A stretch of DNA of 64,000 nucleotides from Succinivibrio dextrinosolvens (GTDB taxonomy: Bacteria; Pseudomonadota; Gammaproteobacteria; Enterobacterales; Succinivibrionaceae), in NCBI RefSeq assembly GCF_011065405.1, contig NZ_CP047056.1, forward strand, positions 2,626,747 to 2,690,746, given 5' to 3'. Positions 1 through 64,000 of the stretch are shown piece by piece. A program made the position numbers and the translations under genes. Under the pieces are notes generated by a model that saw nothing but the letters and a program-made list of their open reading frames with translations, was not told the DNA's origin and did no database searches. Numbering within the stretch: position 1 is the stretch's first letter; each line of letters starts with the position of its first letter.

Positions 1-190
1 AGACGGTGCGCTGGAGATTGTTAATACTTCAAATGCAGGTAATCCTTTGACAATGGGAAAGACTCCTATTTTATGCGTGGACGTGTGGGAGCATGCCTAT
101 TATCTTGATTATCAGAACAGAAGGGCTGATTATCTTAAGGATTTTGTAAATCACATTGACTGGGATTTTGTCGAGTCCAATCTTCCTTAG
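1..190 (+). CDS. sodB: Fe/Mn superoxide dismutase, C-terminal part (5' end outside window)
   Basis: The frame starting at base 2 is open to a TAG stop at 188-190 and encodes the last 62 residues of an iron-type superoxide dismutase. The diagnostic stretch is [15 protein letters not shown], which holds the metal-ligand Asp (DVWEH) and His of the SOD C-terminal domain and the Tyr-rich segment that follows; the protein ends in [10 protein letters not shown]. The enzyme dismutates superoxide to peroxide and oxygen in the cytoplasm. The N-terminal half and promoter are not in the window. The SodB (Fe) rather than SodA (Mn) reading rests on resemblance of the C-terminus and is likely but not certain. 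Confidence 0.93.
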
Positions 191-203
191 TAATCTTATT
201 GAT

Positions 204-253
204 AATACATAAAAAAATACCCAGTGATTTCAATATCACTGGGGTTATGTATT
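204..253. terminator. long palindrome downstream of sodB
   Basis: Perfect stem CCCAGTGAT (220-228) / ATCACTGGG (235-243) with a 6-nt loop, extended by an outer pair AATACATAA (204-212) / TTATGTATT (245-253). There is no U-tract on the plus side, but a run of seven A (211-217) gives a T-run on the minus strand. It is 14 nt past the sodB stop, so it probably ends sodB transcription and may act in both directions. Confidence 0.55.
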
Positions 254-399
254 CGGGACATAAAAATGAAGAAAGCTGAAGAAATACTTTCTCCAAGTAA
301 TATATTAGATTATCTCGCCTCAAAAAAGTTCATATTTTGTATAATTTTACATAAATTTTTCTTAACTCATTGAAAAATATAGATATTTAGTTTTAAATT

Positions 400-593
400 T
401 TGTTTAATATTGAATAAGCGAATTAACCGCTTGCAATTTAACAAAAAATAAGTTAGCATATACTAACACGAGTTACCTAATACTAATGAAAACTTAGTAT
501 AGCAAGCAAATGACTCGTTTGCATGTGTTCTAAATAAGGTGGTACATAACCTTTAAAGCGGTTTTGAGAATTTCTTGAAACCGCATTTTTTTT
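400..593 (+). ncRNA. candidate small RNA ending in an intrinsic terminator
   Basis: The convergent gap between sodB (+) and the sulfhydrylase gene (-) holds a plus-strand terminator that no gene explains: stem GCGGTTT (558-564) / AAACCGC (578-584) followed by eight T (586-593). Upstream there are several short inverted repeats (GTTAG/CTAAC near 451-467, ACTAA/TTAGT near 481-498, AAGGT/ACCTT near 536-555) and a possible promoter TTGAAA (370-375), 17 nt, TTAAAT (393-398). No reading frame of note lies inside. A small regulatory RNA is an inference; the start is a guess from the promoter-like boxes. It could instead be a decayed gene or the far end of sodB read-through. Confidence 0.35.
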
Positions 594-636
594 GTAAAGT
601 CCTCCTGTTTGCAGATTCTACTCTGTTACATCAAAA

Positions 637-670
637 AAAAGACAAATCCCTTAAAGGAACTTTGTCTTTT
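637..670 (-). terminator. intrinsic terminator of the sulfhydrylase gene
   Basis: Perfect 10-bp stem AAAAGACAAA (637-646) / TTTGTCTTTT (661-670), loop with a further TCC/GGA pair. The A-run at 633-640 supplies the U-tract on the minus strand. It lies 33 nt past the stop of the gene at 703-2034. Confidence 0.8.
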
Positions 671-702
671 CTGTTAACTACATATTTGAGACTTAATCTT
701 TT

Positions 703-2034
703 CTAGGAGGCCTGCTGCAGATTGTTATCCTGTTCACTGCGATTTATCAGATCTTCCTGTACTGCTTTGAATGCGTTATCAAGATCTTCAATAATGTCAT
801 CTATATTCTCGGTTCCAACTGACAGACGAATTGTGCTCTGGAAGATTCCCTGATCAGCAAGTTCATTCTCTGACAGCTGTGAGTGAGTTGTGGTGGCAGG
901 ATGGATCACCAGACTCTTAACATCTGCAACGTTGGCAAGCAGAGAGAATATCTTTAATGAATCTATAAATTTGTGTGCTTCTCTCTGTCCTCCCTTGATA
1001 TCGAAGGTGAAGATTGAACCTCCGCCATTAGGGAAGTAACGGTTGTACAGATCATGCTGAGGATGCTCCTCTAATGAAGGGTGATTAATACGTTTTACCA
1101 GAGGATGATTCTTTAAGAATTCAATAACTTTCTGGGTGTTCTGTACATGACGCTCAATACGTAATGATAAGGTCTCTACCCCCTGAAGCAGCAGGAAGGC
1201 ATTGAAAGGAGAGATTGTTGCTCCGGTATCACGTAATAGGATTGCTCTTAAGTAAACAGCAAAAGCTGCTGGACCAACTGCGTCCACAAAGGAGATCCCA
1301 TGGTAGCTTGGGTTGCTTTTGGCAATATGTGGAAATTTATCGCTGGCTAGCCAGTCGAATTTGCCTGAGTCTACAATCACTCCTCCCAATGTTGTTCCAT
1401 GTCCGCCGATGAACTTAGTTGCAGAGTGAACAACGATATCTGCACCGTGTTCAATTGACCTTAATAGGAATGGGGTTGCAAAAGTGTTATCAACTACCAG
1501 TGGGATTTTATTCTGGTGAGCAAGCTCTGAAAGTGTATCAATATCAGGAATATCTGAATTCGGATTCCCCAGAGTTTCAATGTAGATGGCACGGGTGTTT
1601 TCTTTTATTGCATCCTTAACTTCCTGAGAATTGTGAATATCAACAAAGGTTGTGGTAATACCGTACAGAGGAAGAGTATGTGCTAACAGATTATAGGAGC
1701 CGCCGTAGATGGATTTCTGGGCCACAATGTGACCGCCATTTGCCCCTAAAGCCTGAATTACGTATGAAATTGCAGCCGCACCTGAGGCAACTGCCAAAGC
1801 TGCTACACCGCCTTCCAGGGCAGCCAATCTCTTTTCTAGTACATCCTGAGTGGAATTTGTCAGTCTTCCGTATATATTACCTGCGTCTCTAAGACCGAAT
1901 CTGTCTGCAGCGTGTTTTGAGTCATGGAATACATAGGAAGTAGTCTGGTAGATAGGAACTGCTCTGGAATCGGTAGCCTTGTCTGCTTCTTCCTGACCAA
2001 CATGTAACTGTAATGTTTCAAACTTATATGCCAT
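703..2034 (-). CDS. metY: O-acetylhomoserine sulfhydrylase (aminocarboxypropyltransferase)
   Basis: A 443-residue PLP enzyme of the Cys/Met metabolism family. It joins O-acetylhomoserine with sulfide (or methanethiol) to give homocysteine (or methionine) in the cytoplasm. Visible signatures are the start KFETLQLHVGQE, the cofactor contact ASGAAA near residue 84, VVDNTFATP near 180 with the cofactor-binding Asp182, and the Schiff-base lysine in HSATKFIGGHG (Lys207). The length (about 430) and the long insert after the lysine fit the MetY group better than MetB/MetC, which are about 380-400 residues. Start chosen at ATG 2034 behind AGAGG. The gene is alone, with its own terminator downstream and a 530-bp AT-rich leader region. 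MetZ (O-succinylhomoserine) specificity cannot be excluded. Confidence 0.9.
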   Translation of the reverse strand: MAYKFETLQLHVGQEEADKATDSRAVPIYQTTSYVFHDSKHAADRFGLRDAGNIYGRLTNSTQDVLEKRLAALEGGVAALAVASGAAAISYVIQALGANGGHIVAQKSIYGGSYNLLAHTLPLYGITTTFVDIHNSQEVKDAIKENTRAIYIETLGNPNSDIPDIDTLSELAHQNKIPLVVDNTFATPFLLRSIEHGADIVVHSATKFIGGHGTTLGGVIVDSGKFDWLASDKFPHIAKSNPSYHGISFVDAVGPAAFAVYLRAILLRDTGATISPFNAFLLLQGVETLSLRIERHVQNTQKVIEFLKNHPLVKRINHPSLEEHPQHDLYNRYFPNGGGSIFTFDIKGGQREAHKFIDSLKIFSLLANVADVKSLVIHPATTTHSQLSENELADQGIFQSTIRLSVGTENIDDIIEDLDNAFKAVQEDLINRSEQDNNLQQAS

Positions 2035-2564
2035 TTTATTTGCCTCTTAATGTGAATTTATATAACTTAATAAAAAATTAAAAATTAAAATCAAAATAAA
2101 TATATAACTAAATTCACATTCGACAGTTAAAATATAAATACTTATGCATATCTGTTTCCTCCTACTAAGATGTTGAATCATCCTGTTTGAGTTAATAATA
2201 AAATTATTTTTATTTAGTATCAACAAGTTAGTAATACTATATTTTTATGCTGAGCTATAACTAAAAACTATATCAAACTTGTATATTTTTATTAGAGATA
2301 TCTTCTGATGTCTTGAGTAAAAGAGATGAATCGGAACAGAATATATTAGAGGTAAGATGATTCTTGATATGTCTGAGGGTTAAGGATTGTCTGACTTACG
2401 ACAATGATGTTTTGACAAAACAATAAAAATCAAAGCCAAGCTTCAATTGTTCTATCCAAAACTTTCCTATACAGGTCAGATCCGATAGAATTAGCTTATA
2501 TTTTTTTTGTTTGTTCCCAGATAAGATGCAGACAGAACTTAAACAATATTTTCGCGGATAATTC
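2035..2564. other. 530-bp AT-rich divergent intergenic region
   Basis: This region separates the divergent genes metY (-) and the methyltransferase (+), so it should carry both promoters. It is very AT-rich (many A/T runs at 2060-2130 and 2220-2300). I found no convincing riboswitch, operator palindrome or additional gene. A minus-strand open frame at 2396-2608 overlaps the methyltransferase start and has no family signature. Confidence 0.5.
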
Positions 2565-4733
2565 ATGAAATACATTTCAGTTAAACAGGCTTCAGTAAAA
2601 TTCGGCATATCAGTGGAACAAGTTTTAGCTCTATGTGAGCAGGGTAAATTCAGAAATTCTCAGAAGGTCGACGATTTCTGGATTATTCCTGAGAATGCCC
2701 GTCTTCCTGGACAGAAAAAAAGAGTAAAAGAACAGGATCTGAGCAGTTATCTTACCCTTCCTGAGGCCTGTGCCGAATTATCAGTTTCTGTAGCTACCGG
2801 TTACAACTGGATTAAGCTTAACAAGCTGGTTCCTGATCATATTGAGAACAAAAAGAATTTCTTTACCAGAAGCTATATCAGCAGACTGAAAAAGGAAATC
2901 AAGTCCGGGAAGAATCTTTCCCTAAAGAGCCGCAGAAACAAAAAATTCATCAGCGGTTCCTACATATACAATTCCTATGTGTCAAAGGACAGTACTTCTA
3001 TCGAGATTATCTCTAAGCTTTTAGAGAATGTTGATTCTCACAAACTGGATATTGATACTGATCATCTGAGAATGATCATGGCGGAAACAGCACTGTCTTT
3101 AATTGTAAGAAGACTGGAGCTTAAATATGAACCACCTTATCTGCCTGCTTTTTTTGAAGGCAAGCTTCAGCTTGGCTGCTATGAGAAGCTGATTGGGGAG
3201 CTAATTGGTTCCCGCACTAAGATCAGAAAGCTTATAGATAAATGCGGATATCTTTTAAATCTGAATTTTGACTATCAGGAAAACGAAGATACCCTTGGCC
3301 TTGTCTATATATCCTGCAGAAATATAGAAAACCGCAAGGCTACCGGAACCTATTACACTCCTGCCAAAGTGGTAGAGAAGATTGTACATATTGTTCTGTC
3401 CTCAAAGTCCTACCATAAGGGGGATAATCTTTTAGATCCCTGCTGTGGTACAGGTAACTTTCTGCTAAAGCTGCCATCTGAAGTCAGGGTTGAGAATATC
3501 TTCGGCAATGACATCGACGATATAGCAGTAACTCTCACCAGAATTAATCTGGCCTTAAAGTATAGACTTGATAATACAGATATTCTTTATAAGAACATCA
3601 CCAACAGTGATTTTCTTACAGAATTCAACAACCCTAAGATTACCCATATTCTTGGCAATCCTCCTTGGGGCTATGCCTATACCAGAGAGGACAAGAATGT
3701 CCTAAAGCATCTGTTTTCCTCAGCACAGGGATCAACTATTGAATCCTATGACGTGTTTTTAGAGAAATCTATTATGCACGCCAGAAACGGAGGAACTATA
3801 ACCTTTGTAATGCCTGAGGCGATACTGAACGTAAAGACTCATCATCCGGTTCGTGAAAAGCTGATTGAGAATACCTCAATCCTTTCCTTAAACTATCTGG
3901 GTAATGCCTTTGACAAGGTTCAGTGTCCATGTATCATTATGCAGCTTGTAAAGACTTCAAAGCCTATCTCCTGCGTGAATATGAAGGTTTCTGACGGGCA
4001 GAGAACATTTGTAATCAGAAAGGAACGCTATGTCGACCCTCAGTATCTGAATTTCAAGACCGATGACGATGAGGAGCAGATCCTCTCTAAGATTTTCTCT
4101 TTGGATAATCTGCGATTTTTAAAGGATAACGCTCAGTTTGCTCTGGGTATTGTTACCGGAAATAACAACCTGTATATTTCAAACAGAAAATCCTCAGATA
4201 ACGAAGTTATTCTAAAGGGCTCAGATGTTTTCAAGTATCGCATTGATCTGCCAAAACGCTTTATCTCCTTCAACCCTGAGCATTTCCAGCAGGTGGCACC
4301 TGAATCTATGTATAGAGCAAAGGAAAAGCTTATCTACAGATTCATCAGCAAGCATCTGGTGTTTGCATATGATGATAAGCAGACTTTGTCTTTAAACAGC
4401 AGCAACATCGTGATTCCACAGATTGAGGGACTGAGCATAAAATATATCCTGAGTATTCTCAATTCGTCTATTGCTCAGTTTATCTATGACAAACGCTTTA
4501 ATTCAGTTAAGGTACTGCGTGCCCACATTGAGAGCATTCCAATTCCAATGATTTCTGCTAACGAGCAGGCTCCGTTTATTAAGTTGGTTGAAGAGATCAT
4601 GAACTGTAGCAGCAGAACCAGGGTTGAATCTTTATACAGAAATCTGGATGCGATTATCTTCAGTCTATTTAAGCTTGATGAAAGTCAGAAGAAACTGATT
4701 CTAGATACCTGTGATATGACTAAGTTTCTTTAA
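2565..4733 (+). CDS. solitary N6-adenine DNA methyltransferase with N-terminal helix-turn-helix modules
   Basis: A 722-residue class I DNA methyltransferase that should transfer a methyl group from SAM to adenine N6. SAM-binding motif I is DPCCGTGNF starting at Asp291, preceded by TGTYYTP (260-266), typical of type I/IIG-like N6 enzymes; the catalytic motif IV is NPPW at 365-368. The first about 110 residues contain two helix-turn-helix-like segments (VKQASVKFGISVEQVLALCE near 7-26 and LPEACAELSVSVATGYNWIK near 65-84) that look like MerR/excisionase-type DNA-binding modules. The C-terminal about 250 residues resemble a target-recognition domain of the TaqI/Eco57I kind. No nuclease motif is obvious and no restriction gene is adjacent, so it may be an orphan regulatory methylase. 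Start at ATG 2565 behind GGA. Recognition site unknown. Confidence 0.82.
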   Translation: MKYISVKQASVKFGISVEQVLALCEQGKFRNSQKVDDFWIIPENARLPGQKKRVKEQDLSSYLTLPEACAELSVSVATGYNWIKLNKLVPDHIENKKNFFTRSYISRLKKEIKSGKNLSLKSRRNKKFISGSYIYNSYVSKDSTSIEIISKLLENVDSHKLDIDTDHLRMIMAETALSLIVRRLELKYEPPYLPAFFEGKLQLGCYEKLIGELIGSRTKIRKLIDKCGYLLNLNFDYQENEDTLGLVYISCRNIENRKATGTYYTPAKVVEKIVHIVLSSKSYHKGDNLLDPCCGTGNFLLKLPSEVRVENIFGNDIDDIAVTLTRINLALKYRLDNTDILYKNITNSDFLTEFNNPKITHILGNPPWGYAYTREDKNVLKHLFSSAQGSTIESYDVFLEKSIMHARNGGTITFVMPEAILNVKTHHPVREKLIENTSILSLNYLGNAFDKVQCPCIIMQLVKTSKPISCVNMKVSDGQRTFVIRKERYVDPQYLNFKTDDDEEQILSKIFSLDNLRFLKDNAQFALGIVTGNNNLYISNRKSSDNEVILKGSDVFKYRIDLPKRFISFNPEHFQQVAPESMYRAKEKLIYRFISKHLVFAYDDKQTLSLNSSNIVIPQIEGLSIKYILSILNSSIAQFIYDKRFNSVKVLRAHIESIPIPMISANEQAPFIKLVEEIMNCSSRTRVESLYRNLDAIIFSLFKLDESQKKLILDTCDMTKFL

Positions 4734-4800
4734 GAAAAAAGAATTCTGATTTGAATGAAGGATGCCCCTTAAATAGTCAGCCTTCTTAATTGATTGAACA

Positions 4801-6771
4801 TCAGTTGTTCTGAGAGAGATTCTTTACGCACTTGAGTGAGCCGTAATTCTTCTCAAAGATGGTAAGCGCAGTATTCAGATAGCTTATCTCTCTGCTGTAG
4901 TCATTACCTTCTCTCTGAACAGGCTCTCCGAGGCGGTTCTTATCTAAAACCGGATACTCTACAACTCTGCCTGGTTCTAAAAGAGTCAGTGTATGGGTAT
5001 TGTAGTAACCGAAGGTCTCATTGTAAGCGATAATAGCTCTTTCAATGATGTTATCCTTGGTCAGATCCTGTCCAACAATAGGTATTTCTCCTGATACACC
5101 GGTAAGTGACAGCAGAGTAGGGAAAATATCAATCTGACTAACTATACGCTTATCTGACGAAGGGGTAATGTCAGGACTGATGATCAGGGCTGGAATCGAG
5201 AAATTGGTGAACGGGAAGGCATCCAGACCTCTTACTCTTGAGTCGTGATCGGCGATAACCACAAATACGGTATCCTTGAAGTACTCTTCCTTTTTAGCCA
5301 TTTCAAAGAATTTTCCCAAAGCATAGTCTGCATACATGGCTGCGGTCAGACGCTTTGGATCATTTGTTTTAACCGACTCTGGCAGCTTGACTTTGTTCTG
5401 TGGAATGTCAAAAGGATCATGGAAGGTACTGGTGAATACCAGAGAGCAGAATGGCTCGGTACCCTTTGATTTTCTGACAAAGAATTCATTGGCCTTTTTA
5501 AAGAGATCTTCATCGGAAACACCCCATGAGGCAACGTATTCTGGATTGTCAAAATCCTTCTGTTCAATGATCTCATTAACGCCGTTGTTGAAGAAATAGG
5601 TTCGCATATTGTCAAAGTGACTTTCTCCTCCGTAGATAAACGAGGTAGTGTAGCCAAGCTTTGAGTATACATTGGCAATAGTGGTCAGACCGTCTGGGTG
5701 ATCAAGCTTTACCTGACTTGCCAGAGGTCCTGGAGGGAAGCTTGCGGTTACAGCCTCAATACCGCGAACAGAACGGTGTCCGGTTGCATACATTCTCTCA
5801 AACCACCAGCCTTCACTCTTGAGTTTCTCCAGATTAGGAGAAACAGCGTCTCCGCCTAACGACTCAACGTATCTGGCTCCCAGGCTCTCTTCAAGAATGA
5901 TGACAACATTTCTTCTTTTATCCTGTTTATAGGTTGGTGTGATTACCTGGTTGATAGGGCACTTCTCGTCTATGTTATCTGGCAGGACTCTGGCTGAAAG
6001 ATACTTTAGGTTTTTAAGTACATTTTCTGCCTTATCAAATGCATAAATCTGAGAACCTTCAACAACATCCACCTTCATGTGTCTGGTTGCATAGAAAGCT
6101 GTAAAGCTTGAGTTTGGCGGAATAGTATTCACCAGAGGAGTGTTGCTGAAGCTTGCGTTTGCCGGGTTCAGCGGCTTGTGGGTCAGAGTTCCTCTTAAAC
6201 CTAAAGGTACAGCTATCAGAGTGATTAAAAGAATCAGACCGTTAAGTTTTCTTGAGACATTGGTGTAGTTCTCATGAAGTTTCTTTGAGAATTTTAAGAA
6301 AAAGTAAAAACCGGCTGCAGTCAGGACAACACAGAGTACGGACTCGAGAATATGTCCGTTTAAGAGCATACTGATAACTTCCTTTGGATAAATCAGATAC
6401 TCAATGTAAAGACGGTTTGGTCTTACACCATACTCAAGAATAAATGGAATGGTAGATAGTTCAACAAAGAACTGAACAGCAAGAATCACTGCAAGATAGT
6501 ATTTCTGCAGAGTAACAATCGCTTTAGGTGTCTTACCTGCAAAGGCACTGAGAATACTTATCAGGAAAATCGGAGCGAACATCGAGCAGTTGATGGAGAT
6601 GTCATATCTCAGACCATAGAAGAAAATATGACCAAGATTGCCTGCACAATCTGAGTATTTCCAGATCACAAGACCTGCTCTGAAGAACGTAAAGATAATA
6701 ATTGATAAAAGTATGAATACAAGTATTGGAAGAATACTGCAGTTTAGTTTTAATCTTTTGATGATATCCAT
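4801..6771 (-). CDS. LTA-synthase-like membrane sulfatase / phosphoglycerol transferase
   Basis: A 656-residue protein with about five hydrophobic segments in the first 210 residues followed by an extracytoplasmic alkaline-phosphatase-fold sulfatase domain. Motifs are VVIILEESLG near 290, where the acidic residues bind the metal, GHRSVRGIEA near 333, which carries the likely Ser nucleophile, FTSTFHDPF near 450 and VIADHDSR near 510, a metal-binding Asp-His pair. Relatives such as LtaS and OpgB/MdoB move phosphoglycerol or phosphoethanolamine groups from lipids onto envelope glycans. In a Gram-negative, modification of periplasmic glucans or lipid A-linked glycans is the likely job. The substrate cannot be told from sequence. 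It is alone between convergent and divergent neighbours, with a CRP-like palindrome about 105 bp upstream. Start at ATG 6771 behind AAAGAG. Confidence 0.85.
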   Translation of the reverse strand: MDIIKRLKLNCSILPILVFILLSIIIFTFFRAGLVIWKYSDCAGNLGHIFFYGLRYDISINCSMFAPIFLISILSAFAGKTPKAIVTLQKYYLAVILAVQFFVELSTIPFILEYGVRPNRLYIEYLIYPKEVISMLLNGHILESVLCVVLTAAGFYFFLKFSKKLHENYTNVSRKLNGLILLITLIAVPLGLRGTLTHKPLNPANASFSNTPLVNTIPPNSSFTAFYATRHMKVDVVEGSQIYAFDKAENVLKNLKYLSARVLPDNIDEKCPINQVITPTYKQDKRRNVVIILEESLGARYVESLGGDAVSPNLEKLKSEGWWFERMYATGHRSVRGIEAVTASFPPGPLASQVKLDHPDGLTTIANVYSKLGYTTSFIYGGESHFDNMRTYFFNNGVNEIIEQKDFDNPEYVASWGVSDEDLFKKANEFFVRKSKGTEPFCSLVFTSTFHDPFDIPQNKVKLPESVKTNDPKRLTAAMYADYALGKFFEMAKKEEYFKDTVFVVIADHDSRVRGLDAFPFTNFSIPALIISPDITPSSDKRIVSQIDIFPTLLSLTGVSGEIPIVGQDLTKDNIIERAIIAYNETFGYYNTHTLTLLEPGRVVEYPVLDKNRLGEPVQREGNDYSREISYLNTALTIFEKNYGSLKCVKNLSQNN

Positions 6772-6875
6772 TCTCTTTTGAATTTGTGAGCTATTTATCC
6801 GTCATAATTTTTTTCGGAAACATTTTACCTTGAATTTGCTTTACAGCCATTCTGTCTGGTCATTCTTTTATGATA

Positions 6876-6891
6876 TGTGAATTGTATCACA
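6876..6891. promoter_or_regulatory. CRP-type palindrome upstream of the membrane sulfatase gene
   Basis: TGTGA (6876-6880), 6 nt, TCACA (6887-6891) matches the gammaproteobacterial CRP consensus at all ten core positions, flanked by A/T. It lies about 105 bp before the start of the minus-strand sulfatase gene, a normal distance for activation. Binding itself is inferred. Confidence 0.65.
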
Positions 6892-6969
6892 TTTGAGTGG
6901 AGGCATAGAGTTGTATTGTGTGGAAGACTAGGCTAAGCTGCAGTCTCGGCAGCAGAGAATTAAGAGTTC

Positions 6970-7104
6970 TACTCGATAGATGAATTGTCCTCAGTGAGAG
7001 TAATGCTTTCGGTTCTGGGGCCGTTGTTGCGCAGAATCTCAAGTGTCAGTTTTCTTCCTGGTTTTGATTGGTATATCAGATCGTTGACTCTCCAGGCGAC
7101 TGAA
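6970..7104 (-). pseudogene. remnant of the 3' end of a degS-like gene
   Basis: On the minus strand this encodes VNDLIYQSKPGRKL, LEILRNN, and RTESITLTED ending in NSSIE and a TAG stop. These match the last about 40 residues of the intact DegS-like protein at 9232-10311 (LIDLISQSKPGRTL, EILRNN, ITLTEDNTSIE). DNA identity over about 110 bp is clearly high by eye, roughly four of five bases, including the final codons. The frame closes a few codons upstream at a TAA. The intact gene and this remnant flank the AAA-ATPase gene at 7274-9052, so a duplicated degS gene was probably partly replaced by that gene. Confidence 0.75.
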
Positions 7105-7273
7105 GTCGTGGTATTTCTTTATCACAGACCTCTGCATAACGAACTACGTCTTACACGATCTCTTGGATAATTGCTCCTCCTGCCTTTCGGCACAGGCTTT
7201 AATTTCCGTTTGTCGTACGGTATTGTCAGTATTTTGGGCTACTGACAGGCCTTTATTAGTCAGCAAAATAAAA

Positions 7274-9052
7274 TTAGTATTTCTGACAGTAAACACAGTC
7301 AGCCCCAGCAAAGACCATGGCATAGGCTTTGATATTTCTGCCTTTAAAGTCTATTGCTGATTTATAGGCTGTAAGCTCTGCTGTGGCATCTTTGATGGCA
7401 CGCTTTAAAATGCTTTCACTATTCTTATCTCTGGCTTCTGTCTTTTTAAGATATTTAAGCTCGATAAGATAAATACACTCATCAGGCAAGCCCTTGTTTA
7501 CGGTGATTACCAGATCAGGAAACCTTTCTCCCTCTTTAGGTACCTGCACAGACTGCTGCATCTTAACGTAGGTATTTACAATTGGCATGGTCTCTAATTT
7601 TGCATATAGCGCAAGATTCAGAGCCATTTCATTCATGTGGCTTAATACCTGATTGTTCATAATCCTGCTTAAGAACTCACTGCAGGACTCTGCAAAGGAG
7701 GAGATATCGTCTTCACATGATGTTAATGCTGACAGATTTAGTTTTGGAGCCTTAAATTCAGTATTGTTTTTAAAGCTGAAATCTATCGTACATCTTGCAA
7801 AGAGTTTAGACATAAAACGATTTGGAATTTTAAGTGCCAGTCCACTTAGAGATGACTTTTCTCTATCTATGGTCAGATAGCCTAGGTAGTAGAGCATGGA
7901 TAAAAGCTGCTCAAGGCTGTACTCCCTTACCTGATTCAGATTGATGTTTTCCGAGAGCTTACTTACGTAGAACACTCCTCCCTGCAGATAGGTATCAATG
8001 ATAAATTCGGCAGTTTCCTTTTGAGTTAAATTAAACAGCTGACTTAACTTACTGCCGTCCTGATCTGAGGCTGGATCAAGATAATCCTCTGGATTTAAGA
8101 ATACTCCTTTCTCTCGAACCATATCCAGATAGTAAAGACACATAGAAGAATTATAGACAGTCTTATCAGCCTCAGCAGAAAAACAGTAGCCGTCATAGAC
8201 TGGTTTCATTCTCTCAATGATTTCTTTGGTGGTAACACCTAACTTTGCTACATCAACAAGCTTTGGAATGAGAATATTCAGCTCATCCTCAGTAAAGCCT
8301 GCGTACTCATTTAAGCTGGTCCTGGATGTTACATTACGGGCAATATTAAAGCCTGATGTAAGTGAATCAAGCGATACGGAGGAAACACCTGTTATAAAGG
8401 TTTTGGCGATGGTGTTTTTTGCATGATTTTTTATAGCAGAGTAAAAGGTTTTAAGAAAACCATCTTTACTGGTTATATGTAAGAATAAATCTAAATCTTT
8501 AGATAAAATCTCGTTTGCAAAATTGTCATACTCATCAATCATTACATAGAGCGTCTGACTGTCCGAGTAATCTTTGTAGGCAATTGCAAATTCATTAAAT
8601 AAGGTCGTGGCATCAGTTCTATCAAGTTTTGAGTAATCAAAATCAAAATCTTTATATCTGCGTTTAAAGTCGCTTATACCATCAGCAACAGCCACAAAAA
8701 AACTGGTTAGAAGCTTATTAAGATTACCTGTTGATACGGCGGAGAAATCAAAGTCAATTACATGATAGCTGTTATGAGTTGGAAGATTCTCCTCATAAAT
8801 CTTAGTACCAGAAAACAGCTCTTCATATCTGTCCCGATAGGAAATATCGTAATAGCACTTGAGCATCTGTACAAAGGTAGACTTACCAAAACGACGGGGA
8901 CGCAGAAGTACAGGATATTTACTCATTCCCTTATCATCGAGGAACTTAATCATCAGACTCTTATCAACAAAGGCTTGTTCTTCCTGACGAAATAAATTAA
9001 ATGTAACCTGTCCATAAGGATTATTAAGTAATTTAACAGTACTCTCTGACAT
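7274..9052 (-). CDS. AAA-ATPase with C-terminal PD-(D/E)XK nuclease-like domain (DUF1703 type)
   Basis: A 592-residue member of the 'AAA-ATPase-like plus PDDEXK_9' family, common in gut anaerobes and of unproven function. The P-loop variant RPRRFGKST sits at residues 51-59, the Walker B strand YVMIDEYDN at about 169-177, and a sensor-like TGVSSVSLDSLTSGFN follows near 217. The last about 120 residues carry FPDLVIT and YLIELKYLK, the D...ExK core of a restriction-endonuclease-like fold. The start ATG 9052 has AGGGA upstream. It lies between an intact degS-like gene and a degS 3' remnant, which points to insertion. Two related but more distant genes of the family occur at 11571-13199 and 42853-44472; this copy differs from both. 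Confidence 0.85.
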   Translation of the reverse strand: MSESTVKLLNNPYGQVTFNLFRQEEQAFVDKSLMIKFLDDKGMSKYPVLLRPRRFGKSTFVQMLKCYYDISYRDRYEELFSGTKIYEENLPTHNSYHVIDFDFSAVSTGNLNKLLTSFFVAVADGISDFKRRYKDFDFDYSKLDRTDATTLFNEFAIAYKDYSDSQTLYVMIDEYDNFANEILSKDLDLFLHITSKDGFLKTFYSAIKNHAKNTIAKTFITGVSSVSLDSLTSGFNIARNVTSRTSLNEYAGFTEDELNILIPKLVDVAKLGVTTKEIIERMKPVYDGYCFSAEADKTVYNSSMCLYYLDMVREKGVFLNPEDYLDPASDQDGSKLSQLFNLTQKETAEFIIDTYLQGGVFYVSKLSENINLNQVREYSLEQLLSMLYYLGYLTIDREKSSLSGLALKIPNRFMSKLFARCTIDFSFKNNTEFKAPKLNLSALTSCEDDISSFAESCSEFLSRIMNNQVLSHMNEMALNLALYAKLETMPIVNTYVKMQQSVQVPKEGERFPDLVITVNKGLPDECIYLIELKYLKKTEARDKNSESILKRAIKDATAELTAYKSAIDFKGRNIKAYAMVFAGADCVYCQKY

Positions 9053-9231
9053 AAAGCTGTTTCCCTAACTTTTCTCTGTATTAGCCATTATAGCAGATAA
9101 GAGTAATGCTAAATGGTTTTGAATCTTGTGTGAAGTATGCTTAATGGTTGATGTGAGTAAAAGCTATTCACAAAATTAATTTGAGAGATTTGTCTCTGCT
9201 TAACCATGTTGCACCTGAGAATGTGATAACG

Positions 9232-10311
9232 TTATTCGATAGAGGTATTGTCCTCAGTGAGAGTGATGCTCTCTGTTCTTGGTTCATTGTTGCGCAGAAT
9301 TTCAAAGATTAGAGTTCTTCCTGGTTTTGACTGTGATATCAGATCGATAAGTTGTCGTACGTCAGCGATTTCAACGTCATCAACCTTTTTGATAATATCG
9401 CCTATTTTTAGAACACCAAAGGCCGGACCTTGAGGGTCGATGAATCCTACAGTAACGCCAGATGTTTGGGCAAGTGAGCTTACCTCGGCATCAGAGATTC
9501 CAAGGTAGCCTCTTTCAACCTTGCCGTGAGCTAGGATTTCATCCACAACCTTGGTGACCATGGAGGTTGGCACTGCAAAGCCGATACCGTAGGTACTTTC
9601 AGAATTGAATGAAGCAGTGTTAATCCCGATTAACAGTCCCTGAGAGTTAATCAGTGCTCCACCTGAATTTCCCTGATTGATAGGAGCGTCAGTCTGAATG
9701 AGTTCCTGTACCCCCTGACGGATATTCATCTGATCTTTTGTAAGCAGCCCAGAACCTGAGCGTGACAAGGCGGAAACGATACCATGGGTCACGGTCTGAC
9801 CAAGATTGTTTGGATTGCCAATAGCCAGCACAATATCTCCAACCTTCGGATCTTTTTTTACCTTATTGATTGGAGGCAGATCGCTGGTTTCAACCTTGAG
9901 TACAGCAAGATCAGTCCTTCTGTCTGTACCTACCACAAAGGCCTTGAAGATTTTTCCGTCGCGGGTCTGCGCCCAGATGCCGTTATCCGGTTCATTACCT
10001 GCGGTAACAACATGATAGTTGGTTACGATAATACCGTTTTTATAGTAGACCACTCCTGAGGCTGAGGTAATGATATTGTCTGTATCCGGTTTGGTGTAAT
10101 CGTCGTTAAGATGTGCCACATATATATTCATAACTGAAGGGGCCGCTTTGCCTACGGCGTATGAATAGCTTTCTACTGAAACTCCGCTTGAATAAATGAT
10201 ATCTCCCAGCTTCTTGCCTGTTGAAGGATGAATAATCAGAACTACAGAACCTATGATAAGACCTGTGATGACAGGAATCAGAAAAGGTAATAGCTTTTTA
10301 TTGATTTTCAT
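9232..10311 (-). CDS. degS: DegS-like membrane-anchored serine protease with one PDZ domain
   Basis: An S1C (HtrA-family) protease of 359 residues from the ATG at 10311, chosen because GAGGAG lies just upstream; a longer frame begins at a TTG that falls inside this ribosome-binding region. One hydrophobic segment at residues about 8-28 anchors it to the inner membrane. The catalytic triad is His100 (TNYHVV), Asp134 (RRTDLAVL) and Ser216 (QGNSGGAL), numbered from this start. A single PDZ domain follows at about 250-340. In Escherichia coli DegS cleaves RseA in the sigma-E stress cascade; single-PDZ, anchored architecture supports the same role here. The classic neighbour degQ lies 7 kb away at 17757, separated by apparent insertions. 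Confidence 0.88.
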   Translation of the reverse strand: MKINKKLLPFLIPVITGLIIGSVVLIIHPSTGKKLGDIIYSSGVSVESYSYAVGKAAPSVMNIYVAHLNDDYTKPDTDNIITSASGVVYYKNGIIVTNYHVVTAGNEPDNGIWAQTRDGKIFKAFVVGTDRRTDLAVLKVETSDLPPINKVKKDPKVGDIVLAIGNPNNLGQTVTHGIVSALSRSGSGLLTKDQMNIRQGVQELIQTDAPINQGNSGGALINSQGLLIGINTASFNSESTYGIGFAVPTSMVTKVVDEILAHGKVERGYLGISDAEVSSLAQTSGVTVGFIDPQGPAFGVLKIGDIIKKVDDVEIADVRQLIDLISQSKPGRTLIFEILRNNEPRTESITLTEDNTSIE

Positions 10312-10589
10312 AAATATGCTCCTCAACTATGTAGGAGGGAGTGGATTATTATTCTTAGGATTACTATTTAATTTTAGAGGATTTTTTGCTTTTAGTAGAA
10401 TATTAGCAAAAAAAATCTTAGAAATATTAAATAATTGCAAAATAAAGCTGATTTTGTGTGTTTTTTGCAGATACCCTAGCAAAATTATCAGACATACCTT
10501 ATATCCTGTTCAGTTGTGAATTTGGTTTATGAATACTCAGAGAGTATTATTTATCGTTAAATTAAAAAAATTACTCTTTATATCACTAT

Positions 10590-10616
10590 AAAAGGTGAAA
10601 ATCTGACCTTTTTCTT
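10590..10616 (+). terminator. orphan plus-strand intrinsic terminator
   Basis: Stem AAAAGGT (10590-10596) / ACCTTTT (10606-10612) followed by a T-rich tract. No plus-strand gene precedes it in the gap between degS (-) and the esterase gene (+). It may end a small RNA transcribed from about 10330-10580, or act as a leader attenuator for the esterase gene. The interval otherwise is AT-rich with no other feature I can support. Confidence 0.4.
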
Positions 10617-10775
10617 TATTTTGAGGCGATATTAACATTAATAATCATAATAAATACATGAGAACAGATTGCCTTTTTGAACTACGTTAATATAGTATAC
10701 AATAAATTGATGGAGCTTAAGCTGTTTTATCCTGATTTTTCCTATGGTTATTTTTTTATAAGGATGGATGTATGT

Positions 10776-11456
10776 ATGGTGAGATCTGATTTTGTGATTA
10801 AAGACAAAGTTGTATCTCTCTTCAGTTCTGATAAGCCTGATGCTCCCTTGATTCTCTTCAATTCCTTCAACTCTGATGGAGCACAAATCATCAAGCTGTT
10901 ATCCGAAATGAATGCTCCTTCCTTTAATTTCCTGAATATAAGAGTTCATAACTGGAATCACAGTCTTTCTCCATGGTACTGTCCTTCACTGTATAAAAGT
11001 GAGCCTCCATTTGATGGAGGTGCAGATGAATATCTTTCAATAATTGAAAATGAGGTGATTCCTGAGTGTCTTAAGAGTATAAAAGGAACTCCCTCCTACC
11101 TTGCCATAAGCGGTTATTCTCTTGCGGGACTGTTTGCCTTATATGCCATTTGCCGTTCAAATCTCTTTTCCAGAGCTGCGAGCATGTCTGGATCTCTATG
11201 GTTCCCTGATTTTGTGGATTTTTTCAGGACAAATCCTCCAGAGAGAAAAACTGAAAAAATATATCTTTCATTAGGTGATAAGGAAAGCTCAGTTAGAAAC
11301 AGATATCTAAAAACGGTTAAGGAGAAGACACTTGAATTGTATGAGGAGCTGAAAGAGCAGGGAAAAGCTTGTATTTTTGAGAGTAATCCAGGTAATCACT
11401 TTTTTGAGACAGATATTCGCTGTGCCAAAGGAATTGCCTGGATTCTTAACGATTAG
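10776..11456 (+). CDS. alpha/beta-hydrolase, putative esterase
   Basis: About 226 residues with the alpha/beta-hydrolase nucleophile elbow GYSLAG (G-x-S-x-G), a plausible acid in LSLGDKES and a late His in NPGNHFF, giving a Ser-Asp-His triad in canonical order. It resembles the small 'putative esterase' group (IroE/Fes-like and hydrolases acting on acylated substrates). No signal peptide is visible, so it is probably cytoplasmic. Several in-frame starts exist: TTG 10677, ATG 10710, ATG 10764 and ATG 10776. I prefer 10776 because the upstream residues are not hydrolase-like and AAGGATGGA precedes it, but this is uncertain. It stands alone, downstream of an orphan terminator, and the following AAA gene has its own upstream region. 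Substrate unknown. Confidence 0.75.
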   Translation: MVRSDFVIKDKVVSLFSSDKPDAPLILFNSFNSDGAQIIKLLSEMNAPSFNFLNIRVHNWNHSLSPWYCPSLYKSEPPFDGGADEYLSIIENEVIPECLKSIKGTPSYLAISGYSLAGLFALYAICRSNLFSRAASMSGSLWFPDFVDFFRTNPPERKTEKIYLSLGDKESSVRNRYLKTVKEKTLELYEELKEQGKACIFESNPGNHFFETDIRCAKGIAWILND

Positions 11457-11570
11457 ATTTTTTTTGTAAAACAGTTATTTTGAATTGATGTAAAGAAATC
11501 TGATTGTTAAAGCATGAAAAATCAGTAAATGATATAATAATTTCTATGGATTTGGTCGTAGGACGTGGTT

Positions 11571-13199
11571 ATGAAACTAATTGCTCAGTCAGAAAATATA
11601 GAGAACATTATTAGAAAGGATTCTATATATGTTGATAAAACAGAATATATTTTCAATCTGACAAAACAGTATGAAAGAGTCTTTTTTTCTCGTCCTCGTC
11701 GCTTTGGAAAATCTCTTACTCTAAACACTATAGGAACTCTTTTTGAAAAAGGTGTTAAGCCCTACTTTAAAGAAACCTGGATTTACGATAAGTGGGATCA
11801 GGATAAATATCCTGTGCTTCATCTGAGTTTTCTTGAGTATTCCAAAACAGATATTGATGAGTTTAAGGAATTGTTTTCTCTATCAATTTCTGACTTTGCA
11901 AAAACTCTAGGTTATGATGACGCAGTATCTAGTAAAAAACCTAATCGAGCCATAATTGAGCTTTTTAATATTTTAGAGAAAGAAGAACGACAGATTGTTG
12001 TCTTGATTGACGAATATGACTGTCAGTTAACCGCCAACATAAACAATCCTGCTCTATATGATGAATTCAAAAACTGTATTCGTGATTTTTATGCAGCCTT
12101 AAAAGGCAAAAAGCAGATCAAATTCCTCGCTGTCACAGGAGTAACCCGTCTTAAGGATGTTTCTATCTTCTCAGTGGGCTCTGATATTAATGATTTAAGC
12201 TACGACCATGCATTCTCACAGATGATAGGCTTTACCAGAGATGAAATTAAAAAGTTCTACATTGATTATTTAAAGCTTGGAATAAGCTATGAGAAGCATA
12301 TAGATACCGATTCCGTAACGGCTAACGACATTGAAGAATTCCTTGACAGAATGGCAGAACAATACGACAGTTACTGCTTTGATAATTATTACGAGAGAAA
12401 GGTATTCTCGACTTATTCCGTTAATAATTTTCTTAAGGCTATAGTTAAGGATGAAAGAGTAGTCTTTGGAGATTATTGGTATGACGTGGGAGGCCTCCCT
12501 TCAATTCTTAATAATTACATGGACTCTCATAATCTAAATATCGATAAACTTCTGACTTCAGAAATTGCTATTCCTTACAATGATTTTATAAACCCAACAA
12601 CTCTAATTGATATCAATGAGAGTGTCCTGATGTGTCAGACCGGCTATCTGACATTGAAATCTGAAATAGATCGTAATGACGATGTAATATTGGGAACAGT
12701 TAATCGAGAGGTAAGATCTGCTTTATTTTCTCTATTAAGTCTCAGAATCTATGAAAGAAATGTTTCCCCTTATGCATCTGGGAAGAAATATGTACTTGAA
12801 CAAGGATCTACTAACGATATCATCTCTTTATTCAATAGCGTATTAGCAGCTCTATCTTATGATAAATATCCTGTTAATGATGAGCCTACACTAAGAGCTC
12901 TGCTGCAGGTCTATCTTTTGGGAAAGAATCATGATGTTCGTGTTGAACAGCACAACAGCAAAGGCAGAAGCGATATTATCGTAAACTTTCCTAAACGTAG
13001 AGTAGTACTGGAACTTAAATACACCGATAAAGCTAGTGAAGAGCAGAAGAAACTTGATGAAGCAGAAAAACAGATCATAGAAAAAGGCTATGGCCTAGAG
13101 AACCTCGGCGACAGAGAACTGCTGCAGATTGCCTGTGTATTTAATGGCGATAAGCGCAAACGCCAGATCACTTTGTTTAAGACAGTAGGTAGAGCATGA
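11571..13199 (+). CDS. AAA-ATPase / PD-(D/E)XK nuclease-like protein (DUF1703 type)
   Basis: A 542-residue AAA-ATPase-like protein. The N-terminus MKLIAQSENIE is shared with the paralogue at 42853-44472, which fixes the start at ATG 11571 rather than the GTG six bases earlier; GGACGTGG precedes it. The P-loop variant is SRPRRFGKS near residue 41, the Walker B strand VVLIDEYDCQL near 143, and TGVTRLKDVSIFSVGSD near 195 is a sensor-like segment. The C-terminal domain has SDIIVNF and VVLELKYTD, the nuclease-like D...ELK core. A TATAAT box at 11533-11538 is a possible promoter element. The protein is closely similar to the 42853 copy along its whole length. Function is not established; proposals include defence or mobile-element roles. 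Confidence 0.87.
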   Translation: MKLIAQSENIENIIRKDSIYVDKTEYIFNLTKQYERVFFSRPRRFGKSLTLNTIGTLFEKGVKPYFKETWIYDKWDQDKYPVLHLSFLEYSKTDIDEFKELFSLSISDFAKTLGYDDAVSSKKPNRAIIELFNILEKEERQIVVLIDEYDCQLTANINNPALYDEFKNCIRDFYAALKGKKQIKFLAVTGVTRLKDVSIFSVGSDINDLSYDHAFSQMIGFTRDEIKKFYIDYLKLGISYEKHIDTDSVTANDIEEFLDRMAEQYDSYCFDNYYERKVFSTYSVNNFLKAIVKDERVVFGDYWYDVGGLPSILNNYMDSHNLNIDKLLTSEIAIPYNDFINPTTLIDINESVLMCQTGYLTLKSEIDRNDDVILGTVNREVRSALFSLLSLRIYERNVSPYASGKKYVLEQGSTNDIISLFNSVLAALSYDKYPVNDEPTLRALLQVYLLGKNHDVRVEQHNSKGRSDIIVNFPKRRVVLELKYTDKASEEQKKLDEAEKQIIEKGYGLENLGDRELLQIACVFNGDKRKRQITLFKTVGRA

Positions 13200-13241
13200 T
13201 ATAGTCATACAGATCTATGTTCTAAAGTTTAATCATACTCT

Positions 13242-13270
13242 CATAGAGCCATGTTCCAGGTGGCTCTATG
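13242..13270. terminator. perfect hairpin after the AAA-ATPase gene
   Basis: CATAGAGCCA (13242-13251) and TGGCTCTATG (13261-13270) form a perfect 10-bp stem with a 9-nt loop, 43 nt past the AAA stop. No strong U-tract follows; a second small hairpin ATAGCG/CGCTAT lies at about 13288-13302. Likely a transcription end for the convergent pair, but the lack of T-run makes this only moderately sure. Confidence 0.5.
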
Positions 13271-13309
13271 TACTTCCTCCTGCGCCTATAGCGCGACGCT
13301 ATTCTAGCA

Positions 13310-13340
13310 TTTCTTTCTTTCTTTCTTTCTTTCTTTCTTT
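13310..13340. repeat. (TTTC)n simple-sequence repeat
   Basis: Almost eight tandem TTTC units occupy 31 bases in the convergent gap between the AAA-ATPase gene and the tautomerase gene. On the minus strand this is a GAAA tract lying after the tautomerase stop. Tetranucleotide tracts are prone to slippage, but here no start codon or promoter is in reach, so phase variation of a gene is unlikely. Confidence 0.95.
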
Positions 13341-13368
13341 TTTTATATAACTGTTTTGGTTCTTTTTT

Positions 13369-13713
13369 CTAGAACAGCTGTCCGTTCCACCCCCACTCAT
13401 TGATAGACTGGAAAGTAACGTAAACCTTATCTGAAGGTGTTCCTAGAGTATTCTTAAGACAATCACAGATACGCTGGGTGATAGCATTGTAGGCATCTCT
13501 GTTGGCACTTCCAAACTGTTGAACTGAAATCATTGCTCCGTTTTCAAGTCTGCTTTCTCCTAGCCAAAGATTATAGCCAGTTTCGATTCCTACCATGATG
13601 AATCCTGCTGGTTTATGCAGCTCATCTTTGACAATTGCGGTAAGTTCTTTCTGTAGTGCAGTTTTCTCTGATTCAGAAAGATCTTTGGACATTCTTGCTT
13701 GTACAAATGGCAT
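13369..13713 (-). CDS. MIF/4-oxalocrotonate tautomerase superfamily protein
   Basis: A 114-residue protein starting MPFVQARMSKDLSESEK, with the Pro directly after Met that serves as the catalytic base in the tautomerase superfamily. Length and the C-terminal pattern (DKVYVTFQSINEWGWNG) match the macrophage-migration-inhibitory-factor-like branch, trimeric enzymes that interconvert keto and enol forms such as phenylpyruvate. The physiological substrate in bacteria is usually unknown. The ATG at 13713 has AAGGAG upstream. It is on the minus strand, downstream of the hsp20 copy in the same direction but more than 200 bp away. Confidence 0.85.
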   Translation of the reverse strand: MPFVQARMSKDLSESEKTALQKELTAIVKDELHKPAGFIMVGIETGYNLWLGESRLENGAMISVQQFGSANRDAYNAITQRICDCLKNTLGTPSDKVYVTFQSINEWGWNGQLF

Positions 13714-13832
13714 ATAGGACTCCTTGTGGTTTTAGAAAAATTTCTAGGCACGAAATAAATTGTTTATTTCTAATTTTGCCATATTCAATGAAATAAGTTC
13801 ATCAAATAGTTAAGTCAGAATAGAATGAGTTT

Positions 13833-14572
13833 AGGTAATAGTATATTTCAAAGACAATACGTTTTGATACGGATTCTCAACCCACCAAAAAAAATCTGCA
13901 GATAGCATATAAGGTACTACCTGCAGATTCATAGATTAGTTAGTTATGAGTTAATGGATTGTTATAGCAGTTTTCTTTTCTTCCTGTTTCTGTTTGTTAA
14001 TTCTGATATCTAGCTCTCCACCTGCAAAAGCTGCATTAATTTCTTTAGGATCAGCATCGTTGAAATGCAGTGTTCTCTGATAAACACCTGAACTGCGTTC
14101 CTTAATCAGATAACCCTCAGCATCTTTCTTCTCTTTATTTGTATGATGCTCTGCCTTAATAATCAGGTTGCCTTCATCAAAATCAAGTTTAATATCCTCT
14201 TTCTTTACACCAGGCATATCAGCCTTGATCTGGTAGTGGTCACCGCAATCCTGGACGTCTAATTTGATGTTATCTTCAGGCATCTGAGAGAACATAGTTT
14301 CAAAGTCGGTCAAAGGTCTTGAGAAAATATCAAAAATAGTTGGCATACCATAATTCTGACGATTCATATTCTGATGACGATTTTCGTATCTTGCTAAAGC
14401 GTTCATAATAAATCTCCTTAAGGTAATAACCTTTCATATTTTCCTTTCACTTCTATAAGTAAGGTCTTTTTTTCAGATTTAAAGAGAAATGAGTTTTGTT
14501 CTCAACTAGAAAAAAATCACTTTAAAAGCTGATTTTTATCCCCATATAAAAAGATGATGAGCTCGCCTTTTT
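13833..14572. repeat. 740-bp direct repeat, copy 1 (contains hsp20)
   Basis: The segment 13833-14572 recurs as 16939-17678 with a constant offset of 3106 bp. The encoded proteins are identical and the flanks I compared, including the terminator-like tail and the promoter side, match base for base. Sequence differs immediately outside on both sides. The IS1634-type element lies between the two copies, and copy 2 begins at the inner edge of that element's right inverted repeat. Confidence 0.93.
13951..14406 (-). CDS. small heat-shock protein, Hsp20/alpha-crystallin family (copy 1)
   Basis: A 151-residue Hsp20 chaperone that holds unfolding proteins for refolding by DnaK/ClpB. The alpha-crystallin domain spans about residues 45-145, with IKADMPGVKKEDIKLDFDEGNL and the C-terminal beta strand GGELDIRINK. 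The tail lacks a clear I-x-I beyond AITIH. The ATG at 14406 follows AAGGAG. A short hairpin AAGGT/ACCTT (14420-14433) abuts the ribosome-binding site and could be part of a temperature-sensing leader. The identical copy is at 17057-17512. The prokaryotic class A type is often rpoH-controlled, but I see no convincing sigma-32 promoter reading toward the gene. Confidence 0.93.
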   Translation of the reverse strand: MNALARYENRHQNMNRQNYGMPTIFDIFSRPLTDFETMFSQMPEDNIKLDVQDCGDHYQIKADMPGVKKEDIKLDFDEGNLIIKAEHHTNKEKKDAEGYLIKERSSGVYQRTLHFNDADPKEINAAFAGGELDIRINKQKQEEKKTAITIH

Positions 14573-14615
14573 GTTACCAGGATAATTACTTACATAGGAA
14601 GCTGTCTTTTGAAGT

Positions 14616-16941
14616 CCTGACTTTTGCAGTTAAATAGACTATAAACACCTCGCAAGCCTTTATGGGGCTTTATTTTTGACATGATTCATATATTTGTATA
14701 AAATAATATATTGTAATATATGTTTATAGTATAATACCCCTGTGTCTTTTTTCAGGGTAGCGCCATGTACATCAATATCATTTCCAACGGCAAATACAAA
14801 TATGTCTATATCAATGAGTCATATCGTGAAAATGGAAAAACCAAAACCAGACATGTTCAGAAGGTTGGCCGCTATGATTTACTTGAGGCTAAAGATCCGA
14901 ATTTCCTTGAAAAGCTGAAGGCTCAGTACGAGGAGCCTCGCAAGCGTAATGAAGAACTTAAGGCAGAAAAACTGAATGCTATGGTGGCATCCCTGGACAA
15001 GGTGATTGAGCCTGATTACTCATCCAATGCGGCTCCTCTTCTGTGTTATGGTATGGAGCCGGTAAGAGCCGTCTGGAATAATGATTTAAAGCTTGATTAC
15101 CGCCTTAACTATCTGCAGGAGCATTATTCTGAATGTGAGTTTAGTATCAATGATGCCGTGTTCTATCTGTCAGCATTCAAGCTCATCAATCCTTCATCCA
15201 TAGCTTACGCCTACGATAAAAGACATCAGTACCTCTATTCTGCAGCAAAGGATTTAAAGCTTCCTGATTTATACCACTCACTGGACTTTCTGCAAAAACA
15301 CAAAGATAAAATCATAAAACATCTGAATCAGAGAGTTGAAGAGATTACCAGCAGAAAGCTGAATATGATCTTCTATGATGTCACCAATGCCTACTTTGAG
15401 GCTCCACTTTCTGATGAGGAAAAGAAAGTTATTGATAACACCAATCTTGAAGAGATATTTAAAATTATCAATGAATACCTCAAGAAACATAACCTGCCTC
15501 AATTAAATGAGCTTGAGGATTATCTCGACGAATACGATGAAAATTTAATGTCACTGGAAGCATGTGATCCGTTCAAGTTACTTGATGACAAGGGAAGGCT
15601 GGTACTTGAGAACTTCCCCAATGACTTATTGTACGAGCTCAAACAGTATCTTTTCCTCAGAATGAGAGGTCTTTCCAAGGAGCATCGTTTTGATTTGCCT
15701 CTAATCTCTATAGCACTGGTTATAGATGAGCTTGGATTTCCAGTGGATTATGAAATCTATGCAGGTTGCAGCTCAGAGTTTACTACCATGAAGCAGTCCA
15801 TAGAAAAAATAAAGGAGAAATATCATATTGAAGATTCCGTACTGGTGGCAGACAGAGGACTTAATTCAGCAGTAAATCTGCAGATGCTGCTGAAGAATGG
15901 CTATGGATTCCTAGTTGCACAGAAGATATCCAATCTCCCTGAAGAAATACGTCAGCAGATGTTAAATCCTGATGGATATCAGACTCTGGAAAACTGCCAG
16001 TTCGAGAATTATCGCTACAAGGTTATAGAAAACTTTATAAAGGAAGACAATAAAAAGACCGTAAAAGTGCCTTGTACACTTGTAGTCAACTTCTCTAAAG
16101 AAAGACAGGAGCGAGATTTACTCATTCTGGAAAAGGACCGACAGGAAGCGCTGAAGGCTGTGGAGAATAATCAGAGGATTTATTCTAAGAAAAAGTCATG
16201 GCAGCAGATGGTTCAGATTAAAGATTCCTCAGGAAGCAAAGCTGTATCCTTTAATCAGGAACTGTATGAAAAACGCAAGTCTGAATGCGGTTATGCTGCA
16301 ATGGTCTACCACAAAACTCCAAAAGATAATGCGTCAGAGCTTAAAGGAGAGCAGATTGCCTCCGCCTATCATCAGCTGGTAAAAATCGAAGAGTGTTTCA
16401 GAATCCTTAAGACCAATATCCGTCTAAGACCGATGTATGTTTACTCTCCTGCACATATCAAAGGGTATGTGATGATTTGCTATCTTTCTCTGCTTTGCTA
16501 CAGAATCATGGAATATAAGCTGAATCAGGCAGGAACTCCGCTTAGCTTCAGAAGAATTTCCAATGCTCTTAAATCTGCCTGTGTTGCTCCATTCAAAATC
16601 AACAACGAGGTAATGTTTCTCCACACCAGTACTTATGACAATATCAATGATTCTCTATACAACAGAGACAAGGAGCTTGAGCAGTCTGAAGTCAGCCAGA
16701 TGCTACCAATCAACGTGATTATGAAAGCAGTCAATCTGAATCCTCTGTATAAAATAAACTCAACTCAGAATATAAATTCACTGCTCAGGAGAAGAGGAGC
16801 GATCGAGGATATGATAAGCGAAGAGCTTATGAGCAAAATCTAGAAAGTGTATTACTTTACACAAATAATCTAAAACAGCCTGAAGACTTTCTGTATAAGG
16901 GATTCTGCTGTTTTTATTTTGAGTTGACTGCAAAACTCAGG
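14616..16941 (+). mobile_element. IS1634-type insertion sequence
   Basis: Imperfect terminal inverted repeats bracket the transposase gene: CCTGACTTTTGCAGTTAA at 14616-14633, and its counterpart at 16924-16941, which reads CCTGAGTTTTGCAGTCAA on the minus strand, 16 of 18 matching. The element is about 2.33 kb. No flanking target duplication is visible. Instead the right end abuts the second copy of the hsp20 repeat, so the element is associated with that duplication. Confidence 0.82.
14765..16843 (+). CDS. IS1634-family transposase
   Basis: A 692-residue DDE transposase. The N-terminus YVYINESYRENGKTKTRHVQ with VGRYD is typical of the IS1634 family. Candidate catalytic residues lie in MIFYDVTNAYFE near 200, SVLVADRGLNS near 360 and the KIEECFRILK segment near 540, which carries the glutamate. 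The frame is intact with an ATG behind AGGGTAG, so the element could still be active. A weak hairpin with T-rich tail at about 14650-14680 may insulate the gene from outside transcription. Confidence 0.9.
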   Translation: MYINIISNGKYKYVYINESYRENGKTKTRHVQKVGRYDLLEAKDPNFLEKLKAQYEEPRKRNEELKAEKLNAMVASLDKVIEPDYSSNAAPLLCYGMEPVRAVWNNDLKLDYRLNYLQEHYSECEFSINDAVFYLSAFKLINPSSIAYAYDKRHQYLYSAAKDLKLPDLYHSLDFLQKHKDKIIKHLNQRVEEITSRKLNMIFYDVTNAYFEAPLSDEEKKVIDNTNLEEIFKIINEYLKKHNLPQLNELEDYLDEYDENLMSLEACDPFKLLDDKGRLVLENFPNDLLYELKQYLFLRMRGLSKEHRFDLPLISIALVIDELGFPVDYEIYAGCSSEFTTMKQSIEKIKEKYHIEDSVLVADRGLNSAVNLQMLLKNGYGFLVAQKISNLPEEIRQQMLNPDGYQTLENCQFENYRYKVIENFIKEDNKKTVKVPCTLVVNFSKERQERDLLILEKDRQEALKAVENNQRIYSKKKSWQQMVQIKDSSGSKAVSFNQELYEKRKSECGYAAMVYHKTPKDNASELKGEQIASAYHQLVKIEECFRILKTNIRLRPMYVYSPAHIKGYVMICYLSLLCYRIMEYKLNQAGTPLSFRRISNALKSACVAPFKINNEVMFLHTSTYDNINDSLYNRDKELEQSEVSQMLPINVIMKAVNLNPLYKINSTQNINSLLRRRGAIEDMISEELMSKI

Positions 16942-17678
16942 TAATAGTATATTTCAAAGACAATACGTTTTGATACGGATTCTCAACCCACCAAAAAAAA
17001 TCTGCAGATAGCATATAAGGTACTACCTGCAGATTCATAGATTAGTTAGTTATGAGTTAATGGATTGTTATAGCAGTTTTCTTTTCTTCCTGTTTCTGTT
17101 TGTTAATTCTGATATCTAGCTCTCCACCTGCAAAAGCTGCATTAATTTCTTTAGGATCAGCATCGTTGAAATGCAGTGTTCTCTGATAAACACCTGAACT
17201 GCGTTCCTTAATCAGATAACCCTCAGCATCTTTCTTCTCTTTATTTGTATGATGCTCTGCCTTAATAATCAGGTTGCCTTCATCAAAATCAAGTTTAATA
17301 TCCTCTTTCTTTACACCAGGCATATCAGCCTTGATCTGGTAGTGGTCACCGCAATCCTGGACGTCTAATTTGATGTTATCTTCAGGCATCTGAGAGAACA
17401 TAGTTTCAAAGTCGGTCAAAGGTCTTGAGAAAATATCAAAAATAGTTGGCATACCATAATTCTGACGATTCATATTCTGATGACGATTTTCGTATCTTGC
17501 TAAAGCGTTCATAATAAATCTCCTTAAGGTAATAACCTTTCATATTTTCCTTTCACTTCTATAAGTAAGGTCTTTTTTTCAGATTTAAAGAGAAATGAGT
17601 TTTGTTCTCAACTAGAAAAAAATCACTTTAAAAGCTGATTTTTATCCCCATATAAAAAGATGATGAGCTCGCCTTTTT
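16939..17678. repeat. 740-bp direct repeat, copy 2 (contains hsp20)
   Basis: Second copy of the segment at 13833-14572. It starts inside the last three bases of the IS1634 right inverted repeat (AGG shared by chance or by mechanism) and ends just before the degP-side terminator. The exact junction with the element suggests an IS-linked duplication event. Confidence 0.93.
17057..17512 (-). CDS. small heat-shock protein, Hsp20/alpha-crystallin family (copy 2)
   Basis: Protein identical in all 151 residues to the product of 13951-14406, with the same leader, ribosome-binding site and hairpin. It lies downstream of the degP-like gene in the same direction, separated from it by a strong terminator, so it should be transcribed on its own. 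Two equal copies may double the dosage of this chaperone. Because the copies are recent there is no sign of divergence in function. Confidence 0.93.
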   Translation of the reverse strand: MNALARYENRHQNMNRQNYGMPTIFDIFSRPLTDFETMFSQMPEDNIKLDVQDCGDHYQIKADMPGVKKEDIKLDFDEGNLIIKAEHHTNKEKKDAEGYLIKERSSGVYQRTLHFNDADPKEINAAFAGGELDIRINKQKQEEKKTAITIH

Positions 17679-17710
17679 CCTTACTTAATCATAAGATTTT
17701 AGACAACAAA

Positions 17711-17737
17711 AAAGCCGAATCTTATGGATTCGGCTTT
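17711..17737 (-). terminator. strong intrinsic terminator of the degP-like gene
   Basis: Perfect 11-bp stem AAAGCCGAATC (17711-17721) / GATTCGGCTTT (17727-17737) with a 5-nt loop, and an A-rich left flank that gives U residues on the minus strand. It lies 20 nt after the stop at 17757. Confidence 0.88.
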
Positions 17738-17756
17738 GTTAGACAGAGAATTGCTG

Positions 17757-19157
17757 TTATCTTAAGGTAATGTATAGGATAGTTCCGTTACGATTGATCT
17801 TTATAGCGGAGATCTTTCCCTTTTCCTTTTCAAGAGTAGTCTTCAGGTCGTGAAGAGTATTTACATCAGTTCTGTTAACACCGATGATAATGTCACCCTT
17901 GCGCAGTCCAAACATACTTGCAACTGATCCCTTGGCTACATCGGTAACCTCGACACCACCCTTATCTGAATTTGCAAAGGATGCACCTGCAAATGCAGGG
18001 GAGATTTCCTGTGATTCTTTAGCTGAAACTTTCTGAGTGGCATCAGAGCTTAACTTAACCTTGATATCCTGATACTTGCCGTCACGGAATACGGTAACGG
18101 TAATCTCATTGCCAGCTCTCTGGGTTGCAATTTCAGCTCTTAAAGCAGCAAAGGACTTAACCTTCTTGCCGTTGATTGCGGTGATGATATCACCGGACTT
18201 GATACCTGCCTTATCTGCGCCAGAATCCTTGATAACCTCGTTAACAAACGCACCAGTTGACTGATCATAGCCGAAGCTGTTTGCAAGATCTGCATTGAGT
18301 TCTGTTCCCTGAACACCTAAAAGACCACGTTTTACTTCACCGAATTTTAAGATCTGAGCGGTTACAGTTTTAACCATATTTGCTGGAATAGCAAAGCCGA
18401 TACCGATATTGCCTCCTGATGGAGCCATAATAGCAGTATTGATACCGATAAGCTTGCCTGACAGGTCAATTAGGGCACCACCTGAGTTACCAGAGTTGAT
18501 AGCAGCATCAGTCTGGATGAAGTTCTCAATGTTCTCGATATTCAGACCGGTTCTGCCTAAAGCTGAAACGATACCTGAGGTTACAGTCTGACCTAGTCCG
18601 TATGGGTTACCAATAGCGATAGCGAAGTCGCCAACCTCAAGCTCATCTGAATCTGCCATATCAATCTGAGTCAGATTCTTTGCATTCTCAAGCTTTAACA
18701 GCGCAAGATCAGTGTGGCTGTCACGGCCGATAAGTTTTGCGTTGAATTCGCGGCTGTCTGACAACTGAACCTTGATTTCATCTGCACCGTCGATAACGTG
18801 GTTGTTGGTTACAACCAGAGACTCTGCTGCATTGATGATTACACCTGAACCTAAGGCTCTGAATTCTCTCTGCTGAGTTCTGCCGTCACCAAAGCCGAAA
18901 GCATCACCCATTCCAGGGAACATGAATCTGAATTCGTCAGGAATTGAGAATCCCTGAACATCTTTTTTACCTTTTACTGAAATATTAACAACACCTGGAA
19001 GTACTTGTTTTAGCATTGGGGCTAGGGAAGGTGTGTTTCCCTTAGCTAGAAGATCTCCTAATATTGGAGCAGAGGCATTTGCGGTGTTGATTGTTGAAAA
19101 GACTGCTGCCGATGATAAAGCGATAATAGCGGAAGCGGTTCTAATCTTTTTTAGCAT
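17757..19157 (-). CDS. degQ: periplasmic serine protease, DegP/DegQ (Do) type
   Basis: A 466-residue HtrA protease/chaperone of the periplasm. A signal peptide covers residues 1-29 (KK, hydrophobic core, cleavage after ANA-SA). The catalytic triad is His120 (TNNHVI), Asp150 (SHTDLALL) and Ser225 (SGNSGGAL). Two PDZ domains follow, about 262-350 and 385-460. The LA loop is short, which favours DegQ over DegP. It degrades or holds misfolded envelope proteins. It is directly downstream of zapG (29-nt gap), as in the E. coli yhcB-degQ-degS neighbourhood, supporting the degQ name; degS is displaced to 9232-10311. Start ATG 19157 follows AGGAG. Confidence 0.9.
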   Translation of the reverse strand: MLKKIRTASAIIALSSAAVFSTINTANASAPILGDLLAKGNTPSLAPMLKQVLPGVVNISVKGKKDVQGFSIPDEFRFMFPGMGDAFGFGDGRTQQREFRALGSGVIINAAESLVVTNNHVIDGADEIKVQLSDSREFNAKLIGRDSHTDLALLKLENAKNLTQIDMADSDELEVGDFAIAIGNPYGLGQTVTSGIVSALGRTGLNIENIENFIQTDAAINSGNSGGALIDLSGKLIGINTAIMAPSGGNIGIGFAIPANMVKTVTAQILKFGEVKRGLLGVQGTELNADLANSFGYDQSTGAFVNEVIKDSGADKAGIKSGDIITAINGKKVKSFAALRAEIATQRAGNEITVTVFRDGKYQDIKVKLSSDATQKVSAKESQEISPAFAGASFANSDKGGVEVTDVAKGSVASMFGLRKGDIIIGVNRTDVNTLHDLKTTLEKEKGKISAIKINRNGTILYITLR

Positions 19158-19185
19158 GTAATAAACTCCTAACGGAAAAAAATAA

Positions 19186-19719
19186 TCATACTTTAAGCGG
19201 TTCCTCCTCCTTTATCTCTTTTTTAGGTTCTTCAACGCTGACGTTAGGCTTTTCGTCTGGTGCTTGCTCAACAACAGTTGCGGCCTCAGTCTGCATTACT
19301 GGATTCTTAAGAACATCAGGAGCAGGAATTGAACTTTTTACTGTTTCAATCTTATCTTCACTTTCAATTTTATTTGCAGTTGCTTTTTCTTCTTTTCCTC
19401 TATAAGCAGACATTTGACTCATATCCTCTTCTAGGAAATGGTGTAAACCAGATTCCTTTGGAGCAATCTTCTGTGTAGTTTCTCTTAGAAACTGCAGATA
19501 TTGTCTGTGGGATGAATCTAGTTCACCGAACATATCCAAAGAAGTTTTTACGAATCTGTCCAGTGTCCTATGAGCTTTTATGGCTTCACGTTTGGACTTT
19601 AAAAGCTCATCCTTGACTCTTTTATGCTTATAAATCTGAGCCATGACGATGTAGCAAACTAAAGCTCCTACGATGAATCCCCCGATGAACAGGGTTATTC
19701 CAATTACGTAAAAGTTCAT
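19186..19719 (-). CDS. zapG: ZapG/YhcB family inner-membrane protein (DUF1043)
   Basis: A 177-residue protein with one N-terminal transmembrane helix (about residues 5-27, rich in Gly/Ile/Val), a basic heptad-like stretch (about 30-75) likely to be coiled coil, and a long, acidic, low-complexity C-terminal tail. This layout is that of YhcB/ZapG, linked in E. coli to cell division and envelope growth. The position next to a degQ-like gene is the classic neighbourhood and strengthens the call. The two genes are co-oriented with a 29-nt gap and are probably co-transcribed. The tail beyond residue 95 is variable in the family. Confidence 0.85.
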   Translation of the reverse strand: MNFYVIGITLFIGGFIVGALVCYIVMAQIYKHKRVKDELLKSKREAIKAHRTLDRFVKTSLDMFGELDSSHRQYLQFLRETTQKIAPKESGLHHFLEEDMSQMSAYRGKEEKATANKIESEDKIETVKSSIPAPDVLKNPVMQTEAATVVEQAPDEKPNVSVEEPKKEIKEEEPLKV

Positions 19720-20000
19720 ATTTCACCTATATATGCAAAGTGGTTATGGCCAAAGTGGTTAATCACTTTGTACGAATGAAGATTAGATTTTATTTCTTAG
19801 AAGAAACTTAGATTTGAACATGCAATATTTTCAAATATGTTTTCTCTCTAGTCCTACTTTTATTATGAATTATTTTTAATAACATTAGTATTTGATTTTG
19901 ATAAAAATATGAGATGTTGCTAAACATTTTTACTAATTGTTTCATAAAATAGCAGTCATTAAGAAAATTTCTCAAACGATAAAGATGATCGAGGCAGTAT

Positions 20001-21116
20001 ATGATCATAAAAAACGGCTTAATTTTTACCCCGGAAGGCACCTTTTCAGAGCGCAATATTTACATAGAAAATGAAAGATTTTCCGAATCAGCAGATGATA
20101 ATCTACAGATAGATGCTTCAGAATGTTATGTACTGCCTGGCTTTATAGATATTCATTTTCACGGCTGTATGAACGCTGATTTTATGGATGGAGAAGATTC
20201 CTCTCTAAAGACCATCTGCCGCTATGAAGCTATGCACGGAATAACCTCTGTGACACCTGCTTCGATGACCATGTCCGAGGACTCAATTTCAAAGGCTCTT
20301 AAGTGTGCAGCTTCATTCAAGGCAGAGGATGATATGGCTTCACTAGAAGGAGTTTATCTTGAGGGGCCTTTTATAAGCTCTAAAAAACTTGGGGCCCAGA
20401 ATTCGCTGTATGTAAGGGAGCCGGATGAAAAGCTTTTAGAGAAATTTATCAGTGATTCTTCAGGAATGATCAGAACTGTGGCTATTGCCCCTGAAGTTAA
20501 TAATGCGCTTAATCTCATAACAAAATTCAAAGACAGAGTAAATTTTTCTGTCGCTCATACTGATGCCGATTATGATGAGGCTTATAAGGGCTTTGAAGCT
20601 GGTGCCAGAGAGCTTACCCACTGTTTTAATGCTATGAATTCAATTCATCACAGAGCTCCTGGTCCGATATGTGCGGCAGCTGAGTTTACAGATGTTTTTT
20701 CTGAGATTATCTGCGATGGTGTACATATTCAAAAAGGTGCTGTAAGACTTGCATTCAGAGTATTTGAAAATATGGTGATGATCTCTGACTCCATGGAGGC
20801 TACAGGACTTGAAAACGGCGTTTATGCTCTTGGGGGGCAGAAGGTTGAAGTTAAAGACAAGCTTGCAACTTTAGAGAATGGTGTGATAGCTGGTTCAGTA
20901 ACTAATCTTTATGAGTGTTTTAGAACCGCAGTAAAGGATATGAATATCCCTCTTTATAAGGCTGTTTTCGCCTGTACCAGAAATCCTGCCAGATCTGTCA
21001 GGATCTTTGATAAGACTGGTTCTATTGAGATTGGCAAGAGAGCTGATGCTCTGATTGTAGATAAAAAGACCCTGGAGCTTATTCATGTTATTCTAAGAGG
21101 AAAACTTCTCTTTTAA
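20001..21116 (+). CDS. nagA: N-acetylglucosamine-6-phosphate deacetylase
   Basis: A 371-residue amidohydrolase that removes the acetyl group from GlcNAc-6-P to give glucosamine-6-P, in amino-sugar and cell-wall recycling. The metal-site motif PGFIDIHFHG is at about residues 48-57, EGPF near 122, AHTDADYDEA near 183, LTHCFNAMN near 207, and ISDSMEATG near 262 with the catalytic Asp. Start at ATG 20001 behind GAGG. No nagB or transport gene is adjacent; the downstream beta-helix and MalY genes share the strand but are 150 bp away. The usual length is about 380 residues, so it is complete. Confidence 0.92.
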   Translation: MIIKNGLIFTPEGTFSERNIYIENERFSESADDNLQIDASECYVLPGFIDIHFHGCMNADFMDGEDSSLKTICRYEAMHGITSVTPASMTMSEDSISKALKCAASFKAEDDMASLEGVYLEGPFISSKKLGAQNSLYVREPDEKLLEKFISDSSGMIRTVAIAPEVNNALNLITKFKDRVNFSVAHTDADYDEAYKGFEAGARELTHCFNAMNSIHHRAPGPICAAAEFTDVFSEIICDGVHIQKGAVRLAFRVFENMVMISDSMEATGLENGVYALGGQKVEVKDKLATLENGVIAGSVTNLYECFRTAVKDMNIPLYKAVFACTRNPARSVRIFDKTGSIEIGKRADALIVDKKTLELIHVILRGKLLF

Positions 21117-21265
21117 CGGTTTTGAGACAAGTTGCAGAATCCTAAAAGATAATTTTTTTACAACTGATAATTCTTTTTACTTTGCTCAATATTCTTATGT
21201 TTCTGTTGTGTTAAACTCGCAACATCCGTTTTTTTATTTTACACAGCGAAAATTATTTATTAGAT

Positions 21266-22114
21266 ATGAACAAGATTGAACACAAGGAATTTGAAGGCGA
21301 AAGACCACTTTTTTATCAAAATGATCTCGAACTATCAAATATTAAAGTTTTAAATGGCGAGTCTGCAATCAAAGAGTGTACCAATGTTATCTGCACAGAT
21401 TCATCCTTCAATGGAAAATATCCATTCTGGCATGCCAATCACGCAAAGATTGAAAAATGTACCTTTGAAACTGGCGGAAGGGCTGCTATTTGGTACTCTC
21501 AAGATTTATCCATGAAAGATTCTCTGGTTATTGCTCCCAAAATGTTCAGACGCTGCAAAGGTCTGGATCTTGAGAATGTTGAGTTCACTGATGCTCTTGA
21601 GACTCTATGGGACTGTACCAACATCAAGGTTAAAAATATCAAGGCAGTTCATGCTGACTATATTTTTATGAACAGCTCCAATATTGAAGTAGAGAACTTT
21701 GAACTACACGGTAATTATTCATTTCAGAACTGTACCAACGTAAAAATAAAGAACAGCAATCTTGAAACTAAGGATGCCTTTTGGGAAGCTAAAAATGTAA
21801 CCGTGGAGAATTGTTCCATTTCAGGTGAGTTCTTAGGTTGGCACTCAGAAAATCTGACCCTTATTAACTGTAGTATCAAGGGGACTCAGCCTCTGTGTTA
21901 TGCAAAGAATCTTAAGCTTATCAACTGCACCTTTGATCCTGACTGCGATCTGGCTTTTGAGTATTCTTCAATTCAGGCTGAGATTAAAGGGCATGTTACC
22001 AGCATTAAGAATCCGCTTACTGGTTCAATCAAGGTTGATTCTGTTGGTGAGATTATTAGAGATGCAAATGCAAAAGCTCCTAATGACTGTGTAATAGAGG
22101 TTGTTAATGGGTAA
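21266..22114 (+). CDS. DUF3737 family right-handed beta-helix protein
   Basis: A 282-residue protein built of repeating 20-22-residue turns (LSNIKVLNGES, IEKCTFETGG, VKIKNSNLE, VTVENCSISG, LTLINCSIKG, LKLINCTFD), the pattern of a right-handed beta-helix. The family is widespread in gut bacteria and of unknown function. No signal peptide is visible, so it is likely cytoplasmic. Its stop overlaps the start of the following aminotransferase gene by 8 nt, which implies translational coupling and a shared transcript; the same pair being adjacent suggests a related job, but the link is only inference. Start ATG 21266 has a weak ribosome-binding site. Confidence 0.85.
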   Translation: MNKIEHKEFEGERPLFYQNDLELSNIKVLNGESAIKECTNVICTDSSFNGKYPFWHANHAKIEKCTFETGGRAAIWYSQDLSMKDSLVIAPKMFRRCKGLDLENVEFTDALETLWDCTNIKVKNIKAVHADYIFMNSSNIEVENFELHGNYSFQNCTNVKIKNSNLETKDAFWEAKNVTVENCSISGEFLGWHSENLTLINCSIKGTQPLCYAKNLKLINCTFDPDCDLAFEYSSIQAEIKGHVTSIKNPLTGSIKVDSVGEIIRDANAKAPNDCVIEVVNG

Positions 22115-23267
22115 GTTTAACTTTGATGAGAAGGTAGAGCGTCGCGGTACCTTCTCCTATAAGTGGGATTCGATTGATGATCCTAATCTGCTCCCTCTAT
22201 GGGTAGCAGATATGGATTTCAAGGTTGCGCCTCCAATCTATGCCGCGGTAAATAAATGTGCACAGCATGGTGTCTTTGGCTACGCAACAGAGAATGATGA
22301 CTACTATAATGCCATAATCTCTTTTAATAAAAGACATTACGGAGTTGAACTTGATCGCGAATGGATAATGCCTGTACCGGGGATTGTTCCTGCTCTTACG
22401 GCTGTACTTCAGGCTTTAACTCAACCTGGAGACGAAGTGATTCTGCAGACTCCTGCCTATAACTGTTTTTTCAGCTGTATCAGAAATTCAGGTCTGGTTG
22501 CCTCAGAAAATCATCTTGCCTATAAGGAAGGTAAGTTTTTTATTGATTTTGATAATCTTGAGAAACTGGCATCCTCAGAGAAGGCAAGAGTTCTTCTGGT
22601 CTGCAATCCTCATAATCCATCCGGAAGACTGTGGAAACTTGAAGAGCTGCAGCGTTTATCTGAAATAGCCAAAAAACACAATCTTATTGTGATATCTGAT
22701 GAAATTCACTGTGATATCAGACCAAACGGCAGTAAATTCCATTCTTTCTCCACCATTGACGAGAGCTACAACGATCACCTGATTACTCTTGGTGCTCCAA
22801 GCAAGACCTTTAATATTGCAGGTCTTAAGAGTGCTCATGTTATCTGCAGAAATAAAGACTACAGATACAAGATAGACCGTCAGATCAACATCAATGAAAT
22901 CTGCGATGTTAACGTGTTCGGTGTGGCTTCCACCATTGCTGCCTACACGGAATGTGATGACTGGCTGTATGAGCTTAATGACTACATCCAGGAGAATTAT
23001 CAGATTTTAAAGAATTTCTTTGCTGAGAATTATCCAAAGATTAAGGTTGCAGATCTTGAGAGTACCTATCTTGCCTGGGTGGACTGCTCATGTATGAAAC
23101 TTAGTGGCGAGGAGATTAAGAATAAGCTTATAAGGGAAGGAAAACTGTATATTAATGACGGTGAGATGTATCACTCTCCTCTGAACAGTTTTATTCGTGT
23201 AAATCTTGCCTGTACCAAGGATACTTTAAAGAATGCTTTAAGTCGTTTTAAAAAGGTGTTCGGCTAA
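22107..23267 (+). CDS. MalY/PatB-family PLP aminotransferase / cystathionine beta-lyase
   Basis: A 386-residue fold-type I PLP enzyme. The cofactor lysine is Lys233 in GAPSKTFNIAGLK, ISDEIHCDI at about 196-204 binds the pyridine ring, and NPHNPSG at 167-173 is the class I/II aminotransferase motif. The N-terminus FNFDEKVERRGTFSYKWD is characteristic of the PatB/MalY (C-S lyase) group, which breaks cystathionine or cysteine C-S bonds to release pyruvate and ammonia. Start at ATG 22107 inside the end of the DUF3737 gene; a longer frame from a TTG two codons earlier is less likely. Followed by a very strong terminator. Confidence 0.9.
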   Translation: MGKFNFDEKVERRGTFSYKWDSIDDPNLLPLWVADMDFKVAPPIYAAVNKCAQHGVFGYATENDDYYNAIISFNKRHYGVELDREWIMPVPGIVPALTAVLQALTQPGDEVILQTPAYNCFFSCIRNSGLVASENHLAYKEGKFFIDFDNLEKLASSEKARVLLVCNPHNPSGRLWKLEELQRLSEIAKKHNLIVISDEIHCDIRPNGSKFHSFSTIDESYNDHLITLGAPSKTFNIAGLKSAHVICRNKDYRYKIDRQININEICDVNVFGVASTIAAYTECDDWLYELNDYIQENYQILKNFFAENYPKIKVADLESTYLAWVDCSCMKLSGEEIKNKLIREGKLYINDGEMYHSPLNSFIRVNLACTKDTLKNALSRFKKVFG

Positions 23268-23329
23268 TTTTGATTACAAATTTTAGCAATGGTGAGATGG
23301 TAAAATCATCAAACTGATTTCTTTCTACG

Positions 23330-23384
23330 AAAGTCCTATGACTTTTTGTGCTTTACTTGCAAAAGTCATAGGACTTTTTTGTTT
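23330..23384. terminator. 17-bp perfect bidirectional terminator
   Basis: Inverted arms at 23330-23346 and 23361-23377 match over all 17 bases (core AGTCCTATGACT), with a 14-nt loop and T-rich run after the right arm. It ends the DUF3737-MalY transcript and insulates the mobile-element island that follows. Confidence 0.93.
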
Positions 23385-23452
23385 TTTACTTTCTAAAAAC
23401 ATGCGTCTCTAGCTAAACTTACAATAGAATCGCTTAAATTCAAGGTGCCAGT

Positions 23453-23528
23453 ATGTACAGAGACATTCTTAACAATCTAGAGCAGTGGAAAACAAAAAAA
23501 CACAGAAAACCGCTACTACTCACAGGGG
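23453..23528 (+). pseudogene. N-terminal stub of an AAA_14/DUF4143-type ATPase, cut by IS607
   Basis: ATG 23453 behind AAGGTG opens a frame encoding MYRDILNNLEQWK and KPLLLTG. In AAA_14 ATPases this sequence is followed directly by the Walker A residues (ARQVGKT). Here it breaks off at a GGGG run (23525-23528), exactly where IS607-type elements insert (GG dinucleotides). The rest of the gene is not found on the other side of the element, so it has been lost or moved. Confidence 0.7.
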
Positions 23529-23975
23529 TAATTAACTGTTTTGTTAAATCTATAAATAGATTATAATAGTTAATAAATTTTATAGGTTAATTACATGAAC
23601 AAAATTATTCCAATCGGACAAGCAGCTAAAATATTAGGAGTTCATGTTCAGACATTAAGAAACTGGGAAAAGTCAGGAAAATTAAAACCAGACAGTATAT
23701 CGCCTGGCGGTACCAGAAGATACAGTCTTGAACATATTCTTTCTCTTTCAGGTATGAGCTTACCTGTTCAGACAGATAACAGATACACTGTTGCGTATGC
23801 AAGAGTAAGTAGTCGCGATCAAAAAAAAGACCTAAAAAGACAGGCGCAGGTGCTTGAGTTATACTGTGCTGAACATGGATATGAGTATGAGATGATTACC
23901 GATTTAGGCTCGGGCATGAATTACTATAAAAAAGGCCTGACCTCTTTAATCAACAAAATTCTCAATAATGAAGTT

Positions 23976-25805
23976 ATGGCGCCAACACGATCAGATCATT
24001 ATCTCAAATCTGTTGAAGCCTGATTTTCAACCAAATCGGCAGGTAATTGTGCCAATTTACAAATTTACAAATCTTTGTCAAAAGCCCTGTTTTATAGTCA
24101 GGCACGACAAAGTGCCAAGGTTATTCACTAACTTTGGCTTTGTTCTTTCAAAATATGATTCAAAGGATTAAATCTAAGTTCGTTTAGCCTTGATTTTATG
24201 TCTTCCTCTAGCAAACTTACCAAGTGGCGTATCATCATTGATACTGGCCTCAAAACCGGTTTCTTTTAGATTGTCAGGAATGTCATTGCCTGTTGGCTCA
24301 GCCTCTTTGTAGACAATGCCGATGAGACCTTCATCGTTCTCAAGCTCTGACATATCCCTGGTAAAGAATGCTTTCATGAACTTGAATCCATAATCATCTT
24401 TCTGTGCAAGCATTCTCAGTGTCTTGAAAGACCATGGTTTATTGTAGTGGTAAGGAATATTGTCCCTGATGTAGCTAAGAATATTGAATGCCATTTTGGT
24501 GTAGATTGTGCTGTTGTTTATATAGTCTCTATTCCTTAATGGCAGCTGATCCTGCTCAAAGACCACATCCAGTACCCAGTGCATTGATTCAACCTTCCAT
24601 CTCTGGAGAATGATTTTAAGCATGGTATCGGCAAATTCCTTATCCAGTCCATCTATAACCAGAGAGCTGATATAGAATCTGTCTTCATTCTCAACTATGG
24701 TATTAGAGTTTTTGTAAATTCTTGTGGTTCTTACTCTTATCACAGAATTGACATCAGGCCACTTTTTGCGCATTTCCTTAGAGAGGGCGTACTTGGCATC
24801 AAGAATTGCAATCTCTTTGCCTTCCTTTCTGCCATGAGCCTCAAAGACCATGGTAGATGAAACAGATTCCCCTGGATATTTATCCATATCGTAGAATTGA
24901 AATCCGGTTTTTACGTCATCTATCAGATTACCCTGATTGTCTTTCAGACAAACCAGAAAGTCGGCATTGGCATCAACCACAGCCTTTACAGTATATGGTC
25001 TGGTATTTATGGCATCCCAGGTGAGGATTGCATTTCTCAGATTCAGAGCTTTAATCATATCCAGAATTACTTCTGCCTCATGATTTTTCTTGTCTACAGT
25101 TCTCTGGGAGAGAGTAATTCCGTAGGTTGAGGAATGCAGACTAACGATGTCGATGCCAGAATCTTTTCGTGCATCATTACCGTTCTTGCTTGATCTTGTT
25201 GCATTGATATTCTGTCCATCTGCTGCTATTACCTCTCTTTCTTTTAAGGGTACTGAACCCAATGGTTTCTCTGAGAGTTCTCTATGATTGGCAAAGTAGT
25301 TTGTTAGGAAGTTTACCGTTTCATTAGTATTAAGAATGCTTACTACTCTTCTTAAGGTCTGCTCTGATGGAACGTCATCATCCAAACCATAGAAACTTTC
25401 TTTAAGCCAAGGCAGCTTTTCTAACCAAAACAGTCTCTGTTCTCTTGCGTCATTACAGTTACATATTCTGGCTAAAATAACTATAGAGCATATGACACTC
25501 AGAGGATAGATAATGCGATCCTGTGCTCGAGGATCAGTTAAATTCAGCTCAACAATTCTCTGAAGAAAGGAAGCATCGTTAATAGTATTGTCAAAAGCAT
25601 TCTGGTCAGTTGAAGTCATTTTTATTCTTTCGTATCCGTTACAATTACAGGGAAAGGATATTAATTATTCAACATTAAGTTTGATCCGTGAATCACATTT
25701 TGAAAGAACAAAATCAGTAGGTTAACTAACTGATTAATTTACATTAATTTTTGTAAATTACAAATTTGTAACTATGTGAGCGCCATCATATGGTGTTGAC
25801 GCCAT
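23976..25805 (-). mobile_element. ISAs1-family insertion with 11-bp target duplication
   Basis: Ends are inverted repeats: ATGGCGCCAACAC at the left and, on the minus strand at the right, ATGGCGTCAACAC. ATAATGAAGTT is present immediately outside both ends (23965-23975 and 25806-25816), a perfect 11-bp target duplication in the resolvase gene. Total length 1830 bp. Confidence 0.92.
24174..25619 (-). CDS. ISAs1-family (H-repeat-type) DDE transposase
   Basis: A 481-residue transposase. IAADGQNINATRSSK near 131 holds the first Asp, AILTWDAINTR near 200 the second, and RWKVESMHWVLDVVFEQD near 350 the Glu and the family's most conserved block. It is somewhat longer than typical ISAs1 proteins (about 370-400) owing to a charged C-terminal tail with KIKAKRT at the end. 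The frame is open and the element has intact ends, so it may be functional. It reads against the interrupted IS607 resolvase. Confidence 0.9.
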   Translation of the reverse strand: MTSTDQNAFDNTINDASFLQRIVELNLTDPRAQDRIIYPLSVICSIVILARICNCNDAREQRLFWLEKLPWLKESFYGLDDDVPSEQTLRRVVSILNTNETVNFLTNYFANHRELSEKPLGSVPLKEREVIAADGQNINATRSSKNGNDARKDSGIDIVSLHSSTYGITLSQRTVDKKNHEAEVILDMIKALNLRNAILTWDAINTRPYTVKAVVDANADFLVCLKDNQGNLIDDVKTGFQFYDMDKYPGESVSSTMVFEAHGRKEGKEIAILDAKYALSKEMRKKWPDVNSVIRVRTTRIYKNSNTIVENEDRFYISSLVIDGLDKEFADTMLKIILQRWKVESMHWVLDVVFEQDQLPLRNRDYINNSTIYTKMAFNILSYIRDNIPYHYNKPWSFKTLRMLAQKDDYGFKFMKAFFTRDMSELENDEGLIGIVYKEAEPTGNDIPDNLKETGFEASINDDTPLGKFARGRHKIKAKRT

Positions 25806-26079
25806 ATAATGAAGTTAAAAGACTGGTGCTTACGCACAAAGACAGATTATTAAGATTCGGAGCAGAACTTATATTTTCAATCTGTGAAGCAAAAGGTGTT
25901 GAAGTAGTTATTATAAACCGCGGAGAGAATAAGCCTAGTTTTGAAGAAGATTTAGCTAAGGATGTTCTTGAAATAATAAACGTATTTTCTGCCAGACTGT
26001 ATGGAAGCAGAAGTAAAAAGAATAAGAAACTATTAGAGAAAATTAAAGAAGCGGCAGAAGCTGAAAGGTAACAGAAGGA

Positions 26080-27378
26080 ATGATTGTAGGACAGGTTATA
26101 GAGCTTAAGGCAAACAATAAGTTTTTCACTTATTGCAGAAAAGCCTTTGGTGTAAGACGATTTGCCTACAACTGGGCTGTAGCGAAGTTTAAAAAGGACT
26201 ATGCTGCACACATTGCAGCCATGGACCGATATAACAAAGAGCTGGCTGAATACAAAAAATCACCTCTTCAGTCGACAGTGGCTCCTGTAAAGCCTAAGCT
26301 GCCAACATGGCAGGATTACAAGAAAGAATTCAATGCCATCAGGCTGGAAGAATATCCATTCACATACGAAGTAACCAAATATGCCTCTCAGCAGGCTTTT
26401 GCCAACTTCGGAAAAGCAGTATCCAACTACTTTGAAAATGTCAAAAAAAGAAAGAAGGCAAAGGTAAAGCAGAACAGTAAAAAAAGAAAAGCCTTCTTTC
26501 CTAAATTCAAGAAGAAGAGTTATCAGCAGGGAAAATTCTATATTGGCGGAGACCAGGTAAAGATTGTTACAGGCCAAGCCTGTTCAAAGAAACTGGAAAA
26601 CCACAGTACCAAACAATACATGAATATACCAAATTTTGGCTATGTTCAACTTAAAGAAAAACTAAGATTCAACGGTCACATAAATGGAGTAACCATCTCA
26701 CAGCGAGCTGACCGCATCTATGCCTCATTCAGTATAGAAATAACCGATGAGGAATACTTAAGAACACATAAGGCAGCAGTGCAGAACAATACTGCAGCAG
26801 GAATTGATTTAGGTCTGAAATCTGCTCTGATGTTATCAGACGGGATCAGTATTGATTCTCCTAAACCATTAAAAGCAAAACTTAGAAAACTTGCAAGATT
26901 ACAGAGACAGCTGAACCGTAAACAGCATCCAAGAGCCAAGGGTGATAAGACGAAGCTGTCCCGTAATTACATAAAACATTCAAGAAAGGTAAGTAAGCTC
27001 TATCTTTCCATTGCCAACATCCGTGAAGATTATTCACAGAAGATTACCTCTATTCTGGCTAACCACTATGAATACCTCTGTATGGAGGATTTAAACGTGA
27101 AAGGCATGATGGCAAACCATAAGCTTTCAAGAGCAATCAGTGATGTTGGATTCTACAATATCAAGAAGAATCTTACATATAAAATGGAGTTCAAACACAG
27201 AAAACTCCAGGAAGTAGATAGATTTTATGCAAGCTCTAAGAGCTGCAGTAAGTGTGGGGCACTGAAAAAAGATTTAACGCTCAGAGACAGAGTCTATGAA
27301 TGTCCTGAATGTGGATTGACAATAGATCGCGATCTGAACGCAGCAATTAATCTTAGACAAAAGATAAAAATCGAATAG
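26080..27378 (+). CDS. tnpB: TnpB, RNA-guided nuclease of the IS607 element
   Basis: A 432-residue TnpB, the ancestor-like relative of Cas12. The RuvC residues are Asp243 (GIDLGLK), Glu336 (CMEDLNVKG) and Asp418 (DRDLNAAINL); a zinc ribbon is made by Cys389/392 and Cys408/411 (CSKCG and CPECG). The N-terminal basic wedge region has a lysine-rich insert at about 122-150. In studied elements TnpB uses an omegaRNA from the element's right end to cleave the empty donor site and so helps retention. It begins 8 nt after the resolvase stop, an operon-like arrangement. All catalytic residues are present. With the resolvase broken, this nuclease may still be expressed. Confidence 0.92.
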   Translation: MIVGQVIELKANNKFFTYCRKAFGVRRFAYNWAVAKFKKDYAAHIAAMDRYNKELAEYKKSPLQSTVAPVKPKLPTWQDYKKEFNAIRLEEYPFTYEVTKYASQQAFANFGKAVSNYFENVKKRKKAKVKQNSKKRKAFFPKFKKKSYQQGKFYIGGDQVKIVTGQACSKKLENHSTKQYMNIPNFGYVQLKEKLRFNGHINGVTISQRADRIYASFSIEITDEEYLRTHKAAVQNNTAAGIDLGLKSALMLSDGISIDSPKPLKAKLRKLARLQRQLNRKQHPRAKGDKTKLSRNYIKHSRKVSKLYLSIANIREDYSQKITSILANHYEYLCMEDLNVKGMMANHKLSRAISDVGFYNIKKNLTYKMEFKHRKLQEVDRFYASSKSCSKCGALKKDLTLRDRVYECPECGLTIDRDLNAAINLRQKIKIE

Positions 27379-27456
27379 TATGTAGAGAATGGAAATAAAT
27401 TTAACGGACGCAATTTCCAGACTCTAGGTACTTCAAAATAAGCTTGTATTCCTAGG
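27290..27456 (+). ncRNA. candidate omegaRNA (reRNA) of the IS607 TnpB
   Basis: The 3' end of tnpB and the 78 nt that follow make up the right end of the element, where omegaRNAs of known TnpB systems are encoded. The tail ends in a hairpin CTAGGTAC (27424-27431) with GTATTCCTAG (27446-27455). The guide would then be the flanking sequence starting TTCATCATAGC. The start is arbitrary; the assignment is by analogy. Confidence 0.45.
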
Positions 27457-27516
27457 TTCATCATAGCTTTGATTGAAGTTGTAATCAACAGACATTTAAT
27501 CGGAGCTACCTTTCAT

Positions 27517-28628
27517 ATGAAACCTAAGCTTAGTGATTATGAACTTGCAACCATTGCTTACCATCGTGACACGCTTGGAGTAAATCCTGTTGCTGTTGAT
27601 GTGGCAAGCAGAGTTATGCAGGTCTGTTACTATGACAGAGATAAGAAGCTGCTCAAAACTTTCAGCTTACCCGCAGTAAATTCTTTGAGTTTGTGGAAAA
27701 AGCTCCTGAGCCGTTACTTTTCGGAATAGAAGCCTGTGGTTCTTGCAACTACCTTAGCAGATATTTTGAAAGCAAAGGTCATCAGTGCAGAATAATTCCG
27801 GCATCAAAGGTCAAAGCGTTCTTAAAACTTGATAAGAACGATAAGATTGATGCTTCAGGAATATTCAAGGCAATGCTGTCCTCGGTTGAAAGTATCCCTG
27901 CAAAGAGTCTTGAAAACCAGTTGCTAATGAATATCTTTACCATACGAGACCTGCTTGTAAAACAGCATACACAGTGTCTGAATGCTGCACACGGTATTCT
28001 TTATGAGCATGGTATTGTGGCAGGAAGTGCTGGTGTTGAAACATCTGCAAAGATCACTCTGGGATTTACTGATGCGCAGGAGAGCTTTGAGCATGATCCT
28101 ATGTCATCAGCTCATTTCTCTGTCATCAAAAACGCTGTATTCAATATCCTCGATAACCTTAAGGAGCAGATTGATACAATCAATAAGTACATACTAAAGT
28201 ACGGAAGCTCGAATAAAACCTGTCTTAATCTTACAACCATTCCTGGGATTGGTTTACAGACAGCGGTAGCATTGAATTCAGCTTTAGGTGATCCTGAGAG
28301 ATTTCATAGTGCCAGAGCGTTCGCGGCCTATGTGGGAGTGGCTCCGATTATTACCGGGAGTGGCGGAAAAATTACCGTTATGGGGATTCGTAAATCAGGT
28401 ATTCGCTCACTTAAGAAGAGCCTTTATATGGGAGCTATGGTATACCTGACCTACGCCGTGAAAAACGGTACACAATCGTCATGGGTTAAGGACAGGCTTA
28501 AGACCAAAAAGAAGAAAGTGATTATCTGTGCCATTATGAATCGCCTTGCCAGAATCGCTTATGCGGTGGTAAAGAACGGAGAAGTATTTGATGAGTCAAA
28601 ATGTAATCTGATTAAGAAGCTGAGGTAA
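27517..28628 (+). pseudogene. IS110/IS1111-family transposase with a 1-nt frameshift
   Basis: Two overlapping frames make one DEDD transposase. Frame one from ATG 27517 (GGAG upstream) covers VAVDVASRVMQVCYYD with the first catalytic Asp; frame two continues SKFFEFVEKAPEPLLFGIEACGS with the Glu, KNDKIDASGI with the two Asp, and the C-terminal block TIPGIGLQTA to GIRKSGIRSLKKSL with the IS110 serine region. The switch lies at 27670-27675 in TTACCCGCAGT, where restoring one C to the C-run gives a continuous PRSKFFEF. A single-base deletion is the simplest explanation. Confidence 0.88.
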
Positions 28629-28870
28629 CTCAGTACTGTTTAATAACCATCATAAGTGAAAGTGCTAAAGCTTCCTGCGTCCGTGGAGTTGGTGCACCAT
28701 GAATTTCGTTCAGACTGCATTATGAAGGTCGTTGTACATGTCGCTTCTCCTACTATAAAAGTGAAAATCGAATTGACAGACAGCGTCCTTCCAAATGCAG
28801 TCTGAGCTGAACCTCTGGTTCACTGACTGTGGTTTTAAATCGGAGATAGTGATGTCTTTTAAGCAACTGA
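28629..28870 (+). ncRNA. candidate bridge/seek RNA of the IS110-type element
   Basis: The 482-nt gap after the transposase lacks a gene but is strongly structured. CAGACTGCAT (28711-28720) pairs perfectly with ATGCAGTCTG (28795-28804), with an inner GAAGG (28724-28728) / CCTTC (28787-28791) pair enclosing a loop of about 58 nt; TGAACC-TCT-GGTTCA forms a hairpin at 28808-28822. IS1111-group elements carry their guide RNA downstream of the transposase, and a stem with a large internal loop is the expected shape. Identification is by position and structure only; ends are approximate. Confidence 0.45.
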
Positions 28871-29014
28871 TAACATTGAATCGCATTACATGAATTGGCC
28901 CCTATTTCCGGTTTAAAACTGCAGTTGGGAATTCATTTCAGATTTCTATAAAGATGTAATCCTTAGGAGATTAACTGCGTATATAGTTCTGGTCACATTT
29001 GAATGGAAAAATTT

Positions 29015-29048
29015 AAGGCGGAAACTCTTTGACAGAGCTCCGCCTTTT
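29015..29048 (+). terminator. intrinsic terminator before the second IS110 gene
   Basis: Stem AAGGCGGA (29015-29022) / TCCGCCTT (29039-29046) with an inner CTCT/AGAG pair, followed by TTTT. It may end the candidate RNA from the first IS110 element or shield the second transposase from outside transcription. Confidence 0.65.
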
Positions 29049-29110
29049 GCAATTCTCTCTTAGGTAAAATTTATATTGCGAAAAAAAACAACTTAAGGGA
29101 GAAATCGCAA

Positions 29111-30535
29111 ATGAATACTACCAATAATCTTACAACCTTTGCAAATGAAATTAATAAGGTTTTAGTAGGTTTTGACCTGGCGTCAAAAGAAATTCAGCTA
29201 AGTCTTGCAGACTTAGATGGAATTGAACACGATTTCAAGCTTAGTCCCAAAAATTTCTTTAAGTTCATCACTGAACATGCTAATCAGAACTACGTTTTTG
29301 CCATGGAGGCATGTGGCGGCTCAAACTACTGGGCAACTCTTATACAAAGACTTGGTGCTGAGGTATATATCTTTCCTGCAAAATCCTGTCGAAATCATAA
29401 CTGCAGCAAGAACAAGGATGATAAGGGAGATGCCCGTGGTGTCAGAAATGCGCTGCTGATTTATAAAACATATCCGAACTCAGCTACCTTTAAGCACTGC
29501 ATAATCAGAGATGAGGTGAACCGGCAGGAGATGTTTCTGGTTAAAAGCTATTCAGATATTAAAAGCAATATCACAGCCACAAACAGAAATCTAATAGCAT
29601 TCCTCAGAGAGCAGGATGCACTTAAAGGTTACAGCTATGAGATGACACCATCTCAGACCATAAGACACATCAGAGACTTTATCAGTGAATATGAGCATTG
29701 TAAAAACAAGGTGAGCGGACTTTGCGGTTATCTGGAACGGCAATGTGCAATGCTTGAGATGTATGCCATAAGCCTTGCAGGAATTGAGAATGAATTCTTT
29801 GAAAATTATGCCAGCACCCACCAGAGCTGTGAGAAATATCTGTCGGTACGTGGCGTAGGTGTTCCGCTAGCTGTGGCGGTAAGTGTTTATACTCAGGATA
29901 ACTTTGACAGATTCAGAAATGCCAACAGCTTCATCTCGTTTATGCAGTTAGTACCTGTACATCACGGCACAGGTGGCAAGAACAAGGTTGGTAAACACTC
30001 CCCAGAGGGAAATAAGATTTTAAAGGCGCTTTTCTATGAAGGCGGTAACTCTCTTGTGGTGGCGCATAACAAACTCATTTCCAATAATAAGCTTGATGAC
30101 AAGAAACTAGACTTAAAGGACAAGCGTCTTAAGATTGCATATGCCAAGGATATAGCCAGACAAATCTTTAAGGTGGCAACTGATGCTCCTCTTAAATCTG
30201 AACCAGTTCAAGAACTGAAAAATGATCCTGCACAATGTAATACCTCGTCAGAGATTGCTCTTTCAACATCAGATAAAAAGATCGCACGAAACAAAGTCAG
30301 TAAATTCAGATCGAAGTTAAAGAAACTTGAAAACAGTATTCGCTCTGCGCTTGTTGATCCTGTTCTTTATGAGTTTTTAAAAGACACTGCTGGGGAACAG
30401 CTGCAATCACTCTTGAACAGTATAAAACTCTCGGTAAATGAAAGTACCCCCTGGCAGAACCAGCTTATTGCAGAGATAAAGAGTGGCACAGGATATAACG
30501 AAGACTGCTCAGTTTATGAGGCGGCTTTGGACTAA
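29111..30535 (+). CDS. IS110-family transposase with extended C-terminus
   Basis: A 474-residue DEDD transposase/recombinase. Catalytic residues fit VGFDLASKEIQLSL (Asp near 20), AMEACGGSNYW (Glu near 62) and KNKDDKGDARGV (two Asp near 100). The C-terminal recombinase part includes YLSVRGVGVPLAVAVSVYT near 250 and SPEGNKILKALFYEGG near 305. After about residue 370 there is an extra about 100-residue charged, probably helical tail that typical IS110 proteins (about 340-400) lack. Start ATG 29111 follows GGGAG. The frame is intact. It differs clearly from the neighbouring frameshifted IS110-type gene, so these are two separate insertions. Confidence 0.88.
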   Translation: MNTTNNLTTFANEINKVLVGFDLASKEIQLSLADLDGIEHDFKLSPKNFFKFITEHANQNYVFAMEACGGSNYWATLIQRLGAEVYIFPAKSCRNHNCSKNKDDKGDARGVRNALLIYKTYPNSATFKHCIIRDEVNRQEMFLVKSYSDIKSNITATNRNLIAFLREQDALKGYSYEMTPSQTIRHIRDFISEYEHCKNKVSGLCGYLERQCAMLEMYAISLAGIENEFFENYASTHQSCEKYLSVRGVGVPLAVAVSVYTQDNFDRFRNANSFISFMQLVPVHHGTGGKNKVGKHSPEGNKILKALFYEGGNSLVVAHNKLISNNKLDDKKLDLKDKRLKIAYAKDIARQIFKVATDAPLKSEPVQELKNDPAQCNTSSEIALSTSDKKIARNKVSKFRSKLKKLENSIRSALVDPVLYEFLKDTAGEQLQSLLNSIKLSVNESTPWQNQLIAEIKSGTGYNEDCSVYEAALD

Positions 30536-31420
30536 CAGAAAGAATTTATTTAACCGTACAACAATATTTAAATCATTTTGATCATCACCGACAAGATCGC
30601 TCCTATGAGAAAGCCATAACTTAGTTAAACGCAGACAATCAGAGCCTGATTTGTTTTTTAACAAACTTCTCTGTTTTTAAATTGAAATCGTAAGTATGGC
30701 TAAATGGCTGAAAGGCACAAGCTCGTGGCAATAAAAATGGTCTTTACCAAAATATTGCAAAAACACATTATATAGAAATCGCGTAAAAGGATCGGCAGTG
30801 ACAGTCAGAATCAGAACAACAGGGATAAACGCTATAGCAATAACTTAACACCATGTTTTAATCAATTGATCCAATACATGTCTGCCGTTGCAGATAGTTT
30901 TATTATTGTCTGAAAAAACATCAAAACAATGATAAAATATTATACAGTAAAATTAGGTGTTAAGCCTGTCAGGAAAAGGCCTGAGAACAGATTAAAGGAT
31001 AACGAAAATTTGAAGTCCGTCAAAAGTTCTGCGAACACTGAGAAAATCTCTTGACCTGCGCCAATTCTCTATATAGTAGGGGAAGCTATCTCCGAACTGA
31101 AGCCTGTAGAGCTGACGGCTCTGTTATCTGATTTAGCAATAAATGGGATAACAACCAGCAGTGTTGAAGCAGGAATTTGGTAGAACGCCTATAAATTTAT
31201 AGCTTTTTATATATTTTTATAGGTTTTTATAGATCCAAACTAGCGGATTAAACTGTCAGGAAAAAATATTGGAGAAAATCTCTGTGATCAGACAAAGACC
31301 TTCAGTATTCCTTTGTACATGACTTGGAGTGTTGATCTGTTTTTGAATGACTTGACGCAAAAATAACGCTTTCTGCAGAAGCTCACTTCTGCATGAGTGT
31401 TTGTTTTCTCTCTCGCCCAT
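30536..31420. other. long non-coding stretch after the second IS110 gene
   Basis: About 885 bp without a supportable gene. It may include the guide RNA and end of the IS110 element (inverted segments such as CGGCAG near 30794 and CTGCCG near 30883). A short open frame ending TAG at 31184 (ISELKPVELTALLSDLAING) looks protein-like but starts directly after a stop and matches nothing I recognise, so it may be a gene remnant. AT-rich repeats of the type TATAAATTTATAG occur at 31190-31235. Confidence 0.4.
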
Positions 31421-31427
31421 AAAAAAA

Positions 31428-31447
31428 CGGATACAAAAATGTATCCG
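31428..31447 (-). terminator. terminator of the hexuronate operon
   Basis: CGGATACA (31428-31435) / TGTATCCG (31440-31447), 8-bp perfect stem with a 4-nt A loop, and seven A on its left that read as U on the minus strand. It lies 28 nt after the eda stop. Confidence 0.88.
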
Positions 31448-31475
31448 CTTGAGAAAAGAACAACAATTAAAAACT

Positions 31476-32117
31476 CTATACTCTTATATCCTTAACCTTC
31501 TTGAGAATATCTCTGCAGGCGGCAGTGATAGCTTTATAATCCTCAGCCTTGACCATCTTAGGATCTGGTACAAAGCTTCCGCCTACTGCGGCGACGTTCT
31601 TGAGGCTCAGATACTCTGAGAGGTTATCTAAATTTACTCCACCGGTTGGCACAAACTTGATTGATGCATAAGGTCCTGCCAGAGCCTTCAAGGTCTTAGT
31701 GCCGCCATAGGCTGCTGCTGGGAAGAACTTAACCACTTCCAAACCGAAGTCTAAAGCCTGCTCCAAATCTGATGGGGTTACGGTACCAGGACAGATTGCA
31801 AGCTCATGCTTTAAGCACCAGTCCACAACCTTTGGATTAAAACCTGGGGTAATTACAAACTTGCCGCCGTTATCCAGGGTTGCCCATGCCTGATCAACAT
31901 TGTGAACCGTACCTGAGCCAACCAGCATATTTGGGCATTTCTCGGCCATGATTCTGATTGCCTCAGCAGCTGCTGCTGTTCTGAAGGTAACCTCTGCAAT
32001 AGGAATTCCTCCGTCACATAATGCCTGAGCTAAAGGAGCTGCCTTTTTGGCATCCTCAAGAACAACCAGAGGCACAATTCCTACTGATTCAATCTCGCTT
32101 AAAACTTTAAATTTCAT
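31476..32117 (-). CDS. eda: 2-keto-3-deoxy-6-phosphogluconate aldolase (copy 1)
   Basis: A 213-residue class I aldolase that splits KDPG into pyruvate and glyceraldehyde-3-phosphate. The Schiff-base lysine is Lys130 in VVKFFPA, the catalytic Glu42 lies in AEVTFRT, and GSGTVHN (68-74) and PTGGVN bind phosphate. Last gene of the minus-strand operon, 9 nt after kdgK with AGGAG. The 62982-63623 copy differs visibly only at the residue before EDY (Ala here, Thr there) and in the final residue, DIRV versus DIRS. Confidence 0.95.
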   Translation of the reverse strand: MKFKVLSEIESVGIVPLVVLEDAKKAAPLAQALCDGGIPIAEVTFRTAAAAEAIRIMAEKCPNMLVGSGTVHNVDQAWATLDNGGKFVITPGFNPKVVDWCLKHELAICPGTVTPSDLEQALDFGLEVVKFFPAAAYGGTKTLKALAGPYASIKFVPTGGVNLDNLSEYLSLKNVAAVGGSFVPDPKMVKAEDYKAITAACRDILKKVKDIRV

Positions 32118-33068
32118 CTTTATCTCCTAGAAATCTCTGCGCTTGTGAGAGGCCATGAACTGCTCTAACTGAGCTTTGGTTGGCAGACCTTCATTGTCTC
32201 CTGCGAAGGTACACTGGATTGCACCGATGGCACAGCCACGTTCTACTGCCTTATCAAAATCAAGCCCTTCCATCAGAGCAGAGAGCACTCCTGCTGCAAA
32301 GCCATCTCCAGCTCCTACGGTATCTACAACCTTGTCAATGATAAAGCCGGCAACCTTACCGGTCTTTTCTGGTGTAGCATAATAAGCGCCCTGAGGTCCA
32401 CACTTAACAATAACGCTTGAAGCTCCCAGTTTCTGGTAGAAAGCTGCAATTTTTTCTGGTTCAGATGAACCGCATAAAATGTCTCCCTCACCATCACCAG
32501 GCATTACCAAATCAGCCTTTGAAGCAAGATTATTCAGGGTTTTGACCATCAGCTCCTGTGATTTCCAGAGCTGTGGCCTTAAGTTAGGATCAAAGGAAAT
32601 AAACAATCCTGCCTTGCGACCTAGTTCAATCATTCTGTAGACAGCTTTTAGGGTTGTCTCTGAAAGAGCTGGTGCAATGCCTGTAAGGTGGATGTGGGAG
32701 AATCTTGTAAAATCAATCTGTTCAACATCACTCTCAGAAAGAGTTGATGCGGCAGAACCTGCTCTGAAATAGAAAATCTGGGGATCGCCCTTTGAAACTT
32801 TTCCCTTTAGCATGAAGCCTGTACGCTCTTTTTTTGAATAGCTTACAAGAGAAGAATCAATTCCATTTCCTCTTAGGGTAGATTCAATAAGTTTTCCAAA
32901 AGGATCATCTCCAAGCTTGGTTAAATAGGAAACCTTGTGATTAAGTCTTGAAATTCCAGTTGCAACGTTAAATTCAGCGCCTGCAACTGCCAGAGAATAA
33001 TCCTTAACAGTTTCCAGAGCGCCTTCCTGCTTTGCAATTAAGAGTCCCATTGGCTCTCCTACAAGCAG
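31486..33068. repeat. 1.58-kb inverted repeat, left arm (kdgK-eda)
   Basis: 31486-33068 is the reverse complement of 62031-63613 (coordinates sum to 95099 throughout). Protein comparison shows one amino-acid difference inside the arms, and all DNA stretches I compared, including the intergenic gap, are otherwise identical. Identity stops a few codons after the kdgK start and a few before the eda stop; the flanks are unrelated. Confidence 0.93.
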
Positions 33069-33083
33069 CAAACCTTTTCCCAT
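32127..33083 (-). CDS. kdgK: 2-keto-3-deoxygluconate kinase (copy 1)
   Basis: A 318-residue PfkB-family sugar kinase that phosphorylates 2-keto-3-deoxygluconate at O6 with ATP. Features are the N-terminal GEPMGLL with the substrate pocket following (AGAEFNVATGISRL), SFDPNLRPQLW near 170, characteristic of KdgK, and the anion-hole/catalytic motif DTVGAGDGFAAG near 250 with the base Asp. Begins MGKGLLL, where the second copy has MSKGLLL. Start ATG 33083 follows AGGAG. Lies between uxaA and eda in the operon. Confidence 0.94.
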   Translation of the reverse strand: MGKGLLLVGEPMGLLIAKQEGALETVKDYSLAVAGAEFNVATGISRLNHKVSYLTKLGDDPFGKLIESTLRGNGIDSSLVSYSKKERTGFMLKGKVSKGDPQIFYFRAGSAASTLSESDVEQIDFTRFSHIHLTGIAPALSETTLKAVYRMIELGRKAGLFISFDPNLRPQLWKSQELMVKTLNNLASKADLVMPGDGEGDILCGSSEPEKIAAFYQKLGASSVIVKCGPQGAYYATPEKTGKVAGFIIDKVVDTVGAGDGFAAGVLSALMEGLDFDKAVERGCAIGAIQCTFAGDNEGLPTKAQLEQFMASHKRRDF

Positions 33084-33215
33084 TATGAATGTTCTCCTGA
33101 TTATGTTTTATTTTCGTTATAAATCCTTGAGAGCAAACGCACTGTAAGGGCATGGCGTTTGCTCAAAGTTACCGTTAGACAGTTTTCATAAAGATGCTAT
33201 GTAGCTAGAGGTTTA

Positions 33216-34703
33216 TTAAAGGGTTACACCGTCTTTCCAGATTAAAAGTTCATGGAAATCTCTCTTTTCGGATACTGATTTCTGTCCAGAGGCTATCTTA
33301 ATAATATAATCAAGAAGTTCCTCTGCCAGTTCATCAAAGTCTTTTCCATCCACAATTACACCTGCATTGAAATCAATCCAGTTGCCGCCCTTTTTCTCAT
33401 ATAGGGCATTATTGGTGGAGATTTTAATCGTTGGAACCACGGTGCTGAAAGGTGTTCCTCTTCCAGTGGAGAACAGGATCATATTTACTCCACAGGCTGC
33501 CAGTGCAGAACATGAAACTCCGTCATTGCCAGGAGCATTCAGAAGATTTAAGCCTGATGACTTTACGGTTTCTGCGTATTTAATGGTTCCTTGAACTTCA
33601 GCCTTTCCGCCCTTTTGTACACAGCCTAAGGACTTATCCTCTAAAGTGGTGATGCCTCCAGCCTTGTTGCCTGGAGAAGGGTTCTCTGAAACAGTCTCAC
33701 CATGGGATTTAAAGTAACCTTTAAAGTCATTGATGAGATTTACTGTCTGATTAAAGGTCTCCTCATCTTTTGCACGGTTCATCAGAATCTGTTCTGCTCC
33801 GAACATTTCAGGAACCTCGGTCATAACGGAGGTACCGCCAGAACCTACAATCAGATCGCTTACTCTGCCAATAAGAGGATTTGCGGTTATACCAGACAGA
33901 CCGTCAGAACCGCCACACTTAAGTCCAATTTTCAATTTTGACAGCGGAACAGTCTGTCTTTCTGACAGATTTGCTCTTTCCAGCATGGTGTCGATGATTC
34001 CATAGCCTGCTTCAAGTTCATCCTTGACATCCTGAGTGTTTAAAAACATCAGACGTTCATCGCTGGTATCTAAAAAATTCTTAAAAACATTAAGATTGTT
34101 ATTCTCGCATCCAAGTCCTAAAACCAGCACAGCTCCCGCATTAGGATGACGGGTTAGTGAGGACAGCAACTTCTGGGTGGTTGTCTGATCCTCTCCCATC
34201 TGTGAACAGCCGTAAGGATGAGTCAGAGCATAGCAACCGTCGATGTGTTCATAAGCTGACAGTTTCTCTCTAGCATATGCTTCAAGTTCTTTTGCAATAT
34301 GATTTACACAGAAAACGGTAGGGATAATCCATACTTCATTTCTGATGCCAACCTGACCGTCAGCTCTTACATAACCTTCAAAGGTTCTGTCAACACTCTT
34401 CAGAGCTGACAGAGGCGCCTTGTTATAGGTATATGATTTTGTTCCGGACAGATTAGTTTTTACATTTTCTGAATGTACATGCTGACCTTTACTGATTCTG
34501 CAGGTGGCATGTCCGATTGAATATCCGTATTTAATAATCTGATCGCCTTCATTCAGATCGTGAAGAGCAAACTTGTGTCCACGAGGAATGTCATCTACTA
34601 AAGACACATCTCCTAAGGTGGTTCTTACAGTCTGCCCCTTTTTTAGATCCTCAAGGGCGACAGCGACAACATCCTCTTTAGGATTGATCACTACGCACTG
34701 CAT
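33216..34703 (-). CDS. uxaA: altronate dehydratase
   Basis: A 495-residue UxaA-family enzyme that dehydrates D-altronate to 2-keto-3-deoxygluconate. The N-terminal SAF-like domain (about 1-100) has IPRGHKFAL and IIKYGYSIGHA; the large catalytic domain shows HPYGCSQMGED near 165, GLGCENNN near 195, LKCGGSDGLSGITANP near 290 and TGRGTPFSTVVPTIKISTN near 405. Full length for the family. The gene follows uxaB after 10 nt with AGGAG in front of ATG 34703. A galactarate/altronate dehydratase ambiguity exists, but uxaB next door fixes altronate. Confidence 0.94.
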   Translation of the reverse strand: MQCVVINPKEDVVAVALEDLKKGQTVRTTLGDVSLVDDIPRGHKFALHDLNEGDQIIKYGYSIGHATCRISKGQHVHSENVKTNLSGTKSYTYNKAPLSALKSVDRTFEGYVRADGQVGIRNEVWIIPTVFCVNHIAKELEAYAREKLSAYEHIDGCYALTHPYGCSQMGEDQTTTQKLLSSLTRHPNAGAVLVLGLGCENNNLNVFKNFLDTSDERLMFLNTQDVKDELEAGYGIIDTMLERANLSERQTVPLSKLKIGLKCGGSDGLSGITANPLIGRVSDLIVGSGGTSVMTEVPEMFGAEQILMNRAKDEETFNQTVNLINDFKGYFKSHGETVSENPSPGNKAGGITTLEDKSLGCVQKGGKAEVQGTIKYAETVKSSGLNLLNAPGNDGVSCSALAACGVNMILFSTGRGTPFSTVVPTIKISTNNALYEKKGGNWIDFNAGVIVDGKDFDELAEELLDYIIKIASGQKSVSEKRDFHELLIWKDGVTL

Positions 34704-34713
34704 CTTTTATCTC

Positions 34714-36210
34714 CTAGCATTGTTCCATGGTTGATTTTACGCCATTGGTAACTACGCTGTGAGTTAGTTTTGCAATCAGATCAACATCAAGCTTGCCACA
34801 CAGATCTTCTCCCCAGAGTTTAGCGTCTGAGAGAATTGCTCTGACTGTATTTACGGCAGAATCTTCAGAGTTCTTGTAAAGACTCCATGCTTTTGCCATT
34901 GCTTTTACTGCATACTCGTCATCTTGGAACTGACCGGTTTTGCCGTCAGCTCTTGTTACCTGAACTGGTGAGGTCCCGTCTGAATTTTTATACAGAGCAA
35001 AGAAGGCAGCCAGAGCGAAATACAGCTTTACAGGATGAGTGTTGTTAGCTCTTGCATCAAGGATAGAAGGCAGAACACGTGCTTTTACTTTTGATGTACA
35101 GTTCATCAGAATTGAAGCTAACTGATGGTGCAGGGAAGGATCCATGAATCTGTCAACAACCGCATCGGCAAATTCAGTTAACATTCCCTTATCCAGTTTT
35201 ACTGCAGGGATGATTTCATCATAAATTACGGAACGAGCAAAAGGACCTGTTACAGGGTCTGTCATCATCTGATCAACTGTATCAAGACCTGCAAGGAATG
35301 CTGCTGGTACATTTGAGGTGTGAGCTCCATTCAGAATTCTTACCTTACGCAAACGGTAAGGAGTTATATCAGGTGCAACAACAACATTCAGTCCTGCCTG
35401 CTTTAAAGGAAGCTTGCGGCTGATTTCGTCTGAGCCTTCAATTGCCAGGAAACAAAAATCCTCACCGGTTGACATGAGTGCATCCTCATAGCCAAGTTCC
35501 TTAGCATAGCGCTCCGCATCCGCCTTTGGATAGCCTGATACAACGCGATCTACAAGAGTATTGTAGAATACGCAGTCTTCACACACATAAGCTTTAAACT
35601 CATCGCCTAGGTTCCAGTCATCGGCATGTTTTAGAATTATTTCTTTTAATTTGGTGCCGTTGTTCTCTATAAGCTCACATGGCAGGATATTTAATCCGGC
35701 AACTGAGCAGGCATTATCTGCGCCCTTAAAGGCTTTAAATCTTTCATAAAGCAACTGAGTAAGTTTACCTGGGAAGGACAGTACGCAGCCTACCTTTGGT
35801 AATTCTTCCTTTGTATAAACCAGACCGGCCTCAGTTGTATTGGAGAAGATAAACTCTAGGGTAGGGAGTTTGAAATCCTCTTTAAGTTTTTCAAAGTCAG
35901 CAAGATCATAAGGATTACGTGCTGCTGCTATGGTGTTGATGATTTCAAAGGTTTCTTTGAGTTTTCCGTTTTCTAAACCATGTAGAATAGTTGTAAACAG
36001 GCAGTCCTGTTCTTTTAGTACAGGTACAGTTCTCCCTCTTGGAGTTGGCTGAACAGCAATTAGTCTTCCGTTGAAAAGATTCTGCTTGTTCATACGGTAA
36101 ATCATCCAATCTATAAAGCAGCGAATGAAATTGCCCTCTCCAAACTGAATTGCTTTAACTGGAAGGTCTGATTTGCATTCTGGTTTTAATGCAAGGTTTA
36201 ATTTTGCCAT
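34714..36210 (-). CDS. uxaB: tagaturonate reductase (altronate oxidoreductase)
   Basis: A 498-residue member of the mannitol-dehydrogenase long-chain family, NAD-dependent, reducing D-tagaturonate to D-altronate. The Rossmann-like start is VKAIQFGEGNFIRCFIDWM; SNTTEAG near 130 and RKVRILNGAHTSNVPAAF near 288 (with the active-site Lys/His region) are the UxaB/UxuB signatures. Neighbour uxaA supports UxaB over the fructuronate reductase UxuB. The 96-bp gap to the upstream dehydrogenase gene carries an intercistronic hairpin. No uxaC isomerase gene is in the operon. Confidence 0.93.
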   Translation of the reverse strand: MAKLNLALKPECKSDLPVKAIQFGEGNFIRCFIDWMIYRMNKQNLFNGRLIAVQPTPRGRTVPVLKEQDCLFTTILHGLENGKLKETFEIINTIAAARNPYDLADFEKLKEDFKLPTLEFIFSNTTEAGLVYTKEELPKVGCVLSFPGKLTQLLYERFKAFKGADNACSVAGLNILPCELIENNGTKLKEIILKHADDWNLGDEFKAYVCEDCVFYNTLVDRVVSGYPKADAERYAKELGYEDALMSTGEDFCFLAIEGSDEISRKLPLKQAGLNVVVAPDITPYRLRKVRILNGAHTSNVPAAFLAGLDTVDQMMTDPVTGPFARSVIYDEIIPAVKLDKGMLTEFADAVVDRFMDPSLHHQLASILMNCTSKVKARVLPSILDARANNTHPVKLYFALAAFFALYKNSDGTSPVQVTRADGKTGQFQDDEYAVKAMAKAWSLYKNSEDSAVNTVRAILSDAKLWGEDLCGKLDVDLIAKLTHSVVTNGVKSTMEQC

Positions 36211-36262
36211 TTTTGTTTATGTCCGTTTTGAATTAAATTTAATGTTGTAAATTAAGAAAAAT

Positions 36263-36286
36263 GTCTGCAGTATTGTTGCTGCAGAC
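36263..36286 (-). terminator. intercistronic hairpin between the Zn-dehydrogenase and uxaB genes
   Basis: Stem GTCTGCAG (36263-36270) / CTGCAGAC (36279-36286), with A-rich and T-rich flanks on either side. Inside an operon it likely works as a partial terminator or processing site that sets relative expression of the transport/dehydrogenase part and the uxaB-uxaA-kdgK-eda part. Confidence 0.7.
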
Positions 36287-36306
36287 TTTTTTTATTTGCT
36301 TATTGT

Positions 36307-37338
36307 TTAAGCTGTAAAATCGATTTCAACCTTCAGCATGTCAGCACCGTGAGCAGCAAAATCTGCAAAGGCCTGAGGTGCATCGTCAAGCTTATAGGTA
36401 TTGGTAATAGCCTTTTTTAGGTCTACTTTTCCTGTCTTAACCAGATCGATTAGATTCAGGAAGTCCTTCTTTAGCGCATTTCTTGAGCCGAATACGTTCA
36501 GTTCTTTTTTCTGCAGTAGAGTGAAGTTGAAATCAAGGTTCTTCTTGCCCACACCGATTAGAACTACGTTGGCACCAAAGGCTGCAACGTCGATGGCATT
36601 CTGGAAGGTTGATGGCAGACCGACAGCCTCGATTGCCACATCAAAGCCTTTGTTGTCTGTAATCTTCATGCACTTCTCAACAAAGTCATCTCCGTTGTTG
36701 AAGATTCCCCCGTCAAGATTGAAGCTCTTTACCGCATAGTCAATCTTCTTCTGGGCAACATCTGCAATGTATACGGTTGCACCCTGAGATTTGGCGGCAA
36801 CAGCAGCCAGTGCTCCAATGGTGCCGGCACCGATTACAAGTACCTTATCTCCTTTCTTTACCTGACCACGGGTAACTGCACCATGGTAGCTGATGCAGAA
36901 AGGTTCAATTGCGGCAAGCTCTGCAGGATCCAACCCCTTGCCGTCATAGATACGCTCAAAAGGCATGGTGATGAACTCAGAGAAGGCTCCGTCTCTCTGA
37001 GCGCCCAGAGTCTCATTGTGCTCACAGCAGTTTACAAGTCCGCGTTCACAGGAGTAGCACTTGGTGCAGTTGAAGTAAGGGTTGCAGGTAACAACCATGC
37101 CTTCCTTGAGGCCATATTTGCTGGCATCTCCATTAAGTTTCTCGATTCTTGCAGAAAACTCATGACCAGGAATTCTTGGATATGAGGCATAGGCGAAGGT
37201 GCCTCTGTAGGTACCAAGATCACTTCCACAGATACCGCCACGTAAAACCTTCAGCAGGGCCTCGCCTTCCTTTGGTTCTGGCATTGGGGTATCAATAATT
37301 TTTACTTCACCTGGTTTTGGAATAATAATGGTTTTCAT
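36307..37338 (-). CDS. zinc-dependent alcohol dehydrogenase, probable aldonate 5-dehydrogenase
   Basis: A 343-residue medium-chain dehydrogenase. The catalytic-zinc ligands are the Cys in GGICGSDLG and the His-Glu in IPGHEFS; a structural-zinc cluster lies in NCTKCYSCERGLVNCC. The NAD site is VLVIGAGTIGALAA near 166. It resembles LgoD/YjjN-, RspB- and GutB-type polyol/aldonate dehydrogenases. In E. coli LgoD oxidises L-galactonate to D-tagaturonate, exactly the substrate of UxaB, the next enzyme here; this makes L-galactonate (or a stereoisomer) the likely imported compound. The substrate is inferred from context only. Located between dctM and uxaB. Confidence 0.82.
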   Translation of the reverse strand: MKTIIIPKPGEVKIIDTPMPEPKEGEALLKVLRGGICGSDLGTYRGTFAYASYPRIPGHEFSARIEKLNGDASKYGLKEGMVVTCNPYFNCTKCYSCERGLVNCCEHNETLGAQRDGAFSEFITMPFERIYDGKGLDPAELAAIEPFCISYHGAVTRGQVKKGDKVLVIGAGTIGALAAVAAKSQGATVYIADVAQKKIDYAVKSFNLDGGIFNNGDDFVEKCMKITDNKGFDVAIEAVGLPSTFQNAIDVAAFGANVVLIGVGKKNLDFNFTLLQKKELNVFGSRNALKKDFLNLIDLVKTGKVDLKKAITNTYKLDDAPQAFADFAAHGADMLKVEIDFTA

Positions 37339-37360
37339 AGAAGTTAATCCTTAACAAAAA

Positions 37361-38647
37361 TTAGTAAATCAAGTTAACAAGTCCGGTACTGAAGCCTGGA
37401 ACGAAGGTCAGGAGCAGCAGACAGGTTAGTAATAAAATGTAGAATGGTATAGCCTCTTTGATGAAACGGCCCATAGGACACTTGGTAATAGAGCAGGTCA
37501 CAAACATTAGCGTTCCCATTGGAGGCGAGATTGCACCAAGGGCAAAGTTGAAGATAACCACCATTGCAAAGTGTATTTCGTCTATACCAAAGTGCTTGGC
37601 AAGTGGTGCCAGCAGAGGCACCAGAATAATCATTGCTGCATTGCCTTCGATAAACATGCCTATGATTAACAGGAACAGGTTTACACATAAAAGGAAGATT
37701 ACAGGATTATTCAGATGATCAATGAAAAGACCTGTAAAGTACTGAGGAATTTTTTCCTTGGTTAAAGCCCAGGCAAAGGCAGAAGCTGCTGCAATAATCA
37801 GCATGATAGCTGATGAAGTCAGAACAGTCTCTTTCATGCCACGGATAACATCCTTTAAAGTCATCTCGCGGTAGATCACACCAAGCAGCAGGGAATATAC
37901 AATGGCAACAGATCCTGCTTCTGTTGGTGTAAAGGCACCAATACGAATACCTCCGATAATAATGACTGGTAGACATAAAGGCAGGAATGCTCCTCGGAAG
38001 GTCCTAAAGATACGCTTCTTTGAGGTATCCACCTTGACAGGACTTCTGTAACCTCTCTTGTAGGAAACAAGTCCGACTAACAGCATTAGGGAAACGCAGA
38101 GAATGATACCTGGTCCAATACCAGCAACGAACAGTTTACCGATTGAGACGTTGGCAATTGAACCATAGATAATCATTGCGATTCCTGGAGGAATCAGAGG
38201 GGTGATAATTGCAGAAGTTGCAACCAGAACAGAACCGAATGCCTTTGAGAATCCTCTTTTTTCCATTTCTGGAACCAGCATCTTTGCTTCCATGGCTGCA
38301 TCTGCCAGGTTTGAACCTGAAAGTCCACCCATCAGAGTTGCAACGAGAACGGTAACATGGCCGATTCCGCCGATAACGTTTCCTACTATGGACTCACAGA
38401 AATCCACGATTCTCTTGGTTACACCAGTGTAGTTCATGAAAACACCGGCACATACGAAGAATGGTATGGCCAGCAGTGGAATTGACTGTGAACCTGCCAG
38501 AACTCTCTGTGCCAGAATTACAGAGTTGATTTCTGAATGCAAGGCAAAGTAAGTTGCTGCTGCTCCAAGTATGGAGATAAATACAGGAACCTTTAAAAAC
38601 AGGAAAATCAACAGCAGGAGTGAGGCAAGACCAATAGCAAAATCCAT
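37361..38647 (-). CDS. dctM: TRAP transporter large permease subunit
   Basis: A 428-residue membrane protein with about 12 hydrophobic segments, the DctM/SiaM-type ion-coupled permease of a tripartite (TRAP) system. Family motifs are FFVCAGVFMNYTG near 62, GGLSGSNLADAAMEAKML near 108 and FNFALGAISPPMGT near 363. It starts 2 nt after the dctQ stop, with GGAGG before ATG 38647, so the two are translationally linked. Import of an organic or sugar acid is driven by a sodium or proton gradient. Confidence 0.93.
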   Translation of the reverse strand: MDFAIGLASLLLLIFLFLKVPVFISILGAAATYFALHSEINSVILAQRVLAGSQSIPLLAIPFFVCAGVFMNYTGVTKRIVDFCESIVGNVIGGIGHVTVLVATLMGGLSGSNLADAAMEAKMLVPEMEKRGFSKAFGSVLVATSAIITPLIPPGIAMIIYGSIANVSIGKLFVAGIGPGIILCVSLMLLVGLVSYKRGYRSPVKVDTSKKRIFRTFRGAFLPLCLPVIIIGGIRIGAFTPTEAGSVAIVYSLLLGVIYREMTLKDVIRGMKETVLTSSAIMLIIAAASAFAWALTKEKIPQYFTGLFIDHLNNPVIFLLCVNLFLLIIGMFIEGNAAMIILVPLLAPLAKHFGIDEIHFAMVVIFNFALGAISPPMGTLMFVTCSITKCPMGRFIKEAIPFYILLLTCLLLLTFVPGFSTGLVNLIY

Positions 38648-38649
38648 GA

Positions 38650-39162
38650 TTACTCCTCCTTGTTTGAAGCTTCAGTATGCTCATCACCCTTGGTTTCCTC
38701 ATCTTTTTTCATGAAGAAGGTGGCGTAGGTGAGAGATACCATCATCAGTACACAGCATACAGGGATAATGCCGTTGATGAAGTAAAAAGGAACATGAAGA
38801 ATGGAAGTTGATTTTCCAATCTTCATCATCAGTTTAATGATGTCGCAGCCTAAAAATCCAAGATAACCTAAAACTACCATGCAGATTACATAATCCATTT
38901 TCTCAATGAATTTCTGGAGTTTTTGAGGAAATAGACTGACCACCATTTCAACTGCAACATGACTGCCGTGTCTGAATGCGGCTCCGGCTCCTAGGAAGGT
39001 CATCCACAGGAAGCACCACAGCTGTACTTCTTCGGCCCAGATTATAGGTTTGCCTACAAAGTAGCGCATGATTACTCCGCCGAAGGTTACTGTAACCAGA
39101 ATAGCCAGAGCGACAGCAGCTAGGAGCAGATCCATATTAACGATAATATTAGATTTCTTCAT
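38650..39162 (-). CDS. dctQ: TRAP transporter small permease subunit
   Basis: A 170-residue protein with four hydrophobic helices and the DctQ-type segment IIWAEEVQLWCFLWMTFLGA near 40-60. It pairs with DctM in the inner membrane and helps dock the periplasmic binding protein. The C-terminal tail (KKDEETKGDEHTEAS) is acidic and hydrophilic. It follows dctP after 70 nt containing a perfect hairpin. Confidence 0.9.
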   Translation of the reverse strand: MKKSNIIVNMDLLLAAVALAILVTVTFGGVIMRYFVGKPIIWAEEVQLWCFLWMTFLGAGAAFRHGSHVAVEMVVSLFPQKLQKFIEKMDYVICMVVLGYLGFLGCDIIKLMMKIGKSTSILHVPFYFINGIIPVCCVLMMVSLTYATFFMKKDEETKGDEHTEASNKEE

Positions 39163-39198
39163 ATTTATTTGATAATTTATGGTGTTAATGGAAAGAAA

Positions 39199-39226
39199 AA
39201 CAGGACCGCATGAGGTCGGTCCTGTT
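39199..39226 (-). terminator. intercistronic hairpin between dctP and dctQ
   Basis: Perfect 10-bp stem AACAGGACCG (39199-39208) / CGGTCCTGTT (39217-39226) with an 8-nt loop, and an A-rich left flank giving U residues on the minus strand. A leaky terminator here would make the binding protein more abundant than the permeases, a common arrangement for solute-binding-protein systems. Confidence 0.82.
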
Positions 39227-39232
39227 GAATCG

Positions 39233-40243
39233 TTACTGCATTGCTTTCTTTACAGTATCGTACAGACCAGGAGTCCAATCTTTGAAATCAGGAAGTGAAT
39301 AGAACTTCTTTGAGGTCTCAACCAGAGTCTTCTTGAATTCAGGAGATGGATCAACAATAGTTACACCTTCTGCCTTGAATTTAGCAAGAATATCTGCCTC
39401 GGAATCTTCTACAATCTTGTTCTGGTACAGACCTGCTTCATGACAGGTTTCAACTAGAAGCTTCTGCTGTTCAGGAGTCAGAGAGTTATAGAAATCAGTG
39501 CCAACAACCAGGTTGGTGATGTTGAATACATGGCCATCTAGTAACAGGTATTTAGCAACCTCGTGGAACTTTCCGTTGTATAGAACTGCAAGTGGGTTTT
39601 CTACACCGTCAATGGTTCCCTGCTGCAGAGAGGTATAAACCTCACCTAAAGCCATAGGGGTAGGAGTTGCACCTAGAACTTCAAAGCCCTTTACCTGAAT
39701 GTTGTTTGTAGGAACACGAATCTTCATGCCCTTGAAATCTTCAACCTTGTTGATTGGTTTTGTGGTTAGAGTATGACGTGCACCATACTTCCAATCAGCG
39801 CCGATAATCTTAAGATGTGCGTTCTCTTCAACCAGCTTTGACTGATCCTGATACCACTGGCTTGCGTTAAGCTTGAATGCCTGATCCCAGTTATCAAAGA
39901 GGAATGGGCCAAATACAATACCCATATCCTTTACACCACGGTCATAGAAGAATGCGCCGTCAGTCAGTGTACATACAGGCTCACCTGCAACCATCTGATC
40001 CATTACGTCGTCCTTTGAACCTAACTGAGATGAAGGATACAGCTCAATCTTGAACTTACCGCCTGAACGCTCCTCAATCAGCTCCTTCCACTTGTGGCAG
40101 CCTAAATCAAATGGCTCACCTGGGTTGTTGCCGTATCCTACACGCAGAACTACAGTATCATCTGCAGAAGCTGCTGATGCGCCAATGGTCATAACTGCAG
40201 CAAGACATGCTGCCAGAGTTGCTTTGGTTAGTATATTTTTCAT
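39233..40243 (-). CDS. dctP: TRAP transporter substrate-binding protein
   Basis: A 336-residue periplasmic protein. The signal peptide (about 1-27) ends GASAASA-DD. The DctP family signature includes the helix GEVYTSLQQGTIDGVENP near 203-220 and the substrate-carboxylate arginine in FKGMKIRVPT near 168-177. First gene of the transport-catabolic operon, preceded by a sigma-54 promoter. The encoded protein is clearly different from the DctP at 63718, so the two systems bind different ligands. The pathway genes suggest an aldonate or uronate. Confidence 0.92.
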   Translation of the reverse strand: MKNILTKATLAACLAAVMTIGASAASADDTVVLRVGYGNNPGEPFDLGCHKWKELIEERSGGKFKIELYPSSQLGSKDDVMDQMVAGEPVCTLTDGAFFYDRGVKDMGIVFGPFLFDNWDQAFKLNASQWYQDQSKLVEENAHLKIIGADWKYGARHTLTTKPINKVEDFKGMKIRVPTNNIQVKGFEVLGATPTPMALGEVYTSLQQGTIDGVENPLAVLYNGKFHEVAKYLLLDGHVFNITNLVVGTDFYNSLTPEQQKLLVETCHEAGLYQNKIVEDSEADILAKFKAEGVTIVDPSPEFKKTLVETSKKFYSLPDFKDWTPGLYDTVKKAMQ

Positions 40244-40321
40244 GTTATGGTTCCTTATGTGCCTAGTACGATTATTGTTAATACAAAAGGTCGTTATGTT
40301 GTTACGAACAGAAAAGGTAAA

Positions 40322-40337
40322 AGCAACGTTTATGCCA
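40322..40337 (-). promoter_or_regulatory. sigma-54 (-24/-12) promoter of the dctP-uxa-kdg operon
   Basis: On the minus strand TGGCATAAACGTTGCT, matching the -24 GG and -12 GC elements with correct spacing. It lies about 80 bp before the dctP start. The PrpR-type sigma-54 activator gene is next upstream. Confidence 0.82.
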
Positions 40338-40389
40338 ATAGAAAAAAATACCGTATTTTAGGGAGGTTAGAATAGATGTGTTTTAAATC

Positions 40390-40405
40390 TGAACATAATT
40401 GTTCA
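40390..40405. promoter_or_regulatory. candidate upstream activator site for the first PrpR-type regulator
   Basis: Perfect palindrome TGAACA-TAAT-TGTTCA about 55 bp upstream of the -24 element. A dyad in this position is the expected target of the sigma-54 activator encoded immediately upstream. Differs in sequence from the candidate site of the second system. Confidence 0.5.
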
Positions 40406-40465
40406 AAAAAGATGTTTTGCAATGTTTAAATTTAGAACACTACTTTATGAAAGGGATCACAAATG

Positions 40466-42322
40466 TTAATTGCTGAGCTCTAGCTGTTTTAATTTCTTCC
40501 ATAGTGTACTTCTTGAGATACCTGCAAGCTTTGCTATTTCCGTGTTGTTGTGTCTGGCGAGCATATATTTATAGTAGTACTTTTCCAGTTCTTCCATGGT
40601 TAAATCATCTCTGAAAATAGAACTGGATGAGTTGTGGTTTGCACTCATTCCTGTGATGTTCCTATGGAGTATTCTTTCAACGTTCTGCTTTTTGATTTCG
40701 CTTCCGAAAAAGGACAGTGCTTCTGCAACGTTGCGTAGTTCTCTTACGTTACCAGGCCAGTTGTAGTTTAAAAGCATCTTCTGAACATCATCATCTATGA
40801 ATATATCATCAGGCTTCTTTTTACAGAATTCTGCTATGAAAGCCCTGAACATAATGATGATATCATCGCCGCGTTCGCGAAGTGGGGGAATCGACAGACT
40901 CAGTACATTAAGACGATAGTAGAGATCGTATCTGAATTTTCCTTCTTCACACAAAGTAAGAATATCTTTGTTTGTGGCACATATGATACGTATATCCAGA
41001 GGAATGATCCTGTCATCTCCGATACGCATTATTTCTCTTTCCTGAATTACACGCAGAAACTGACTCTGCACTTCTAGAGGGATCTCTGTTATCTCATCAA
41101 GGAAGATGGAGCCTCCCTGTGCAAGTTCAAACAAACCTTTCTTTCCGTTACGTCTAGCTCCAGTAAAAGCTCCCTCCACATAACCAAAGAGCTCGGAGGC
41201 TACAAGTCCTTGAGGCAGGGAAGCACAGTTTACTGAAACGAACGGTTTGTTTGCCCGAGGGGAAGAATTATGAATACTCTGGGCAAAGCCTTCCTTACCA
41301 GCACCTGTTTCTCCGAAGATCATGACGGTCGAATCGGAGTTTGCAAAACGTTTAGCTAAGGATACTGTATCCTCCATGGCAGGGCATGAGAAGATAATGT
41401 CATTAAAGTTATGTCTTGCGTAAAGCCCCTTTTCGTAGGAAGAAATCTTAATGTTCTTAGCTGTTTCTTCGATAGCGGTACTGTCCTGAAGGATCACAAC
41501 CTTATCTTCATGAGAATCGTGAGCAAGTGAGATAACTCTTATAAGAATTTTATTCTGGTTTAATGTAATCACTCTGGAAGTATCTGAACTGGAGTTAATT
41601 TCATTTTCAAGGACCTTGTACCATCTGTCGATTGGTTCTGGTCTCATGATTCTGCCTGCATATTCATTGTACAGAATAGGTGTGTTTTCTGAATCAAATA
41701 TGACTACGCCTTCTTCAATATTGTTTAAAAGCGACTCAAGTCTATCAATGGTTCTTTCTTGATTATCAAGATTCTTTTCTAGTTCTAATGCCTGAAGAAT
41801 TCCTTTTTTTACAGAAAAGAAATCTACTTCAACTGGTGATATTTCTACGGCATACTGTCTTGCAGTTTCAATTGCAACAACACAGCCCACAATGCCGTCT
41901 GCTCCGTCTTTGATACAGGAGTTTACGGTATTCATGATTTCTTCGGTATTAGAGCAGGGATGCAGTTCAACTTCAATATCGTTTATTGCAAATTCAGCAG
42001 GAGTTGGTCCGATTACATTATCCTGGCTTACCACTGCAATTTTTCTGCAGCCTTTGGCTATAAGTTCATTTAAAGATTTCTGAATATCAAAAAATGATGC
42101 GGTTAGGTCTACAACGGTAAGTCCTTTCACGCCTTTAAGGTAATTCGCTGTGCCACCTCTGCTGATTGCAATATGACAGGAAGGGAATTTTCTTAAAGCT
42201 TCTATAGCCTTGTAATCATATGCCTCTATTACTGGAATGTTAAGTTTCAGCTGTGAGACTGCACTTTGTGCCAGAACAGCTATGTGAGTATTTGGGGCTA
42301 TAAAAACTATAGAATCTTTCAT
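40466..42322 (-). CDS. PrpR-type sigma-54-dependent transcriptional activator (copy 1)
   Basis: A 618-residue enhancer-binding protein. The N-terminal about 180 residues are a PrpR-type ligand-sensing domain; a PAS-like segment (IEEGVVIFDSENTPILYNEYA) spans about 200-290; the AAA+ core has Walker A GETGAGKEG (337-345), the sigma-54 contact loop GAFTGA (384-389) and GGSIFLDEI (Walker B); a Fis-type HTH (EIAKLAGISRSTLWKKLKQL) closes the protein. It should activate the sigma-54 promoter of the downstream dctP operon, probably on sensing a sugar acid. Same direction as the operon, 222-bp gap. Strongly similar to the 59644 protein in the core, less so in the sensor domain. Confidence 0.92.
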   Translation of the reverse strand: MKDSIVFIAPNTHIAVLAQSAVSQLKLNIPVIEAYDYKAIEALRKFPSCHIAISRGGTANYLKGVKGLTVVDLTASFFDIQKSLNELIAKGCRKIAVVSQDNVIGPTPAEFAINDIEVELHPCSNTEEIMNTVNSCIKDGADGIVGCVVAIETARQYAVEISPVEVDFFSVKKGILQALELEKNLDNQERTIDRLESLLNNIEEGVVIFDSENTPILYNEYAGRIMRPEPIDRWYKVLENEINSSSDTSRVITLNQNKILIRVISLAHDSHEDKVVILQDSTAIEETAKNIKISSYEKGLYARHNFNDIIFSCPAMEDTVSLAKRFANSDSTVMIFGETGAGKEGFAQSIHNSSPRANKPFVSVNCASLPQGLVASELFGYVEGAFTGARRNGKKGLFELAQGGSIFLDEITEIPLEVQSQFLRVIQEREIMRIGDDRIIPLDIRIICATNKDILTLCEEGKFRYDLYYRLNVLSLSIPPLRERGDDIIIMFRAFIAEFCKKKPDDIFIDDDVQKMLLNYNWPGNVRELRNVAEALSFFGSEIKKQNVERILHRNITGMSANHNSSSSIFRDDLTMEELEKYYYKYMLARHNNTEIAKLAGISRSTLWKKLKQLELSN

Positions 42323-42852
42323 GATATTTACGTGGTAAAGTTTTTTGAGGGGTGTTCTCTGTGTTTGTAATAAAATAAGTCCCTAACTTTTGACTCACTT
42401 CATAAGGGTGAGCGCGTATAGGAACTTAACAAAGAAAATTCAGCTCACTTTAGAATTTTTAGATTTTAAGGTGTAAAACAAAATACAATTTCTTAACACT
42501 TTTATTCTATGCAAATAATATGGAATGTCAAAAGATACAGAGGTAATCGTTTAATGAAAAAAAAGACATTGTTTGGGATCTTTTTTTTAGAAAATAATTA
42601 TGAAATGTAGTGGGATAAATTTCTGAACCGTTTTTTTTATCAATAGAAGATCCAAGTTGGATTTAAAGCAAAACAGTTATTTTTGTAAATACTAATTATC
42701 AACAAAGGTAATAAAATCCAAAAGATATATTATTTTGTGAAATACAAATTATGAGCTTTTTGTAAAGAAGCAAAAAAGGAACTCCAATTAGATATTAAAG
42801 CTAAAAACTGCAAAATAAAAACTTGTACATTTTGTGTGTTGCAGTATTTTGC
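42323..42852. other. 530-bp very AT-rich intergenic region
   Basis: Contains the promoter of the regulator gene and the 3' flank of the AAA-ATPase gene. I see long A/T runs, no long hairpin, and no protein-like frame. Nothing further can be supported. Confidence 0.5.
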
Positions 42853-44472
42853 TTATTCAACTTTCTTGTACATGGAGATCTGACGTTTGTTCTTGGCTCC
42901 ATTAAATACGCAGGCAATCTGAATCAGTTCTCTGCCACCAAGATCCTCAAGACCATAACCCTTTTCTATGATTTGTTGTTCAGCTTCAGCTAACTTTGCT
43001 TTCTCGCTATTTACTTTATCTGTGTATTTCAGCTCAAGGACAACTCTACGTTTAGGGAAGTTTACAATAATATCGCTTCTGCCTTTGCTGTTGTTCTGTT
43101 CAATTCTGACATCATGGTTCTTACCAATCAGATATACCTGCAGCAGAGCTCTTAGAACAGATTCATCCTTTACCGGATATTTGTCATAGGATAGGGCAGC
43201 TAAAACTTCGTTGAAAAGATTAATAATATCTTCGACAGTTCCTTGTTCAAGAACGTATTTTTTTCCTGTTGAATAAGGAGAAACATTTTTCTGATAGACG
43301 CTCAGACTCAAAAGTCTAAATAATGCTGATTTTACTTCCTGATTTGCTGTTCCTAGAATAACATCATCAACAGGGTCAAGCTCAGATTTTAAGGTTAAAT
43401 ATCCGGTCTGACACATCAGAACATTCTCGTTGATATTAAGAAGAGAGGTCGGATTTTTAAAATCGTTGTATGGAATTTCAATCTCTGATTTCAGAAGGTT
43501 CTCTATATTCAGATTATGTGATTCCATATAATTCATGAGAATTGATGGCAGTCCACCAACATCGTACCAGTAATCTCCGAACTCCACACATTTTTTTCTG
43601 TATAAGGACTGAAGAAAAACGTTTACTGAATATGTTGAGAATACCTTATTCTTATGATACTCATCAAAACTGAAACCATCGTAATTATCAGCAATTCTTT
43701 CAACAAACTCTTCAATTTCCTCATTTGTGACACTATCGACTGATTTTCCCTTCTCGATAGAGATTCCAAGCTTAAGATAATCGTCATAGAATTTCTTTAT
43801 CTCATCTCTGGTAAAGCCAATCATGGTTGAATAATCATTTTCATAGCTTAAATCCATAATATCTGAACCAACTGAGAAGATTGAGACATCCTTAAGACGG
43901 GTTACACCGGTAACAGCCATGAATTTAATCTGTTTTTTTCCTTTGATTGCTCCATAGAAATCTCTGAGACAGATTCTGAATTTTTCATAGAGTTCAGGAT
44001 TGTTAATATTGGCTGTCAGCTGACGGTCGTATTCATCAATAAGAAGAATCAACTGTTCTCCATCTGACATGGCGTCAAAAAGATTTGTTATGTAAACATT
44101 TGGTTCTTTATCTTCAAGCACATCCTGGATTTTTTTTGCTCTTGAGAATTTATAAATTGATAGACAAAGCTGTCTTTTAAATTCAGTCAAATCAGTTGCA
44201 GAGTATTCAAGAAAACTTAAATGAAGTACAGGATATTTATCCTGCTCCCATTTATCGTAAATCCAGGTTCCCTTGAAATAAGGCTCAACACCTTTTTCAA
44301 AAAGAGTTCCGATGGTGTTTAAAGTAAGTGATTTACCAAAACGGCGAGGACGAGAAAAGAACACTCTTTTAAAATTTCTTGTAAGATTGTAGATATATTC
44401 AGTCTTATCTACATAGATATAATCACTATCTAAAAAATCTTCAATATTTTCTGACTGTGCTATTAGTTTCAT
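42853..44472 (-). CDS. AAA-ATPase / PD-(D/E)XK nuclease-like protein (DUF1703 type)
   Basis: A 539-residue paralogue of the protein at 11571-13199, collinear over its full length. P-loop variant FFSRPRRFGKS near residue 41; Walker B LILLIDEYDRQL near 143; TGVTRLKDVSIFSVGSD near 195; C-terminal SDIIVNF and VVLELKYTD form the nuclease-like core. Start ATG 44472 is followed by MKLIAQSENIE as in the paralogue. It is directly followed upstream by an IS4-type pseudogene (41 bp), within an insertion-rich zone. Function unknown; the repeated presence near mobile elements suggests that the family itself is spread by them or takes part in defence. Confidence 0.87.
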   Translation of the reverse strand: MKLIAQSENIEDFLDSDYIYVDKTEYIYNLTRNFKRVFFSRPRRFGKSLTLNTIGTLFEKGVEPYFKGTWIYDKWEQDKYPVLHLSFLEYSATDLTEFKRQLCLSIYKFSRAKKIQDVLEDKEPNVYITNLFDAMSDGEQLILLIDEYDRQLTANINNPELYEKFRICLRDFYGAIKGKKQIKFMAVTGVTRLKDVSIFSVGSDIMDLSYENDYSTMIGFTRDEIKKFYDDYLKLGISIEKGKSVDSVTNEEIEEFVERIADNYDGFSFDEYHKNKVFSTYSVNVFLQSLYRKKCVEFGDYWYDVGGLPSILMNYMESHNLNIENLLKSEIEIPYNDFKNPTSLLNINENVLMCQTGYLTLKSELDPVDDVILGTANQEVKSALFRLLSLSVYQKNVSPYSTGKKYVLEQGTVEDIINLFNEVLAALSYDKYPVKDESVLRALLQVYLIGKNHDVRIEQNNSKGRSDIIVNFPKRRVVLELKYTDKVNSEKAKLAEAEQQIIEKGYGLEDLGGRELIQIACVFNGAKNKRQISMYKKVE

Positions 44473-44513
44473 TTCTCGGCCTATCTGCTGAATTACTACA
44501 GTAATTATAACAT

Positions 44514-45905
44514 TTATGCTTGTACAACATGCATGGTTGTATAAGCATTTTTAGGCATCCTTGGAGTTTTAGATACAACTTCAATTATATGTCTAATGCT
44601 TTTACCTCTCATGCGGTTAGTAAAACTAGGAGCGCTTTTGGTATACGTTTTGAACAGTTCAAGATGACGTTCAATGTATGACTTCAAGCGTTCTGCACTA
44701 TCAAGTGCCAGCTCTATTATGTCCATGAAGTGGCACTTTATACGATTCACCAGTTTCTTTGGTGAAAAGGTTGTATCAGCAGCCTTTTGCAGCTGCTGAC
44801 CAATAATCAGCTTGAGCAGATAAACAATCTGGCTCAGGTAAATAAGGGCCTGCACAATACCTGATTTACGGGTATTACACTTTTTGAGTGAGCAGAATCC
44901 CTTAAGTATTCTGAAGGAGATTTCGACCTGCAATCTGGCTCGGTACAGTTCTCCTATCTGAATGGCATCAAGAGTATCCTTCGGGATATTTGTTGCGATG
45001 TATACATGTTTATCCAAAGCTTCATTGTATACGGCAACAATTCTCTGTATTGAGCCTTCAGCAGTTAATACTTCAAAATCAAAGGTGCATTTTTTGTTAA
45101 AGAATTCATCTTTGATTTTGTAGTAGGTATTAAACCTTGTTTTAACATTTTTAAATTCGGTAACTGTTCCATCGGCGTTGTACTGATTGTAACTGACAAC
45201 TTCCAGAGCAGAACCAGATTTAAGTTTAATCAGATAGTATCCCTTTGCAAGGGCTATCTTAGGAAACAGCTTTTTTGATGGATATCCGGCATCGGCAAGC
45301 AGCAGTCTGTTTTCAAGTTTATACAGGCTGATTTCTTTTCTCTCAGAGGCAACTCCTGAGGTTATTGAAGAACTCAGCTCTGTAAATGAACTTAATGACA
45401 GGGTGCGATGCAGTTTGGCTTCATTGGCATCTTCAAATTTGCCTTTGTACTCTCTGCAGTTGCACGCAATTTCACTGCCGTCCTGAATCACGATATCAGT
45501 AAGGTTAGGCATTTTTAACTTTTATGCATCAACAAGCTCTTTTGTATCTGACAGAACCTCTTTGATACTGATTTCATTGAGTCTGTCACAAAGAGACTTA
45601 AGGAACACTGGCATTTGCTTTTTATCGAGAAAATCGTAAAAAGGCTCCCAGGATAGAGACTCTTTACCTTTCTTAAGCATGTTGCAGGTGTATTCGTAGT
45701 GAATATTCCTGAGAGTAAATTCCTTGTCTCTGTTTAAAATACCAATGACCGTGTAAATAAATACAGCAGGGTCAAACAGGCGGCTTCTGACAACAAGTTT
45801 GGTGTCATAAGCCAGATTATAAATTTCGAGATCTGATAATACAGACTGTAGTAATGAGCTTAGAGAATTTGAAGAAAGATCTGATCTAGGATACAATGAG
45901 GACAT
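44514..45905 (-). pseudogene. IS4-type transposase with an in-frame stop
   Basis: Two open frames on the same reading frame are separated by a TAA (45522-45524) and three codons. Joined they give a 463-codon DDE transposase: a helical N-terminal domain, DGSEIACNCREYKG (first Asp), LLLADAGYPSKKLF (second Asp) and YRARLQVEISFRILK (Glu, the Y-x-R-x3-E-x6-K-like signature of IS4). Only the stop breaks it. A short inverted pair GCGGTTGCTCCATTTT (45906-45921) / AAAATGAACAACCGC (45948-45962) just upstream may be part of the element end. Confidence 0.85.
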
Positions 45906-46031
45906 GCGGTTGCTCCATTTTGTTTTTGTTGATTGCTATTTAATAATAAAATGAACAACCGCTTCTTTGAAGCCTCATCTTTTTAGATCGATATCTTTTC
46001 TAAATTAATCAGCTAATTACCCGTATAGTAT

Positions 46032-46384
46032 TTAAGATCCCGTGTATGTACAAGGAATAGGCACACCAGCAACTTCAAAATAATGCTCTCCCCAGCTGCA
46101 TAAAGCTTCTACGATGGGAACGAGTGATTGCCCGAATTCCGTCAGGGAGTACTCTGTTTTGGGTGGAACAACTGGGTAAAGTGTACGAATGATGATCTCG
46201 TCTTCTTCCAGTTCTTTGAGCTGCTTACTGAGCATTCTCGGTGTCGCTTGCGGAACAGCCTTCTGTATCTCATGATATCGCCGGGTTCCATTGATAAGTT
46301 CGTAAACGATCAAGGCGTTATATTTCCCACCAATCACATCCATAGCCGCTTCAACTGGACAGTTGTAGGTCTTGATCTTCTCAA
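46032..46384 (-). pseudogene. HxlR-family regulator, 5' truncated
   Basis: The frame gives KTYNCPVEAAMDVIGGKYNALIVYEL and then the winged-helix of HxlR regulators (PQATPRMLSKQLKELEEDEIIIRTLYPVVPPKTEYSLTEFG, split here by position only). CPVEAAMDVIGGK is the conserved family start and normally lies about ten residues in. Here the reading frame is closed by a TAA just upstream, at the junction with the acetyltransferase fragment. Translation could begin at an internal ATG (46343), giving a 103-residue protein without the redox-sensing Cys, so function is doubtful. Confidence 0.7.
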
Positions 46385-46630
46385 TTTACACCGATGGGAA
46401 GAAGACAACATCTCGGAATAGCAAAACCGGTCAAAATCGGAAATGATGTCTGGATTGGAGGGAATGTAACAATTCTTCCGGGAGTAACTATTGGGAACAA
46501 TGTCGTGGTGGCTGCAGGAGCAGTTGTTACGAAAGATATTCCAGATAATTGTCTGGTTGGCGGAGTTCCTGCAAGAAAGATAAAAGATATCGAAAACGAT
46601 TTGGGAGAGAGCATGGATTCGGAAAGATGA
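46382..46630 (+). pseudogene. maltose/galactoside O-acetyltransferase, C-terminal fragment
   Basis: The plus-strand frame carries the left-handed beta-helix end of a LacA/Maa-type acetyltransferase: [38 protein letters not shown] and [10 protein letters not shown]. The N-terminal two thirds are missing; homology begins right at the point where the opposite-strand HxlR gene is truncated. An in-frame ATG at 46394 would allow a 78-residue peptide, but with an incomplete active site. Confidence 0.8.
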
Positions 46631-46801
46631 AGAGCGAAATCGGAGGATTTCCTCCGCAGGATTAAAGAATTACGGCTGGTGGAGATTAAGTTCTCTGCTG
46701 GTCATAATTTTTAATTAGTAACTCTAGTTTTGCATTTCGATTTTAACTAGAAATCGGCTAATAAATGTGGTGCTAGACCGCATCTATATAGTCTTTATCA
46801 G

Positions 46802-47026
46802 TTAATATTGAACTGCAAAAGTTGAGTTAATAAATCCATCTTTATTCATGCTGTTTTTAAAAGGCAGATAATAAATCCAAGGCATGAACCGCCAAAGCTT
46901 CCCCTGATCTACTAATTCTTTAAGCTGCTGTCTTAAATAACCTTTTGAACTACATGGTAGTTCGGAGGTAAGAATCGGTTCACCGTCATCTTTGAAGTTA
47001 GCTTTCAAATAATCATATAAAGACAT
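46802..47026 (-). CDS. small winged-helix protein resembling the N-terminus of AbiEi/DUF6088 antitoxins
   Basis: A 74-residue frame with a good ribosome-binding site (GGAGAG before ATG 47026). The pattern KDDGEPILTSELP, GYLRQQLKELVDQGKLWRF, WIYYLPFKN is that of the N-terminal winged helix in AbiEi-type or DUF6088 proteins, which are usually 180 residues or more. This copy stops early after a non-conserved tail (NKDGFINSTFAVQY), so it may be truncated. The IS630 element is inserted 18 bp upstream of its start, which may have replaced its promoter. The partner toxin gene is not visible. Confidence 0.45.
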   Translation of the reverse strand: MSLYDYLKANFKDDGEPILTSELPCSSKGYLRQQLKELVDQGKLWRFMPWIYYLPFKNSMNKDGFINSTFAVQY

Positions 47027-47944
47027 ACTCTCTCCTTTTTTTATACGACTAGTATAACATTCGCTAAATTCGTTAACTAATTTTTAACTATCGTGATATA
47101 ATACCTCTATACTGTAAATATAAGGGGTATTCTTATGGCACGACCTAAAAAGTTTCTCAAAACATTATCTGAGGAAGAGTTAATAAAAATCAAAGAGCTC
47201 TCAAACTCCAGAAAAGAAGAAGTAAGAAAAGTTCAAAGAGCAAAAATTATACTTCTTGCTTCTCAAGGTAATTCTAATGAAACTATATCCAAAGAGGTTG
47301 GTGTTTCAATACCGACAATATGTAAGGTCTTAAAGAAATGGACTGTATTTGATCTTGATGCAGCTCTCTCTGATTTAGCTCGTTCAGGAAGACCTCCGGT
47401 AATTGATGTTGCTGCAAGGACATGGATCATCCAGCTTGCATGCCATTTACCCCAGGATTATAAAGATGGTCCACATTCTCAGTTATGGACAATAACAAGT
47501 TTGTGCAATTATATACATAAACATTGCATGAATGAAGGTCACGAATGTCTTGCTAATGTACAGGAGTCAACTGTTTGGGAGATCCTAAATAGTAACGATA
47601 TAAAGCCACATAAGATCAAATATTATCTTGAGAGAAAAGATCCTGATTTTAAAGAAAAAGCAAAGAAGGTCTTATTGTTGTATAAGAGAGTTGCCTGGAT
47701 TTTGCAGATGACAAGAGAGCAGACTGAAGAAGGGGTAAGTGCCTCAAAACTGTCTGGAGAGGTTGTTATATCTTATGATGAAAAACCAGGAATTCAAGCA
47801 ATTGGCAATATAGCCCCAGATTTAAGACCCAATCCGGCAGTTGGAGCAAGATGCGTAGGTCGAGATTATGAATATAAAAGATACGGAACGCTGTCTCTTT
47901 TAGCTGGGATTGATCTTATGAGTGGTGAAGCGAAAAACGCAGCT

Positions 47945-48120
47945 TTCTTCGGTCCATTATCGCAACATAACATAAGTCCAAATCCGCATGTTAACCTAAG
48001 TCCATCGTCGCAAAATAACATGAGTCCATCTGCACAATATAACCTCGGTCCAAATTCCTCACAATAAAATTTAGCATGCCCCTATAATTCCGCAGAATAA
48101 CTTCGGTCCATACTTTTATG
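47945..48120. repeat. left array of IS21 transposase-binding repeats
   Basis: Degenerate units of about 23-24 bp with the core GTCCA...CGCA...TAAC repeat about five or six times (for example from 47950, 47976, 47999, 48023, 48047 and 48106). Such multiple terminal repeats are typical of IS21 ends and bind IstA. Confidence 0.75.
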
Positions 48121-48302
48121 TTGCAAATCTTTTCTTTGGCAGCTGTGACCTTTTAAGGAAATCTTCCCTTTTAGATGGTAAAAGCAGAGATCAATATAGC
48201 AAGAGAATTGTTGTAAAACCAGTTAGAATAATAGAAAGATGAAGCCTTAGCAACTGATAATGGCCACCTTGAAGTAGCCATTACAGTTTTAGATGATGTT
48301 AA

Positions 48303-49043
48303 CTACCTTCTTGAAGCTCCTTGTAGAGTTATGACTTTAGCTGGATGGAGTAATCTGTCAATTATTGCATCGCTCTGCGTAGATTTTCCTAGCAGTTGTT
48401 CAAATCCCTCTATTTTTAGCTGGCTGGTGATTATAACCGGTTTTAATCTCCATCTTAGATCGAGGATATGAAACAGAGTTTCCTCAACTTTTTGATCAAG
48501 CTTTCCTTGCAGACCGAAGTCGTCAAAGGTTATTACGCTATATTTAACAATCTGTTTAAGAAATAAAGCCATACTCTTGGTATCGTTCATACGAATCATT
48601 ACATCGTTTGCAAAATCTCCCCAGCGGTAACATCTTACTGAAATACCTGATTTGCAGAGATTATACGCAATCGCTGATTCTAACGCTGTTTTCCCAACTC
48701 CTGTCGAACCTATAATGATAATGTTTTTGATATCATCAGTAGCCCAGATATTACTTGCTAAATAGGCTAGATCATCGTTTGTAATTCCATCATCTTTTTC
48801 AAACTTAAGCTGATTAAAAGTGATTGAATCTCTAATATGGGCATTTTTTACCAGTCTGTTGTATTTTCTGTTTGCAGAATATACTTCCTGACAACTAACC
48901 ATTTGATCGATTCTATTTACAAAGCTGACTTGAGAATAAACTCCTTCATTTTCAAGCTGATTTCTAAGATCGTCAGCCATTCCGATCATCCCTAGTTTAT
49001 TGAGTCTAACAATAAGTTCTTCCTGATTATTTAATAACTTCAT
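48303..49043 (-). CDS. istB: IstB-type ATP-binding helper of the IS21 element
   Basis: A 246-residue DnaC/IstB-type AAA+ ATPase. Walker A is IIGSTGVGKT near 108-117, Walker B SVITFDDFG near 166, and the C-terminal ITSQLKIEGFEQLLG and IIDRLLHPAK are the conserved IstB segments. It regulates target choice and strand transfer by IstA. Start ATG 49043. Intact in contrast to istA, so it is probably idle here unless IstA is supplied from elsewhere. Confidence 0.9.
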   Translation of the reverse strand: MKLLNNQEELIVRLNKLGMIGMADDLRNQLENEGVYSQVSFVNRIDQMVSCQEVYSANRKYNRLVKNAHIRDSITFNQLKFEKDDGITNDDLAYLASNIWATDDIKNIIIIGSTGVGKTALESAIAYNLCKSGISVRCYRWGDFANDVMIRMNDTKSMALFLKQIVKYSVITFDDFGLQGKLDQKVEETLFHILDLRWRLKPVIITSQLKIEGFEQLLGKSTQSDAIIDRLLHPAKVITLQGASRR

Positions 49044-49056
49044 GATGCCACCTCAG

Positions 49057-50769
49057 TTAATTCTTTTTGTTTGTTCTGAAAAGATCTGTTGTTGTTCTTA
49101 AAAAAGCCGTTGATGATTCAGAGCGTATCCTTTTTTCTTCCGGTTCGAATTGCAGTTCCGTTTGAATCGGCAACTGTCCATTATGGCTGTCAGCGTAAGC
49201 TGTAACATCTTTAACAGCAGCATCAAATACATAGCTGTTTATTGGTTTTAAGGTAGGATCGTGAAGCAGACTCTGAATGGCACAGTTATATATAAGGTGC
49301 ATGTTAGGATTGCGTCTGTATTTATTGATTAGGTGGATACAACCCTTTTATTGTCTAAAAGTTATCTGATCTGCTAAGAAGAGCAATACAGAAATTTAGT
49401 AAATCAGGACTCAGTGCTCGCGCAGCATTGTAGATATCATCTGGTGTTTTATATTTCAGCTCCTTTTCTTTTACAGCCCTGTGGGCTTCGGGCATATGTT
49501 CCTGTTTTGTTATATATTGACCTGTACCACTTATTCTGACATGACTTGCAATCATTTTATGATTTAACCATATGTTGATCATTCCCCCTGAGATTTCTGC
49601 TTCTGCAACCTTATTTACATATTTATACGGTACTGAGTAGAAATTCTCGTAGATTTCTACATGGTAGTCTTTGTAAATGACTAGGGATGGTATATAGTCA
49701 GTAAAGGGAGGAAGGATCATTTCTAAAGGTCTTGAAGCAGGTTTTTCGTATCGCTCAAACAAAACCTTTCTAGGTGAGAATTTCTCCTTCTAAAAGGAGC
49801 TGAGTTTATGTACTCATTTACCTTTTTCATGAGATCTATATTTGCTTCATCGAGATATAAAATTCCTTCATCCATTCGCGTCAGACATCGAGATTGAATT
49901 AGATTAACCTCTGTTTCTACTGCGGTTTTCTCGTTTGGTTTATAAGGATTATTTGGATTTACACTGACCCCACATTTACGCATATACCTCTCGAATCCAG
50001 GCGTAAAAATGGATTCATATCCAACAGTATGTTTGACAATCATTGACTTTGGATTATCAACAAGTAGCTGTCTAGGCAAACAGCCGAAGTACATCAGCCC
50101 ATCCCTAATACCATCAATTGTATCTTCTGTTGTTAATGAAGGAACAAATCTAGCGTATGTAAAATAGCTTGAGGCCCAGCACAAGACCATTACATTGTAA
50201 TATGCAGTATTACCTTGATTATCTAGGATAGCGAATTTCTGTCCACACCAGTCAAGTTCCAGCTCATCTCCGTATATATGGTCTCGATGCATATCAACCT
50301 TAGGATCCTGATTAGCCTCAATTGCCTTGTTAAGTCTGGTCCTAAAAGATGTTTCTCCTAATGGCTTCAGTCCTTTTCGTGCTGCATCCTTTGTATAATC
50401 AACGTATATATCAGCCTTGCTGAGTTTTGCCTCAAAATATGTTTTCAAATATTCATCAATATCTGGCTCATATACATCCATTGAATTGGGCTCAATATTG
50501 CGGTGTTTTATGATTTTATTTTTTTCTCTTGGGGTATCTCCTATATTGGCTGTATTTCCATAAACGATTTGAACAAGCTGTTCATCAGAAAGGGCGTGAA
50601 TATCCTGAATACAGCTTATCCCTTTGTCTTTTAATATTTTCGAATACCTGATAAGAGTGGATCTTGCCAGATGGAGCTCTCTAGCTATTTGTCTCTGTGG
50701 TTTACCTAAAAAAAGTTCAGTGCATATCGAGCGTAACTGAGTAACATTCATAATTTTTCCCTGATTCAT
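49057..50769 (-). pseudogene. IstA transposase of the IS21 element, broken by frameshifts
   Basis: Three frames cover one IstA. 50769-49723 gives the HTH (KPQRQIARELHLARSTLIRYSK) and the DDE core (DELELDWCGQKFAI, MYFGCLPRQLLVDNPKS, NPYKPNEKTAVETEV). A frameshift near 49765-49790 moves to the frame 49762-49355 (LFERYEKPASRPLE, FYSVPYKYVNK, MPEAHRAVKEKE). After a stop at 49355 a further frame 49302-49057 continues the C-terminal helices. At least one frameshift and one more disruption exist, so the protein is very likely inactive. Confidence 0.8.
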
Positions 50770-50907
50770 TTCAGGTCTCCAGTGACTGCAGCAACATTAC
50801 TGCATTACTAAGTTTAGAAATAAACAGGAAAAGAAAAGATTTCAGAGAGAATGATGAAAATAGAAATATTTATGAGAATGATTTTGGACTCAGGATATCT
50901 GCAGCTG

Positions 50908-51045
50908 TGGACCTATGTTAACTTGCGTTTTTGGACCTAAGTTAGTTTGCGGACTTGGACACATGTTACTCTGCGTTCTAGGACCGATCTTATGTTGCGC
51001 GCATGGACTCATGTTATTTTGCGGAAGTGGACCGATCTTAGCTGC
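50908..51045. repeat. right array of IS21 transposase-binding repeats
   Basis: Six degenerate units of about 23-24 bp with the core GGACC...ATGTTA...TGCG, from about 50911, 50933, 50956, 50981, 51004 and 51028. The units are inverted relative to the left array. They also fall in the region upstream of istA and may hold its promoter. Confidence 0.8.
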
Positions 51046-51506
51046 GTCGTCCGGTGAAGTTATAGGGTTGGTCAGAAAAAGTCATACAAGTGCAGATTTT
51101 ATTGACTTCTTAAAAACAGTCGATGATAAATATGATAAGGATTTAAAGATAAGCATTATCTTGGATAATCATTCTGTACATAGGTGTAGAGATGTAATGG
51201 AATTTCTTGCATCAAAGCCAGAAAGATTTGAATTTACTTTTACTCCTAAGCATGCATCATGGTTAAATCTGATTGAGAGTTTCTTTAGTAAATGTGCCAA
51301 ACAATGTCTAAAACATCTAAGGGTAAATTCTATAGAAGAGTTGAAGACTCATATAGAATCATGGCTAAAGGAAACTAATGAAACCCCTGTAGTGTATAGA
51401 TGGCAATGGAAGTTAGAAGATATACAGGGGGCTTTCGCAGATAAAGATTAGTAAACGAAATTAGCGAATAATGTACTAGGAGTACGCTATTATTCCTTTT
51501 TTAGGT

Positions 51507-51773
51507 TTAACTTCTTTTGGATCTAGCCAAAATAACATATTGTTTTTTCATAAAAACTTCAATATTATCTTCATAAATAAATTCATGCGGTTCTTTATCA
51601 TCATCACTTCTTAAATAGTACCAATATTCCAGATTTTGCATAAACCATCTGGTTCTGTTTAACTTGGAAAAGAGAATCGCAATATTACAAAAGTCATCTG
51701 ATTCATTATGGCCCAAATATCTTCTTGCACCTTCTTCATCAAATGCATCAAGACCATATTTTTTGTAAATCAA
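51507..51773 (-). CDS. unrecognised small protein, possibly a gene fragment
   Basis: An 88-residue frame rich in aromatic and acidic residues (RTRWFMQNLEYWYYLRSDDDKEP, EFIYEDNIEVFMKK). I recognise no family. It has no ATG or clear ribosome-binding site: the frame opens at a TTG right after a TAA. It lies directly beside the right end of the IS630 element, in the direction of the 74-residue frame on the other side. A fragment of a larger gene cut by rearrangement is the best guess. Confidence 0.35.
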   Translation of the reverse strand: MIYKKYGLDAFDEEGARRYLGHNESDDFCNIAILFSKLNRTRWFMQNLEYWYYLRSDDDKEPHEFIYEDNIEVFMKKQYVILARSKRS

Positions 51774-51920
51774 TTAAATATATTCGTGAACTTGGAAGAA
51801 ATAATCTCTTTTTTATTTGTGTTGCACCAAAAGTAAGTTTACAGTAAATAAAATATCTGTAAAGAAGATTACAAAATATTTATAGGTAATTCATTGTGTT
51901 ATCAATGGATGATTTATAAC

Positions 51921-51936
51921 TGTGATCGTTGTCATT
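51921..51936. promoter_or_regulatory. CRP-like half-conserved palindrome upstream of the sugar ABC operon
   Basis: TGTGA (51921-51925), 6 nt, TCATT (51932-51936): eight of ten CRP core positions. It is about 70-85 bp upstream of the first gene of the operon. Catabolite control of a sugar-uptake operon would be normal, but the match is imperfect. Confidence 0.4.
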
Positions 51937-52004
51937 TTATTATCAATAAATTACTTTACAATAATTCGTAAATGTATAAAGAACTTTATAAAAAAGGTGA
52001 TGAG

Positions 52005-52988
52005 ATGACAAAAATTCGTTTTGCAACCCGTTTAAATTCATTTGCTTCAAAGAGTCATGTATTTTGGCCTGAGCTGAAAGGAAAGCCATCTGTAAGACAG
52101 ATGATTGACAGAGCTGCAACTGTAAATGGACTTACTGATTTAGATCTTAACTATCCTCAGCACATCAAAGATGATGCTGCTGATTTAAAACAGTACATTG
52201 AGGATAAAGGACTGCATGTAAATGGTATGGCAATGAGATTTAATACTCTGCCAGAGTTTCAGCTTGGAGCATTTACCAATCCGGAAAAGAGAGTAAGAGA
52301 TGCAGCTGTTGAACTAACCAAAAAAGGAATCGACTGCGGACGTACCTTTGGTACAAATCTGATGACTATCTGGCTGGCCCAGGATGGTTTCGATTACTGT
52401 TTTCAGGCTGACTATGACAGAATGTGGGACAACATGATTCAGTGCTTCAGAGAAATCTGTGAATATGCTCCTGACTGCAATATCAGTATTGAATACAAAC
52501 CAAATGAACCTCGTTCCTACTCAATTCTTCCTAATGCAGCAACAACACTGCTTGCAATCAATGATATCGGTATGAAAAACATGGGCGTAACCCTTGATTT
52601 TGCTCACGTTCTATATGCCGGAGAAATCCCTGCCTTTGCAGCCTCTTTGGTTTCAAAGCGAACCAGAATCTTAGGTCTTCATTTAAATGATGGCTGGGGT
52701 AAACGAGATGATGGACTGATGGTGGCTTCAGTAAATCTCAGAGCTACATTGGAACTTATCTGGAAGCTCCGTAAAGAAAACTTTGATGGAGCCTATTACT
52801 TTGACACATTCCCTGATGCCAGCGGAATGGATCCTGTAAAGGAAGCTGAAGTAAACATTATTACAGTAAATAAACTGGTAGAAATTGCAGACAAGCTTTC
52901 ATCAAACAAAGAGCTTGAACAGGCAATCAATGCTCAAAATTCCCCATTGAGTCAGCAGATTGTTAACGAAATGCTACTTAATATCTAA
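52005..52988 (+). CDS. sugar-phosphate isomerase/epimerase-like TIM-barrel protein
   Basis: About 327 residues from ATG 52005, preceded by AAGGTGAT; an in-frame ATG at 51972 would add 11 residues not typical of the family. It belongs to the xylose-isomerase-like/AP-endonuclease-2 TIM-barrel group. Metal-ligand candidates are the Glu in SIEYKPNEPR, the Asp-His in VTLDFAHVL, the His in ILGLHLNDGW and the late YYFDTFPD. Relatives include L-rhamnose, tagatose/psicose and inositol-pathway isomerases. As first gene of an ABC sugar operon with its own kinase and regulator, it probably isomerises the imported sugar or its phosphate. The exact substrate is not deducible. Confidence 0.78.
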   Translation: MTKIRFATRLNSFASKSHVFWPELKGKPSVRQMIDRAATVNGLTDLDLNYPQHIKDDAADLKQYIEDKGLHVNGMAMRFNTLPEFQLGAFTNPEKRVRDAAVELTKKGIDCGRTFGTNLMTIWLAQDGFDYCFQADYDRMWDNMIQCFREICEYAPDCNISIEYKPNEPRSYSILPNAATTLLAINDIGMKNMGVTLDFAHVLYAGEIPAFAASLVSKRTRILGLHLNDGWGKRDDGLMVASVNLRATLELIWKLRKENFDGAYYFDTFPDASGMDPVKEAEVNIITVNKLVEIADKLSSNKELEQAINAQNSPLSQQIVNEMLLNI

Positions 52989-53008
52989 CAAACACAAAGG
53001 AGACTAAA

Positions 53009-54058
53009 ATGAAGTCATTTGCAAAGAAAATTACATTAACTGCATTAGCTGCTGTTTTATGCGGTTCAGTTATGGCTGCTGATTTACAGCCTTTAAATTC
53101 TGATACAGAACCTAACCGTGTTGACTGGACAGAACTTCAGTCTAAGTTTGGCAATGTACCGGCATTAAAAGAAGGAACCCGTTTAGGTGGTGTATCAAAG
53201 ACTTTAACCAATGAATACTGGAGAAGTCTGGGTGAGGGCTATACTGCTGCAGCTAAAAAATATGGTGCAACCGTGTCCTATCTTGCAGCTGCAAATGAAG
53301 ATGATCAGTTAGGTCAGCTTTCAATTGCCGAGACCATGATTACTGAAGGTTATAACGCACTTTTAGCATCTCCTCAGTCAGATGCAAATCTACAGGCCGC
53401 ATTTGATGAGGCCGCCTCAAAGAATATTCCATTTATCAATGTTAATGATGCTGTAATGCCTCTTACTAAATACTATGTTGGCTGTGTTCAGCGTGACAAC
53501 GGTGTTCGTGTAGCCAAGTGGTTTATCGAAAATGTTAAAGAAGGAGGCAAGGTAGCTGTTATTGAAGGTCAGCCTGGTGTATATGCTGCAAAACAGAGAA
53601 CAGACGGCTTTACTCAGACTATCAAGGATTCAGGCAAGTTTGAAGTTGTAGCCTCTGTACCTGCAAACTGGAGTAGAGAGCAGGCATACAATGCAGCAAC
53701 TAATATTCTACAGCGTACCCCTGATTTAATTGGTTTCTATGTAAATAACGACGGTATGGCTTTAGGTGTTGTTGAAGCTGTAAAAGCTGCCAACAGATTA
53801 GGTAAGACCTATGTATTTGGCACCGACGGTATATCTGATGCCTACAAGTCAATTAAGTCTGGAGAACTGTCTGGAACTGTTGATTCTTTCCCTATTTTAA
53901 CCGGTGAAGTTGCAGTTGAGGTCGCTGTGAGAATTCTTGGCGGACAGGAAATTCCTCGTGTAGTATCTACTCCTCAGGCTTTAATTACCAAGGATAACGT
54001 AGATAAATTCTACCAGAAGAATTCTGATGAAATCCTGAAGGCTTTATCTGAAGAATAA
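53009..54058 (+). CDS. periplasmic sugar-binding protein of an ABC transporter
   Basis: A 349-residue Peripla_BP_4/RbsB-like protein. A signal peptide (about 1-23: KK, hydrophobic stretch, SVMA-AD) exports it. Ribose-type features are RLGGVSKTLTNEYWRSLGEGY, ALLASPQSDANLQAAFDEA, VYAAKQRTDGF and FVFGTDGISDAYKSIKSGEL-like segments. AAGGAG precedes ATG 53009, 20 nt after the isomerase gene. It gives the uptake system its specificity; the ligand is likely a pentose, hexose or related polyol. Confidence 0.9.
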   Translation: MKSFAKKITLTALAAVLCGSVMAADLQPLNSDTEPNRVDWTELQSKFGNVPALKEGTRLGGVSKTLTNEYWRSLGEGYTAAAKKYGATVSYLAAANEDDQLGQLSIAETMITEGYNALLASPQSDANLQAAFDEAASKNIPFINVNDAVMPLTKYYVGCVQRDNGVRVAKWFIENVKEGGKVAVIEGQPGVYAAKQRTDGFTQTIKDSGKFEVVASVPANWSREQAYNAATNILQRTPDLIGFYVNNDGMALGVVEAVKAANRLGKTYVFGTDGISDAYKSIKSGELSGTVDSFPILTGEVAVEVAVRILGGQEIPRVVSTPQALITKDNVDKFYQKNSDEILKALSEE

Positions 54059-54073
54059 GTATTGGTGGGACAT

Positions 54074-55647
54074 ATGGTTACAGAACGTTTAAGCATGAGA
54101 AACATGACAAAAACATACGGTACAAATACCGTTGTAAAGAACGTCAATTTCTCAGTGTTACCAGGAGAAGTCCATGCCTTGGTTGGTGAAAATGGTGCCG
54201 GAAAATCAACATTGCTTAACATGTTAAGCGGTGTCACCATGGCTACTTCTGGTGAAATCTTTGTGGACGGTGAAAAAGCAGTTATTACCAAACCTACCGA
54301 TGCAAGGGACTATGGCATTGCCATGATCCATCAGGAATTACAGAACATTCCTGAACTTACAGTGTTTCAGAATATGTTCCTGGGTAATCCTAAAACAAAA
54401 GGTGGCGTGTTTGTTGATAAGGACCGTGAAGCCAAAAGAGCAAAGGAAATCCTTTTTGAACTGGATCCTGATATAGATCCTTGGGAGAAAATCAAGAATC
54501 TTAAGGGGTATCTCAGCAGCAGATCGTTGAAATTGCTAGAGCGCTACTGGCTAACGCAAAAATTATCGCTATGGACGAGCCAACTTCCTCTCTGACTCCT
54601 CAGGAGTTTGATCGTCTGGCTCAGCTAATTTCAGATCTGGCTAAAAAAGGTGTCTCTGTAATCTATGTGTCCCACAAAATGGACGAACTGTTCAGAGTGT
54701 GTGATAGAGCAACAGTTATGCGAGATGGTCAGTATATCGACTGTGTAAACATGAAAGATATGACTGAAGAATCAATTGTAACAATGATGGTTGGTAGAAA
54801 GATCGAAAAAGTTTCGCATCACTCCTATGTTACCGACAGGGTCATGCTGGAGATAGAGAATCTGGGGAGAGTTGGCGCTGTAAAACCAGCTTCTTTTAAA
54901 GTTCATGCAGGTGAGGTTCTTGGAATATCAGGTCTTGTTGGTTCTGGTCGTACCGAACTTTTCAGACTGATTTTCGGTCTTGATAAGCCGGGACTTGCGG
55001 TAGCTAAGCATACCCGTATGAGCAGAGAGATTGCCGGACTTGATAAACCGGCAAATGGCAAAGTTATAGTTAAGGGCAAGAGCATTAAATTAAACGATGT
55101 CCATGAAGCAATTCGTCATGGTATTGGTCTTGTCCCTGAGGATAGAAAGCTTGAAGGTATTTTAAAGAGTCGTTCCATAAATATAAATATGGGAATGCCT
55201 TCAATGTCCAAGTATACAAAAGGCGGCTTTATAAGACGAGGATTCTTAAGGAAGAAATCCTATGAAATTATGAAGGGACTCAATTTACGTCCTCTCGATG
55301 TAGATAGGGCAATTGGTACCTTATCTGGCGGTAATCAGCAGAAGGTGATTATTGGAAGATGGTTAGCCTCCGGTACAGAAATCTTCCTGTTTGATGAACC
55401 TACAAGAGGTATTGATGTTGGTGCTAAAAGCGAAATCTATGATGCCATTGAAGAACTCGCAAAGCAGGGAAAAGCTATTTTGGTTATTTCTTCAGAAATG
55501 CCGGAAATCATCAGAATATCAGATCGAGTAATGGTAATGAGAGATGGCGAAATTGTAGCTCAGCTCGAAGGCGAGGATATAAATGAGGCAACTATTGGCC
55601 AGTATTCAATTGGCCAGGCAAAGAAACAAACAGAGGCTGTACTATGA
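54074..55647 (+). pseudogene. RbsA-type duplicated sugar ABC ATPase with a frameshift
   Basis: Two frames make one ATPase. Frame one (from ATG 54074) has Walker A GENGAGKST and IHQELQNIP; near 54506 a G-run (AAGGGGTATC) shifts the frame and it ends at 54595. The downstream frame continues VSQQQIVEIARALL (signature), MDEPTSSLT (Walker B), then the second nucleotide-binding domain with SGGNQQKVIIGRW and FDEPTRGIDVG to 55647. Removing two G restores LKVSQQQIVEI, which fits the family. A 60-bp in-frame insertion (about 54979-55050) bounded by CTTGATAAGCCG and CTTGATAAACCG also occurs in the second domain. If real, the transporter lacks an intact ATPase; a sequencing error in the G-run is possible. 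Confidence 0.85.
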
Positions 55648-56678
55648 CGGACGTATTTTCATTAGGAAAGAATATCTTTAAGTCCAGTAAAGATCCGCTT
55701 AATCAAAAAGGTAATAATATGACAGAACAGGCTTTAGCATTGAAGAAAAATTTCTTTAAATTCAACATTAGAGACATGGGAACTCTAATTGGTCTGGTGA
55801 TAATTTTTGCCGTGTTTGCGTGTTTATCACCTGTATTTTTAACTACCCCAAATCTTATAAATATTATGCAGCAGTCAGCGATAAATGCCATTGTTGCTTT
55901 GGGTATGACCTTGGTTATTATCTCTGCAGGAATTGATTTGTCTGTAGGTCCTGTTGCAGCTTTATCAGCTGTAGTCTGTGCATCTTTGATGGTGGCAGGT
56001 GTTCCTGTTGTAGTGGCTCTGGCAGGTGCTCTGATTATTGGTGGCTTATATGGTGTATTTAATGGTTTACTGATTGCTTATGCCGGACTTCAGCCATTTA
56101 TTGTTACCTTAGGCGGTTTATCCCTATGCCGTGCTCTGGCTTTAATCTACACTGGCGGTAATCCAATTTTCGGTATTCCAGCTTCTTTCAGAGCATTTAT
56201 CAATGGCTCATTCCTTGGAATTCCAACCCCAATTGTAATTGCCGCTCTGATTGCTATCCTGTTATGGGTTATTCTGAATAAAACTCCTTTAGGTGAGTAT
56301 ATTTTTGCAATTGGTGGAAATGAGGAAGCCGCACGTGTATGTGGTGTTCCTGTAAGAAAGACCAAGATTGCTGTATATGTTATTTCTGGTGTTTTAGCTT
56401 CAATTGCAGCTTTGATTCTTGTAGGTCGATTAGGTGCTGCTGATCCTACTCTAGGAAATCTCTGGGAGATGAATGCAATTGCAGCGGCCGCAATCGGAGG
56501 CGCTTCTCTTATGGGAGGAAAGGGAAGCATTTTTGGAACAATTCTTGGTGCAATTATTCTTGGTACTCTAATCAATGGCTTCACATTACTGAATATTCAG
56601 TCTTTCTACCAGCTACTGGCAACAGGTATAATTATCATTGTCGCAATGTTGGTTGATAGAGCTACTAGAGGAAAATAA
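55644..56678 (+). CDS. sugar ABC transporter permease (RbsC-like)
   Basis: A 344-residue membrane protein with about ten hydrophobic segments. Family landmarks are MQQSAINAIVALGMTLVIISAGIDLSVG near 75-102 and IGGASLMGGKGSIFGTILGAIILGTLINGF near 285-315. ATG 55644 overlaps the ATPase stop (ATGA). A second in-frame ATG at 55719, preceded by AAAGGTAA, would start at TEQALALKKN; it may be the real start since the first 25 residues are not typical. Forms the membrane channel for the sugar imported with the binding protein at 53009. Confidence 0.9.
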   Translation: MTDVFSLGKNIFKSSKDPLNQKGNNMTEQALALKKNFFKFNIRDMGTLIGLVIIFAVFACLSPVFLTTPNLINIMQQSAINAIVALGMTLVIISAGIDLSVGPVAALSAVVCASLMVAGVPVVVALAGALIIGGLYGVFNGLLIAYAGLQPFIVTLGGLSLCRALALIYTGGNPIFGIPASFRAFINGSFLGIPTPIVIAALIAILLWVILNKTPLGEYIFAIGGNEEAARVCGVPVRKTKIAVYVISGVLASIAALILVGRLGAADPTLGNLWEMNAIAAAAIGGASLMGGKGSIFGTILGAIILGTLINGFTLLNIQSFYQLLATGIIIIVAMLVDRATRGK

Positions 56679-56696
56679 TTAAAAGGAGTTACGATT

Positions 56697-57554
56697 ATGG
56701 CAATGATGGATCCAAGAACTATAGGCGCTCATATCAGAATGAAGAGACCTCTTCTGTCGGGGCTGGAACTTAAAGTGCTTGATAAAATCATTGCCAGAGA
56801 TGAATTTTCCGAAGAAACTTCCATAAAAGAAATTGCTCTAGAAAATCAGGTTTCAGAGGCAATGATTGTAAAAATAGCAAAGAAACTTGATTTTTCAGGG
56901 TACCGTGAGTTCCGCTCTAATCTTGTTCTATACAGACAGCTTGAAGTTTCAAGAATGTTTCAGGATTTAAGTGCCGATGATGATATGGAGAATCTTGTAA
57001 CTAAGGTTTTCAGAAACTCTATTCAGGCACTTGAAGAAACCATGGCAATTCTTGATATTCAGGCAATGAAAAAATGTGCGGATTTGTTGGCAACCAGAAA
57101 AAAAATTCTTCTTTTTGGTCTTGGTGGCTCGGCTCAGATTGCGTTCGATTTTTCTCACAAACTTCTACGTATTGGTATTGGTTCTTATGTACTTAATGAT
57201 TCGCATATGATGCTCATGTCTGCAGCTCTTTGCGATGTAGATAGTGTTGTGATAGGAATAAGCCATTCAGGGCATACTTCAGATGTTGTTGAAGCACTGA
57301 AACTGGCAAGATCAAATGGAGCAAGAACTATTGCCATAACAAATTATGCTGGTTCTCCTATCTGCAGTTATGCTGATATTGTGCTTAATTCAACGTCAAG
57401 AGGCGGTACTTTACTTGGAGAAAATGCAGCATCACGAATTGCTCAGTTAAACATTCTTGATGTTTTGTATGTAGCTATAGCTCAGAAGGATCACAAAAAA
57501 TCAGAGGAAAATTTATCTAGGACAATCGCAGCTATTGGAAATAAACGCGTATAA
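56697..57554 (+). CDS. RpiR/MurR-family transcriptional regulator with SIS domain
   Basis: A 285-residue regulator. The N-terminal RpiR HTH (about 20-90) has TSIKEIALENQVSEAMIVKIAKKLDF near 40-65; the SIS sugar-phosphate-binding domain spans about 120-260 with ILLFGLGGSAQIAFD and VVIGISHSGHTSDVVEALKLA. It should sense a phosphorylated sugar of the pathway and control the operon in which it sits, after the permease gene (18-nt gap, AAGGAG). The final kinase gene starts 12 nt later. Confidence 0.9.
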   Translation: MAMMDPRTIGAHIRMKRPLLSGLELKVLDKIIARDEFSEETSIKEIALENQVSEAMIVKIAKKLDFSGYREFRSNLVLYRQLEVSRMFQDLSADDDMENLVTKVFRNSIQALEETMAILDIQAMKKCADLLATRKKILLFGLGGSAQIAFDFSHKLLRIGIGSYVLNDSHMMLMSAALCDVDSVVIGISHSGHTSDVVEALKLARSNGARTIAITNYAGSPICSYADIVLNSTSRGGTLLGENAASRIAQLNILDVLYVAIAQKDHKKSEENLSRTIAAIGNKRV

Positions 57555-57566
57555 CTGGTTTGTATT

Positions 57567-58445
57567 ATGAAAAAAATAGTTGTTGCAGGAAGTCTAAATT
57601 ACGACATTTTTGTTGAGGCTCCTAGAAGACCTTTAAAAGGTGAAACTTTAACTGGTTACAAATGGTATCCAAAATTTGGAGGTAAAGGCGGTAATCAGGC
57701 TTTATCTGCAGCCAAATGCGGTTGTAACGTTATTATGGTAGGTGCCTTAGGTAACGATAGCTTTGGTAAATCCATGCGTAATGTTTTAACTTCGCATAAG
57801 GTTGATACTTCTTATCTTCAGAACTGTGAAAAAACAGGCTCAGGTATTTCTGTTGCTATCATGGATGATGATGGCGACTACGGAGCTGTTATTGTTGGTG
57901 GTGCAAACGTTCAGATTGATAATAGCGTTTTTTCGAATGAGACTCTATGGAAGGACGTAGGAATGCTAATCCTGCAGAATGAAGTTGCTGAAGAAACAAA
58001 TCTTATTGCCGCAAGAGAAGCAAAAAAACGTGGAATAAAAGTCTGCATAAATGCTGCTCCAGTTAAGGTTATGAATCCTGAACTCCTCAAAATGATAGAT
58101 ATCCTTGTGGTAAATGAAGTAGAAGCGACATCTATATGTAAAATCAAGGTTGATAGCTTACATTCTGCATTGGATGCCTGCTTACAGCTTGTAAAAGATT
58201 TCCCTTATGTTGTGGTTACTGCAGGCGGTAATGGAGTTGCATATGCAGCATCAGATGGATCTAAAGGAACGGTAGAAGCTCTTAAGATTACACTGATTAG
58301 TACACATGGGGCTGGTGATTGCTTTGTTGGAGCTCTATGTTCAAGACTTGTAAACAACGAATCTATTGCTGAGTCAGTGATTTTTGCAAATAAAATTGCA
58401 GCAGAACATGTATCAACAACCCACGAAGATCTTGTCTTAAACTAG
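57567..58445 (+). CDS. PfkB-family sugar kinase, ribokinase-like
   Basis: A 292-residue kinase. The N-terminal GSLNYDIFVEAPRRPLKGETL and GGKGGNQALSAAKCG (about 40-54) are the ribokinase signature; the C-terminal catalytic motif is STHGAGDCFVGAL near 253 with the base Asp. It probably phosphorylates the imported sugar, giving the ligand of the RpiR regulator. Slightly shorter than E. coli RbsK (309). Last gene of the operon, followed by a terminator. Ribose is possible, but no rpiA or rbsD is present. Confidence 0.88.
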   Translation: MKKIVVAGSLNYDIFVEAPRRPLKGETLTGYKWYPKFGGKGGNQALSAAKCGCNVIMVGALGNDSFGKSMRNVLTSHKVDTSYLQNCEKTGSGISVAIMDDDGDYGAVIVGGANVQIDNSVFSNETLWKDVGMLILQNEVAEETNLIAAREAKKRGIKVCINAAPVKVMNPELLKMIDILVVNEVEATSICKIKVDSLHSALDACLQLVKDFPYVVVTAGGNGVAYAASDGSKGTVEALKITLISTHGAGDCFVGALCSRLVNNESIAESVIFANKIAAEHVSTTHEDLVLN

Positions 58446-58470
58446 TCTATATCATTAGTAAACTCTATTT

Positions 58471-58496
58471 GGCTCTATTTTCGGAGCCTTTTTTTT
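58471..58496 (+). terminator. intrinsic terminator of the sugar ABC operon
   Basis: GGCTC (58471-58475) / GAGCC (58484-58488) followed by eight T, 26 nt after the kinase stop. The next 400 bp (to 58899) are AT-rich and show no other supportable feature. Confidence 0.8.
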
Positions 58497-58899
58497 GTTT
58501 ACCTTAATCTCTCTGGAAAAAATTTCCATGCAATAAATTTTTGTAACTACTCAGAACGGTAGCACGCAAAAAAATTGTTTTGAGTATTTTGACTGACTTT
58601 TACAGTCAGATTGTTCTTTTAGAATTTACATTGTGAATTGTCTCACATTCCTAATCAAAATGCTTTTTTCTTTGCATTTACCAGGAATAGCCCATATTGC
58701 TCATATAACGCGAATACAGCGATGTTGTTTTGAAGTGCTTTGTTTTGTCATTTTGACTGCTAATCGATCTGTAGCGATCTGCTCAGATCCTTCTCGATCA
58801 TTTTGAAGCACATGGTGTACCTCTGATTTCTATGACGAAAAGTGCTGAAATTCAGGATGTTATAATTACATCAGTAATAATAACAATTGGGAATTTGCT

Positions 58900-59355
58900 G
58901 TGGATTTAAAGGAACTGAAAAAGCAGGTAGACAAAATAACATTGGAGCTTAAGAACAAAGCTTCAGACGAACTGTCGCCTTTAATTGAATCACAGTCAGT
59001 TCTGATAAATGTAATTTTGGAAATGAGCACAGGTATTCTAGCTCAGAATGAAAGACTTACAGCAACGATAACTGATTTGCAGGAAAACATAAAAGAGCTG
59101 CGCGGACAGTTGAATATGGATTCCCATAACAGTTCAAAACCACCATCAAGTGACGGTTATAAGAAGCCAAATAAGGCAAGAAGTCTGAGAAAGCCAACAG
59201 GCAGAAAGCCAGGTGGGCAGAAATGACACAGTGGAGCGAACATGGAGGTACCTCATAAGCCTGATGAGGTAAAGAAACATCAGCCCAATAAATGTATGAT
59301 CTGCCCTCATTTTGCCTCATGCGCTGCAAACGGAAAGGTATTTGAGAGAAGCCTT
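58900..59355 (+). pseudogene. IS66 TnpC N-terminal fragment with nonsense mutation
   Basis: The frame from GTG 58900 encodes a coiled-coil N-terminus (ELKKQVDKITLELKNKA), the IS66 block LNMDSHNSSKPPSSDGYKKP and RKPTGRKPGGQK, then TGA (59224-59226) where a glycine codon is expected. The same frame goes on with HSGANMEVPHKPDEV and the zinc-finger-like CMICPHFASC, then homology ends at about 59350. A GGA-to-TGA change plus 3' truncation by an IS200/IS605 end explains the remains. Confidence 0.85.
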
Positions 59356-59440
59356 AGAGGCCTAGTTAACATTAGCAAAAATAGTAAACGGGCGGTATTG
59401 AATCCCCTGGCTTCAGCCATGGGGAGCAGGTCAATTTTGT
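59355..59440 (+). mobile_element. right-end remnant of an IS200/IS605-type element
   Basis: The hairpin CCCCTGGC-TTCA-GCCATGGGG (59404-59424) following GGGCGGTATTGAAT and followed by AGCAGGTCAA is the typical right end of IS1341/IS605 elements carrying TnpB, where the omegaRNA scaffold also ends. No tnpB or tnpA gene remains. It abuts the broken IS66 gene, so one element jumped into the other and then decayed. Confidence 0.65.
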
Positions 59441-59643
59441 AGAGTAGACATCAATGTCAACATGTATTATCTTATTATACAGAAACGACCTTTCTATGTA
59501 TGCGGTAAATCCGTATCTGTTGATTTCTTACATATACAGTTTACACGTTAAATCCACGATTCTACATTCGCGTAGGTTGCTTCATATCGTCTAAAATCTA
59601 AACATCAGAAGTCTCTTCAAAAAGCAATTAAAAGGCGTTCAAT

Positions 59644-61527
59644 ATGAAGGATTCAATTGTATTTTTTGCTCCAAATTCAAGAATAGCGGCTTTAGCTACA
59701 AATGCCATCTCTCAGTTAAATCTTTCAATTCCTGTTGAAGAAGCTATTGACTATGAGGCTGTGGAGCTTCTGCACAAGTATCCTTCATGCAAAATTGCTA
59801 TCAGTAGAAGTGGTACAGCTGATCTGCTTCGCGGTGTAAAGGGAATATCTGTTGTTGATATAACAGCCTCATATTATGAGATCCAAAAGGGGATCAGTAA
59901 CCTAGTGGATAAGCACTGCAAGAACATCAGTGTGATTAGTCAGTCTAACTTCATCGGACTTACTCATGCAGAGTTTAGTCTTGGTGATGTAAAGGTAACA
60001 CTCAATCCCTGTAAAAATACAGAAGATATAATTTCAACCGTTGAACGTCGTGTGTATAGCGGAGCTGACGGTGTACTAGGCTGTGTTCTGGCAATTGAAA
60101 CAGCAAAATCTTATAACGTGATTGTAGAACCTCTTGAATCAGATTTTTTCTCTGTAAAAAGGGTAATTCTGCAGGCTTTGGAAATGCTTGGATACCTAAA
60201 TATCAGTCAGAAGAATTTTGAGTGTATGGAGACAGTTCTGGATAATATTGATGAAGGTGTGATTTTCTTTGATTCAGAAAACAATCCTGCTATATACAAC
60301 GAATCTGCCTTAAAACTGATGCAGCCTGAATCCAAGGAGCAGTGGTTTCATAAGCTTGAAGAACATATGAATAGGGCAAACAGTGTTCCGAGAGTAGTAA
60401 GCCTCAACCAGAACAAGGTGCTGTTCCGTAATATTCCTTTATCTGGAAATGAGTTTATTTCGGGAGACAAGCCTAGCAGTAATGTGGTCATAATGCAGGA
60501 CAGTACTGCAATCGAGGAATCTGCTAAGAATATTAAGATTTCAACATATGAAAAAGGTCTTTTTGCCCGCCGTTCCTTTAAGGATATAAGATTTGAATCT
60601 CTGGTAATGGATGATGCAGTGGCTCTGGCTAAACGCTTTTCCAATTCTGATTCTACTGTAATGCTTTTTGGTGAAACCGGTGTGGGTAAGGAAGGTTTTG
60701 CCCAGAGTATTCATAACAATTCTCCACGTGCTAAAAAGCCATTCGTGTCGGTCAACTGTGCCTCTCTTCCTCAGGGACTGGTAGCTTCAGAACTGTTCGG
60801 TTATGCAGAAGGCGCTTTTACCGGTGCCCGCAGTTCCGGAAAAAAAGGCCTGTTTGAGCTGGCCCAGGGAGGAACCATATTTTTAGATGAGATAACGGAG
60901 ATCCCTCTTGAGGTTCAGAGTCAGTTTCTGCGTGTGATACAGGAGCGTGAGGTTATGCGTATCGGAGATGATCGCATTATTCCTTTGGACATCCGTATCA
61001 TATGTGCCTCTAATAAAAGAATTCTGCCACTGTGTGAAAAAGGTTTATTCCGATACGATCTTTACTACAGACTCAATGTTTTGCAGCTGACTATTCCTCC
61101 GCTGCGTGAGCGCGGCAGAGATGTTCTCGTTCTGTTTAAGACATTTATGGCGGAATTTCTTCATAAAAATGAAGATGAGATTAAATTTGACGATGACGTA
61201 AAATCTGTCCTTATGAGTTATTCTTGGCCTGGTAATGTTCGTGAACTTAGAAATTTTGCCGAGGCGATGTCTTTTTATGGAGACGAAATAAAAAGTTCTA
61301 ATGTTCTAAATATCTTAAATCATGACAAGGAAGTTATTTCATCAGACACTGATAATTCAAATCACTCTTTGAACTTTAAGGATAATATGCCGCTCTCTGA
61401 GATCGAAAGGGAATATTATCGTTATATGCTTGAACGCCATTCTAATGCTGAAGTTGCAAAGCTGGCTGGGATTTCAAGAACCTCCCTGTGGAGAAAACTT
61501 AAAACTCTTGGCTTAAGTGATCAGTAA
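59644..61527 (+). CDS. PrpR-type sigma-54-dependent transcriptional activator (copy 2)
   Basis: A 627-residue paralogue of the regulator at 40466-42322 with the same domain order: PrpR-type sensor (about 1-180), PAS-like segment (IDEGVIFFDSENNPAIYNESA), AAA+ core with GETGVGKEG, GAFTGA and GGTIFLDEI, and a C-terminal Fis-type HTH (AEVAKLAGISRTSLWRKLKTL). The sensor half differs more than the core, which suggests another inducer. It is followed by a candidate operator and a sigma-54 promoter that lead into kdgK-eda and a TRAP gene on the same strand. ATG 59644 follows AAAAGGCG. Confidence 0.92.
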   Translation: MKDSIVFFAPNSRIAALATNAISQLNLSIPVEEAIDYEAVELLHKYPSCKIAISRSGTADLLRGVKGISVVDITASYYEIQKGISNLVDKHCKNISVISQSNFIGLTHAEFSLGDVKVTLNPCKNTEDIISTVERRVYSGADGVLGCVLAIETAKSYNVIVEPLESDFFSVKRVILQALEMLGYLNISQKNFECMETVLDNIDEGVIFFDSENNPAIYNESALKLMQPESKEQWFHKLEEHMNRANSVPRVVSLNQNKVLFRNIPLSGNEFISGDKPSSNVVIMQDSTAIEESAKNIKISTYEKGLFARRSFKDIRFESLVMDDAVALAKRFSNSDSTVMLFGETGVGKEGFAQSIHNNSPRAKKPFVSVNCASLPQGLVASELFGYAEGAFTGARSSGKKGLFELAQGGTIFLDEITEIPLEVQSQFLRVIQEREVMRIGDDRIIPLDIRIICASNKRILPLCEKGLFRYDLYYRLNVLQLTIPPLRERGRDVLVLFKTFMAEFLHKNEDEIKFDDDVKSVLMSYSWPGNVRELRNFAEAMSFYGDEIKSSNVLNILNHDKEVISSDTDNSNHSLNFKDNMPLSEIEREYYRYMLERHSNAEVAKLAGISRTSLWRKLKTLGLSDQ

Positions 61528-61576
61528 CATACAAAAATGTCATTTTTGTATTATGTGACAAATCTCAAAAACAAAA

Positions 61577-61627
61577 GTTTCAATCTGAAACGTTATGAAA
61601 CCTAATATAATATCCAATATGTTTCAT
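61577..61627. promoter_or_regulatory. candidate upstream activator sites for the second PrpR-type regulator
   Basis: A perfect dyad GTTTCA-ATC-TGAAAC (61577-61591) and a wider dyad ATGAAAC (61595-61601) / GTTTCAT (61621-61627), together four GTTTCA half-sites within 51 bp. They lie 50-100 bp upstream of the -24 element, as expected for an enhancer-binding protein. Confidence 0.6.
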
Positions 61628-61676
61628 CTTTAAACATTAAATAAAAATATATAAGAATATCAATAAGATAAAAATA

Positions 61677-61692
61677 TGGCACAATCGTTGCT
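61677..61692 (+). promoter_or_regulatory. sigma-54 (-24/-12) promoter of the second kdg operon
   Basis: TGGCACAATCGTTGCT fits the consensus closely, with GG at -24, GC at -12 and right spacing. About 325 bp of leader separate it from kdgK; this leader (61700-62015) has no gene and no strong hairpin that I can support. Confidence 0.88.
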
Positions 61693-62015
61693 ACTATGGA
61701 AGTATAAAAATTATTTATTAGAACCACATGTAAAAGAGTAGCAATGAAACAAACATCCATCACAACATCAGAAGAATTCAAATATAAATATCATCTATTA
61801 CTGTTTAGAATAAAGCTGAAACAGGCTTAACACACTTATATTTATGTGAAAAAGCCTTAAAAGTTTATCAGGCTGAAAACGCATGTACGTGCAGCAGAAA
61901 ATTTCAGCACTTAGATCTTGAAAAGAACAGAAATAAAGCCTGGCAGGTAAATCAGGCAATACAGATAAAAATAATAATCAATTATAGTTTTAGAAAAAGG
62001 GTATAGGAGTATTTT

Positions 62016-62972
62016 ATGTCAAAAGGGTTACTGCTTGTAGGAGAGCCAATGGGACTCTTAATTGCAAAGCAGGAAGGCGCTCTGGAAACTGTTAAGGATT
62101 ATTCTCTGGCAGTTGCAGGCGCTGAATTTAACGTTGCAACTGGAATTTCAAGACTTAATCACAAGGTTTCCTATTTAACCAAGCTTGGAGATGATCCTTT
62201 TGGAAAACTTATTGAATCTACCCTAAGAGGAAATGGAATTGATTCTTCTCTTGTAAGCTATTCAAAAAAAGAGCGTACAGGCTTCATGCTAAAGGGAAAA
62301 GTTTCAAAGGGCGATCCCCAGATTTTCTATTTCAGAGCAGGTTCTGCCGCATCAACTCTTTCTGAGAGTGATGTTGAACAGATTGATTTTACAAGATTCT
62401 CCCACATCCACCTTACAGGCATTGCACCAGCTCTTTCAGAGACAACCCTAAAAGCTGTCTACAGAATGATTGAACTAGGTCGCAAGGCAGGATTGTTTAT
62501 TTCCTTTGATCCTAACTTAAGGCCACAGCTCTGGAAATCACAGGAGCTGATGGTCAAAACCCTGAATAATCTTGCTTCAAAGGCTGATTTGGTAATGCCT
62601 GGTGATGGTGAGGGAGACATTTTATGCGGTTCATCTGAACCAGAAAAAATTGCAGCTTTCTACCAGAAACTGGGAGCTTCAAGCGTTATTGTTAAGTGTG
62701 GACCTCAGGGCGCTTATTATGCTACACCAGAAAAGACCGGTAAGGTTGCCGGCTTTATCATTGACAAGGTTGTAGATACCGTAGGAGCTGGAGATGGCTT
62801 TGCAGCAGGAGTGCTCTCTGCTCTGATGGAAGGGCTTGATTTTGATAAGGCAGTAGAACGTGGCTGTGCCATCGGTGCAATCCAGTGTACCTTCGCAGGA
62901 GACAATGAAGGTCTGCCAACCAAAGCTCAGTTAGAGCAGTTCATGGCCTCTCACAAGCGCAGAGATTTCTAG
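62016..62972 (+). CDS. kdgK: 2-keto-3-deoxygluconate kinase (copy 2)
   Basis: The 318-residue product matches the copy at 32127-33083 except at residue 2 (Ser instead of Gly). Same PfkB features, including SFDPNLRPQLW and DTVGAGDGFAAG. Its upstream region and ribosome-binding site (TAGGAG) are unrelated to those of copy 1. First gene after the sigma-54 promoter, so in this cluster KDG phosphorylation is the first step provided. Enzymes that make KDG must lie beyond the window or be shared with the other operon. Confidence 0.94.
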   Translation: MSKGLLLVGEPMGLLIAKQEGALETVKDYSLAVAGAEFNVATGISRLNHKVSYLTKLGDDPFGKLIESTLRGNGIDSSLVSYSKKERTGFMLKGKVSKGDPQIFYFRAGSAASTLSESDVEQIDFTRFSHIHLTGIAPALSETTLKAVYRMIELGRKAGLFISFDPNLRPQLWKSQELMVKTLNNLASKADLVMPGDGEGDILCGSSEPEKIAAFYQKLGASSVIVKCGPQGAYYATPEKTGKVAGFIIDKVVDTVGAGDGFAAGVLSALMEGLDFDKAVERGCAIGAIQCTFAGDNEGLPTKAQLEQFMASHKRRDF

Positions 62973-63613
62973 GAGATAAAGATGAAATTTAAAGTTTTAA
63001 GCGAGATTGAATCAGTAGGAATTGTGCCTCTGGTTGTTCTTGAGGATGCCAAAAAGGCAGCTCCTTTAGCTCAGGCATTATGTGACGGAGGAATTCCTAT
63101 TGCAGAGGTTACCTTCAGAACAGCAGCAGCTGCTGAGGCAATCAGAATCATGGCCGAGAAATGCCCAAATATGCTGGTTGGCTCAGGTACGGTTCACAAT
63201 GTTGATCAGGCATGGGCAACCCTGGATAACGGCGGCAAGTTTGTAATTACCCCAGGTTTTAATCCAAAGGTTGTGGACTGGTGCTTAAAGCATGAGCTTG
63301 CAATCTGTCCTGGTACCGTAACCCCATCAGATTTGGAGCAGGCTTTAGACTTCGGTTTGGAAGTGGTTAAGTTCTTCCCAGCAGCAGCCTATGGCGGCAC
63401 TAAGACCTTGAAGGCTCTGGCAGGTCCTTATGCTTCAATCAAGTTTGTGCCAACCGGTGGAGTAAATTTAGATAACCTCTCAGAGTATCTGAGCCTCAAG
63501 AACGTCGCCGCAGTAGGCGGAAGCTTTGTACCAGACCCTAAGATGGTCAAGACTGAGGATTATAAAGCTATCACTGCTGCCTGCAGAGATATTCTCAAGA
63601 AGGTTAAGGATAT
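62031..63613. repeat. 1.58-kb inverted repeat, right arm (kdgK-eda)
   Basis: Mirror of 31486-33068. The identical tract begins at CTGCTTGTAGG five codons into kdgK and ends at AAGGATAT near the eda 3' end, covering the coding sequences but not the promoters or terminators. This shape is what gene conversion between two functional copies would leave. Confidence 0.93.
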
Positions 63614-63623
63614 CAGATCCTAA
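62982..63623 (+). CDS. eda: 2-keto-3-deoxy-6-phosphogluconate aldolase (copy 2)
   Basis: The 213-residue product is the same as copy 1 except that the residue before EDY is Thr and the last residue is Ser. Schiff-base Lys130 and Glu42 are present. It starts 9 nt after kdgK with the same AGGAG and is followed after 94 bp by a TRAP binding-protein gene. Confidence 0.94.
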   Translation: MKFKVLSEIESVGIVPLVVLEDAKKAAPLAQALCDGGIPIAEVTFRTAAAAEAIRIMAEKCPNMLVGSGTVHNVDQAWATLDNGGKFVITPGFNPKVVDWCLKHELAICPGTVTPSDLEQALDFGLEVVKFFPAAAYGGTKTLKALAGPYASIKFVPTGGVNLDNLSEYLSLKNVAAVGGSFVPDPKMVKTEDYKAITAACRDILKKVKDIRS

Positions 63624-63717
63624 GATTTCCGGGTGCAGAATATATTTCGAATCCCTATTCAAGCAACTTTGTTTATTTATATTTAACTAAAAACTACCTA
63701 ATCATAAGGAGATTATT

Positions 63718-64000
63718 ATGAGTATTAAGAAAATTCTTGGAACCGCATTAGCTGTTGCTTCTATTTTAGGCTTTGCAGCATCAGCTGAGGCTAAGACCAC
63801 TGTTCGTATTTCTCACACTCAGATTGAGACTCACCCAGACCATATCGGTTTTGTTGCTTTCAAGAACTTTGTTGAGAGCAAGGCTGGTGACAAGTACGAC
63901 GTTAGAATTTTCCCTAACAGTTCATTAGGTGCTAATGAGAAGGTTCTGGAGCTGGTTAAGATGAATTCTGTTCAGTTCCTGTCAGTATCAACTGCAAACA
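63718..64000 (+). CDS. dctP: TRAP transporter substrate-binding protein (3' end outside window)
   Basis: The first 94 codons are present. A signal peptide (MSIKKILGTALAVASILGF to AASAEA-KT) is followed by the DctP start VRISHTQIETHPDHIGF and FPNSSLGANEKVLELVK. AAGGAG precedes ATG 63718. The mature sequence differs from the DctP at 39233-40243, so the second cluster takes up another compound that also ends at 2-keto-3-deoxygluconate. Permease genes presumably follow beyond the window. Confidence 0.9.
   Translation, partial: MSIKKILGTALAVASILGFAASAEAKTTVRISHTQIETHPDHIGFVAFKNFVESKAGDKYDVRIFPNSSLGANEKVLELVKMNSVQFLSVSTAN

Follow-up and report, generated by a model that had tools for sequence, protein, structure and literature searches.

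The window analysed here, a stretch of 64,000 nucleotides from Succinivibrio dextrinosolvens (contig NZ_CP047056.1), contains two operons, each equipped with a PrpR-type sigma-54 regulator, a TRAP transporter and a kdgK-eda pair (Table 1). In hexuronate catabolism, we read operon A (31476-42322) as the branch for galacturonate/altronate and operon B (59644 to beyond the window) as that for glucuronate/mannonate; both meet at 2-keto-3-deoxygluconate (KDG), which would explain why each operon holds a pair of its own. Against the NCBIfam KDG/KDGal kinase family, the kdgK of operon A scored 182.6 of 400 bits, under the cut-off. Sites like the predicted promoter upstream of A dctP lie 93-95 bp upstream of dctP in two related genomes, G010 and G004, both of which also carry a site like that upstream of B kdgK. 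The A operons of four relatives have a hairpin of different sequence in the same place between uxaA and kdgK.

Table 1. Features of the two operons and of the repeated segment, with positions in the window.
Feature	Position	Strand	Basis or remark
Terminator-like hairpin and T run downstream of A eda	31421-31450	-	As in relatives' A operons; retained A-type flank
eda of A, KDPG aldolase	31476-32117	-	TIGR01182 over cut-off; Aldolase domain
Late eda with all five inner differences	31521-31674		Candidate older tract, or patchy repair
Difference-free tract, 1394 bp	31675-33068, partner 62031-63424		Base-by-base alignment
kdgK of A, 2-keto-3-deoxygluconate kinase	32127-33083	-	PfkB domain; named by family and context
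Hairpin between uxaA and kdgK	33131-33164	-	Retained A-type flank
uxaA-like altronate dehydratase	33216-34703	-	TIGR03248 galactarate dehydratase, 290 of 730.85 bits, under cut-off; named by context
uxaB-like tagaturonate reductase	34714-36210	-	NF002969 over cut-off
Zinc-type alcohol dehydrogenase	36307-37338	-	Under cut-offs of all listed families
TRAP transporter DctM, DctQ and DctP genes	37361-40243	-	DctQ match under cut-off
Sigma-54-like promoter site upstream of A dctP	40323-40337	-	Predicted; one mismatch
PrpR_N / sigma-54 activator, operon A regulator by position	40466-42322	-	Domain match
PrpR_N / sigma-54 activator, operon B regulator by position	59644-61527	+	Domain match
Sigma-54-like promoter site upstream of B kdgK	61677-61691	+	Predicted; the window's only perfect match
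kdgK of B, putative donor	62016-62972	+	Alignment, identities, tree
eda of B, putative donor	62982-63623	+	Alignment, identities, tree

Comparison of the window with itself confirmed the inverted, near-identical kdgK-eda arms of the preliminary description, as a match of 31482-33078 (minus strand) with 62021-63617 (plus strand) over 1597 bp at 99.5% identity, with 8 mismatches and 0 gaps. Beyond the arms similarity ends, in line with the reported loss of identity near the kdgK start and the eda stop, and the flanking genes, promoters and orientation differ as had been described. Within the narrower limits first given (31486-33068 and 62031-63613), base-by-base alignment found 5 differences, all in eda and within a span of 154 bp. 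Four of these are silent and the remaining one gives Ala191 in the A copy and Thr191 in the B copy, so the single residue change noted before is correct. The claim that the DNA of the arms matches holds for 1394 bp without a difference, but not for the arms as a whole. The A and B copies of the genome studied (G000) are 99.6% identical in kdgK and 98.6% in eda.

Two kdgK matches at E <= 1e-60 were found in G000 (7 candidates) and the DNA of the arm likewise matched two places across the genome; neither search returned a third kdgK. One distant relative of eda, at 38% identity, is also present in this genome. That a collapsed repeat was written twice during assembly is scarcely credible, given the 5 inner differences and arm ends specific to each locus; an A-type kdgK about 71% identical to that of B would presumably also have escaped collapse with it in the assembler.

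Among 59 other genomes searched, four had two strong kdgK matches, one in each operon by gene context. The A and B copies of these relatives are well diverged, with nucleotide identities of 69.6-71.6% for kdgK (4/4 two-copy genomes) and 80.3-82.5% for eda (3 genomes compared). Silent divergence (dS) between A and B was 1.83-2.21 for kdgK and 0.70-1.12 for eda in the four relatives, compared with 0.009 and 0.040 in G000. The paralogues of G000 are thus more alike than either is to its orthologues, the closest other copies among those compared reaching at most 86.2% in kdgK (the nearest other B copy) and 92.6% in eda. The two regulators, proposed earlier as a yardstick for silent divergence, align over 0.63 kb at about 75% identity, and across the full gene their silent sites are saturated (pS 0.77), as in ordinary old paralogues. 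The preliminary description had held that a two-copy layout with independent divergence in related genomes would speak against recent copying or conversion. Such a layout was found and, in context, it marks G000 as the overwritten genome.

Phylogenetic analysis placed both G000 copies with the B type. In the kdgK tree they are sisters inside the B clade (support 100/100) and in the eda tree they are sisters adjoining G011_B (100/99); a clade of all A copies was rejected by the AU test for both genes (p 1.6e-6 for kdgK and 2.1e-4 for eda). In the four other genomes with two copies, kdgK of A and kdgK of B fall into clades of their own. The split between them is older than the G005 line in the tree (96/95), the alternative not being rejected (AU p 0.058). 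For eda, dS between A and B within relatives (0.70-1.12) is lower than dS to G005 (1.85-2.87), and for kdgK it is high both ways. An older conversion of eda only, before the two-copy species split, would fit these values, but a clade of eda A with G005, the alternative, was not rejected (AU p 0.16), and the event is not claimed here.

The edges of the arms tell a different story from their body. The kdgK of A is B-type from about codon 5 onwards with A-like codons 2-4 (tree, AU test and edge alignment), and its eda is B-type up to the last codons (tree and edge alignment). Edge alignment on both sides showed that the A copy keeps the A-type RBS, early codons, intergenic hairpin and terminator. 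Since both G000 copies have a B-type body and the A copy lies between A-type flanks on both sides, the diverged kdgK-eda pair of operon A was probably (about 0.9) overwritten by the genome's own operon B pair through ordinary gene conversion. The recipient A type is gone: of the two kdgK copies found, both fall in the B clade.

The near-identity of the arms would also be expected had an operon A devoid of kdgK-eda recently gained a fresh duplicate of the B pair. We consider this very unlikely, as the A operon carries kdgK-eda after uxaA in all five relatives that are readable there (G003, G004, G005, G010 and G011), and as the retained A-type flank has its own start and stop signals. Of the two options offered earlier, recent copying or conversion, it is conversion that the relatives favour, with only the coding part replaced. 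An origin by homologous recombination with another Succinivibrio, bringing in a hybrid A operon or a B-type kdgK-eda, is improbable too. Operons do look swapped between species: the kdgK of G010_A and G003_A agree at 92%, against 76.5% for their B copies, and G010 and G011 match operon B at mostly 97-100% identity in a block that runs from the eda stop to the middle of dctM. Yet the 1394 bp are identical to the genome's own B copy, far above the nearest other B kdgK.

The B-type copy has a mixed character of its own. At 13 of 98 kdgK sites that tell A from B, and at 3 of 21 such sites in eda, both G000 copies have the A state, and binned counts of the A-like kdgK sites gave no one clear block. 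The B-type copy itself is so apparently not pure, which may reflect convergence or older A-to-B patches.

The confinement of all 5 inner differences to 154 bp is unlikely by chance (p 3e-4; 200,000 draws, post hoc) and suggests at least two conversion events, with the difference-free segment as the putative most recent tract. A single event followed by patchy mismatch repair in late eda, with no overlapping events, is a serious competitor to which we give somewhat less than even odds. For 4 of the 5 sites in the cluster, at least one of the four A copies shares the base of G000_A, although some of these bases occur in B copies too. The cluster is by itself hardly informative, with just 2 strict A/B-telling sites, of which one is B in both copies and the other A. 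Past codon 199, however, all 10 A/B-telling eda sites are B in both copies, and a single event would need a switch out of B and back. Of 11 rows compared, the B copy alone has the Thr191 base, which requires at least one new mutation. A G010- or G011-like import was rejected as the source of the cluster, since the B copy of G000 differs from both there.

Under the favoured conversion reading, Succinivibrio would have inherited two hexuronate operons, each with kdgK-eda, and the pairs would have drifted to about 71% identity in kdgK and 80-83% in eda. One-way copying from B to A by homologous recombination would then have covered the pair from the opening codons of kdgK to the closing ones of eda, its limits set where common A/B sequence ends, and left operon A with its RBS, hairpin, terminator, promoter and neighbours. 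The exchange was probably RecA-dependent and may have started in eda, the gene that holds the longest exact A/B matches in relatives (24-35 bp); at least one later event may have made kdgK and the initial two thirds of eda equal again. In G000, recA is present, as are mutS and mutL, none of them with stops; the latter two score above their cut-offs, so loss of mismatch repair was rejected as the cause.

Besides the mixed character of the B-type copy, two considerations count against conversion. Genes 71-83% identical should seldom exchange with mutS and mutL present, and the tuf model, as set out in PMC5485169, disfavours tracts spanning both homology ends, with aborts at gene ends. The event is recent only relative to species-level divergence, the comparison being made across species with one genome of its own species. 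As for the earlier suggestion of continuing conversion, the clustered differences fit at least two events in this lineage, but in the four two-copy relatives A and B kdgK remain clearly distinct and the process is not genus-wide.

Inverted arms of 1.6 kb separated by 29 kb could serve as a substrate for inversion, and the preliminary description had proposed that they could invert the segment between them. No observation points to such an inversion, which is feasible in principle, and an invertible switch exchanging the operon tails is extremely unlikely: G000, G010 and G004, the three genomes in which a single contig carries both operons, share the same divergent layout. No uxaA-kdgK-eda-dctP(B) junction was present among the 33 loci laid out, and the arms hold kdgK and eda only, with no recombinase gene inside them. 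It is conceivable, if rather unlikely, that the system works as a ratchet in which conserved eda permits strand exchange that extends into drifted kdgK and an equalised pair stays equal; two separately regulated operons would then share one evolving module where the pathways meet, and the arms may occasionally invert the 29 kb and swap tails.

The mechanism is already known and is not new; the present instance was not found in print, searches of a single open-access library having yielded no earlier report of gene conversion for kdgK-eda or in Succinivibrio. The rRNA operons of E. coli reportedly undergo conversion between copies (PMC8022953), and there too dispersed copies are homogenised within one chromosome, but those are many-copy RNA genes, whereas here a protein-coding pair lies in unlike operons. 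The tuf copies of Salmonella remain near-identical. Their conversion is described as bounded by the gene ends (PMC5485169), and in that account it resembles the present case in being non-reciprocal copying between two chromosomal paralogues with limits where common sequence ends. The tuf genes serve translation, unlike the two-gene catabolic modules seen here, which were 71-83% identical before the putative overwriting.

For 26 genes, prokaryotic paralogues have been described as undergoing long-lasting concerted evolution (PMC6053082). The likeness to that set, as reported there, is that paralogues of the same genome are closer than orthologues and that genes of the same pathway are often hit together; the difference from its long-lasting pattern is that the present case concerns 1 of 5 two-copy genomes rather than the genus. 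Words starting with 'aldolase' or 'kinase' are absent from the main text of PMC6053082. In the hexuronate isomerase pathway of E. coli, as outlined in PMC6353982, the branches likewise converge on KDG, KdgK and the aldolase serve both of them, and the reactions are the same as here. In that account, however, kdgK and eda lie outside all uxa and uxu operons, whereas each Succinivibrio operon has its own pair.

The locus would thus offer a cleanly polarised conversion of a catabolic gene pair, in which one can read the donor and the recipient, the two ends of the tract and, in relatives, the unconverted state. One lineage can, it appears, re-equalise paralogues whose identity had fallen to about 71% in the first gene and 80-83% in the second, and trees of Succinivibrio kdgK or eda need not track operon history. 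With the A pair probably overwritten, two differently controlled operons now hold almost identical enzymes.

The genome studied here (one contig, 3,468,545 bases) carries two inverted kdgK-eda arms, one in operon A (read as the galacturonate/altronate branch) and one in operon B (read as the glucuronate/mannonate branch). The hexuronate branches converge on 2-keto-3-deoxygluconate, with KdgK and the aldolase common to both, as described in PMC6353982. Self-comparison of the window, bases 2626747-2690746 of this contig, gave arms of 1597 bp with 8 mismatches. Codons 4 and 5 of kdgK account for two of these, eda codons 148-199 for five and eda codon 211 for one; the 1394 bp separating the kdgK and eda groups show no difference. 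The single residue change reported in the preliminary description was recovered inside the arm limits it drew (Ala/Thr191 of Eda); the matching DNA it also reported is near-identical there, with five base changes, four of them silent. The best-matching named records for kdgK were from Succinivibrio and close kin.

Both operon regulators contain PrpR_N and sigma-54 activation domains, and the HTH_8 match was above the cut-off in the operon A regulator and slightly below it in that of operon B. Each operon has a sigma-54-like site ahead of its first structural gene. Such matches were not above chance across the window (37 found versus 43 expected), and support for the two sites therefore rests on their position and on like sites in S. 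dextrinosolvens DSM 3072 and ACV-10.

Features of the kdgK-eda operons and neighbouring DNA (L numbers denote loci; other coordinates are those of the window)
Feature	Position	Strand	Description
Operon A		minus	Regulator, DctP, DctQ, DctM, zinc-type dehydrogenase, tagaturonate reductase, altronate-dehydratase-like, KdgK, Eda
Operon B, in window		plus	Regulator, KdgK, Eda
Operon B, beyond window			DctP, DctQ (no family match at 1e-20; named from position), DctM, glucuronate isomerase (UxaC), mannonate dehydratase (UxuA), fructuronate-reductase-like UxuB (130.9 bits, below cut-off 603)
kdgK-eda arms	31482-33078 / 62021-63617	inverted
Sigma-54-like site, operon A	40323-40337		One mismatch
Sigma-54-like site, operon B	61677-61691		Sole perfect match in window
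Region between regulators	42853-59226		Transposase-type genes; sugar ABC operon with RpiR-type regulator and PfkB kinase
Inverted pair	11571-13169 / 42877-44472	inverted	About 75% identical; AAA-ATPase-like / PDDEXK_9 proteins (domains assigned from second copy only)
Direct repeats	13833-14572 / 16939-17678		740 bp, 100% identical; HSP20 gene in the first, and by identity in the second
DDE-transposase ORF	14765-16843		Flanked by the direct repeats
Operon B, eda stop to mid dctM	63620-65840 (into L003)		Mostly 97-100% identical to DSM 3072 and G011; single windows 92-95%
G003 operon B eda	L009:426-1061		In-frame stop at codon 31
DSM 3072 second uxaB-uxaA pair	L031:14850-17841	opposite to operon B regulator
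G011 end of like uxaB-uxaA pair	L035:1-225		Same place as in DSM 3072

Searching 60 genomes, including this one, for kdgK (E <= 1e-60) gave two matches here and in four of the 59 others (G003, G011, DSM 3072 and ACV-10), one match in 16 and none in 39. Judged by their neighbouring genes, the two-copy relatives have one kdgK in each operon. Operons A and B lie on separate contigs in G003 and G011; in DSM 3072 and ACV-10 they share a contig and are divergent with the regulators inside, the same as here. Identity between the A and B copies is 69.6-71.6% for kdgK in the four relatives and 80.3-82.5% for eda in the three directly comparable ones; G003, a metagenome bin whose in-frame stop may be an assembly error, was left out of the eda range and included in the tree and silent-divergence analyses.

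We conclude, with a probability of about 0.9, that the operon A pair was overwritten by intragenomic gene conversion from operon B. Silent divergence between the two arms is 0.009 in kdgK and 0.040 in eda; A-B values in the four relatives are 1.83, 1.92, 2.03 and 2.21 for kdgK and 0.70, 0.92, 1.07 and 1.12 for eda. The paired regulators of the study genome, a comparison proposed in the preliminary description, are saturated at silent sites (pS 0.77). In the kdgK tree, the A copies of these four relatives and that of G005 form one clade (96/95), and both study copies are sisters (100/100) within the B clade (100/98). Uniting all five A-locus copies costs 93 log units for kdgK (p 1.6e-6), and uniting the A-locus copies costs 54 for eda (p 2.1e-4), in a tree with otherwise weak support for its inner order (5 of 12 inner branches shown open). 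Of 98 kdgK positions that separate A-type from B-type copies, 75 carry the B state in the operon A copy, 14 the A state and 9 neither (operon B copy: 76, 14 and 8); at 21 such eda positions each copy has 17 B, 3 A and 1 other. The sites that are A-like in both copies (13 in kdgK, 3 in eda) go beyond a single B-to-A event and may reflect convergence or older patches. Of the recent copying or continuing conversion first proposed, conversion is supported. That it is continuing is only partly supported: the clustered eda differences would suit repeated events in this lineage, and A and B kdgK remain clearly distinct in the four relatives.

In operon A the ribosome-binding region is A-type and kdgK codons 2-4 are A-like; B-type letters start at codon 5 to 8 and continue as far as the final eda codons, followed by an A-type terminator. 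The hairpin between uxaA and kdgK is retained; all four relatives folded have one there in operon A, with a different sequence. With A-type flanks kept at both ends, the replaced stretch is the stretch common to A and B. This fits the limitation of tuf conversion by homology bounds described in PMC5485169; it is somewhat at odds with the view of the same paper that conversion is aborted once it reaches a gene end.

When the five inner differences were placed at random over 1545 bp, 0.03% of draws had all of them inside a 154-bp stretch; this test is post hoc, made after the cluster was seen. We slightly favour two or more conversion events: the older would have spanned both genes in full, the later the stretch from kdgK to about eda codon 147. 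A single event with patchy repair could also have produced the cluster: at four of its five sites the base of the operon A copy also occurs in some A copy, and of the only two strict A/B-telling sites within it, both study copies show the B state at one and the A state at the other. Against this, ten such sites past the cluster are B in both copies, and the tract therefore extends to the end of eda. From sequence matching, exchange may have started in eda, which holds the longest exact A-B matches of the four relatives (24-35 bp); in G011 an equally long match lies close to the 3' end of kdgK.

The suggestion that the arms drive inversion of the intervening segment found no support in the genomes compared: the swapped operon-tail junction was absent from all 33 loci compared, and orientation is the same in all three genomes whose two operons share a contig. 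Rare inversion may still occur. The two kdgK genes are separated by 28.9 kb in the study genome, 18.3 kb in DSM 3072 and 15.4 kb in ACV-10.

Close HSP20 genes occur as single copies in G003 (93%) and ACV-10 (92%) among 18 other genomes of the genus, so the doubling in the direct repeats here looks recent. Beyond the high-identity block of operon B, the uxaC and uxuA starts are also 97-100% identical to DSM 3072 and G011, with lower identity in kdgK, eda, later dctM and uxuB; this reflects either between-species exchange or strong constraint. DSM 3072 thus has two uxaB-uxaA pairs; the second is closer to the operon A uxaBA of the study genome than the one in its operon A is.

This kind of conversion is already known, and the kdgK-eda pair of this S. 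dextrinosolvens genome is a true and well-resolved case of it.
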